From: Aquihabitans sp.
GTDB taxonomy: Bacteria; Actinomycetota; Acidimicrobiia; Acidimicrobiales; Iamiaceae
NCBI GenBank assembly: GCA_025353965.1
Contig: JANXNS010000233.1
Coordinates: forward strand, 1 to 35,069
Direction: 5' to 3'
DNA length: 35,069 bases
Positions 1-35,069 of the stretch are shown in pieces. The position numbers and the translations under genes are program-made. Each line of letters starts with the position of its first letter. Positions within the stretch are counted from its first letter, which is position 1. The notes under the pieces were generated by a model that was not told where the DNA came from, searched no databases, and was given only the letters and a program-made list of their open reading frames with translations.

Positions 1-542
1 GCCGGCTCGACCTGGTAGCTGCGCTCGTCCACAACCCGGAAATCCTCTTCCTCGACGAGCCCACCACCGGGCTGGATCCCGTGAGCCGAATGAGTGTTTG
101 GGACGAGGTGCGTCGGTTGAACCAAGCACTGGGCATGACCATCTTCCTCACCACCCAGTACCTGGAAGAAGCGGACCTGCTGTGCGGTCGGGTTGGCATC
201 ATCGACCGAGGCAAGATCGTGGCCGAGGGGACCCCGGATGCCCTGAAGCGAGCCGTGGGGGCAGACGTCATCGTCGCTCGAGTCGAGGGCGAGGCGGAGC
301 CGTTGCGGATCATCGTGGAAGGACTCGATGGGGTGCAGGGCGTTGAGGCTCACGGAAATGAGCTCGTGATCTCAGCCACCAACGGCTCGGCCGCGATCAG
401 CCCCGTGGCCGTCGCCCTCAGCAACTGCGACGTCGCAGTTCGCGATCTCACCTTGCGCACGCCCACGCTCGACGACGTCTTCCTGGAGCTAACCGGAAGC
501 CACATCGAACGCGAAGCCTCCCCTCCGGAGCCGAACCGATGA
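1..542 (+). CDS. ABC transporter ATP-binding protein, DrrA-type (5' truncated)
   Basis: This is the C-terminal part of an ABC ATPase that would power the membrane partner encoded immediately downstream. The reading frame is open from base 3, so the gene starts outside the window. Visible parts are the Walker B stretch LFLDEPTTGLDP (about bases 48-90), the switch region (FLTTQYLEEAD, with Gln where the H-loop His usually sits) and a C-terminal regulatory tail after GKIVAEGTPDAL, as in the DrrA/DUF4162 group of drug and lipid exporters. Walker A and the LSGGQ signature lie upstream of the window. Its stop codon overlaps the next start (ATGA at 539-542), so the two are translationally coupled. 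The ATPase call is firm; the substrate cannot be read from sequence. Confidence 0.93.
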   Translation, partial: RLDLVAALVHNPEILFLDEPTTGLDPVSRMSVWDEVRRLNQALGMTIFLTTQYLEEADLLCGRVGIIDRGKIVAEGTPDALKRAVGADVIVARVEGEAEPLRIIVEGLDGVQGVEAHGNELVISATNGSAAISPVAVALSNCDVAVRDLTLRTPTLDDVFLELTGSHIEREASPPEPNR

Positions 543-1360
543 GCACCCCCGATGTTGTTGCTCCCGCAGCGAGCCGAGATGGTTTACGGGCTCAGCCTGC
601 GGGCTTTTTCCACGATGTACGCGCCATCGCTGGCCGTGCATTGCGGGGTGTTCCCCGTGACCTGGAAGCCGTGTTCCCGCCGGTGCTCATTGCGCTGTTC
701 TTCTTTGTGGTGAATATCGCCACGCTGTCCAAGCTTACGCAAGCCGGTGGCGCCAACTTTGACTACAAGGCGTTCCAGATGCCCACCGCGATCTTGCTCG
801 GCGTGACCGGTGTGTCCCGAGCACCAGCTCTCGTGCTGGACGTGCAGAACGGCTACCTGGATCGGCTCCTCATGACCCCGATTCGCCGCTTGGCCATCTT
901 GCTCGGGCACATGGTTGCCGACGTGGCGGTGGCGATGGCACTGACGGTGCCGATCTTGCTGGTTGGCTTCGCCCTCGGCGTGCGCTTCGAGACTGGTGTG
1001 TTGGGCCTCATCGCATTTGTGGTTTTGGCCGCCCTTTGGAGCCTGGCGTTCTCCGGTTTCGGTTACGCCATCGCGCTCAAGACCGGCAATCCAGCGGCGG
1101 TGAACTCCAGCTTCTTGCTGTTCTTCCCCTTTCTGTTCCTGACCACCTCCTATGTGCCCCGGTCCCAGCTGTCCGGCTGGCTCGACACGGTGGCCGCGCT
1201 CAACCCGGTTACCTATTTGCTGGAAGGACTGCGGTCCTTGGTTTCGCAAGGTTGGGAGGTTGATGAGTTGGCCAAAGCCTTGGTGGCCATTGTCATTCTC
1301 GCCACCATCAGCATGTCGTTGTGTTTTGCCGCACTCCGCGGCCGCACAAAGCGCGGGTAG
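539..1360 (+). CDS. ABC-2 type transporter permease, DrrB-like
   Basis: A 273-residue integral membrane protein, the permease half of the exporter whose ATPase overlaps it by 4 bp. It has a short cytoplasmic N-terminus, then about six hydrophobic segments starting near residue 45 (VLIALFFFVVNIATL). The central region (GVTGVSRAPALVLDVQNGYLDRLLMTPIRR) is the ABC-2 permease hallmark: a cytoplasmic loop before the re-entrant core. The final helix ends in the basic tail RGRTKRG. Family members export antibiotics, glycolipids or other hydrophobic compounds; no substrate-specific motif is visible. Length and topology are normal for the family. Confidence 0.9.
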   Translation: MSTPDVVAPAASRDGLRAQPAGFFHDVRAIAGRALRGVPRDLEAVFPPVLIALFFFVVNIATLSKLTQAGGANFDYKAFQMPTAILLGVTGVSRAPALVLDVQNGYLDRLLMTPIRRLAILLGHMVADVAVAMALTVPILLVGFALGVRFETGVLGLIAFVVLAALWSLAFSGFGYAIALKTGNPAAVNSSFLLFFPFLFLTTSYVPRSQLSGWLDTVAALNPVTYLLEGLRSLVSQGWEVDELAKALVAIVILATISMSLCFAALRGRTKRG

Positions 1361-1372
1361 TGGGGGTGGCGA

Positions 1373-1396
1373 GGGTACCTGACACCTCAGGTGCCC
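1373..1396 (+). terminator. Hairpin after the ABC exporter, likely terminator without U-tract
   Basis: GGGTACCTGA (1373-1382) pairs with TCAGGTGCCC (1387-1396) around a CACC loop. This is a 10-bp stem with one G-T pair, 12 nt after the permease stop. No T-run follows, so it would be a U-less terminator, a form common in GC-rich actinobacteria. The termination role is inferred. Confidence 0.55.
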
Positions 1397-1408
1397 CCGC
1401 CGCATGAC

Positions 1409-1429
1409 TCACCCTGGGGGAGAGGGTGA
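1409..1429. promoter_or_regulatory. Inverted repeat, candidate operator
   Basis: TCACCCT-N7-AGGGTGA is a perfect dyad of two 7-bp half-sites with a 7-bp spacer. It lies between the exporter and the BTAD regulator, 52 bp before the candidate -10 of the latter. A 7-7-7 layout matches MerR-family operators such as CueR sites, but no MerR gene is visible and no -35/-10 pair flanks it. It could equally be a second terminator hairpin. Confidence 0.35.
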
Positions 1430-1481
1430 CCTTGCTTCCGATGATCAGAGAACCACGTCGCGCTTTCAGTTGGCTTTCTTC

Positions 1482-1487
1482 TAGTAT
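1482..1487 (+). promoter_or_regulatory. Candidate -10 element for a leaderless BTAD regulator transcript
   Basis: TAGTAT is followed by 6 nt and then the ATG at 1494. There is no purine-rich Shine-Dalgarno sequence in the gap or just upstream, which fits transcription starting at the ATG. No good -35 is seen. Confidence 0.55.
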
Positions 1488-1493
1488 TTCGAA

Positions 1494-4400
1494 ATGGGCG
1501 AGGGGGAAGGGGCGTGCCGCTTCGGCGTACTCGGGCCCCTCGACGTCACCGACGATGGGGGCGTAAGCGTCCCGCTGCGTTCGCAGCTCCGGCGCCGATT
1601 GCTGGCCATCTTCCTGGCGCAGCCGTTTGAGGACATTCCCGCTGATCGCCTGATCGACCAGCTCTGGTACGACAACCCACCGCTTGGTCGTGGTGCGTTG
1701 CACATTCAGGTGTCGCGACTGCGGCGGGATCTCGCCAGCGCTGGCGCGGTGAGCCCCGTGGTCACGGTGCCCAACGGGTACCGGTTCCAGATTCAGCAGG
1801 AATCGATTGATTGGGTGCGGTTTGTCCGGCAGGTGGAGCGGGCTCGGGATTTGGTGGAGGCCGACCCGCACGCCGGCGTGGCTGCGTACTCGGGGGCACT
1901 GGCGTTGTGGCGCGGCGCCGCGTTCGAAGACACTGTCGGGTGCCCATTGGTGGACGACCAGGCCCGCTACCTCGATGCCTTCCGACGGTCCACGGTTCTG
2001 GCGTGTGCCTCGTTGCTCGGCCGCCTCGGCCGCCACAGTGCGGTCGCAGACCTGCTCGCTCCGGTCCATGGGGAGGAGCCGTTCGATGAATCGGTGAGTT
2101 CGTTGCTCGCTCGGTCGTTGTGTCTGGGTGGTCAGGTTGATCGGGCCCTAGCCGTGGTGGATCGCACGGTAGATGCCTTGCAAGAGGAATTCCGGGCCAG
2201 GCCGTCCGCGGCGTTCGTTCAGTTGGCCGAGGACCTGCGGACGCGTCCGGCCGAGGTGGTCGTCGAGCTGGCCCCAACGGCCCCGCCTCGTGTGGCTCCG
2301 CCACTGGCATTGGCCCTTCCGCTCCCGGCCTCCCGCGGGCCGTTGATCGGCCGGGCCAAGGAGCGACAGGCACTTATTTCGGCGGTGCAAGACGCCGAAG
2401 GCCCAGCGCTCATCGAGATTGTTGGCCCGAGCGGCTACGGGAAGTCGTCGCTGGCGTTGGCGATTGGTCACCAACTTCGCGAGAGCGGTTTGGCCGTGCG
2501 GTTCGGCGTGTGCGCAACGTCTGCGGCCATGCTCGGCAACGGCATCAGATCAATGTTCGCTGATGTGCTCCGGGCCTCGCCGCTGCCGGTGTTCGGTGCG
2601 GGTGACCAGGCAACGGCAGCGGAGATTGCATCGGTCCTTGCGGTCGCGGTGATCGATGGGATGGACGAAGCCGGCGCCGAGGGTTGCGTGGTGTTGGTGG
2701 TCGATGATCTTGGTCTCGCCGACACCGTTGATCGCCTGGCGCTCGAAGCGATTCTCCGGGCGACCGGACGGGAATGGTTCCCGGTGGTCCTGGCCACCAG
2801 TCGATCCTCGCTCACCCTCGAGCGGGTCCCGGTCTGCTCCATTGAACTTGGGCCCGTCTCGGCCTCGGAGATTGAAGCGGTCTTGGGTGATGCCGTGCTC
2901 GCCGCCTCGGTTCACGGGGCAAGCAGCGGAGACCCGCTCACGGTCGGCCATGCCGTCGCTCGGTTGGTGTCGCTGGCCCCGGTGGATCGGGCGGCCGCGT
3001 TCGAAGCACTCGTTGCGGACCCCGGCCGGTTCGGCCTGCGGTACAGCGCTCAGCTCAGCCGGTGCTCGCCCGGGGCCCATGACGTGCTGGCGGGGCTGGC
3101 TGCGGCCGGGACACCGCTGGGGTTGTCGTCGCTTCAGGGGCTGCTCGAGATTGGTGACGAGGCGTTGGCCGTCGCCCTGGTCGACCTCATCGATGAGGGT
3201 CTCGCTATTGAACGAACCGATGGCACGGTGGCCGTCGCCCACGACATTCTTGGCAGCGTGTTCCGGGCCGGGCTTGGTGCCCCTTTTGTGGACGCCGTGC
3301 ACGAACGACTTTTTGCCCTTTCAACCTCTGCTGATCCTTGGGTCCCCGCCCCAGTGTCCGTTGCCCACGTGTCCGATGGTCGCCGCCGGGACCTCCTCAG
3401 CGCGGTTCGCCACGCCATGGACGCCGGCGCCTACGACCAGGCCCTGGCCCTGGGCGAGATGCTGCTTGGCCTGGACCCTGACGATTTCCAGCGACTGGAG
3501 CTCAGCTTGGCCCTCGGCACCTCGCTCATCTGGGTTGGTCGAAACGAGGAATCTCAGGCTCATTTCCAGGAGGCCTATGAGTTGGCCGGTCGGCTTGGTG
3601 ACGAACCGTCGGTGGTTGATGCCGTCCGGGGTTTCCTCGGCGCCTGGAGCGCCGGCGCCGGGCCCACCCCTGAGCAGGCCACGTTTATGGACGAGGCGCT
3701 CTCCGGCGTTCACAGCGCCAGCCCCCGAGCGCATCTGCTGGCGCGGGCAATCAGCCTTCACCTCGGGTTCGACCCTCGGTGCCTGGAGTGGGCGGGCGAA
3801 GCAATGGCGCTGGCTGAACAGGAGCGGGACCCAATCGCGGTAGCGGTAACCACGTCGGCGTTCTCGAACGCCACGCTGGGCCTTTCCGGCGCAGGACGTC
3901 GGTTTCGACTGACCCGTCGCATCGTCCACGCTGCCCCCGCGGACCTCGGCTTCGACCATCTCGCCGCGCTGGTGTCTCATCATTTCGTGGCCGCATGCGA
4001 AATGGGTGAATTGGACGAGGCGCTCTGGTGCGTCGAGCGGCATCGTCTGATCGGCGAGCAAACCGGCCGCCCCCTGCACCGGTGGCGAACTCACGTGTTG
4101 GAGGCCTCGGCGCTCATGATCTGCCGGGAGCCCGATGCCGCTTCGGCAGCCATTGACGCTGCCGCGGACATTGCCCGGCGTCACCGCCTGACCGACGGCC
4201 GCATGACCGAGCTTCTGCAGTGGGCCGTACTCAGTCTCTGGACCGGTCAGTTCGATCCAATCGAGACGGGTTACCGGGGTATCGGCCAGGTGGCTCCTCA
4301 CGTCCTTGCCCACGCGTTGGACGCGGCCATGCTGCACGAGACCGACGAGGAGCGCGCCGTGGTGTCGCTCGCTGCTGCCGTTGAGGGGCTTGGCTCGCTG

Positions 4401-4574
4401 CGACGGGATTACCTGTTCTGGGCGGCAATCGCGGCCACCGCCAATGCGGCGAAGGTCCACGAAGACGAGGCCGCGCTGGCGGCAGCGCGAAAGGCCTGGC
4501 GCGGCGCCGACGTACAGGCGGCGGTACTGGCCATTGGTACGGCGAACCTGCCTATGGACCCACTGCTCCTCTGA
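1494..4574 (+). CDS. BTAD-domain transcriptional regulator with AAA/NACHT-like ATPase core
   Basis: A 1026-residue cytoplasmic regulator of the SARP/AfsR-like type. Residues about 5-100 form an OmpR-type winged helix (FGVLGPLDV ... LHIQVSRLRRDL ... VTVPNGYRF). Residues about 100-250 are the helical bacterial transcriptional activator domain (ALALWRGAAFED, LRTRP). An ATPase module follows, with Walker A GPSGYGKSS near residue 311 and a Walker B-like VVLVVDDL near residue 400. The last 400 residues are alpha-helical and TPR-like. There is no C-terminal LuxR helix-turn-helix, so DNA binding should come from the N-terminus. Family members activate nearby secondary-metabolite or transport genes after sensing a ligand. 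Targets are unknown; the adjacent exporter is one candidate by position only. The start was chosen for the -10 six nt upstream. Confidence 0.88.
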   Translation: MGEGEGACRFGVLGPLDVTDDGGVSVPLRSQLRRRLLAIFLAQPFEDIPADRLIDQLWYDNPPLGRGALHIQVSRLRRDLASAGAVSPVVTVPNGYRFQIQQESIDWVRFVRQVERARDLVEADPHAGVAAYSGALALWRGAAFEDTVGCPLVDDQARYLDAFRRSTVLACASLLGRLGRHSAVADLLAPVHGEEPFDESVSSLLARSLCLGGQVDRALAVVDRTVDALQEEFRARPSAAFVQLAEDLRTRPAEVVVELAPTAPPRVAPPLALALPLPASRGPLIGRAKERQALISAVQDAEGPALIEIVGPSGYGKSSLALAIGHQLRESGLAVRFGVCATSAAMLGNGIRSMFADVLRASPLPVFGAGDQATAAEIASVLAVAVIDGMDEAGAEGCVVLVVDDLGLADTVDRLALEAILRATGREWFPVVLATSRSSLTLERVPVCSIELGPVSASEIEAVLGDAVLAASVHGASSGDPLTVGHAVARLVSLAPVDRAAAFEALVADPGRFGLRYSAQLSRCSPGAHDVLAGLAAAGTPLGLSSLQGLLEIGDEALAVALVDLIDEGLAIERTDGTVAVAHDILGSVFRAGLGAPFVDAVHERLFALSTSADPWVPAPVSVAHVSDGRRRDLLSAVRHAMDAGAYDQALALGEMLLGLDPDDFQRLELSLALGTSLIWVGRNEESQAHFQEAYELAGRLGDEPSVVDAVRGFLGAWSAGAGPTPEQATFMDEALSGVHSASPRAHLLARAISLHLGFDPRCLEWAGEAMALAEQERDPIAVAVTTSAFSNATLGLSGAGRRFRLTRRIVHAAPADLGFDHLAALVSHHFVAACEMGELDEALWCVERHRLIGEQTGRPLHRWRTHVLEASALMICREPDAASAAIDAAADIARRHRLTDGRMTELLQWAVLSLWTGQFDPIETGYRGIGQVAPHVLAHALDAAMLHETDEERAVVSLAAAVEGLGSLRRDYLFWAAIAATANAAKVHEDEAALAAARKAWRGADVQAAVLAIGTANLPMDPLLL

Positions 4575-4631
4575 GTGGTTTGGGGCATTTCCCGAAGCGC
4601 GGAGTCTGACCCGGGGGGTAGCGTTCGGCGA

Positions 4632-4650
4632 CGACCCGATCGGCGGGTCG
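4632..4650 (+). terminator. Hairpin between the BTAD gene and the 130-residue protein
   Basis: CGACCCG (4632-4638) pairs with CGGGTCG (4644-4650) around ATCGG. It ends just before the Shine-Dalgarno GGGAGAGAG of the next gene. It could terminate BTAD transcription or be a 5' leader hairpin of the downstream gene; sequence alone does not decide. Confidence 0.4.
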
Positions 4651-4663
4651 GGGAGAGAGAACC

Positions 4664-5056
4664 ATGGCGATTTCTGGTAGTCCTGCTGCTATTGGTATGT
4701 ACGAGAAGATTTTCATCCACGGGAGCGAAGACCGAGCGCTGGCCACTGAGTTGCTTGAAAAACAGGGCGTCGTGGAGGGAATCAAGCTGGCGGCGGCGGC
4801 TTTGCACGAGGAGCGACCCGATGACGCCGCGCTGTTGCGCGAGCTCCTTCCAGCGTTCGAAACCTGGGACGACGGGCGACTGGAGACACTCCAGTTGCAA
4901 GGGCTCGAAGCACTCAAGACGGGTGACGATTTGGTCTTCGTGCACAGGTCCGGCGACTGGGTGATCGAGCACCTGGGCCATGGCATCGTGCTGGTTCAGG
5001 CGCCCAAGCTGAATTTGTGCAGGACGGCCACCTTCGCCAAAAAGCCCAGCTTCTAG
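4664..5056 (+). CDS. Small soluble protein of unknown function
   Basis: A 130-residue protein I do not recognise. The start is supported by GGGAGAGAG about 6 nt upstream. There is no signal peptide or membrane segment. The middle is helical and acidic (LLEKQGVVEGIKLAAAAL, then RPDDAALLRELLPAFETWDDG), and the end looks like a small beta unit (DLVFVHRSGDWVIEHLGHGIVLVQ). Base composition resembles its neighbours, so nothing suggests recent transfer. It is separated by about 90 bp and a hairpin from the BTAD regulator and faces the convergent phosphoesterase gene. No function can be assigned. Confidence 0.75.
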   Translation: MAISGSPAAIGMYEKIFIHGSEDRALATELLEKQGVVEGIKLAAAALHEERPDDAALLRELLPAFETWDDGRLETLQLQGLEALKTGDDLVFVHRSGDWVIEHLGHGIVLVQAPKLNLCRTATFAKKPSF

Positions 5057-5230
5057 AACGGGTGGCCGGACGCGCCAGTGGGTCGCCCTGCAGCGTGCAG
5101 AGCGACCCACCTTTGGGATCCGCCTGATCGTTGGCGGTCAGCCTCGGCCGCTTCTGAGAGCAGAAGACCAGACAGGTCTTTCACCTCGCTTTCAGGCAGT
5201 GGGTTCATTGGTCACGGGATGGCGCTCGAT
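5057..5230. other. Convergent intergenic region with three hairpins
   Basis: No gene is seen here. Besides the strong hairpin at 5078-5110 there are two weaker ones: CTTCTG/CAGAAG (5151-5156 with 5161-5166) and AAGACC/GGTCTT (5164-5169 with 5175-5180). The latter two share bases 5164-5166, so they cannot both form fully. They probably help end transcription coming from both sides. Confidence 0.5.
5078..5110. terminator. Strong bidirectional terminator hairpin
   Basis: GTGGGTCGC (5078-5086) pairs with GCGACCCAC (5102-5110). Inside it, CTGCA (5088-5092) pairs with TGCAG (5096-5100) around GCG, with one C-A mismatch between the two stems. It lies 21 nt after the stop of the small protein and faces the convergent phosphoesterase. 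A short CTTT follows on the plus strand. Confidence 0.75.
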
Positions 5231-6157
5231 TCAGAGGTGGGCGGGCTTACGCAAGCTGCTAGCGGTTGGAAGCTGCCCCTGCTGCATCACGGGAAGGCCG
5301 AGGGCGATTTCTATGGTCTTGAGGAGGGCCGCGTGGCTGCCGGTTACTCCGAGGATTACTCCGGCGTGGGCTGTCGGTGCGATCAGAAGGTTCGGAACGG
5401 GCTGGTCCTCGTCGTAGACCACCACAACGAGCGTCCTGCTCTTGCGGTAGTCGGTGCCGTTCAGAATTGGGTTCAGCCACTTCTTGGCCCAGGCATCGAC
5501 GGTGCTATTCGGGCAGTCGTGTCCGTCGTTGCAGAGGTTTGGAACAATCATGGCGAAGGTGGGAAGGGCGCTGGTATTCAGTTCGCTGAGGGGCCTCACC
5601 TCAGCGGCGCAGGCGGCGGCATCGGTCCCGCCTTTGTAATAGAGGGCAGGGATGTGCTTTGCCGCGTTGGTGCCCGCCGAGCATGGTGCGGTCGCCCCCT
5701 CCACAAAGGTCCGGGCGGTGCCGCCTGTGGCGCGGACTTGGCGGAAAATGTTGTTGTCAGTCGACCGACAGGTGGCTGATGGGCTGCAGTCGTTCACGGT
5801 GTTCGGGTTGGCCACCCCCGAGGTCATGCCGATGTATTGGGTCAGGCTGTTTTGGGCTGCATTGGTTTCGGTCCAAGTGGCGAAATAGGTACAACCCTTG
5901 GCCAACCCGTGGAGGAACGGCATGTCGGTGGCAGAGAACCCAAGCCCAACCTTGGGGCTAGCGCCACCGAGCCAGGTTCGGTTTTCTTCGACCAGAACCA
6001 CCACGTGGTCGTACTTGGGCGGCGCTGCGGTGGCTCGTCCGCAGGGGGCAGTGCTGCTCGGCGCCGGGGTGCAAGACGGCGCAGACAGCAGGAGGGCGGC
6101 CAGCACGACCACCACACCAACCCCTCGCATGGCGAACGGAACCCGGGGGAGATACAT
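5231..6157 (-). CDS. Secreted phosphoesterase family protein (AcpA / phospholipase C superfamily)
   Basis: A protein of about 308 residues that probably acts outside the membrane. After a basic start comes a hydrophobic signal (VVVVLAALLLSAPSC). The Cys in APSC could carry a lipid, although Pro within the lipobox is atypical. The mature domain starts with VVVLVEENRTW, the phosphoesterase-family motif whose Glu and Asn bind the catalytic metal, followed by a Thr/Asn-rich nucleophile region and VVVVYDEDQ near residue 240. Relatives are acid phosphatases and phospholipase C-like enzymes that release phosphate from organic esters. Alternative starts are a TTG 12 nt upstream and an ATG at 6130; none has a clear ribosome-binding site. 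A possible -10 (TATACC, 6203-6208) suggests a leader of about 40 nt. Confidence 0.82.
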   Translation of the reverse strand: MYLPRVPFAMRGVGVVVVLAALLLSAPSCTPAPSSTAPCGRATAAPPKYDHVVVLVEENRTWLGGASPKVGLGFSATDMPFLHGLAKGCTYFATWTETNAAQNSLTQYIGMTSGVANPNTVNDCSPSATCRSTDNNIFRQVRATGGTARTFVEGATAPCSAGTNAAKHIPALYYKGGTDAAACAAEVRPLSELNTSALPTFAMIVPNLCNDGHDCPNSTVDAWAKKWLNPILNGTDYRKSRTLVVVVYDEDQPVPNLLIAPTAHAGVILGVTGSHAALLKTIEIALGLPVMQQGQLPTASSLRKPAHL

Positions 6158-6296
6158 GGGAGAAGCCAACCGGACCCATCACGATGTGTCCAGCGTGACC
6201 GAGGTATACCCACGGGCAACCGCGGGTACCTAGACCCTGCAGCAAGCCGCCCGACCCTGGGTGATGAACTGCTCACGTTTCCGCCGAGGGGGCACG

Positions 6297-6491
6297 ATGT
6301 CTGCTGATCAGCTCCATATCCGTCTTGCTGCGCTGGAACCGGTCCGCCGGGCGATTCTGGAAACGGCGGCCCGGCCCGGCATGACCGCGGCTGCCATCGC
6401 CGAGCGATTTGGTTGGTCAATCGAGACCGTGAACCAGGAACTACGGCGTGGCCTTCTGGAACTGGGCGGCGGTTCGGTCACCGCGGTTTGA
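6297..6491 (+). CDS. Small sigma-region-4-like helix-turn-helix protein
   Basis: A 64-residue protein made almost entirely of one helix-turn-helix unit: LEPVRRAILETAARPGMTAAAIAERFGWSIETVNQELRRGL, written here only to show the layout of helix, turn and recognition helix, resembles sigma-70 region 4 or an ECF-sigma C-terminus. The ATG at 6297 is preferred because GAGGGGG lies just before it; an in-frame ATG at 6261 lacks this. It converges on the stress-sigma operon, ending 17 bp from the phosphatase stop. It may be a free-standing DNA- or RNA polymerase-binding accessory. It could also be a remnant of a larger sigma-like gene, but no upstream sigma domain is detectable. Confidence 0.7.
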   Translation: MSADQLHIRLAALEPVRRAILETAARPGMTAAAIAERFGWSIETVNQELRRGLLELGGGSVTAV

Positions 6492-6508
6492 CGCGTTGCT
6501 GAGCCGGG

Positions 6509-8158
6509 TCATTTGTTGCGGGCCAGGACTACCACCAATGCGTCGTCTTGAAGGCGTCCCTTTGCATGGTTTCGAGCGGCGTCGACCGCCGTGGCCGCGA
6601 TCACGTCCGGGGGTCGGTCGATCACCGTCTCGAGCAAATGGATAAACGCTTGATCGCCGAGCATGGATCGGTCCGGGGCGCGGGCCTCTATGAACCCGTC
6701 GGTGTACACAATCAGTAGATCGCCCGGGTCGAGCTGCTCGATGTCGGGGCTGAACGAGGGGGAGTCGACACCGAATATTGGGCGGGTCCTGGTCCACTCC
6801 GCAAACCCGTGAGTTCGGTGAACGAGCGGGGGCGGATGGCCTGCGTTGACGACGAACGCTCGGCCCGTGCCGGTGTCGAGGTCGACCAGCACACCGCTGG
6901 CTATAGACCCTTGCGAGCCGACCGTGTGATCAAGGGCATTGGCGATCTGGTCAATGGGGGCCGCCTCGTGCCAGAGGGCTTCGATCACACCGCGTAGTTG
7001 ATAGGCCAGCAGGGCAGGAACGGCGCCGTGTCCGGCGACATCAAGGACTGCGATCAGGAGGTGTCCGTCGTCTCGGCCGACCACTTGGTGTGAATCGCCA
7101 GCGAGCTGGCCAAACGCGCCCTCCTGGGCAACGGCGATAGTCCAGCCGTCAACCTGGACGGGGGCGGTGAACAGGTGGCTCGCAATTTGGTCGGTTAGCT
7201 CGTCTCGCTCGGTCAGGCTCTCGCGCAACTGGCGGGCCGTGCGGATGGCGTCGTTTGCAACCCGTTCGAACCGCTCGATGCCAGCGATCGGTATCAGAAC
7301 CAAGGCTCCCAGCGACGCGACCTGGACGACGGCGACGATTGATTGCGCCAGCCGGGCGTCCGGCAGAAGCCGATTGAGGGTGGCGGCCAGCGCGGCCAAG
7401 GCTAGGGGAGCGACCACCGCAACGGCGATGAGTCGGCGTCCCAAACGCCCGGCTGGGCCGGCATCGGTGAGCTGCGCTGTTACGCCGACCTCGGGCCCGA
7501 TGAGCACGGCGCTGAGCCCGAGCAGCAGAATTCCGACGGCCGTATGCAGCGCCATGCCCACGGTCACCAGCGAACCACCCAACTGCGCCCGGTCCACGCC
7601 AAGTGCGTAGCCAATGGTTGCGGCCATACCGACGGTGGCCGCACCGAGCCCGAGCCCTTGAGCAACCTTGGGCGCCCGACCCGACGCGAGCAGCGCGATG
7701 GCCAGGCCGATCAGCACAAAGGAGATGCAGGTTTCGGCCACGGGCCGCCCTGGAACGGGCGTCGTTGCCGGTACAAATGGATCGTCGGGCCAGAGCCCCT
7801 CCAACCACGTTGGCCCTGCGCCCGCTATGTGTAGCCCAAGGCTTACCGCGCCAGGTACACAGACCAGGACGCCGCCACCGACAGCGGCGGGCTTCCAAGT
7901 GCTGGACCCCTGAGCTACCAGAAGCAAGGAGAACCCTGCGACGGCGAGCCCGATTGCCGCATTTGGGTACATCGGTGGAAGCGATGGCCAGATCTGCACC
8001 ACCACCGAACGTCGCAGTACGTAACCGGCCAGGACCGCCACCCCAAGCAACGCGGCGACCGCTGCGAAGGCCACGCCGATGGCCTTGAGCCAGGCAGTCA
8101 ACGGCAGAAGGCGGATCGGCCGATCAGGATTGAAAGGGCCTGCGATTGTCTCCGTCAT
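6509..8158 (-). CDS. Membrane-anchored PP2C/SpoIIE-type serine phosphatase
   Basis: A 549-residue phosphatase expected to dephosphorylate an anti-anti-sigma (STAS) protein in a partner switch. Residues about 20-295 contain roughly eight hydrophobic segments, probably a membrane sensor. A short linker (about 296-330) precedes the SpoIIE/PP2C domain. Metal-binding motifs are present: AGDSH (Asp355), LDVAGHG (Asp373), NAGHPPPL near 440, YTDGFIEAR near 487 and DDALVVVLA near 537, so it should be active. The start overlaps the sigma-factor stop by 4 bp (ATGA), making it the last gene of the operon. No STAS gene is present in the window, so its direct substrate must be encoded elsewhere. Confidence 0.9.
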   Translation of the reverse strand: MTETIAGPFNPDRPIRLLPLTAWLKAIGVAFAAVAALLGVAVLAGYVLRRSVVVQIWPSLPPMYPNAAIGLAVAGFSLLLVAQGSSTWKPAAVGGGVLVCVPGAVSLGLHIAGAGPTWLEGLWPDDPFVPATTPVPGRPVAETCISFVLIGLAIALLASGRAPKVAQGLGLGAATVGMAATIGYALGVDRAQLGGSLVTVGMALHTAVGILLLGLSAVLIGPEVGVTAQLTDAGPAGRLGRRLIAVAVVAPLALAALAATLNRLLPDARLAQSIVAVVQVASLGALVLIPIAGIERFERVANDAIRTARQLRESLTERDELTDQIASHLFTAPVQVDGWTIAVAQEGAFGQLAGDSHQVVGRDDGHLLIAVLDVAGHGAVPALLAYQLRGVIEALWHEAAPIDQIANALDHTVGSQGSIASGVLVDLDTGTGRAFVVNAGHPPPLVHRTHGFAEWTRTRPIFGVDSPSFSPDIEQLDPGDLLIVYTDGFIEARAPDRSMLGDQAFIHLLETVIDRPPDVIAATAVDAARNHAKGRLQDDALVVVLARNK

Positions 8159-8901
8159 TGGGCCCCAGCCCGTTTGCGAAGCTCACGCAGAGCCTGCCGT
8201 AGAAGGCGCGAGACGTGCACCTGGCTCATGCCAACCTGCTCGGCAATCTCGGATTGATTCAGGTCTTCGAAGAATCGCAGGTACACGATGGTCCGGTCCC
8301 GCTCCGGGAGGCTCTCCAGAAGTTGGGTGAGCATCACCCCCTCATCGGGGGCAAGGTCGGTTTCGTGGTGATTGCGGGTCACCGAGTGCGCTACCGCGCT
8401 TGCGCCTTCGACCGTGTCGGCCGACGTTGTGCGGTAAGCGGCGCCTGCTTCCATGCCACTCAGAACTTGGTCCACGGTGATGCCAAGTTCGGACGCAATC
8501 TCGCTAGGGGTCGGCGCCTTGCCGGTTTCGATGCTGAGCCGGGTTATGGCCGCCGGCAACTGGACGTGGAGGTCCTTGGCGCTACGCGGTACCTTGACGG
8601 CCCAGGTGGCGTCGCGGAAGTGCCGGCGAAGCTCACCGGTGATGGTTGGTACGGCGAACCCCGCGAACGGCACGCCAAAGCGCGGATCGAAGCGCTCGAC
8701 CGCCTTGAGCAGACCGAGCATGGCCACCTGCTCGAGATCGTCTAGTGGTTCACCTTTGTTGGCAAAGCGGCGTGCACACGCCTCAGCCAATGAGCGAGTG
8801 TCGACCAGGATCTGGTTGCGGATCTGTCGGTCGCCGGTGTCGCGGTACTGGATGAAGCGGGCTGTGAGCTCGGCCGAGTCTTCTTTGCGCTCGGTCGGCA
8901 T
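8155..8901 (-). CDS. SigB/SigF-family alternative sigma factor
   Basis: A 248-residue group 3 sigma factor that would direct RNA polymerase to stress or developmental promoters. Region 2 is clear (EPLDDLEQVAMLGLLKAVERFDP, FAVPTITGELRRHFRD; around residues 50-100), followed by region 3 (PTPSEIASELGITVDQVL) and region 4 with its helix-turn-helix (LPERDRTIVYLRFFEDL, QSEIAEQVGMSQVHVSRLL). The TITGELRRHFRD block is typical of SigB/F/G. It sits 4 bp after an RsbW-like gene and overlaps a phosphatase gene, the usual gene order of partner-switching loci. Its activity is therefore likely controlled by sequestration. The exact regulon is unknown. Confidence 0.93.
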   Translation of the reverse strand: MPTERKEDSAELTARFIQYRDTGDRQIRNQILVDTRSLAEACARRFANKGEPLDDLEQVAMLGLLKAVERFDPRFGVPFAGFAVPTITGELRRHFRDATWAVKVPRSAKDLHVQLPAAITRLSIETGKAPTPSEIASELGITVDQVLSGMEAGAAYRTTSADTVEGASAVAHSVTRNHHETDLAPDEGVMLTQLLESLPERDRTIVYLRFFEDLNQSEIAEQVGMSQVHVSRLLRQALRELRKRAGAQ

Positions 8902-8905
8902 TGGG

Positions 8906-9313
8906 TCACCTACCGCCAGCGGCGCTGTGCGCTGGTATCAGGGATCGTTCGAGCCAGGCCCGTGCATACCCGTCCGCCACCGTGATGGCGTAGTCGTCCG
9001 AGACCACCGAGAGAATTTGGCGGGAGAACACGAACCGGTCCTCGTCGATGGCGAGCACGGCGGTGGGCACCTGCGCATCTATGCGGATGCCCTTGCCCGT
9101 GTCCACCCGAATCTCCAGCACGAGGTCCTCACCATTGCTGGCATCGGCCAGCGCGGTGCAGAGTTCGTCGACGCCAATGCGAAGGTCATCGATGACTTCG
9201 ATATCGAACCCAGCCATGGTTGCGAGACCACCGGTCGCCAGCCGCACGGACCGGAAATAATGATTGTCAGCGGGAATGGTGATGGTCACGACGGGACTTG
9301 GCGACACGCTCAT
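8906..9313 (-). CDS. RsbW-like anti-sigma protein with degenerate ATP-binding site
   Basis: A 135-residue GHKL-fold protein, first gene of the sigma operon and presumed to bind the sigma factor encoded 4 bp downstream. The start is supported by GGGAGGA about 8 nt upstream. The expected N-box is recognisable (DLRIGVDELCTAL, residues 43-55), but the Mg-binding Asn is replaced by Ala54, and no DxGxG box is seen later in the protein. In active RsbW kinases the motif reads E-x-x-x-N. This protein may bind sigma without phosphorylating a partner, or use ATP differently. Divergent relatives of this sort may be common beside actinobacterial SigB genes. The family call is good; the kinase role is doubtful. 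Confidence 0.78.
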   Translation of the reverse strand: MSVSPSPVVTITIPADNHYFRSVRLATGGLATMAGFDIEVIDDLRIGVDELCTALADASNGEDLVLEIRVDTGKGIRIDAQVPTAVLAIDEDRFVFSRQILSVVSDDYAITVADGYARAWLERSLIPAHSAAGGR

Positions 9314-9552
9314 TGGGTCATCCTCCCATCCTCGTCCATCGGCTGCTCAAGTTTCATCGGTGTTCATCTCGTCTGGTCATCCCCTCAAAGCCGGAAATAC
9401 AGGGGCCACCTTCGGGGAACCATCCCCGCCGGGCCCGCCCTCCCTTACTCATGGCGATCTGGGCCTTTTCGGTCGGCGGTGGCCGGGCTTGGTGACGGCG
9501 ACAGAAGCAGCGCACCAACGTCGATCACCGGCAGCTCATCCATCGCCCAAGT
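9314..9552. other. Divergent intergenic region, no gene seen
   Basis: This separates the sigma operon (minus) from the flippase-like gene (plus). I see no convincing -35/-10 pair and no GTTT/GGGTAT-like SigB promoter. A short GGGG/CCCC hairpin occurs around 9414-9427. The upstream limit of the plus-strand gene is uncertain, so part of this stretch could be coding. Confidence 0.35.
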
Positions 9553-12069
9553 GTGCTGGCACCGAGCTCGCTTCGCCAGAACCGTTCAGGGCAGGGTCGG
9601 GTCGACCAGACTGTCGGCGTGGTTGCTGCGACTCGGGAAGCGGGTGCGTTGGCCCCGGAGGTTGAGCTGGTTCGGGCCGACGACGATTTGTTGTCGGGGC
9701 CCGCCTGGGGGCGTCACCCAACCGATGTGGTGCGGCTCGCCCTAGCGGCGTTGACCTTGTTGGCCACGACGGCGCTGGCCTTGCGCCACGCCACCGAGGT
9801 CCGGTCGGTCTCGGTGGATCTGGTCGACCTCGTGAACCAGCTCCCGCGCTGGATCCGAGATGTGGTTCTGGGCACCACCCAGCTGGTTGCGGTGGCCGTG
9901 CCCATCGTCCTGGTCGTCGTTCTGCTGCGCCGTCCGAGGTTGCTAGCCACGGCCGTCGGCGCCGCAATCATGGCGGCGGGGCTGATGGCCTCTTTGCAAG
10001 GGCGGCTGGACGACGCGGTGCCGAACCGGGTGGTCCTGGTGACCGAGCGTCGCTCGTGGCTCACGGGCGCGGCGTTCCCTTCGGGCGCTTACTTGGCGGC
10101 ATTCACCGCTTCGATAATCGTGCTTGGCCCGGTTCTGGCGCGAGGTTGGCGTCGGGTCGCAGGTGTGGGGCTGGCCATCGCCGTGTTGAGCCGGGTGGTC
10201 ACGGCGGTGGCCGTGCCGTTGAACCTGGCCGTCACCCTCGCCGTGGGGTCGGTGGTGGGTTCGGCCGCGTTGGTGCTGATTGGTTCTCCTCGCCGCCGAG
10301 CTAGCCGCCGTGCCGTGCTGGAGGGCTTGGCCACGGCCGGTTTCACGGCGGTGCGCATCGAGGCCGACGAGGTGGGTGCGGCCCATGCCCGCACGTTCCG
10401 GGCCACAACCGCAACCGGCCAGCAGGCCTTCGTGAAACTGCTGGGCCGCGACGAACGGGATGCCTACCTGATCCTGCGAATCCTCAAACAACTCCGCGTA
10501 AAGGATCTCGATGACATCAGGCCGAGCTGGTCGCCTGGCGAGTTGGTAGAGCACGAGACGCTCTCGGTCTTGCTGGCGGATCGGGCGGGGACGGTGGTTC
10601 CCGCGGTGGTGGCGGCGGGTACGACCAGAGGTGGCGATGGGCTGTTGGCCCTGGAAGTGGTTCCCGGCACGCGGATCGAAAACCTGGAGTGCGATCAGCT
10701 GACCGACGCCGTCCTCGACCGGATCTGGGCGCAAGTCGGCTTGCTTCATGGTCAGGGCATCGCTCACCGTTGGCTCACGGCACACCATGTGTTGCTGGCC
10801 GAGGCGATGGACGCCAACGAATCGGGGGCGTCGACGGTCACATTGGTGGACTTCCGCTGGGCGGCCCGCCAGGCGGAGCCGCAGGTCTTGGCGGCCGACA
10901 TCGCGATGCTGGTGACCAGCTTGGCGCTCATCGTCGGCGCAGAGCGCTCGGTCGATGCGGCGGCGCGGGCGTTGGACACCGATCAGATGGTGCGGGCGCT
11001 TCCGCTGGTCCAGCCGCTGGCCATGCCGGAGGACGTCCGGGCTGGCATTGGCGGCCAAAATCATGTGCTCCCAGCGGTGCGCAGCCGCCTCCAAGCTGCG
11101 GCGGGCGGCGTGCCTTACCAATTGGCGGACATCGAGCGGGTGAGCTTTCAGCAGATCGTTGCCCTGGCCGGCGGGGTGGTCATGGTGTATAGCCTGTTGT
11201 CGTTTGCCTCGAGCTGGTCCGAGATTTCGCGGGCACTGGCCGTGGTATCGCTGTGGTCTCTACCCGGGTTGGTTGCCTTGGCGGCGGTGCCGTACGTGGC
11301 GGGGGCGGCGACGTTCGCTTCGGTGGTTCCCCAGCGGCTGCCGTTCTTTGAAGTGGTGCGGCTGATGGTGGGGCAGTCGTTCCTGAACCGGTTCACGCCC
11401 GCCAACTCCGGTGGTATGGCCTTGCGAGTTCGCTACGTGCAGAAACGCGGTGGAGACCTGGGCGGGGCGGCGGCCGCGGTTGGGCTCACCAGTGTGGCGA
11501 GCGGGATTGCCCAGGTGGCCATCTTGGGATTGTTTGCGGTCTGGGCGGGGTCGTCGGCGGGCGGCCTCCGGTTCTCGCTGCCGGAAGCGAGCACCGCGGC
11601 CGTGGTGTTGGCGGGTGCGGCCGTCATCACTGGCTTGGTCTGGTTCACGCCATGGGGACGACGGGTGGTGGCCCGGCGGATCGAGACCAGCATGCGCCAG
11701 GTGTGGGCGACGCTGCGGCGCCTGGCCCGCCAGCCCGCCCGATTTGTCACCCTGTTCGCCACGACCTTTGTGTCGAAGCTCGCCATGGTCGCGGCCTTCA
11801 CCGAGAGCAGCCGAGCGGTTGACATTTCCTTGTCGTTCCCGAAGCTTGGGCTCCTCTACCTCACCGCGTCGTCCTTGGCCTCAGCGGCGCCGACGCCCGG
11901 CGGGGTTGGTGCGGTGGAGGCCGCGCTCACCGCGGCGCTGACCGGCGCCGGTATTCCGGTGACCGATGCCCTTTCGGCCGTCTTTCTCTTCCGCCTGGTC
12001 ACCTACTGGCTCCCGGTGCCCTTTGGCTGGTGGTCGCTCCGGCGGTTGCAGCGCACGGTCCTGGCCTGA
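9553..12069 (+). CDS. Tripartite membrane protein: PAP2-like, kinase-like and lysyl-PG-synthase TM (flippase) domains
   Basis: An 838-residue protein with three parts. Residues about 55-240 hold several membrane segments with a PAP2-like remnant (AFPSGAYLAAF, then VLSRVV) in which the catalytic His of the SGH motif is replaced. Residues about 250-530 resemble a RIO/aminoglycoside-kinase fold: FVKLLGRD as the ATP-Lys strand, HRWLTAHHVLL where HRDLxxxNVLL is expected, and TLVDFRWA for the DFG region. The catalytic loop lacks the Asp and Asn, so it is probably a pseudokinase. Residues about 540-838 are the lysylphosphatidylglycerol synthase TM domain (UPF0104), with NRFTPANSGG and AAPTPGGVGAVEA. 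Such domains move or bind lipid-linked substrates. The GTG start is uncertain; a GTG at 9619 is possible. Confidence 0.82.
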   Translation: MLAPSSLRQNRSGQGRVDQTVGVVAATREAGALAPEVELVRADDDLLSGPAWGRHPTDVVRLALAALTLLATTALALRHATEVRSVSVDLVDLVNQLPRWIRDVVLGTTQLVAVAVPIVLVVVLLRRPRLLATAVGAAIMAAGLMASLQGRLDDAVPNRVVLVTERRSWLTGAAFPSGAYLAAFTASIIVLGPVLARGWRRVAGVGLAIAVLSRVVTAVAVPLNLAVTLAVGSVVGSAALVLIGSPRRRASRRAVLEGLATAGFTAVRIEADEVGAAHARTFRATTATGQQAFVKLLGRDERDAYLILRILKQLRVKDLDDIRPSWSPGELVEHETLSVLLADRAGTVVPAVVAAGTTRGGDGLLALEVVPGTRIENLECDQLTDAVLDRIWAQVGLLHGQGIAHRWLTAHHVLLAEAMDANESGASTVTLVDFRWAARQAEPQVLAADIAMLVTSLALIVGAERSVDAAARALDTDQMVRALPLVQPLAMPEDVRAGIGGQNHVLPAVRSRLQAAAGGVPYQLADIERVSFQQIVALAGGVVMVYSLLSFASSWSEISRALAVVSLWSLPGLVALAAVPYVAGAATFASVVPQRLPFFEVVRLMVGQSFLNRFTPANSGGMALRVRYVQKRGGDLGGAAAAVGLTSVASGIAQVAILGLFAVWAGSSAGGLRFSLPEASTAAVVLAGAAVITGLVWFTPWGRRVVARRIETSMRQVWATLRRLARQPARFVTLFATTFVSKLAMVAAFTESSRAVDISLSFPKLGLLYLTASSLASAAPTPGGVGAVEAALTAALTGAGIPVTDALSAVFLFRLVTYWLPVPFGWWSLRRLQRTVLA

Positions 12070-12090
12070 TCGACCCCGAACGAGCACCGC

Positions 12091-12657
12091 ATGGACACTG
12101 AAACCGTCACGCTTTTCCTCGCCCTGTTGGCCGTCATGGCGCAGGTTGCGGTGGTTTCTGCCGTGGTGTTGGTAGTGGGGGGCCGGTTCTCGCCATCGGT
12201 GCGGGTGGTGGGCCAGCGGGTAGTGGCGGAGATTGGTCCGCAGGCCTTGGGCCTGGCCGCGGTGGTGGCCTTGGTGTGCATGAGCGGCAGCCTTTATTTC
12301 TCGCAGGTAGCGCATTTTCTTCCGTGCCGACTGTGCTGGTATCAGCGTGTGGCGATGTACCCACTGGTGGTGATCCTGGGGGTTTCGGCCATCACCCGAT
12401 TCCACCGGATACGCCCCTTCGCCGCCGTGCTGGCCGGCCTGGGTGCGTGCGTGTCGATTTTCCATATCCTCGTGGAGCGCTACCCAAACCTGGAGACCAG
12501 CTCGTGCGATCCGGCCAACCCGTGCTCGCTCATTTGGGTCGAAAAGTTTGGTTACCTCACCATCCCCACCATGGCGTTGTCGGGCTTCGCCCTCATCCTC
12601 GTCTTGCTCGCGGTGGCTCGCCCCGCGGCCCAACCACTTGCCCAGGAGGCACCATGA
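12091..12657 (+). CDS. DsbB-family disulfide bond formation membrane protein
   Basis: A 188-residue thiol oxidase of the cytoplasmic membrane that would pass electrons from an extracytoplasmic thioredoxin-fold partner to quinone. The two required Cys pairs are present: Cys79/Cys82 in PCRLCWYQR, and Cys139/Cys145 in CDPANPC, in the second extracytoplasmic loop. About five hydrophobic segments are seen, one more at the N-terminus than the standard four-helix core. It starts 21 nt after the flippase-like gene and overlaps the thioredoxin-like gene by 4 bp (ATGA), so the pair is translationally coupled. DsbB/BdbC assignment is strong; the exact partner is inferred from coupling. Confidence 0.92.
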   Translation: MDTETVTLFLALLAVMAQVAVVSAVVLVVGGRFSPSVRVVGQRVVAEIGPQALGLAAVVALVCMSGSLYFSQVAHFLPCRLCWYQRVAMYPLVVILGVSAITRFHRIRPFAAVLAGLGACVSIFHILVERYPNLETSSCDPANPCSLIWVEKFGYLTIPTMALSGFALILVLLAVARPAAQPLAQEAP

Positions 12658-13316
12658 CTAGTCCCGAGAATGCGCCCGCCAGTCGTGGCCCAGTGGTTTG
12701 GTACGCGGCGCTGGCCGTGGTGATGTTGCTCGGGGTCGTGGCCGTCGTGGCCGCTCGAAGTTCGAGCAACACGGTGAGCAATAAGGTGGCCACCGCGCAA
12801 ACCTCCAAGGTGAAGACGGGTTCCTCGTCCAAGGCCCTCCCGCAGCTCATGGACGGCAAGGCCGACGCCGCGATCGGCCAAATCATCCCCGCCGTGTCCG
12901 GCAAGACACTCGATGGCGACGCCATCACCATTGGGCCGGACGGCACTTCGAAGGTGGTCGTATTCGTGGCCCACTGGTGCCCCCATTGCCAGGCCGAGGT
13001 GCCGAAAATCGTGGGGCACCTCAAAGACTCCCCCATGCCGGTGGGGGTCAAGCTGCTCACTGTGTCCACCAATGTGGTCAAGGAACGGGGCAACTATCCG
13101 CCCAAAGCGTGGCTCGACAGGGTCGGGTGGACCGCACCCGTCATGGCCGACTCCACCGACAACGCGGCCGCCACCGCCTACGGCCTCACTTCGTTCCCGT
13201 ACTTCGTGGTGGCCGACGCGGAGGGCAAGGTGGTAACTCGCGTCACCGGCGAGATTTCGATGGACACATTCGACCAACTCGTCAAAGCCGCCGAGACCGG
13301 CAAAGCCCCGTCCTGA
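12654..13316 (+). CDS. Membrane-anchored thioredoxin-fold protein (DsbA/TlpA-like)
   Basis: A 220-residue protein with an N-terminal membrane anchor (about residues 13-34) and an extracytoplasmic thioredoxin fold. The active site is WCPHC (Cys109, Cys112), and a cis-Pro lies in SFPYFVV near residue 180. CPHC is the dipeptide seen in oxidising DsbA proteins, which fits its coupling to DsbB. The overall fold resembles the TlpA/ResA group, so a reductase role remains possible. The ATG at 12654 was chosen because a perfect AGGAGG lies at 12644-12649; a longer upstream frame belongs to a shadow of dsbB. Its stop codon lies in the left arm of a terminator hairpin. Confidence 0.92.
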   Translation: MTSPENAPASRGPVVWYAALAVVMLLGVVAVVAARSSSNTVSNKVATAQTSKVKTGSSSKALPQLMDGKADAAIGQIIPAVSGKTLDGDAITIGPDGTSKVVVFVAHWCPHCQAEVPKIVGHLKDSPMPVGVKLLTVSTNVVKERGNYPPKAWLDRVGWTAPVMADSTDNAAATAYGLTSFPYFVVADAEGKVVTRVTGEISMDTFDQLVKAAETGKAPS

Positions 13317-13338
13317 CCCCGGCTGTGAAGGGGGTCAG
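13313..13338. terminator. Bidirectional terminator whose arms carry both stop codons
   Basis: CTGACCCC (13313-13320) pairs with GGGGTCAG (13331-13338) across a 10-nt loop. The TGA at 13314-13316 ends the thioredoxin-like gene, and the TCA at 13335-13337 is the stop of the opposing gene. TTTC follows on the plus strand. Confidence 0.7.
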
Positions 13339-13805
13339 TTTCGATAGATTTTGGCGAGCCAGTCACCCGTTAGAGGGACCGGGCTTAGGGCGTGTGAGGC
13401 GGCCAAGAGCCACCACACCACGTTGGCAGGGTCGGCGGTAGCTGGCGCCGTGACCACCAAGCCGCGACGGGGGTGGTCCACCACCTTGAACCAGCCTGGC
13501 TCGAGTGGAAGTTCGTGCTCGATCAGTCGGGCAATGGCCTTGGGCCCGGAGCCGTGTTCGATGCCCAGCGTGCAGCGGTGGCCCGGCTCATCCGGCGGGG
13601 TCCACGTGGCCAATGGCACGGGCTCGCCACGAGCCGAGAAGATGGTAGCCAACAGGTTGCGCGGCGGTGGTTCGTGGCCCATCTCAACTTCGGGCGTGAA
13701 GTTCACCCAGCCGCGGCCTGCCTCGGTGAGCTGGGCCAGCACGGTCTCGATCAGGGTGAGGTCGTCTTCGGAGAACGGCAGTTCTTCGGTGGGTTTGATC
13801 GCCAT
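13335..13805 (-). CDS. Conserved-looking cytoplasmic protein of unknown function
   Basis: A 156-residue soluble protein without a signal peptide or membrane segment. I do not recognise the family. It has an acidic N-terminus (FSEDDLTLIETVLAQL), a middle beta-rich region with LLATIFSARGEP and ATWTPPDEPGHRCTLGI, and a C-terminus NVVWWLLAASHALSPVPLTGDWLA. The pattern suggests a compact alpha-beta domain. It shares the orientation of prmA but is separated from it by 63 bp, and has its own -10 six nt before the ATG. No function is assigned. Confidence 0.75.
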   Translation of the reverse strand: MAIKPTEELPFSEDDLTLIETVLAQLTEAGRGWVNFTPEVEMGHEPPPRNLLATIFSARGEPVPLATWTPPDEPGHRCTLGIEHGSGPKAIARLIEHELPLEPGWFKVVDHPRRGLVVTAPATADPANVVWWLLAASHALSPVPLTGDWLAKIYRN

Positions 13806-13811
13806 GTGCTG

Positions 13812-13817
13812 AGGTTA
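13812..13817 (-). promoter_or_regulatory. Candidate -10 for a leaderless transcript (156-residue protein)
   Basis: On the minus strand TAACCT, then 6 nt, then the ATG ending at 13805. No Shine-Dalgarno sequence is visible. Confidence 0.55.
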
Positions 13818-13868
13818 GAACTCATCGCGGCCTGCCCAGCCGGTGAGGTCGCAGTTCCGAACGGGGCC

Positions 13869-14735
13869 CTACGAGTTCGGCCGCTCGTGGGCCGGAGGAG
13901 GGCGGAGGCTGATCGCCGCCCAACCGTCGCTCAGCGCAACATCGGCCACGGTGAGCCCGGTGAGCGCGCCGGTTGCCTGTTCCCACTGATCGCTGAGCAG
14001 CCCGGACACGACCAGCATCCCCGTCGGCGCCACCACGCTCGCCAAGTCCGCCGCCAACTCAACGATCACGGGGGCCAACAGGTTGGCCAGCACCAGGTCG
14101 TATGTCGCACCAGCTTCTGCCACCGACGCAAGTGACGCCGTGGACGCGTGCACGCTGGCGCCGACCCCATTTCGTTGGGCATTGGCCTTGGTGGCCGATG
14201 GCGACTCAGGATCGACATCAATGCCGTCCACCCTGGCCGCTCCGAGGAGGGCCGCCCCGATAGCCAGAACGCCGCTCCCGCATCCGACGTCAAGCACGGT
14301 CGTTGTGGATGTAATCAGCGACACCAACCGGCCCAGCACCAGCCGAGTAGTGGGATGCGAACCAGACCCAAACGTGTGGGCCGGGTCCATCCAGAGGAGG
14401 TGCTCGCCCGGGACCATGGCCGGTGGGTGCAGCCACGGCGGAACGATCACGAACGGTGCAGCACGTTCCACCGCGGCCCACGCTCGCCACCCGTCCAGGC
14501 CGTCGTCGGTCACCGGCACCAACTGGACGTTTCTGACGCTGAGCGCCTGGGCCGCGGTTGCTGCTGCGGCCGCTTGCGCTGGGTCGTCGAACCCGGCCAA
14601 CAACACGGTGGTATCGGCCGTGTCCTGTTCCTCGATGGCCGCGGGCGCAAACTGCCACAGCACGTCGGCCACCAACTCCGCCTCGCCGGGACCCACCTCC
14701 ACCACCACCCGGGTCCAGCCGCGCCCGAGGTCCAT
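13869..14735 (-). CDS. prmA: Ribosomal protein L11 methyltransferase
   Basis: A 288-residue SAM-dependent methyltransferase, close to the usual PrmA length, that trimethylates ribosomal protein L11. The PrmA-specific block DPAHTFGSGSHPTTRL (residues 117-131) precedes the SAM-binding motif I VLDVGCGSGVLAIGA (147-161), then GIDVDPE and VLANLLAPV (the NL-P motif IV region). The N-terminal L11-recognition half is present but short. The frame is open further upstream, but nothing before the Met at 14735 looks like protein and a -10 (TAGAGT) sits 7 nt before it, so this start was chosen. Transcribed away from the RsbW-like gene at 14872. Confidence 0.92.
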   Translation of the reverse strand: MDLGRGWTRVVVEVGPGEAELVADVLWQFAPAAIEEQDTADTTVLLAGFDDPAQAAAAATAAQALSVRNVQLVPVTDDGLDGWRAWAAVERAAPFVIVPPWLHPPAMVPGEHLLWMDPAHTFGSGSHPTTRLVLGRLVSLITSTTTVLDVGCGSGVLAIGAALLGAARVDGIDVDPESPSATKANAQRNGVGASVHASTASLASVAEAGATYDLVLANLLAPVIVELAADLASVVAPTGMLVVSGLLSDQWEQATGALTGLTVADVALSDGWAAISLRPPPAHERPNS

Positions 14736-14742
14736 CGGGAGC

Positions 14743-14748
14743 ACTCTA
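14743..14748 (-). promoter_or_regulatory. Candidate -10 for leaderless prmA
   Basis: TAGAGT on the minus strand, 7 nt before the prmA ATG; no Shine-Dalgarno sequence. Confidence 0.55.
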
Positions 14749-14856
14749 GGAGACCGCCGACGACTCCTTGTGGCCGGTGGGCAGCCAAGCCATGGCTGGC
14801 GACTGGCGAGTTGGTTGCTGCTGCAAGGAACGGGATTCAGCTCGGCGTCCGCTGGG

Positions 14857-14862
14857 TACGGT
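14857..14862 (+). promoter_or_regulatory. Candidate -10 for the second RsbW-like gene
   Basis: TACGGT lies 9 nt before the ATG at 14872, predicting a leader of only 0-3 nt. Confidence 0.4.
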
Positions 14863-14871
14863 CCCAAACGC

Positions 14872-15261
14872 ATGGCTGATCGGATCGTGTTGACGCCCAA
14901 CTCAGGAAGTGTCGCCATCGCCCGGCGCTGGACGACCGACCAAACCAATGGGCTGGGCCTGGGCAATCTCGCCGAAACGGTATCGCTACTGGTGAGTGAA
15001 CTCGTAACCAATGTGGTGCTGCACGCGCAGACCGAATGTGAGCTCACCGTGCGGGCTCACCGGGGTGGCATTCGGGTGGAGGTGATCGACGGCAGTGACC
15101 AGTTCCCGGTCGGAGCTGTGGCCCCCGATCCGCTGGCGCTGTCCGGGCGCGGCATGCTGCTGGTCGACGCGCTGAGCTCGGCTCACGGCTCAGAAGCTGC
15201 GCCCGGCGGAGGAAAACTCGTGTGGTTCGAGATCGAAAATCTGGCGGACCAGCCCCAGTAA
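14872..15261 (+). CDS. RsbW/SpoIIAB-like ATP-binding protein (HATPase_c_2)
   Basis: A 129-residue GHKL ATPase of the anti-sigma kinase type. Unlike the paralogue at 8906-9313 it has an intact N-box (LLVSELVTNVVLHA; Glu43, Asn47) followed by VEVIDGS (the D-x-G box) and LSGRGMLLVDAL (the G2 region), so it should bind ATP and may phosphorylate a STAS partner. No sigma factor or STAS gene is adjacent; the next gene is a sulfatase 45 bp away. Stand-alone proteins of this type in actinobacteria often bind distant regulators, so it could work with the sigma locus about 5.5 kb away. That link is inference. Confidence 0.88.
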   Translation: MADRIVLTPNSGSVAIARRWTTDQTNGLGLGNLAETVSLLVSELVTNVVLHAQTECELTVRAHRGGIRVEVIDGSDQFPVGAVAPDPLALSGRGMLLVDALSSAHGSEAAPGGGKLVWFEIENLADQPQ

Positions 15262-15306
15262 CGTGTCGACCGTGGCCCGGTGCTGTGTCGGGCGGGGAGG
15301 GGAACG

Positions 15307-16836
15307 GTGACCGCGGCCAACGTGCTCTACATCACGGTCGATCAGTGGCGGGGCGACTGTCTCTCCGTCGCGGGTCACGCCGTGGTGCAAACCCCCAACC
15401 TGGACCGGCTCGCCCGTGGCGGTGTCCGCTTTGCCAACCATTGGAGCGTTACCGCGCCGTGCGGGCCAAGCCGAGCTTCGCTGCACACGGGGCTCTACCC
15501 GATGAGCCACCGCTCGGTCGGCAATGGCACCCCGCTCGATGATCGCTTCAGCAACATTGCCCGGGAAGCGCGCGCCGCCGGGTATGACCCCGTGCTGTTT
15601 GGCTACACCGACACCAGCGTGGACCCCCGTACCGTGACCGATGCCGAAGACCCCCGCCTTCGCGACTACGAGGGCCTACTGCCTGGGTTCACGCCAAAGG
15701 TGCTGCTCACCGGCCGGAACCAGGCTCCGTGGACCCAGTGGTTGGCTGCGCAAGGCGTGGAGCTTCCGGCCAAGCCATCAGACCTCTATCGGCCGATCGA
15801 TGGCTACCCCGGTGCCGATGAGCACGGGCCAAGTTGGGCGCCAACTCGCTTTCGAGCAGAGCATTCTGAGACGGCCTTTCTCACGGGCGAAGTGATGGCG
15901 TGGCTGGATCAACAGGATCAAGAGCCCTGGTTTGCCCACGTTTCCTACATCCGACCCCACCCGCCGTACCGGGCACCGGAGGGATATCACGACCTCTACG
16001 ACCCGGCCGACGGTGATGCGTTCCGGCGGGCCAGTGACCGCGATGCCGAAACGGCCGTGCATGCCTTACACGCTGGCATGGTGCGCCTGGTCGGTAGCCC
16101 CGACAGCGAGGCCGATGCCCGCCAACTCCGAGCTACGTACTGGGGCAACATGGCCGAGGTCGATCACCAACTCGGCGTGCTGCTGGACCACCTTGAAACA
16201 TCCGGCCATGGTGCGGACACGCTCATCGTGCTCACGTCCGATCACGGCGACCAGATGGGCGACCACTGGCTGGTGGAGAAGCTCGGTTGGTGGGATGAGA
16301 GCTATCACGTACCCCTGATCGTGGTCGATCCTCGCCCGGAAGCGGAGGCCACCCGGAACACGGTGGTGGAGTCGTTCACGGAGTCGGTCGACATCATGCC
16401 CACCCTGTGCGAATGGCTGGGCATCCCCATTCCAGTGGCCGTGGATGGTCGCGCCCTCCAGCCGTTCCTGCACGGCGCCGACGTGCCGCTCGATTGGCGC
16501 ACCGAGGCCCACTGGCAATGGGATTTTCGTGACCCGGTGAACCATGCGATCGAAGATGTCCTCGGCCTCACCATGGAGCAGTGCTGTCTGGACGTCGTAC
16601 GCACCGCAACCCACAAGTTCGTCAACTTCGGGGACGGAAGCCGACTGTTCTTCGACCTCAGCGAGGACCCCGATCAGCTCACCGACCGCTCCACCGACCC
16701 CGCGGCCGCGCCCGACATGATCGATGCCATGGGCCGCCTTCTCACCTGGCGCCAACGCCACGACGACCGGACCCTCACCGGTACCCGGATCACCTACAAA
16801 CGAGGCTTGGTAACCCGCCAAGACCCCCGCCGCTAA
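15307..16836 (+). CDS. Type I sulfatase / phosphonate monoester hydrolase family protein
   Basis: A 509-residue alkaline-phosphatase-superfamily hydrolase of sulfate or phosphonate esters. It begins with NVLYITVDQWRGD, whose Asp12 is a metal ligand. The CxPSR motif is intact (Cys52 in CGPSRASLHTG), so Cys52 should be oxidised to formylglycine by a separate enzyme, not encoded here. The second metal site appears in TSDHGDQMGDHWLVEK (about residue 309). The DHW-K-GWWDESYHVPLIV context is closer to phosphonate monoester hydrolases than to steroid sulfatases. There is no signal peptide, so it is probably cytoplasmic. The GTG start is supported by GGGGAGGGG just upstream. Confidence 0.88.
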   Translation: MTAANVLYITVDQWRGDCLSVAGHAVVQTPNLDRLARGGVRFANHWSVTAPCGPSRASLHTGLYPMSHRSVGNGTPLDDRFSNIAREARAAGYDPVLFGYTDTSVDPRTVTDAEDPRLRDYEGLLPGFTPKVLLTGRNQAPWTQWLAAQGVELPAKPSDLYRPIDGYPGADEHGPSWAPTRFRAEHSETAFLTGEVMAWLDQQDQEPWFAHVSYIRPHPPYRAPEGYHDLYDPADGDAFRRASDRDAETAVHALHAGMVRLVGSPDSEADARQLRATYWGNMAEVDHQLGVLLDHLETSGHGADTLIVLTSDHGDQMGDHWLVEKLGWWDESYHVPLIVVDPRPEAEATRNTVVESFTESVDIMPTLCEWLGIPIPVAVDGRALQPFLHGADVPLDWRTEAHWQWDFRDPVNHAIEDVLGLTMEQCCLDVVRTATHKFVNFGDGSRLFFDLSEDPDQLTDRSTDPAAAPDMIDAMGRLLTWRQRHDDRTLTGTRITYKRGLVTRQDPRR

Positions 16837-16840
16837 GTAT

Positions 16841-16854
16841 GGGCCAGATGGCCC
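16841..16854 (+). terminator. Short hairpin after the sulfatase gene
   Basis: GGGCC/GGCCC with an AGAT loop, followed by GTTT. It begins 4 nt after the stop codon. The stem is only 5 bp, so this is a modest candidate. Confidence 0.4.
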
Positions 16855-16878
16855 GTTTCCCGCAGGGCCAGAAACCCG

Positions 16879-16884
16879 TACGGT
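16879..16884 (+). promoter_or_regulatory. Candidate -10 for the zinc-ribbon gene
   Basis: TACGGT, 9 nt before the ATG at 16894. The gap also contains AAGGAG, so this start may use either a very short leader or a Shine-Dalgarno sequence. Confidence 0.35.
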
Positions 16885-16893
16885 CAAGGAGTC

Positions 16894-17175
16894 ATGTTTC
16901 GTCGTCCCCGCTTCTGGCAAAACTCGCACTGGCGGAGGGTGCTCTCGCCGGACAGCAACCTGGCTGAGGCGGAGGGGTTGGCGGCCGGAACGGGTCTCCT
17001 CACCGGTGAGATCGCGCGGGGCGCGGAGATGGCCAAGTTGCCCTGCCCCGAATGCAACGGTGTGGGCGACGTCGTGGTCATTGACCTCGTCGCCCTCATA
17101 GTGAGCCGGCGCTGCCAAGTGTGCGGGCATCGGTGGAATACGGACGCACTGGCCCGTAGTACTTCGCGTCGCTGA
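16894..17175 (+). CDS. Small zinc-ribbon protein of unknown function
   Basis: A 93-residue basic protein. Two Cys pairs 20 residues apart (Cys51-PE-Cys54 and Cys74-QV-Cys77, the latter followed by GHRW) form a typical zinc ribbon. The N-terminus is rich in Arg and Trp, and the middle is a short helix. Such proteins may bind nucleic acid or a protein partner. The cysteine layout is seen directly; any role is unknown. It lies between the sulfatase and the convergent EamA transporter gene, 26 bp from the latter's stop. Confidence 0.75.
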   Translation: MFRRPRFWQNSHWRRVLSPDSNLAEAEGLAAGTGLLTGEIARGAEMAKLPCPECNGVGDVVVIDLVALIVSRRCQVCGHRWNTDALARSTSRR

Positions 17176-17201
17176 CCTTTCGGTCTCAGGCGGATAAAAT
17201 C

Positions 17202-18095
17202 TCAGCTGGCCGCCATGGCCACGACGCCTGCGGTCGCCAGGGCTAGGCCCGCCAGCTGCGCCCGGTGAAGCCGTTCGCCGAGCACGACTCGGGCCAGCAG
17301 CACGGTCGACGCTGGATACAGCGACGACAGCACGGCCACGATGGACAGCAGACCGCGATGAGCGGCGGCTAGGTAAATGCCGTTGGCGGTGATGTCGAAC
17401 ACGCAGCAGATGGCCACCATGCGCCAGGAGGCGGGCGAGATGGCCGGGCGGTAGTCGACCCTGCGGTGTCGGCTCCAAGCCAGCAACGCCGTTACGGCGA
17501 TTGTTACCGCAACGATTCGGGCTACCAGTAATGGCCAAAGGCCGGCGTGGTCGGTGGTTTGGGCCAGGAGCACGAATATGGTGCCGAACCCAAGCCCGGA
17601 CACAACGGCAGTGGGGATGACGCCAGCAGCGGGGTGCGTGCTGGGGTCGCGGACCGGAGCGGTCTCGTCCTGGGGCTCGGGTGCCCCCGCGATCAGGCCC
17701 ACCGCCACCAGCGCAACGGCCACACCGGCGATGGCCACGACCGGCGGGCGCTCGCCGTGGAGCAGCCCCCACGTAAACGGCACTATCGCCGCAACCACTG
17801 CCGTTACCGGCGCCATCACGCTCATGCGGCCCATGGCCAGCCCCCGGTAGAGGAGCCCTAGCGAAAGTGGTGCGATCAGCCCGGTGGCCACACCAATGAG
17901 CAGATCGGCATGCGCCGGCGACGGCAGGCCCCCAGCGATGGCCCAACCCGCGGTGATCACGGTCAGGCACGCGGCGCTCACCGCGAATGACCCGATGACA
18001 ACGGCCGACGCGCGGGACTCTTTGGCGGCGAGGCCGCCGAAAAAGTCGCCACTCCCGTAGAAGAGGGCAACGAGGAGTCCGAGAACGACGGCCAT
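17202..18095 (-). CDS. EamA/DMT-superfamily transporter
   Basis: A 297-residue membrane protein with about ten hydrophobic segments arranged as two EamA repeats (first beginning FYGSGDFFGGLAAKES, second near AAGVIPTAVVSGLGFG). A hydrophilic linker (PEPQDETAPVRDPSTHPA) divides the halves. Members of the drug/metabolite transporter superfamily usually export amino acids, nucleosides or similar metabolites; the substrate is not readable. The MAVVLGLL start was chosen because the upstream extension is non-membrane, basic and overlaps the divergent promoter region. It is divergent from the oxygenase gene at 18184; the two candidate -10 elements are 60 bp apart. Confidence 0.87.
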   Translation of the reverse strand: MAVVLGLLVALFYGSGDFFGGLAAKESRASAVVIGSFAVSAACLTVITAGWAIAGGLPSPAHADLLIGVATGLIAPLSLGLLYRGLAMGRMSVMAPVTAVVAAIVPFTWGLLHGERPPVVAIAGVAVALVAVGLIAGAPEPQDETAPVRDPSTHPAAGVIPTAVVSGLGFGTIFVLLAQTTDHAGLWPLLVARIVAVTIAVTALLAWSRHRRVDYRPAISPASWRMVAICCVFDITANGIYLAAAHRGLLSIVAVLSSLYPASTVLLARVVLGERLHRAQLAGLALATAGVVAMAAS

Positions 18096-18104
18096 GGGCC
18101 GGTG

Positions 18105-18110
18105 ACGGTA
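18105..18110 (-). promoter_or_regulatory. Candidate -10 for the EamA gene
   Basis: TACCGT on the minus strand, 9 nt before the ATG ending at 18095. Confidence 0.4.
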
Positions 18111-18170
18111 TCGCCGGGTGGACCAGCCGGTCCAACAGGTTGACCTCTTCTTGGTCGCCTGGACGGCCGC

Positions 18171-18176
18171 TACCGT
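18171..18176 (+). promoter_or_regulatory. Candidate -10 for a leaderless oxygenase transcript
   Basis: TACCGT, 7 nt before the ATG at 18184; no Shine-Dalgarno sequence in the gap. Confidence 0.55.
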
Positions 18177-18183
18177 TGGGCTC

Positions 18184-19155
18184 ATGGCCGACGAGATACT
18201 CGAAGTGGACCTTCTTGCCTTCGAAACGGGCGATGCCGCCGCTCACCGTGCCGTGGTCGACGGGCTCATTCAGTCGCTTCGCAATGGCTTCGTTTACGTC
18301 AGCCACGATGTGAGCGCAGACCTGATCGACACGGCCTACGGCATGCTCGAGCAGTTCTTCACCCTCCCCGCCGAGACCAAGACCAAGTTCGTCGCCCCCG
18401 GCACCCATGGCCAGACGGGTTACACCGGGCTGCTGGTGGAGACGGCCGCCTCCGCCGAGGTGGCCGACTGGAAGGAGATGCTCAACTGGGCCAATGACGT
18501 GCCGGACGGGCATCCGTTGCGTACCCGCTACCCGCACCGCTATCACAGCCAGGTCCTGCCCGAGGCGGCCGTGCCCGGGATTTCTGAGGTGCTCAACCGC
18601 TTCAACGACGCCATCTTCGACCTTCAGCGCCGCATTCTGCGGATCATCGCCACCGGGATCGGCGCCCACGAGTCGTACTTTGAGAAAATGCTGGTCGATG
18701 GGTCCACGCTCAGCCGGGCGATCCACTATCCGGCCATGGCGTCGGCCCCCGATGCCCCCCATGTGTGGGCGGGCGAACATGCCGACATCAACCTGATCAC
18801 CGCACTTCCGAGGGCAACCGCGCCAGGCCTTCAGGTGAAACTCAAAGAGGAGGGCACCTGGATAGATGCCGTGGCTGAAGGCAGGCAGGCAATCATCAAC
18901 ACCGGCCTGATGCTGGAGGTGATCACCAACGGCACCATCGCCCCGGGGATCCATCGGGTGGTGGCCGCCCCGAACCAGCCGGGGGATCGGTACTCGGTGG
19001 TCCAGTTCTGTCACCCCACGCCGTGGATGATCCTCGCCCCAGCGGTTTCGTGCGTCACCCCCGAAACGCCTCAGCGCTTTGCCCCGATCGCGGCAGCCGA
19101 CGCGTTGGATCTGGTGCTCTACGAGATCAACCTGATCGAAGAATCCCGCACTTGA
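18184..19155 (+). CDS. Iron(II)/2-oxoglutarate-dependent oxygenase (isopenicillin-N-synthase-like)
   Basis: A 323-residue cytoplasmic oxygenase. The N-terminal DIOX_N region (VDLLAFETGD ... GFVYVSHDV ... LEQFFTLPAETKTKF) leads to the double-stranded beta-helix. The iron ligands are His199 and Asp201 (EHADIN) plus His257 (PGIHRVV). Arg269 and Ser271 (RYSVVQF) form the RxS motif that binds 2-oxoglutarate or a substrate carboxylate. The family includes hydroxylases, desaturases and ring-forming enzymes, so the reaction is open. The divergent transporter might move its substrate or product, but that is only a neighbourhood guess. Confidence 0.9.
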   Translation: MADEILEVDLLAFETGDAAAHRAVVDGLIQSLRNGFVYVSHDVSADLIDTAYGMLEQFFTLPAETKTKFVAPGTHGQTGYTGLLVETAASAEVADWKEMLNWANDVPDGHPLRTRYPHRYHSQVLPEAAVPGISEVLNRFNDAIFDLQRRILRIIATGIGAHESYFEKMLVDGSTLSRAIHYPAMASAPDAPHVWAGEHADINLITALPRATAPGLQVKLKEEGTWIDAVAEGRQAIINTGLMLEVITNGTIAPGIHRVVAAPNQPGDRYSVVQFCHPTPWMILAPAVSCVTPETPQRFAPIAAADALDLVLYEINLIEESRT

Positions 19156-19160
19156 GCGGG
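19145..19160 (+). terminator. Short hairpin overlapping the oxygenase stop codon
   Basis: CCCGC (19145-19149) pairs with GCGGG (19156-19160); the loop contains the TGA stop. It lies between convergent genes. The stem is only 5 bp and there is no T-tract. Confidence 0.4.
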
Positions 19161-19168
19161 CGTAATGG

Positions 19169-19882
19169 TCAGGGGGTGGGACCGTCGACGCTGGCCATGT
19201 CCGCTTCGAGCCCGGCTAGGCAGGCCGAGATCATCGCAGTGCGGGCATTGGTCTTGGTGCGCGCATAGGCACCGGTGCGGAACTCGGCCAAGCGCCGGGC
19301 CTCGGTCATGGCCTCATCAAGCAGTGACTCGGGCGGCACCACCCGGTCGAGGTAACCGACTTCGGCCGCACCGGCCGGGTCGTACACCGTTGCATGCAGG
19401 GTGGACGGCACGAACGAGGTCTTGGTGAGGCGCTCACGGGCGAACTCAATGGCAAATACAGGCAACGGCATACCGATGGCCACCTCGGTGAGCCCGATCT
19501 TGGCGGGCACGTCGGCCCCAATGCTCACATCGCAGGCCATAAGGGTGATGGCGCCACCGGCCAGCGCATGGCCGGTGCAGGCGGCCACGGTGGGGACCCC
19601 TAGGCCGTACAGCCGCAGCCACCACTTGGCGCCGCGCACGACCAAGGCCCGCATGGCTTCTACGCCTGCGGTCATCTCCTTGAGGTTGAACCCGGCGGAA
19701 AACTTGCCATCTCGGCCCACCAGAACCAGCGCACGGGCGCCATCTGCCTCCACCCGGTCGAGCAGACCCTCCAGGGTCTCGAGCACGTCGTTTCCAAAGG
19801 CATTGGCCTTGCCATCATCCATGGTGATCACGGCAATGCCGTCATCGAGTTCATAGGTGGGCAGGGTCGAAGCTTCGGTCAT
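19169..19882 (-). CDS. Enoyl-CoA hydratase/isomerase family protein
   Basis: A 237-residue crotonase-fold enzyme acting on acyl-CoA thioesters. The two oxyanion-hole segments are FSAGFN (61-66) and GHALAGG (104-110). Of the two catalytic acids of rat enoyl-CoA hydratase, the first position reads Thr (AITLMACD), while Glu133 in LTEVAIGM matches the second. A single acid is compatible with an isomerase or another crotonase reaction rather than classical hydration. It follows the site-2 protease gene by 22 nt in the same direction, and the -10 in that gap could let it be transcribed separately. Confidence 0.87.
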   Translation of the reverse strand: MTEASTLPTYELDDGIAVITMDDGKANAFGNDVLETLEGLLDRVEADGARALVLVGRDGKFSAGFNLKEMTAGVEAMRALVVRGAKWWLRLYGLGVPTVAACTGHALAGGAITLMACDVSIGADVPAKIGLTEVAIGMPLPVFAIEFARERLTKTSFVPSTLHATVYDPAGAAEVGYLDRVVPPESLLDEAMTEARRLAEFRTGAYARTKTNARTAMISACLAGLEADMASVDGPTP

Positions 19883-19888
19883 CGCCGA

Positions 19889-19894
19889 AACCTA
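19889..19894 (-). promoter_or_regulatory. Candidate -10 for a leaderless crotonase transcript
   Basis: TAGGTT on the minus strand, 6 nt before the ATG ending at 19882. It sits in the 22-nt gap after the protease gene. Confidence 0.5.
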
Positions 19895-19904
19895 GTGCTG
19901 GTCG

Positions 19905-21053
19905 TTAGGCCCGGGCCGCAGCGAGGTGGGCTTTGCGGAGTTCCAGCGTGCGGAACAGCGCTGAGGCGTCGACCGTCCCAACGATGGTGCCGTCCTGATC
20001 GACGACCAGGCCGTCGCGCACGTCGCCCCCGTCGATCTTTTGCACGGCGGGCAAGAGCGGGTCGTCCGATCGAACCACGGTGATGCGCGTCAACGGGTAG
20101 GCCAGATCGGCCACCCTCAGGCTGTCCCATTGGTGGTCCGGGACGGCTCGGATGGCGGCTGCAGTGAGTAGGCCCACCACCGTTCCCTGCTCGGACAGGA
20201 CAGGGTAGGACTGATGCGTCGTTCCCGGCGGGAGCGAGCGCAAAAAGTTGCCCACTGTGCCCACCGCAGTGGCCGTTGGTGGGGCCGGTGACATGGCATC
20301 TCGAACGGTGCTGCCATCGAGCAATTCGTAGAGCGGGACGGACCGGATGCTGCGCAAGGCGGCGAACAACACGAAGGCCCCAACCAACAGCAACGAGTAG
20401 CCGTTCACCGTGTTCGTTCCGTTACCCCGAATGACCTTGAGGCCAAGGAACACGAGGGCAGCGCCGCCAACCAGGCCCGATCGCGCTGCCCACTTCATGC
20501 CGGTTGCCTGGCTGCCGGTCCGGCTCCAGATGAGCGACGACAACACCGTGCCGCCATCGAGCGGTGCGGCCGGCAGCAGGTTGAATACGGCTAGGACAAC
20601 GTTGAGGTAGCCCAGGATGTAGAAGAGCACGCCGATCAGGCCGGGGATCCCACCGCTTGGCAGCGCGTAGGAACTGGCCAGGAAGGCCACCCCGCAGGCG
20701 GCGCTGGCGATCGGGCCAATGACGGCAATGCGGAACTCTGACCGGGCAGTGGTGGGTGCCGATTCAAGTTTGGCCACGCCCCCCAGAAGCCACAGGCTGA
20801 TACCCCGCACGCCAATACCTTCATCCCGGGCCACCAAGGCGTGGCCCATCTCGTGGACGAGCAGGGAGACGAAGAACAGCAAGGCTCCCGCCACACCCGT
20901 GACCCAATAGGCCGTGGTGGACAGACCTGGCGCGCCGATGGGGAACTGATTCGTGGCCAGGAAATGGGTGTAGAAGCCCGCCACCAACACCACGGTGAGG
21001 TCCATATCGACCTTGATGCCGGCGATCCGGCCGAGGGGGATGTCCTTGCCCAT
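19905..21053 (-). CDS. Site-2 protease family metalloprotease with CBS domains
   Basis: A 382-residue intramembrane zinc protease of the M50 family (Rip3-like). Zinc ligands are His67 and His71 with Glu68 in VHEMGH, plus Asp166 in NLLPAAPLDGG. About six membrane segments span residues 15-230. The cytoplasmic C-terminal third (about 240-375) contains a pair of CBS-like repeats (VRDAMSPAPPT ... VGLLTAAAIRAV; VVDQDGTIVGTVDASAL), which often sense nucleotides. Family members cut transmembrane anti-sigma factors or other membrane proteins to relay envelope stress. No substrate is adjacent. Confidence 0.92.
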   Translation of the reverse strand: MGKDIPLGRIAGIKVDMDLTVVLVAGFYTHFLATNQFPIGAPGLSTTAYWVTGVAGALLFFVSLLVHEMGHALVARDEGIGVRGISLWLLGGVAKLESAPTTARSEFRIAVIGPIASAACGVAFLASSYALPSGGIPGLIGVLFYILGYLNVVLAVFNLLPAAPLDGGTVLSSLIWSRTGSQATGMKWAARSGLVGGAALVFLGLKVIRGNGTNTVNGYSLLLVGAFVLFAALRSIRSVPLYELLDGSTVRDAMSPAPPTATAVGTVGNFLRSLPPGTTHQSYPVLSEQGTVVGLLTAAAIRAVPDHQWDSLRVADLAYPLTRITVVRSDDPLLPAVQKIDGGDVRDGLVVDQDGTIVGTVDASALFRTLELRKAHLAAARA

Positions 21054-21059
21054 TCGGCC

Positions 21060-21065
21060 ACGTTA
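21060..21065 (-). promoter_or_regulatory. Candidate -10 for a leaderless site-2 protease transcript
   Basis: TAACGT on the minus strand, 6 nt before the ATG ending at 21053. Confidence 0.55.
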
Positions 21066-21110
21066 CCGGTGACCCTGGCCACCGGGCTCTCCTATCCGCG
21101 AACGGGTCGA

Positions 21111-21116
21111 TAGCTT
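21111..21116 (+). promoter_or_regulatory. Candidate -10 for a leaderless LLM oxidoreductase transcript
   Basis: TAGCTT, 7 nt before the ATG at 21124. It is divergent from the protease -10 at 21060-21065, both within a 70-bp gap. Confidence 0.55.
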
Positions 21117-21123
21117 CACCGCT

Positions 21124-22029
21124 ATGGACATCGGGAAGTACGGCATTTGGACCTTCAATCTGGACCTCGTGCCATCGGCACAGTCGGTGGAGCACGTTTG
21201 CGAACTCGACGAGTTGGGGTTCGGGGCCGTCTGGGTCCCCGAGGCGTTCGGTCGCGAGGCGTTTACGGGTGCGGCCCTGTTGCTGCGAGGCGGCACCGAC
21301 ATCGTGGTGGCCACCGGTATTGCATCAATCTGGGGTCGAGACGCGATGGCCGCCGGCGCCGCCCATCGCACCCTGGCCGAGGCATACCCGGACCGCTTCC
21401 TGCTCGGTCTCGGGGTAAGCCATCAACCCATGGTGGAGGGAGTGCGCGGCCACGATTACTCGAAGCCGTTCTCGGCCATGTCGAGCTACCTCGATGGCAT
21501 GGACACGGCCCCGTTCCTGGCCGCGCCGGCATCCACCGAACTCCAGCGCGTGCTGGCTGCCCTTGGGCCCAAAATGTTGGGTTTGGCCCGAGATCGCGCC
21601 GCCGGAGCCCACCCCTATTTCGTGCCGCCGGAACACACCGTTCGGGCCCGAGCGACGCTCGGGCAAGGCCCGCTCCTAGCCGTGGAGCAAGCCGTGGTGT
21701 TCGAGACAGACCCGGCCCGGGCCCGCGAAGTTGCCCGCACCCACACCCGCATCTATACCGGCCTCCCCAACTACGTGAACAACCTTCGCAAACTGGACCC
21801 GACGCTCACCGAGGAAGATTTTGCCCACGGTGGGAGCGACCGATTGGTGGACCGGATTGTGGCGTGGGGAACCATGGACACGGTGCTGGCCCGGGTTCAG
21901 GCTCACCTCGATGCCGGCGCAGATCACGTCTGTATGCAAGTGATCGAAGACTCGCTGGATGTGCCGGTGGGTGCCTGGCGAGACATCTCATCGGCACTCG
22001 GGCTCACCGCCGTGGGGGTCAGCCAATGA
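21124..22029 (+). CDS. LLM-class F420-dependent oxidoreductase
   Basis: A 301-residue luciferase-like monooxygenase-fold protein. Features are the N-terminal beta strand GKYGIWTF, LDELGFGAVWVPEAFGREAF, IVVATGIASIWGRD, YPDRFLLGLGVSH and the late AHLDAGADHVCMQV. These match the actinobacterial F420-using subgroup rather than flavin luciferases. Such enzymes reduce or oxidise small organic substrates with cofactor F420; the specific reaction cannot be predicted. The stop codon overlaps the start of the 80-residue zinc-binding protein (ATGA), so the two may be co-produced. Confidence 0.88.
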   Translation: MDIGKYGIWTFNLDLVPSAQSVEHVCELDELGFGAVWVPEAFGREAFTGAALLLRGGTDIVVATGIASIWGRDAMAAGAAHRTLAEAYPDRFLLGLGVSHQPMVEGVRGHDYSKPFSAMSSYLDGMDTAPFLAAPASTELQRVLAALGPKMLGLARDRAAGAHPYFVPPEHTVRARATLGQGPLLAVEQAVVFETDPARAREVARTHTRIYTGLPNYVNNLRKLDPTLTEEDFAHGGSDRLVDRIVAWGTMDTVLARVQAHLDAGADHVCMQVIEDSLDVPVGAWRDISSALGLTAVGVSQ

Positions 22030-22268
22030 CCGACCCCGATTGGGACGAACTTGACCACGATCACGTCTATGCCGGCGACGCGGAAGACGCCGTGGACGAA
22101 GACGAGGACGGCTATGGGGAGCTTGGCGAAGGCGCCGGGGTAAACCGTGCGCCGATCTGCGGCTTCTGCGGGGTCACTGCCTTGCCGGCGGACCCAGCGA
22201 ACGTGATCGACACAGCCTTCGTCTGCGACAACGAGGACTGCGAGGCCTACCGAGACGTCGTCGGCTAG
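22026..22268 (+). CDS. Small acidic four-cysteine protein, coupled to the LLM gene
   Basis: An 80-residue protein with a strongly acidic first half (many Asp and Glu up to residue 35) and a C-terminal four-Cys unit: Cys45-GF-Cys48 and Cys67-x4-Cys72, likely binding zinc or iron. The start is fixed by the 4-bp overlap with the oxidoreductase stop. I do not recognise the family. Its translational coupling suggests a partner or redox accessory of the LLM enzyme, but this is inference. Confidence 0.72.
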   Translation: MTDPDWDELDHDHVYAGDAEDAVDEDEDGYGELGEGAGVNRAPICGFCGVTALPADPANVIDTAFVCDNEDCEAYRDVVG

Positions 22269-22346
22269 CTCGCTACCCCTGCCAGAGCGTGAGCGGGATT
22301 AGGCAAGCGGCGTGCTCGAAGTCTCGGCCCCGGCACGCGCTGAGCC

Positions 22347-23291
22347 TCAGTAGGCGGCGATGCGACTGGTGGCCGCCCGGAAGCCGGTGATGGTTTCGTT
22401 GATGATGTCGGCCACGGGGAGGACCTCACCGATGCGGCCGGCCACCTGACCGCTGAGGGCGATGGCCGCCTCCAAGTCGCCACCGAAATACAGGTCGAGC
22501 ACGTTCCCGAATGCCTCGCCCAGGTCGACCGATTCTTCGCGCTCAAGCCGTTCGCTGCGCTCGGTCCGCAGGGCCCGAAGCCCCGGCCGCCCAAACCGGT
22601 TCAGGAACACGGTGTCCGTCTCGGCCGCCTCAACGATGGCCTGCTTCCAGTTGTCGTGCACGGGGCTCTCGGCCGCGGAAACCATGCGGGTGCCCATCTG
22701 CACGCCTTCGGCCCCGAGGGCGAACGCGGCAGCCATGGTCGGCCCATCGCAGATGCCACCAGCGCCAACAATGGGCACGTCGACCACCGAACACACGAGT
22801 GGCAGCAGCACCATGGTGGCCACGTCCCGCGGGTTCTTGAAGCCACCACCTTCCCCGCCTTCGACCACCAGCCCGTCGACCCCCGCAGCCACGGCCTTCA
22901 GCGCTGCGGCCGCCGTCGGGACCACGTGGAAGACGGTGAGCCCAGCGGCCTTTAGCTGGGCCGTGTACTGCTGGGGGTTGCCCGCGGACGTCGTCACGAA
23001 CTTCACGCCCTGTTCCACCACAAAATCCACGATTGACGGGTCACGCACAAACATCTGGGCGATGTTCACGCCAAACGGCTTGTCGGTGAGGTCTGCCATG
23101 GCGCTGATCTTGCGGCGGACATTGTCGAGTTCGCCCGACGACGTCTCGATGATCCCCAACCCGCCGGCGTTCGAGACGGCGGAGGCCAGCTGCGACCGGG
23201 CGATCCACCCCATCGGCGCCTGGATGATCGGGTAGTCGATGCCAAGCATCTCCGAAACCCGAGTGCGAATAGGGGCCGGCAGCTCGCTCAT
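22347..23291 (-). CDS. Nitronate monooxygenase-like FMN protein
   Basis: A 314-residue TIM-barrel flavoprotein of the 2-nitropropane dioxygenase/NMO family. FMN-binding segments include IIQAPMGWIA near residue 22, VVEGGEGGGF (142-151), VPIVGAGGICDGPTMAAAFALGAEGVQMGTR (about residues 183-213) and the typical SAAESPVHDNWK. The catalytic His of class I nitronate monooxygenases, normally directly after the EAGG-type motif, is Phe151 here, so nitronate oxidation is doubtful. Related proteins include FabK-type enoyl reductases. The Met at 23291 was chosen because a -10 lies 8 nt upstream and the frame before it looks non-coding. Confidence 0.86.
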   Translation of the reverse strand: MSELPAPIRTRVSEMLGIDYPIIQAPMGWIARSQLASAVSNAGGLGIIETSSGELDNVRRKISAMADLTDKPFGVNIAQMFVRDPSIVDFVVEQGVKFVTTSAGNPQQYTAQLKAAGLTVFHVVPTAAAALKAVAAGVDGLVVEGGEGGGFKNPRDVATMVLLPLVCSVVDVPIVGAGGICDGPTMAAAFALGAEGVQMGTRMVSAAESPVHDNWKQAIVEAAETDTVFLNRFGRPGLRALRTERSERLEREESVDLGEAFGNVLDLYFGGDLEAAIALSGQVAGRIGEVLPVADIINETITGFRAATSRIAAY

Positions 23292-23299
23292 GGCCGGGG

Positions 23300-23305
23300 A
23301 CCTTA
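23300..23305 (-). promoter_or_regulatory. Candidate -10 for the NMO-like gene
   Basis: TAAGGT on the minus strand, 8 nt before the ATG ending at 23291. It lies just outside the large palindrome. Confidence 0.5.
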
Positions 23306-23319
23306 CGCCCCAAAAACCC

Positions 23320-23397
23320 ACCCCACCCGACCGAAGTTGTCGCAGTTAAGCAGTGCATTTCTCCATAACTACGACAACTTCACCGGTTTGGTGGGGT
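23320..23397. repeat. Large complex palindrome between two minus-strand genes
   Basis: The inner arms are GAAGTTGTCG (23333-23342) with CGACAACTTC (23372-23381), then AGTTA (23344-23348) with TAACT (23366-23370), separated by one mismatch and closed by a 17-nt loop. The outer arms are ACCCCACC (23320-23327) with GGTGGGGT (23390-23397). The inner part is clearly AT-richer than the flanking genes. It could terminate the aminotransferase transcript, but it is longer and more structured than the other terminators here. It may be a dispersed palindromic repeat. Confidence 0.7.
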
Positions 23398-23415
23398 TTC
23401 GTGGAAGTGGGCGGG

Positions 23416-24786
23416 CTAGGCGGTGATGGCGGCCACTACGTCGGCGAAGACGGCAGTGTGGAGGTCGACATCGGCGTCGGTGGTGTTCGGGCACATCAAG
23501 GCCATGTTGTGGAACGGCGTGAGCAGTATCCCCCGGTTGACCAGGGCTAGGTGGAGATATTCCTCCACGTCGTCGTCCCCGGCGGCGGCGGATTCTGTAC
23601 CCGTCCGAGGGGCGGGTCGGGCGAAGCGGTACTCCGCCCGGGCCCCCAGCTGCACGATGGTCCAGGGCAGGTCGTGGCGGTCGAGGGTGGCCTGCACCCC
23701 GGCGGTGAAACGGGTGGCGAGTCGGATCATCTCGTCGAACGCCTCCGCCGTCAGGACCTCGCCGAGGGTGGCCCGAGCGGCGGCGAGCGACAACGCGTTA
23801 CCAGCCAGGGTGCCTCCGACTCCGCCGACGTCGACGAGGTCCGCATCGCTGGCCTCAACGGCGGTCTGGAGCCGGGCAGCAACGTCGGCCGAAAGCCCAT
23901 AGGCCCCGATCGGAATGCCCCCGGCGAACGACTTGCCCAGCGTGACGAGGTCTGGCCGGAGCCCCCAGGCCATCGTGCAGCCGCCGGGGCCGGCGGAGAG
24001 GGTGTGGGTCTCGTCGATCAGGAGCAACGTGCCGGTGCGATCGCAGATCTCGCGTATCCCCTCCAGGAACCCGGGTTCCGGTAGGACGATGCCGATGTTG
24101 GTGAGGGCCGGCTCGGTGATGAGGACGGCCACGTCGCCGGGCGCAAGCGCGGCTTCGACCGAAGCCAGGTCGTTCCACTCGACGGCGCGAGTGGTCTCGG
24201 CGGGCGGGACCGCAGGGGCAACGTTTCCCGCCCGAGCAATAGTTGTGCCGTCGTGGTCACGCACGACGAAGGTCTCGTCGACGGTGCCGTGGTAGCCGTA
24301 CGCGAACGAGGCGACCAGTGGGCGGCAGGTCACCAGTCGGGCCAGGCGCAGCGCCCACCGGTTGGCGTCGGTTGCGGTAAGCGCAAACGACCAACGGGTC
24401 ACGCCGAACCGCCGTGTCAGTTCGGCGGCGACCCACGCGGCATCGGCGGTGGGGAGCATGGCGGTAATGCCGCCCACTAGTTCAAGCTGGTGGCGTACGG
24501 CGGCCACCGTGGCGGCGGGGGAGTGCCCTGCCATCGCGCCCGTGTCGCCGAGCGCGAAATCGACGTAGGTGTGGCCGTCGATGTCGGTCACCCGATTGTC
24601 TCGGGCCTCCGCCAGGAACATGGGAAACCCGCCCGCCCATTTGGCCATCCAGGTCATGGGCACGCCGCCTATGAGGTGCTCAGCGGCTTCGAGCGCGGCC
24701 GCTTGGGACTTGGGCCGTCCGGCGGTGAACGCCGATCGTTCCTGGGTCAGCGCCTCGGCTAGCCGTACACGATCGATCCCGGCCAT
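23416..24786 (-). CDS. Class III PLP-dependent aminotransferase
   Basis: A 456-residue PLP enzyme resembling glutamate-1-semialdehyde aminomutase and related transaminases. The PLP Lys is Lys285 in TLGKSFAGGIPIGAYG, the ring-N Asp is Asp258 in LLIDETHT, and the phosphate-binding region is TATDANRWALRLAR. GYHGTVDE (164-171) stacks on the cofactor. DETH instead of the usual DEVQ places it in a side branch whose substrates are often amino alcohols or unusual amino acids. It does not look like the housekeeping HemL. The start is supported by AAGGGG about 8 nt upstream. The substrate is unknown. Confidence 0.88.
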   Translation of the reverse strand: MAGIDRVRLAEALTQERSAFTAGRPKSQAAALEAAEHLIGGVPMTWMAKWAGGFPMFLAEARDNRVTDIDGHTYVDFALGDTGAMAGHSPAATVAAVRHQLELVGGITAMLPTADAAWVAAELTRRFGVTRWSFALTATDANRWALRLARLVTCRPLVASFAYGYHGTVDETFVVRDHDGTTIARAGNVAPAVPPAETTRAVEWNDLASVEAALAPGDVAVLITEPALTNIGIVLPEPGFLEGIREICDRTGTLLLIDETHTLSAGPGGCTMAWGLRPDLVTLGKSFAGGIPIGAYGLSADVAARLQTAVEASDADLVDVGGVGGTLAGNALSLAAARATLGEVLTAEAFDEMIRLATRFTAGVQATLDRHDLPWTIVQLGARAEYRFARPAPRTGTESAAAGDDDVEEYLHLALVNRGILLTPFHNMALMCPNTTDADVDLHTAVFADVVAAITA

Positions 24787-24927
24787 CAGTCGGGCCCCTT
24801 CCCCAGCGGTTTGCCATCTCCGTTCGCCGCTAACCGTAGTTCCGCAGGGGGCGATGCATCGATGGCCGCTGCTCGCGTCGAGGGCAAATCGAGGTTTTCA
24901 GCGATCTTGACTGTCGGACCCCCTCGG

Positions 24928-24933
24928 TAGGGT
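24928..24933 (+). promoter_or_regulatory. Candidate -10 (with possible -35) for leaderless sbcD
   Basis: TAGGGT, 7 nt before the ATG at 24941. TTGACT at 24907-24912, 15 nt upstream, is a possible -35, the best -35 seen among the leaderless candidates. Confidence 0.6.
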
Positions 24934-24940
24934 CCGCAGT

Positions 24941-26110
24941 ATGAAGTTCCTCCACACCTCCGACTGGCACGTAGGCCGCACCATCCGGGGCCGGAGCCGC
25001 GCCGACGAGCACCGGGCCGTCCTGACAGAGATCGTGGGTATTGCCCGCGCTGAAGCGGTCGATGCCGTGTTGGTGGTGGGGGACTTGTTTGACACGGCGG
25101 CCCCAACTGCGGAGTCTGAGAAGATTGTCTTCCAGACCCTCCTAGACCTCGCTACGACCGGGGCAACTGTGGTCGTTTTGGCGGGCAACCATGACAGCGC
25201 TCGGCGGCTTCAGGCGGTGGAACCGTTGCTGGAGCTTGGTCGTGTGGTCACCCGGCCCGTCTTCACGGGAGCAGATACCGGCGGCGTTGTGGAGCTCACC
25301 TCGTTAGATGGGTCTGAGCGGGCCAAGGTTGCCGTGCTGCCCTTCCTGTCGCAGCGTCACGTCGTAAAGGCAGCAGACCTCATGGAGCTCGATGCCGCGG
25401 ACCATGGCTACCTCTATGACTCGCACGTGCAGGGCCTGCTGCAAGGCTTGTGCGCCGGTTTCACCGACGACACGATCAACCTCGTGGCCGCGCACCTCAC
25501 GGTGTCAGGAGGACGTCTCGGCGGTGGCGAGCGGGCGGCCCACACCGTGTTCGACTATCAGGTTCGAGCGGCGTCGTTCCCGGCCGCCGCCCAGTACGTC
25601 GCCCTTGGCCACCTTCATCGCCGCCAGCAGGTTCCCGGCGGGGGTCAGATCCACTACTGCGGTTCGCCGTTGCAGCTCGATTTCGGAGAAACCACGGACA
25701 CCAAGTCCGTCTCCGTCGTAGAAGCCCACGCTGGGGCAGCGGTCACCGTTCGAGATATTGAGCTGTTCCAAGGTCGCCCACTGCAGTCATTAGTCGGCTC
25801 GCTTGCTCAACTTCGAGAACTGGCTGTTGAAGCAGAAGATGCCTGGCTCAAGGTGATCGTTCAAGAAGCACCAAGGGTGGGCTTGGCGGACGAGGTCCGA
25901 GCGTTGTTTCCCGGCGCAATAGATGTCGTGGTGGAGCGACCGGAGGCGGAACGAGGGGCCCTCGGCGAAAATCCGGAGCGGTTATCGCGGGCTGGTCGCG
26001 GCCCGGCTGAGCTCTTTGGAGATTTCTTGGGCGAGCGGGGTATCGAGGATCCCGCGTTGGCTGCCCTGTTTGCCGAGGTGCTCTGTGAGATCGAAGAGGC
26101 GTCGAGCTGA
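24941..26110 (+). CDS. sbcD: Nuclease subunit SbcD (Mre11-type)
   Basis: A 389-residue metallo-phosphoesterase, the nuclease half of the SbcCD complex that cleaves hairpins and DNA ends during repair. Metal-binding motifs are in order: SDWHVGR (Asp8, His10), VVGDLFD (Asp48), AGNHDS (Asn83, His84), HLTVSGG (about 184) and ALGHLHRRQ (about 223). The C-terminal part (from about 270) is the DNA-binding and SbcC-contact region. The stop overlaps the sbcC start by one base (TGATG), ensuring coupled synthesis. Confidence 0.95.
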   Translation: MKFLHTSDWHVGRTIRGRSRADEHRAVLTEIVGIARAEAVDAVLVVGDLFDTAAPTAESEKIVFQTLLDLATTGATVVVLAGNHDSARRLQAVEPLLELGRVVTRPVFTGADTGGVVELTSLDGSERAKVAVLPFLSQRHVVKAADLMELDAADHGYLYDSHVQGLLQGLCAGFTDDTINLVAAHLTVSGGRLGGGERAAHTVFDYQVRAASFPAAAQYVALGHLHRRQQVPGGGQIHYCGSPLQLDFGETTDTKSVSVVEAHAGAAVTVRDIELFQGRPLQSLVGSLAQLRELAVEAEDAWLKVIVQEAPRVGLADEVRALFPGAIDVVVERPEAERGALGENPERLSRAGRGPAELFGDFLGERGIEDPALAALFAEVLCEIEEASS

Positions 26111-28491
26111 TGCGCCCCACGCGTCTTGTGGTGGAGGGCTTTACCGCTTTCCGTGAGATCACCGAGGTGGACTTCCAGGATGCAGACCTCTTTGCGCTCA
26201 CGGGGCCAACCGGATCCGGAAAGTCGAGCGTGATCGATGCCGTGGTCTTTGCCCTGTATGGGTGCGTGCCGCGGCTGGATCGCAAGGTCGTAGAGCCGAT
26301 CATCAGCCTGGGTCGATCTGAAGCGCGGGTCATACTGGATTTCACTGTTGCGGGCGTGGCTTACACCGCAGTGCGGGTGGTGCGGCGCACCAAATCCGGG
26401 GCAACCACCAAGGAAGCCAGGCTCGAATCGGGCGGAGAAGTGTTGGCCGGCAGCGCCAAGGAGCTGACCGAGGCGGTCACGGCCCTTCTTGGCCTCACCA
26501 TCGATCACTTCACTACCTGTGTGGTCTTGCCCCAAGGCGAGTTCATGCGCCTCCTGCACGCTGGTCCCAGCGAGCGGCAAGACCTGCTCATCAGCTTGTT
26601 GGAGTTGGGTCTCTACGAGCGCATGGCCCGCCTGGCCAAGGGGCGAGAGCAACAGGCCCGTCAACAGGCAGACCTCGCCGGTGCGCTGCTGGACAAGGTC
26701 GCCTTTGCCACTCCCGGCGCGCAGTCAGTCGCCGATGCCCGGGTGGCCGTGCTCCAAGTCGCCAGCACTCAGGTGGACGTTGCCGTACCCGAGCTGGAGC
26801 GTTTGCTGGAGGTGGAAGCAGAGGCTCAGCGCCAACTCGCCGCCGTGATGGCCGATCTCAAGCTCCTGGAAACCGTGCGGGTGCCTGCTGGACTAGATGA
26901 GCACCGCGGTTCCTTGGCCGATGCCCGCACCGCTCTCGCAGTCGCGGAGACCGAGGCCGAGCGGTGCTTGGTCGACGCGGATCGCGCCGAGGAGGCGCTG
27001 GCCCTTCACCCGCCGCGCGCCCAGCTCGAGAAGGCGCAGCGGGCTTATGTGGACCGGGCCAGCTATCTGGCCCAGCAAGGCAAGGGTGCTGCTCTCCTGG
27101 CCGCGCAGGACGCAACGGTGCAGGCCTCAGAGGCCGAGCTGGCCGCCGCTGAAGGGAGCGCCGCCGCATGTGCGGAAGCAGTTGAACGTGCGCAGTGGGA
27201 GCACCGTGCCCACGACCTCGCCGGGTCGCTCGTGCCCGGGGAACTATGCCCGGTGTGTCAACACGAGGTGGGTGAGCTGCCTATGCCGGTGGTGCCGGGG
27301 GCCTTGGACGATGCCCGGGAGGCCCGTCGATCAGCCGATGCAACGCTGGCCGCCGCCCGGAGCGCGACCGACGTGGTCCGGCGGGAGCAAGATCGGTTGG
27401 TCAACAAGCTTGAGTCAATCGCCAATCAGCTTGCTGACCTCCACCAACAGGTTGCAGACCACCCGGACCGGCAGCCACTGGATGGTGCCATCGCCGCCCG
27501 GACCGAGGCCGAGGCGATCGAGCGGTCGGCTCGCGATCTCGCGGGCCGGGCCCACAAAGCAGCGGTCGCCGCCCGGAAGGCCCTGCAAGCCGAGGAGACC
27601 CGAGATGCAGATGCCCGTCGTGGGTTTGATCAGATCCGCGACCGGCTGGGCGCATTGAGCCCGCCCGCGGCCGGCCATCAGGATTTAGCTACGGATTGGG
27701 CGGCCTTGGCGGACTGGGCCGCGGCTGAGGCTCCGGCCCGAACGGCGCGGGCCGAGGCCGCGTCCAGCGCACGCCAGGCTGCCAACCGCGCCCGGGCCGA
27801 GCTTGACCGGAACATCACGCTTGGCCTTGCCGCCCACGGCGTCAGTGCCAGCAGCGGCGGCGATCTTCGTGGCCCGGTGGCAGCCGCTCTAGCGACCGCA
27901 ACGGGGGAGCAGAGCCGGATTTCCCAGGGCATTGCCGAAGGGGCGGCTCAGCGACTCGCCCTCAAGTCCGCCTCGCGTGAGGCTGATCTGGCCAGGGAAC
28001 TTCACCGACTCCTCAATGCCAACCACTTCGAGAAATGGGTCCTGGATGAGGCGCTGGCGGTACTGGTGGCCGGGGCGACCGAGCTTCTGCTGGACCTCTC
28101 AGCCGGGGCCTATTCCCTGGCCCTAGATGAACGGGCCAACTTTTTAGTGGTGGACCATCGCAACGCAGATGAGGTTCGCCCGGCCCGAACGCTCTCCGGT
28201 GGAGAGACGTTCCTCGCGTCGTTGGCCTTAGCGCTCGGCCTAGCCGATCAGATTGGCGCGCTGGCCGCTGGCGGCTCAGCCCGCCTGGAATCGATCTTCT
28301 TGGACGAGGGCTTTGGCACGCTGGACCCCGACACGCTGGACACCGTCGCCAGCGCCATCGAGGAACTCGGCGCCAGGGGTCGCATGGTCGGCATCATCAG
28401 CCACGTGCCGGAACTGGCCGAACGGGTGCCCGTTCGGTTCGAGGTCACCCGAGACCCCGCTGGGTCCACCATCGAGAAGGTCATGGCCTGA
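26110..28491 (+). CDS. sbcC: SMC-like ATPase subunit SbcC (Rad50-type)
   Basis: A 793-residue partner of SbcD that binds DNA ends and gates the nuclease with ATP. The N-terminal ATPase lobe has Walker A GPTGSGKSS (about 32-40) and the Q-loop region VVLPQGEFMRLL. Long Ala/Glu/Arg-rich coiled coils follow on both sides of a zinc hook, CPVC (Cys380, Cys383). The C-terminal lobe holds the signature LSGGET (about 695), Walker B FLDEGFGTLD (about 731) and the H-loop ISHVPEL. Bacterial SbcC proteins are often about 1000 residues, so the coiled-coil arms are short here, but all catalytic elements are present. Confidence 0.95.
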   Translation: MRPTRLVVEGFTAFREITEVDFQDADLFALTGPTGSGKSSVIDAVVFALYGCVPRLDRKVVEPIISLGRSEARVILDFTVAGVAYTAVRVVRRTKSGATTKEARLESGGEVLAGSAKELTEAVTALLGLTIDHFTTCVVLPQGEFMRLLHAGPSERQDLLISLLELGLYERMARLAKGREQQARQQADLAGALLDKVAFATPGAQSVADARVAVLQVASTQVDVAVPELERLLEVEAEAQRQLAAVMADLKLLETVRVPAGLDEHRGSLADARTALAVAETEAERCLVDADRAEEALALHPPRAQLEKAQRAYVDRASYLAQQGKGAALLAAQDATVQASEAELAAAEGSAAACAEAVERAQWEHRAHDLAGSLVPGELCPVCQHEVGELPMPVVPGALDDAREARRSADATLAAARSATDVVRREQDRLVNKLESIANQLADLHQQVADHPDRQPLDGAIAARTEAEAIERSARDLAGRAHKAAVAARKALQAEETRDADARRGFDQIRDRLGALSPPAAGHQDLATDWAALADWAAAEAPARTARAEAASSARQAANRARAELDRNITLGLAAHGVSASSGGDLRGPVAAALATATGEQSRISQGIAEGAAQRLALKSASREADLARELHRLLNANHFEKWVLDEALAVLVAGATELLLDLSAGAYSLALDERANFLVVDHRNADEVRPARTLSGGETFLASLALALGLADQIGALAAGGSARLESIFLDEGFGTLDPDTLDTVASAIEELGARGRMVGIISHVPELAERVPVRFEVTRDPAGSTIEKVMA

Positions 28492-28501
28492 TCGTCAGGC
28501 C
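28485..28501. terminator. Hairpin whose arms contain the stop codons of convergent genes
   Basis: GGCCTGA (28485-28491) pairs with TCAGGCC (28495-28501) around TCG. The TGA ends sbcC and the TCA ends the opposing DUF3097 gene. The stop-in-stem plan is the same as at 13313-13338. Confidence 0.6.
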
Positions 28502-29352
28502 CCGGCGGGTTCGGTCACAAAGTCAATCAACTGCTCGACTGCGCCGATCAGTGCGGGCTCCAGGTCGGTCCAGATGTTCACCTTGCCCAGCAGGTGTTTC
28601 CAGAATCGGCCAGGTTCGCCATCCACATTCAGTCGGGTCAGCACGCCGGTCTTCCAGTCCTCGCCCCGAGGCACGTCCGGCCAAGCCCCGATGCCTAGTA
28701 CCGATGGTTTCACGGCCTGCCAAATGTCTATGTAGGGATGGCCGGTCACCAACACGTCAGGGTGGCGAACGGCCGAAGCAATGCGCGTTTCCTTGGACCC
28801 GTCCACCAGATGATCGAGCAAAATGCCCAGCCGTCGACCGGGCTTGGGCGCAAATGAACGGACGACGTCGTCCAGGTGGTCGGCGCCATCGAGGCGTTCG
28901 ACCACCACCCCTTCCACCCGGAGGTCATCACCCCAGACCTTCTCCACCAGCTCAGCATCGTGGATGCCTTCCACCAGGATGCGGCTGGCTTTGGCGATTT
29001 GGGCACGGGCCCGCGGTACGGCAATAGACCCGGAGGCGGTCCGTCCAACGGGGGCGGCCAGTGTTCCCGGGGCCGGACCGCGAGGTTCCACCAGGGTCAC
29101 GATCTGTCCGTCCACCTCGAACCCGCCGGTCAACAGGCGCATCCGGTGTTCGTAACCATGTGGATCGCGGACTTGCAGAACCCCGTTCACCACGCCGACC
29201 ACGAACCCACTAATGGGCGTACCCCGCTGCTTGATCAGTAGTCCGGGCTGCGCCGGAACCACCCGATAGCGAAGGCGAGGGTTCTTCGGGCCATCCAGAT
29301 CGATCGGCTCTCCGATCCCTTTGGCGACGCGACGCGGTGGGGAGACGGCCAT
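28495..29352 (-). CDS. DUF3097 family protein
   Basis: A 285-residue protein matching the actinobacterial DUF3097 family by its characteristic stretches: VEGIHDAELVEKVWGDDLR, GRRLGILLDHLVDGSKE, VLVTGHPYIDIWQAVKP and AWPDVPRGEDWKTGV. The N-terminal third (about 15-90) looks like a small beta domain. The H-D-A-E-L and DHLVDGSKE blocks are reminiscent of Toprim-like nucleic-acid enzymes, but that is my impression only. Its function is not established. It lies between SbcCD and MurA, with its own -10 six nt before the ATG. The neighbours hint at DNA or cell-cycle housekeeping, no more. Confidence 0.9.
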   Translation of the reverse strand: MAVSPPRRVAKGIGEPIDLDGPKNPRLRYRVVPAQPGLLIKQRGTPISGFVVGVVNGVLQVRDPHGYEHRMRLLTGGFEVDGQIVTLVEPRGPAPGTLAAPVGRTASGSIAVPRARAQIAKASRILVEGIHDAELVEKVWGDDLRVEGVVVERLDGADHLDDVVRSFAPKPGRRLGILLDHLVDGSKETRIASAVRHPDVLVTGHPYIDIWQAVKPSVLGIGAWPDVPRGEDWKTGVLTRLNVDGEPGRFWKHLLGKVNIWTDLEPALIGAVEQLIDFVTEPAGA

Positions 29353-29358
29353 GTGCAG

Positions 29359-29364
29359 AGGCTA
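29359..29364 (-). promoter_or_regulatory. Candidate -10 for leaderless DUF3097
   Basis: TAGCCT on the minus strand, 6 nt before the ATG ending at 29352. Confidence 0.55.
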
Positions 29365-29404
29365 CGAGCAGCACCGGCCCGCGGTGGTGACCGCCGGTGG
29401 CGCG

Positions 29405-29410
29405 TACCCT
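29405..29410 (+). promoter_or_regulatory. Candidate -10 for leaderless murA
   Basis: TACCCT, 7 nt before the ATG at 29418. It faces the DUF3097 -10, both within a 65-bp gap. Confidence 0.55.
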
Positions 29411-29417
29411 TGCCGGC

Positions 29418-30728
29418 ATGTCCGCACGCGCTTGGTCGGTTGCCCCCTCTGGTCCGCTCCGAGGTGATGTGTTTGTCCGAGGTTCCAAGAACGCTGTGAC
29501 CAAGCACATGGTTGCCGCCATTTTGGGCGAGGGACCGAGCGTGATCCGGCGGGTCCCCGAGGTCGGCGATGTCGCCATCACCACCGACATTCTGCGGTCA
29601 CTCGGGGTGGCCGTGGATCACGATGTTGCCGCCGGTGTGATCACGGTCGAACCCCACGAAGGGGTAACGACTGAGGTGTCCACCTCGTTTAGCGGTCTGA
29701 ATCGCATCCCGATCCTGCTGCTCGGACCGTTGCTGCATCGCACCGGAGAAGCCTTCGTGCCCATGGTGGGCGGCGATCCCATTGGTCGCCGTCCGGTGGA
29801 CTTCCACATCGATGCCCTCCGGGCGTTAGGTGCCGAGATCGAGGTCCGTGACAATGGTATTGCCGCCAAGGCCACTCGGCTCAAGGGTGCGCGGATCGAG
29901 TTGCCTTACCCCAGCGTCGGCGCAACCGAGACAGTGCTGCTGAGCGCCACGCTGGCTGAGGGCCGAACCGTGCTGCGCAATGCGGCCACCGAGCCTGAGG
30001 TCATCGAGTTGGCGCTGTTCTTGCAGCGGATGGGCGCTCGGATCGAGATGTCTCCCGGCCGCAAAATCACCATTGACGGGGTCACGTCACTGAAGGGGGC
30101 GCAGACCACGCTGTCGGGCGACCGCAACGAAGCTTTCAGCTACTTGGTGGCCGGCCTGGTGACCGGGGGAGAGGTTCGGGTCCACAACTGCCCGCAGGAC
30201 CGCATCGTCACCGCGATCACCACGCTCAACCGCATGGGCGCCCGGTTCGACATCACCGACGAATACATCCAGGCCTCGGCGCCAGATGGCCTGAAGCCAG
30301 CGGCGGTGCAAACCGATACACACCCCGGGTTCATGACGGATTGGCAGACGCCGCTCGTGGTGCTGTTTACCCAGGCCGACGGCATGTCGGTCCTCCATGA
30401 GACCGTCTACGAAGATCGGCTGGTCTACGTGCCCGCGCTCAAGCAGATGGGGGCAGAAATTGAACTTTTCTCCACGTGCCTCGGTGGCGAGTCCTGCCGT
30501 TTCCATGACACCAATGCGGTGCACTCCGCCATCGTGAAGGGCGTGTCGAAGCTTCGCGGTGCCGAGGTCGACGTGCCCGATGTGCGCGCTGGATTTTCCT
30601 CCGTGATTGCTGCGGCGATCGCCGATGGACCCTCCACCATCACTGGTATTCACCACCTTGAACGGGGTTACCACCGTCCGGCTGAGCAGTTCGCTGAGCT
30701 GGGCCTGCCCATCACCCCGGTCGCGTAG
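29418..30728 (+). CDS. murA: UDP-N-acetylglucosamine 1-carboxyvinyltransferase
   Basis: A 436-residue enolpyruvyl transferase catalysing the first committed step of peptidoglycan synthesis (transfer of enolpyruvate from PEP to UDP-GlcNAc). The substrate-binding GSKNA lies near the N-terminus, NRIPILLLGPLL carries the conserved Arg, and HLERGYHR lies near the end. The active-site loop reads VGGDPIGRRPVD: Asp120 takes the place of the Cys115 of E. coli MurA. The same Cys-to-Asp change is known in mycobacterial MurA and causes fosfomycin insensitivity. The Met at 29418 was chosen over 29397 because of the -10 seven nt upstream. A related non-essential paralogue cannot be excluded. Confidence 0.9.
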   Translation: MSARAWSVAPSGPLRGDVFVRGSKNAVTKHMVAAILGEGPSVIRRVPEVGDVAITTDILRSLGVAVDHDVAAGVITVEPHEGVTTEVSTSFSGLNRIPILLLGPLLHRTGEAFVPMVGGDPIGRRPVDFHIDALRALGAEIEVRDNGIAAKATRLKGARIELPYPSVGATETVLLSATLAEGRTVLRNAATEPEVIELALFLQRMGARIEMSPGRKITIDGVTSLKGAQTTLSGDRNEAFSYLVAGLVTGGEVRVHNCPQDRIVTAITTLNRMGARFDITDEYIQASAPDGLKPAAVQTDTHPGFMTDWQTPLVVLFTQADGMSVLHETVYEDRLVYVPALKQMGAEIELFSTCLGGESCRFHDTNAVHSAIVKGVSKLRGAEVDVPDVRAGFSSVIAAAIADGPSTITGIHHLERGYHRPAEQFAELGLPITPVA

Positions 30729-30765
30729 ACGGCCGGTCGCCTCGTTGGCGGGGGGCTGCCACCTC

Positions 30766-30771
30766 TAGCGT
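30766..30771 (+). promoter_or_regulatory. Candidate -10 for the ABC-F gene
   Basis: TAGCGT, 9 nt before the ATG at 30781. The 52-bp gap after murA holds no strong terminator, so read-through from murA is also possible. Confidence 0.4.
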
Positions 30772-30780
30772 AGGTCGGCC

Positions 30781-32637
30781 ATGATCCTCCTCGACGCCAC
30801 TGGCCTCACCGCATCTCGACCCGGCCGCAAGCTCTTCGGAGACGTGTCGGTCACCGTGTCCAACAACGACCGCCTGGGCTTGGTGGGTATCAACGGGACC
30901 GGGAAGTCCACCCTGCTCCGGGTTTTGGCTGGCAAGACCGAGGCCGAGGAGGGCACCGTCCGCCGTGGCCGCGGTACCCGGCTGGTCATGCTGGATCAGG
31001 CCGATGACCTGCCCGAGGGGACCGTGCGGGAAGCGGTCGCCCCGGGGAGTCATCCCGAGCGCGAATGGGAGGTCGACGCCATTCTCGATCGCCTGGGCAT
31101 TGCGGAGCTGGCTGAAGCCCGCACCGATCGCCTCTCTGGTGGCCAAGCCAAACGGGTGGCGCTGGCTCGGGCCTTGGTGGAGGTCGGCCCTGGTGGTGGC
31201 CCCGACGATGACTCGGTGCTGCTGATTCTCGACGAGCCAACCAACCACCTGGACATCGATGCCATCGCGTGGTTGGAGGACCGCCTGGCCAGCCATCGGG
31301 GCGGACTCATCCTGGTTACCCACGATCGCCACGTGTTGGACCGGCTCACGACGCGGATTCTTGAGTTGGACCGAGGCAAGGCGTACATCCACGAGGGCGG
31401 TTACTCGTCCTATCTCGAGGGTCGCCAGGAGCGCGACGACCAGTCCGCAACCGCGGAGTCGGTGCGCAAGAACCTGGCCAAGAAAGAGTTGGCGTGGCTC
31501 CGTCGAGGTGCCCCGGCCCGCACGGCCAAGCCCAAGGCCCACATCGCTTCCGCTACGGCGATCGTGAACGGCCGGGCTGAAGCGCCGGCCCGCCGCGGTG
31601 AGATGCCCCTCCACATGGAGACGCCTCGGCTGGGCGATCAAGTGGTGGAACTTCATGGTGTTGGTCATCAGTTTGGGCCGGACGCGCCCTGGCTTTTCCG
31701 CGGCGTAGACCTCATGCTCGACCCTCGCGAGCGTCTTGGGGTGGTCGGACCCAACGGTGCCGGCAAGACGACGCTCCTGCAGGTCATGGCTGGTCGGCTC
31801 GATCCGATCGAGGGCCGTCGGGTGGCTGGTTCCACGGTGAAATTGGCGATCTGGGATCAGCTTGGATCAGATCTGGACCCGAACGTCCGGGTGCGCGATG
31901 CAATAGCGGGGCCAGGCCGGCAGGCCGATTGGTCAGATTCCGCTCTGCTCGAGCGGTTCTGGTTCGACGGCGACGCGCAATGGGCGCCCATTGGAACGCT
32001 GTCGGGCGGCGAGCGTCGGCGGCTCCAGCTTCTGCTCACGCTGGCGGCGCGGCCGAACGTGCTGTTGCTCGACGAACCCACCAATGACCTCGACCTGGAT
32101 TCGCTCCGGGCGCTCGAAGACTTCCTGGACGACTGGCCCGGCGCCCTAGTGGTCGTTAGTCACGATCGGGCGTTCTTGGAGCGGACCGTCGCCGACGTGA
32201 TCGTGATCGATGCCGATCATGATGCCGACAGGATCGCTGGTGGCTACGCCGCGTGGGAGGCCGCCCGCCGCAAGAGCGGTTCCACCGCATCGGCCTCGGC
32301 CACCACTCGCATGCGCCAGAAAGGTTCCGGCACCAAGGCGCCAACGGCGAGGGCGGCTGTGGCCAAAGGGTCTGCCGGCGACCCGGTTGTGTCGTCGAGC
32401 GTTGCCCTGGCCAAGCCCCGCAGCCCGAGCACCTTGCGTCATCTCACCAAGGAGATCGAGAAGCGCCTCCGGAAGTTGGAGAAGCAGCGGGATCGGCTGG
32501 CCGTCGACGTGACCACCATTGATGGCTCCGACCACCAACGCCTGGCCGAGGTTGGCCGAGATCTAGCGGGTGTGGAGGCCGAGATTTCGGCTATCGAAGA
32601 GGAGTGGCTGGCCTTGGCCGAGGAAGCTGAGCGCTGA
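30781..32637 (+). CDS. ABC-F family ATPase, Uup-like
   Basis: A 618-residue soluble protein with two ABC domains and no membrane segment. Domain 1: Walker A GINGTGKST (36-44), signature LSGGQ (119-123), LDEPTNHLD (151-159). Domain 2: GPNGAGKTT (about 325), LSGGER, LLLDEPTNDLD and the H-loop SHDRAFLER. The linker (about 215-270) contains ELAWLRRGAPARTAKPKA, the Uup-type marker. A Ser/Ala/Lys-rich stretch (about 500-545) leads to a C-terminal coiled coil (KRLRKLEKQRDRL). ABC-F proteins act on ribosomes, and Uup is also tied to DNA branch-migration phenotypes. Not an antibiotic-resistance subtype as far as I can tell. Confidence 0.9.
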   Translation: MILLDATGLTASRPGRKLFGDVSVTVSNNDRLGLVGINGTGKSTLLRVLAGKTEAEEGTVRRGRGTRLVMLDQADDLPEGTVREAVAPGSHPEREWEVDAILDRLGIAELAEARTDRLSGGQAKRVALARALVEVGPGGGPDDDSVLLILDEPTNHLDIDAIAWLEDRLASHRGGLILVTHDRHVLDRLTTRILELDRGKAYIHEGGYSSYLEGRQERDDQSATAESVRKNLAKKELAWLRRGAPARTAKPKAHIASATAIVNGRAEAPARRGEMPLHMETPRLGDQVVELHGVGHQFGPDAPWLFRGVDLMLDPRERLGVVGPNGAGKTTLLQVMAGRLDPIEGRRVAGSTVKLAIWDQLGSDLDPNVRVRDAIAGPGRQADWSDSALLERFWFDGDAQWAPIGTLSGGERRRLQLLLTLAARPNVLLLDEPTNDLDLDSLRALEDFLDDWPGALVVVSHDRAFLERTVADVIVIDADHDADRIAGGYAAWEAARRKSGSTASASATTRMRQKGSGTKAPTARAAVAKGSAGDPVVSSSVALAKPRSPSTLRHLTKEIEKRLRKLEKQRDRLAVDVTTIDGSDHQRLAEVGRDLAGVEAEISAIEEEWLALAEEAER

Positions 32638-32720
32638 ATTCGCACGCGCCACCATCGAGCTAGTTGTCGCCCCCGCCTGAACAGCACACCCGTTCAAGAT
32701 CCACCGACCAGACTCACGTC

Positions 32721-34163
32721 GTGGCCTACCGGATTGATCCTGGGGAACCGACCAACGTGGAGTTGCGGCGCGTGATCGCCGAGCAGCTCGGTAAGGCAGT
32801 GGAAGCCTTGCGGATTCCCGGTGGACCGGGCGCGGACTCGGTTCACGAGGTGCGCAAGCGGTTGAAGAAGGCCCGATCTGCGGTCCGGTTGGGCCGGTCC
32901 GATTTGGGCGCTGCAGTGGCCAAACATGCCAACGAAGAGCTTCGGCGCGTGGGCGCAGATCTGGCCCAGCAGCGTGACGCCGACGCTCTGGTGGAGGCAG
33001 TCGACCGCTTGATCGGGGCGAACGGCGGCCAGGTTGGGCCAATGGTCGATGCCCTCGATGTGGTCCGCCGACTGGTGGTCGGCCGGGCCGATGTCGTCCG
33101 GCTGGAGGGTCCGCTTCAGCGGGCGACGGTGATCGGCGCGGCCCGGACATTGGAGCAGACCGTGGACTGGCTCGAATTGGTTCCGCCGCAAGCCGCGGGG
33201 TGGAAGGCGCTCGGCCCGGGCCTGGGTCGTCAATACGGCCGCGGTCTACAGCTGTGGAAGGACCTGCCGGCCGAGCCGTCGGTCGAGCAGCTGCACGAGT
33301 GGCGTAAGCGAGTGAAGGACCTTTGGTATCACCAGCGCCTGCTCCGGCGTCTCTGGACCGATGCCCAGCGCCCGGTGGTCGATGCTGCGGACGAACTCGC
33401 CTCCACGCTTGGCGCCGACCGAGATCTTGGCTTGCTGCTGGCCTATCTCATCCCGGGTACATCGCCTGTCCGCGAGGATGCGGCGCCGATCGAACCACTT
33501 TCGGTTGACGCCCAAATCGGGCAACTTGTGGGCGATGCAGCCGGTTCGCTTCGTTCCGCGCTGCAGGCCCGGGCCTATGAACTGGGTTCATGGCTCTACG
33601 CCGATTCCCCTGCCGCCTGGGCGAGCCGTCATGGCGCGTGGTGGGTCGCCGCTCTCAAAGCGCACCGATTACGAGCGAGCCCGTTCCTTCTGACCCGTCG
33701 CTTCTCGGGACGACCGCCTAGCCTTTCCGGGCGGTCCCGCGCCCGACCACCTGTCGGCCGCGGCGGGCTGCAGCATTCCAATCCCCCGTCCAACGGAGTC
33801 CCTTCGTGCCACTTGAATCCAACGCCGACATCGCCCCTGCCCAGGGAAAGCTCGGAATTCTGCTCCCGGGCATGGGTGCGGTTGGCACCACGTTCATCGC
33901 TGGTGTGCTCGCTATCCGTAAGGGTCTGGCTAAGCCAATCGGTTCGCTCACCCAAATGGGCACCATCCGTATCGGCCCCCGCACCGATGACAACGTGCCG
34001 CTCATTAAGGACTACGCGCCGCTCGCCCCGCTGGAAGATTTGGTGTTTGGTGGCTGGGACGTCTTCGAAGATGATGCCTATGTGGCTGCCAGCCGCGCCG
34101 GTGTGCTTGAGGGCCATCTCCTTGAACAACTCGGTGAAGAGCTGCGGGCCATCAAGCCCATGA
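32721..34163 (+). CDS. CHAD domain protein, 3' end probably frameshifted
   Basis: An alpha-helical protein with two CHAD repeats. The first has HEVRKRLKKAR (His42, Arg45, Lys46, Lys49), the second LHEWRKRVKDLWYHQRLLRRL (about 191). CHAD domains bind polyphosphate through these basic residues. Family-like sequence ends at about residue 312 (HGAWWVAALK). The open frame then runs on to 34163 through low-quality, Arg/Ser/Pro-rich sequence that overlaps the inositol-phosphate synthase gene by 358 nt. A one-base skip at the AAA codon 33657-33659 would instead give KRTDYERARSF and a stop at 33691-33693, a natural end. I suspect an indel. The GTG start at 32721 was chosen because the frame before it (open to a TTG at 32664) looks non-coding. 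Confidence 0.72.
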   Translation: MAYRIDPGEPTNVELRRVIAEQLGKAVEALRIPGGPGADSVHEVRKRLKKARSAVRLGRSDLGAAVAKHANEELRRVGADLAQQRDADALVEAVDRLIGANGGQVGPMVDALDVVRRLVVGRADVVRLEGPLQRATVIGAARTLEQTVDWLELVPPQAAGWKALGPGLGRQYGRGLQLWKDLPAEPSVEQLHEWRKRVKDLWYHQRLLRRLWTDAQRPVVDAADELASTLGADRDLGLLLAYLIPGTSPVREDAAPIEPLSVDAQIGQLVGDAAGSLRSALQARAYELGSWLYADSPAAWASRHGAWWVAALKAHRLRASPFLLTRRFSGRPPSLSGRSRARPPVGRGGLQHSNPPSNGVPSCHLNPTPTSPLPRESSEFCSRAWVRLAPRSSLVCSLSVRVWLSQSVRSPKWAPSVSAPAPMTTCRSLRTTRRSPRWKIWCLVAGTSSKMMPMWLPAAPVCLRAISLNNSVKSCGPSSP

Positions 34164-35069
34164 CAGCCGTGTTCGAGCAGTCCTATGTCAAAAATCTCCA
34201 CGGCACCCACATCAAGGCGGAGACCAATAAGTGGGAGCAGGCTCAGGCCCTCAACGCAGACATAGACAAATTTTCTGAAGACAACGGCTGTGACCGTTTG
34301 GTCGCGGTCTGGTGCGGTTCCACCGAGGTGTATCGCCAACCCACCGCCGTCCACGAGTCGTTGGCGGCGTTCGAGCAAGGCCTCAAGAACTCAGATCCAG
34401 ACATCGCCCCCAGCCAGATCTACGCCTACGCCTGCCTCAAGCGCGGCATTCCCTACGCCAACGGCGCACCGAACCTGAACCTGGACACCCCGGCCCTGCT
34501 GGAACTAGCCCGAGCCAACGGTGTGCCGGTCACCGGCAAAGACTTCAAGACCGGCCAGACCCTCATGAAGACCATCCTCGCTCCCGGCTTCAAGGCCCGG
34601 ATGCTCGGGGTCGAGGGTTGGTTCTCCACCAATATTCTGGGCAACCGCGATGGTGAGATTCTGGACGACCCGGAGTCCTTCAAGGCCAAAGAAATGTCCA
34701 AACTCGGGGTGCTGGACACCATCTTTGAACCGGAGCGCAACCCCGATCTTTACGGCGATATTGCTCACGTCGTCCGCATCAATTACTACCCGCCGCGTGG
34801 GGACAATAAAGAGGGCTGGGATGCCATCGATATCTTCGGTTGGCTCGGCTACAAGATGCAGATCAAGGTCGATTTCCTCTGCCGGGATTCCATCCTTGCG
34901 GCCCCGCTCGTGCTCGATCTTGCCCTGTTCTTGGACCTCGCCAAGCGGGCCAATATGAGCGGCGTGCAGGAATGGCTGAGCTTCTATTGGAAGAGTCCCC
35001 AGCCGGTGAAGGAAGGCGTGTACCCCGAGCACGACATCTTCATTCAGCTCACCAAGCTCAAAAACACCC
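33806..35069 (+). CDS. Inositol-phosphate synthase, long form (3' truncated by window end)
   Basis: About 421 residues visible of an NAD-dependent inositol-3-phosphate synthase, which converts glucose 6-phosphate to inositol phosphate. The Rossmann loop is ILLPGMGAVGTTF (19-30). Later family motifs include KDFKTGQTLMKTILAP, SKLGVLDTIFEP and the substrate-binding INYYPPRGDNKEGWDAIDIF. The GTG start has CGGAG about 8 nt upstream (33794-33798). This version is longer than the roughly 360-residue Ino1 of mycobacteria and looks like the form found in several other bacterial phyla. Inositol would feed phosphatidylinositol or mycothiol-like pathways; those genes are not in the window. Confidence 0.88.
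   Translation, partial: MPLESNADIAPAQGKLGILLPGMGAVGTTFIAGVLAIRKGLAKPIGSLTQMGTIRIGPRTDDNVPLIKDYAPLAPLEDLVFGGWDVFEDDAYVAASRAGVLEGHLLEQLGEELRAIKPMTAVFEQSYVKNLHGTHIKAETNKWEQAQALNADIDKFSEDNGCDRLVAVWCGSTEVYRQPTAVHESLAAFEQGLKNSDPDIAPSQIYAYACLKRGIPYANGAPNLNLDTPALLELARANGVPVTGKDFKTGQTLMKTILAPGFKARMLGVEGWFSTNILGNRDGEILDDPESFKAKEMSKLGVLDTIFEPERNPDLYGDIAHVVRINYYPPRGDNKEGWDAIDIFGWLGYKMQIKVDFLCRDSILAAPLVLDLALFLDLAKRANMSGVQEWLSFYWKSPQPVKEGVYPEHDIFIQLTKLKNT

Follow-up and report, generated by a model that had tools for sequence, protein, structure and literature searches.

The leaderless gene layout is known in other actinobacteria, e.g., mycobacteria and streptomycetes. Zheng 2011 (PMC3160421) described a TANNNT signature across Actinobacteria and reported TA-led genes in nearly all actinobacterial genomes, and Actinobacteria also form a clade with many leaderless genes among the leaderless-transcription genomes of GeneMarkS-2 (Lomsadze 2018, cited in PMC9581028). 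Leaderless genes have been documented in mycobacteria by Cortes 2013 (PMC3898074) and Shell 2015 (PMC4633059), the former reporting that about a quarter of the M. tuberculosis genes with a primary start site are leaderless. The division between leaderless and Shine-Dalgarno (SD) genes has already been described for Actinobacteria (PMC3160421, PMC3898074), and the layout presented here is not new in kind. The lineage is different: the main text of PMC3160421 is without Acidimicrobium, unlike the present set, which covers Iamiaceae and other Acidimicrobiales. No start-site map for Acidimicrobiia was found in the literature among the matches listed.

The stretch of DNA analysed (the window) comprises 35,069 nt of Aquihabitans sp. 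(Iamiaceae, Acidimicrobiia; GCA_025353965.1, contig JANXNS010000233.1, positions 1-35,069). A sequence-only reading had placed 15 TANNNT sites in front of its start codons, and all of them were present with the gaps it gave, the gap being the number of nucleotides separating the end of TANNNT from the start codon. The sites are given below with the state of the motif in relatives; "same start" denotes agreement with a gene caller that is blind to the motif, as it ignores the sequence upstream of the start. The relatives of the DUF3097 protein come from a collection scanned with a single DUF3097 protein. The last line, outside the earlier list, is a candidate -10 variant of the form CANNNT, which was enriched at gaps 6-7 in four genomes.

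1482..1487, forward strand: TAGTAT, gap 6, ATG 1494 (BTAD/AAA transcriptional regulator); same start; the searched loci gave no relatives.
13812..13817, reverse strand: TAACCT, gap 6, ATG 13805 (156 aa, no Pfam match); same start; congener orthologue TAGGGT, gap 8 (1/1).
14743..14748, reverse strand: TAGAGT, gap 7, ATG 14735 (PrmA-like methyltransferase); congener orthologue TAGCCT, gap 7, before the aligned GTG (1/1).
14857..14862, forward strand: TACGGT, gap 9, ATG 14872 (HATPase_c_2 protein); same start; motif in 2/3 relatives.
16879..16884, forward strand: TACGGT, gap 9, ATG 16894 (93-aa ORF); ambiguous, with AAGGAG inside the gap; congener orthologue TATCTT, gap 8 (1/1).
18105..18110, reverse strand: TACCGT, gap 9, ATG 18095 (EamA-type transporter); same start; motif in 0/1, the sole distant homologue found.
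18171..18176, forward strand: TACCGT, gap 7, ATG 18184 (2OG-Fe(II) oxygenase); motif in 1/2 relatives (congener TAGCGT, gap 7; none in L141).
19889..19894, reverse strand: TAGGTT, gap 6, ATG 19882 (enoyl-CoA hydratase family); same start; motif in 7/7 distinct relatives.
21060..21065, reverse strand: TAACGT, gap 6, ATG 21053 (M50 protease with CBS domain); same start; motif in 6/12 relatives.
21111..21116, forward strand: TAGCTT, gap 7, ATG 21124 (luciferase-like monooxygenase); same start; congener orthologue TAGGTT, gap 7 (1/1).
23300..23305, reverse strand: TAAGGT, gap 8, ATG 23291 (nitronate monooxygenase); same start; motif in 0/1, the sole distant homologue found.
24928..24933, forward strand: TAGGGT, gap 7, ATG 24941 (SbcD-like nuclease); same start; TTGACT 15 nt upstream; motif in 0/4 distant relatives.
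29359..29364, reverse strand: TAGCCT, gap 6, ATG 29352 (DUF3097 protein); same start; motif at gap 5-10 in 67/79 distinct relatives.
29405..29410, forward strand: TACCCT, gap 7, ATG 29418 (EPSP synthase, aroA); motif in 8/8 distinct relatives.
30766..30771, forward strand: TAGCGT, gap 9, ATG 30781 (ABC-F ATPase); same start; motif in 17/25 distinct relatives.
9607..9612, forward strand: candidate variant CAGACT, gap 6, GTG 9619 (lysylphosphatidylglycerol synthase TM protein); no relative covers the N-terminus.

Three of the starts, 14735, 18184 and 29418, were placed elsewhere by the motif-blind caller (GTG 14744, GTG 18118 and GTG 29469, respectively); the relatives align from the start of the sequence-only reading at 18184 in 2/2 cases (one with the motif) and at 29418 in 8/8. 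The 93-aa ORF at 16894, which carries AAGGAG directly before its ATG, was not called and had no Pfam match. Four divergent gene pairs in the window bear the motif on both sides, and in the four genomes 47 of 248 divergent pairs did so, with approximately 35 expected under independence.

The motif-blind caller found 29 genes in the window, 28 of them with 60 nt of upstream sequence. Eleven of these 28 carried TANNNT at gaps 6-9 (binomial 5e-12) and none carried it at gaps 0-5 or 10-41, which bears out the claim that the motif lies far above chance; the chance rate proposed for a single offset, about 1 in 200, agrees with the 1 in 191 calculated from the base frequencies of the window. The genome-wide position plot that had been proposed was made for the window together with 469 kb of the same genome (457 genes), and gave a sharp peak at gaps 6-9 (82/457 genes; 39, 18, 14 and 11 genes at gaps 6, 7, 8 and 9). 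The lower edge of the peak at gap 6 was sharp, with no gene at gap 5, and gaps 0-5 yielded only 5 matches and gaps 11-25 only 13. The caller was seeded by third-position GC, and the profile of this genome was the same with an earlier seeding. The peak recurs in genome samples of a congener (G003; 51/340), another genus of the family (71/362) and another family of the order Acidimicrobiales (54/329). Intergenic motif density in the four genomes rose at gap 6 to 107 per 1000 positions before divergent genes and 76 per 1000 before same-strand genes, as compared to about 1-3 per 1000 at gaps 0-5 and 11-25, and the reversed motif gave no peak at gaps 6-9. These data confirm that the TANNNT peak near start codons is real.

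An artefact of start-codon choice, with starts set just after in-frame TAG or TAA stops or picked for a nearby motif, would be in line with TAG and TAA accounting for most of the motif set (for example 25/39 at gap 6) and with gaps 6 and 9 being in frame with the start codon. This explanation is already contradicted and retains practically no probability, since the caller ignores upstream sequence, TA[CT]NNT by itself also peaks at gaps 6-9, the peak extends to gaps 7 and 8, which are out of frame, and at other in-frame positions (gaps 0, 3, 12, 15, 18 and 21) TA[AG]NNT was found in only 0-2 genes each per genome. E. coli, passed through the same gene-calling pipeline as a control, showed no peak (gaps 6-9 in 3/159 among the genes listed). 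The start codons themselves were biased: TTG was used by none of the 257 motif genes and by 38 of the 1204 motif-less genes of the four genomes (p = 0.0009), a count to be read with the caveat that TTG starts are possibly miscalled more often than other starts. The lack of TTG is expected if only ATG and GTG work at the 5' end (PMC4633059), and it matches the mycobacterial leaderless genes, which have ATG or GTG and no TTG at the leaderless position; the mycobacterial evidence came from reporters and ribosome profiling, whereas ours consists of start-codon counts.

Within transcription units the motif was concentrated at single and first genes. It occurred in 174/828 first genes and 26/402 operon-internal genes of the four genomes pooled, and in 57/231 intermediate genes, located 26-79 nt behind a same-strand gene. 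At the named loci, from which DUF3097 genes were removed by coordinates (16 and 59 removed), it was found in 99/386 first and 31/180 internal genes; many of the motif-bearing internal genes there are repeats of one family, lying 9-25 nt behind their neighbour. The position and the first-gene bias uphold the proposal of the sequence-only reading, as the motif behaves like a -10 element positioned to start transcription at the start codon. In this little-studied actinobacterium, some 25-33% of the first genes should have a promoter close enough for the mRNA to begin at the start codon. A position fixed relative to the start codon would also suit a translation signal, i.e., a TA-rich enhancer or a ribosome-binding site within a longer leader. 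We regard this as very improbable, as the motif is about threefold rarer at internal genes, which need translation signals too, the anti-SD sequence CCTCCTTTC is intact in four relatives, and the same hexamers recur at 26-49 nt upstream, at sites that in part precede SD genes.

The motif mostly takes the form TASSST (S = G or C). As in the TA-led genes of PMC3160421, its first T lies about 12 bp before the start and its middle is little informative in high-GC genomes. No clear -35 element was seen upstream of the motif genes, and any such element is at most faint: TTG at a spacer of 16-19 was found in 14/258 motif genes versus 105/3690 control positions (p = 0.035), the mean best match to TTGAC was 2.30 versus 2.16-2.26 in shifted controls, and matches of at least four bases were not commoner (15 versus 9-17). 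The identity of the promoter therefore rests on the -10 element and its position. The combination resembles that of M. tuberculosis, where a TANNNT -10 element likewise lacks a conserved -35 (PMC3898074) and SRN precedes 49% of the -10 elements, as compared to 121/257 motif genes with this two-base S-R step here; the start sites were measured in M. tuberculosis, whereas here they are deduced. CGN preceded the motif in 73/257 motif genes versus 14% in controls. A pyrimidine initiator at -1 was considered (179/257 motif genes versus 256/416 SD genes, p = 0.04) and dropped because C at -1 is almost as frequent in SD genes (0.57 versus 0.63). The same leading hexamers recurred at gaps 26-49 at no fewer than 101 sites, 52 of 101 before genes with an SD core, although their middle bases were somewhat richer in A/T (0.23 versus 0.14 in the leaderless type). 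A separate -10 type for leaderless genes was rejected on account of this recurrence, and both modes are treated as one promoter type. RbpA is present in mycobacteria, where it helps weak promoters to open; unlike in mycobacteria, no match to it was found in 21 genomes, that of the window included. CarD-type proteins are present in the lineage.

The weak -35 signal could also be read as the mark of an alternative sigma factor serving a special regulon, and a sigma-70 family factor is encoded in the window itself (8155-8901). The breadth of the motif makes this reading no less doubtful than a translation signal: it serves diverse housekeeping-type genes in the window (aroA, the PrmA-like methyltransferase, ABC-F and the M50 protease) and about a fifth of all first genes in the four genomes, and in M. 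tuberculosis TANNNT without a conserved -35 marks 73% of primary start sites (PMC3898074). The best explanation, which we hold to be very probably correct, is that TANNNT is the -10 element of housekeeping-holoenzyme promoters giving leaderless mRNAs; it follows from a motif located where a -10 element has to be if transcription is to begin at the start codon, from the lack of TTG starts and from its retention in many orthologues. We infer that the housekeeping RNA polymerase holoenzyme would read TANNNT, mostly as TASSST, and, from a -10 element 6-9 nt before the start codon, would begin transcription at the A or G of ATG or GTG or within about 3 bases of it. On the resulting leader-free mRNA, the ribosome would start at the 5'-terminal AUG or GUG without SD pairing, while the same -10 type at gaps of at least 26 would drive leadered mRNAs, about half of them with an SD core.

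The genes without the motif had been described as mostly carrying strong SD sequences, which held only in part. An SD core (GGAG, GAGG or AGGA at -16 to -5) was found in 416 of the 1204 motif-less genes and in 111/1204 in a control window, and approximately two thirds of the motif-less genes had neither signal under these strict criteria; a clean division into leaderless and strong-SD genes was not observed in the four genomes. One of the SD examples, 6297, is a 64-aa ORF not called by the motif-blind caller. No 16S gene turned up when the assembly containing the window was searched. The near absence of SD cores at -16 to -5 in motif genes (1/257) was dropped as evidence, since it is largely forced by the motif filling that space, and SD-like words inside the gap were not depleted (8 observed versus 6.6 expected). 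The two initiation modes do coexist in one genome as proposed, but they are not fixed by gene family, because two genes that are SD-type here, those for the sulfatase (15307) and the aminotransferase (24786), have a leaderless-type motif in the congener.

Orthologues in the congener tend to share the state of the window's genome. Among 49 reciprocal-best orthologue pairs with the congener, the N-termini aligned in 26; the motif was present in both members of 11 pairs, absent from both in another 11 and present in a single member in 4 (Fisher p = 0.0005); none of the 6 aligned pairs with the more distant G028 shared it. Changes of mode between orthologues likewise grow with distance among the TA-led genes of PMC3160421. 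For DUF3097 and aroA, the gap varied from 6 to 9 in most motif-bearing relatives while the TANNNT core was kept. The SbcD relatives without the motif (4/4) have TAG or TGA shortly before the start, which may point to an upstream gene there.

We tentatively propose, as a possibility we would not favour over its opposite, that promoter and start codon are coupled in Acidimicrobiia and evolve as one unit, served by TASSST/CANNNT promoters with hardly any -35 and by CarD-type proteins with no detectable RbpA. The -10 density has a valley at gaps 11-25; if leaders of about 4-18 nt were selected against, the mode could change only by a jump. The aminotransferase orthologues suggest such a jump, in which the start codon would have moved downstream and an SD sequence been gained.

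A known actinobacterial gene layout is now documented in Acidimicrobiia, an environmental class. The -10 motif can serve as a check on start codons in genomes of this class, and in the window three of the starts picked without it would move. The comparison of relatives also lends itself to testing how a gene changes from leaderless to SD initiation or back.

To avoid picking starts because a motif was close by, we called genes with a caller that ignores the sequence upstream of the start and relies on codon statistics and start-codon type only. It was applied to the window and 40 stretches of the same genome (together 504 kb of 3.18 Mb), yielding 489 genes, 457 of them with 60 nt upstream. The sequence-only reading had placed TANNNT at 15 sites shortly before start codons, and every one was found at its claimed gap (nucleotides between the end of TANNNT and the start codon) when read directly from the window. 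The upstream alignment that it had proposed as a check, run on this sample, revealed a TANNNT peak at gaps 6-9 (82/457 genes, hereafter motif genes), with 0, 0, 3, 1, 1, 0, 39, 18, 14, 11, 4 and 1 matches at gaps 0 to 11. The background amounted to 5 matches at gaps 0-5 and 13 across the fifteen gaps 11-25. In the window only, 11 of the 28 called genes with 60 nt upstream carried the motif at gaps 6-9; no gene had it at gaps 0-5 or 10-41. This frequency was above chance, as had been claimed (5e-12 under window base frequencies).

The peak did not behave as an artefact. The reversed motif showed no peak at gaps 6-9 and in-frame stops showed none at other gaps, while the non-stop matches (TA[CT]NNT) peaked at the same gaps as TANNNT. 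The same pipeline run on E. coli K-12 gave a normal Shine-Dalgarno (SD) peak and no motif peak (3/159 class-listed genes at gaps 6-9).

Within the genome sample, the motif preceded 56/225 first genes of transcription units, 16/77 intermediate genes and 10/144 operon-internal genes. With other ATG/GTG starts up to 30 codons away also permitted, the count for first genes rose to 84/225, with 10/225 at each of the control gaps 14-17 and 20-23. Therefore, a quarter of the first genes is the strict leaderless-type share, and a third is a fair estimate.

The same peak was present in 400-kb samples of a congener (G003, 51/340 genes at gaps 6-9), a member of the same family (G014, 71/362) and a member of the same order (G028, 54/329); the relaxed counts for first genes were 42/215, 64/206 and 62/182, respectively. 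The GC content was 65% (N excluded) in the sample of the window's own genome versus 73% in the G003 sample, though both are labelled as the same genus, which belongs to the Iamiaceae (Acidimicrobiia, Acidimicrobiales). A further 62 loci, most bearing acidimicrobial or actinobacterial MAG titles, were recruited through DUF3097 genes, which were then removed; in these loci, which share a common neighbourhood and hence are not independent, 99/386 first genes had the motif at gaps 6-9 versus 2/386 at 14-17. In sixteen loci of the Frankia/Streptomyces/Kitasatospora/Nonomuraea kind, the corresponding values after DUF3097 removal were 23/153 and 0/153. The motif was also found at 31/180 operon-internal genes of the 62-locus set, above the level of the four genomes (the window's own, G003, G014 and G028). 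With the DUF3097 genes still included, the number was 35, ten of which represented a single gene family recurring across loci; because each of the 35 sits 4-25 nt downstream of its neighbour, some were probably misclassified as internal.

The motif was also followed gene by gene. The samples of the window's genome and G003 shared 49 reciprocal-best pairs. Of the 26 with aligned N-termini, 11 agreed in having the motif and 11 in lacking it, while it was confined to G003 in 3 and to the window's genome in 1 (Fisher p = 0.0005 for concordance). Fifteen of 39 pairs with G014 were aligned (both 4, neither 10, discordant 1), as were 6 of 19 with G028 (both 0, neither 4, discordant 2). The results for individual window genes are listed below; no relatives were found for motif gene 1494.

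Occurrence of the motif in relatives of window genes (numbers are start-codon positions)
Motif gene, DUF3097: 67/79 distinct relatives at gap 5-10 (MAGs 44/54, Actinomycetes 1/2, remaining genomes 22/23)
Motif gene, aroA: 8/8
Motif gene, enoyl-CoA hydratase: 7/7
Motif gene, ABC-F: 17/25
Motif gene, M50 protease: 6/12
Motif gene, HATPase protein: 2/3
Motif gene, oxygenase: 1/2
Motif genes 13805, 14735, 16894 and 21124: 1/1 each
Motif gene, SbcD: 0/4
Motif gene, nitronate monooxygenase: 0/1
Motif gene, EamA transporter: 0/1
Gene without motif, 33806: 0/6
Gene without motif, 26110: 0/3
Gene without motif, 12091: 0/2
Genes without motif, 12654, 22026 and 32664: 0/1 each
SD-type gene, sulfatase 15307: 1/3 (G003)
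SD-type gene, aminotransferase 24786: 1/4 (G003)

Among the aminotransferase orthologues (24786 and loci L072, L134 and L069), TACGGT persists, with a gap of 6, 27 or 33. In two further genomes of the genus (L134; L069 of G007), a GTG with an SD ahead of it follows at a distance of 27 and 33 nt, suggesting a shift of the start codon, with the promoter staying in place. These orthologues may thus represent a natural case of switching between leaderless-type and SD-type starts.

Two initiation modes, as proposed, were supported; the accompanying claim that genes lacking the motif mostly have strong SD sequences held only in part, as a strict SD core (GGAG, GAGG or AGGA at -16 to -5) preceded just 416/1204 of them in the four genomes. 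Erroneous start calls, SD sites too weak for the strict criterion and variant -10 elements must make up the remaining genes with neither signal. One variant, CANNNT, occurred at gaps 6-7 in 59 of the 1461 genes of the four genomes versus about 15 expected, frequently as CAGACT, CACACT or CAGGAT, and therefore TANNNT alone undercounts candidate leaderless genes. The window contains one example:
9607-9612, CAGACT, a CANNNT variant preceding GTG 9619

The intergenic motif density in the four genomes reached 107 per 1000 positions at gap 6 between divergent neighbours and 76 between same-strand neighbours, dropped to roughly 1-3 across gaps 11-25, climbed again to roughly 3.5-6.6 at 26-39 and returned to 2.0-2.5 beyond gap 60. 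Gaps 11-25 held 28 matches in 15,656 positions versus 101 in 22,491 at gaps 26-49 (nominal p = 6e-6), and 52 of these 101 sites precede genes with an SD core; therefore, a similar -10 placed farther upstream serves leadered genes.

Double-motif divergent pairs numbered 47/248 in the four genomes versus about 35 expected. The window has four (14735-14872, 18095-18184, 21053-21124 and 29352-29418), three with just 65-88 bp between starts, a spacing that would hardly leave room for two polymerases simultaneously. Gene 14872 (14872-15261) encodes an anti-sigma-like HATPase_c_2 protein, some 6 kb from three consecutive genes (6509-9313), whose products are a SpoIIE-type phosphatase, a sigma-70 family factor and a protein of 135 aa lacking a Pfam match; the SpoIIE/sigma-70/HATPase_c_2 set looks like a partner-switching stress module.

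The middle three bases of the leaderless-type -10 were GC-rich (AT 0.08-0.17 by genome versus 0.23-0.36 in intergenic DNA), and 153/240 motifs had the form TASSST (S, G or C). SRN directly preceded 121/257 motifs and CGN 73/257, with CG at 14% in the control. TTG at spacer 16-19 was found in 14/258 motif genes versus 105/3690 control positions (p = 0.035), the best TTGAC match averaged 2.30 versus 2.16-2.26 in shifted controls, and near-complete TTGAC matches showed no excess over these controls; the -35 element is at most faint. Cortes 2013 (PMC3898074) describes M. tuberculosis promoters with TANNNT, no conserved -35 and SRN in 49%. ATG starts were used by 169/257 motif genes of the four genomes versus 584/1204 others, and TTG starts by 0/257 versus 38/1204, although TTG calls may be erroneous more often than other starts. 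In Shell 2015 (PMC4633059), ATG or GTG was active at the leaderless position and TTG or CTG was not.

Four relatives have an intact anti-SD CCTCCTTTC; no 16S gene was found in the window's own assembly. Searches for RbpA (PF13397) came up empty in 21 genomes spanning the genus, family and order, including the window's own, where even E up to 10 gave no match; it was present in 9/80 genomes drawn across the phylum. CarD/TRCF domains occurred in 21/21 genomes, mostly as one Mfd-sized and one shorter, CarD-sized frame. Thus, in the Acidimicrobiales examined, RbpA was undetected despite promoters with hardly any -35, and CarD-type domains are present.

Among the papers listed on leaderless or start-site topics in the Acidimicrobiia, PMC10783764 included and drawn mostly from outside subscription journals, none offered a start-site map for the class. 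With high confidence, the best explanation of the motif is predicted leaderless expression, in which TANNNT would act as a -10 element placed for transcription from the start codon.
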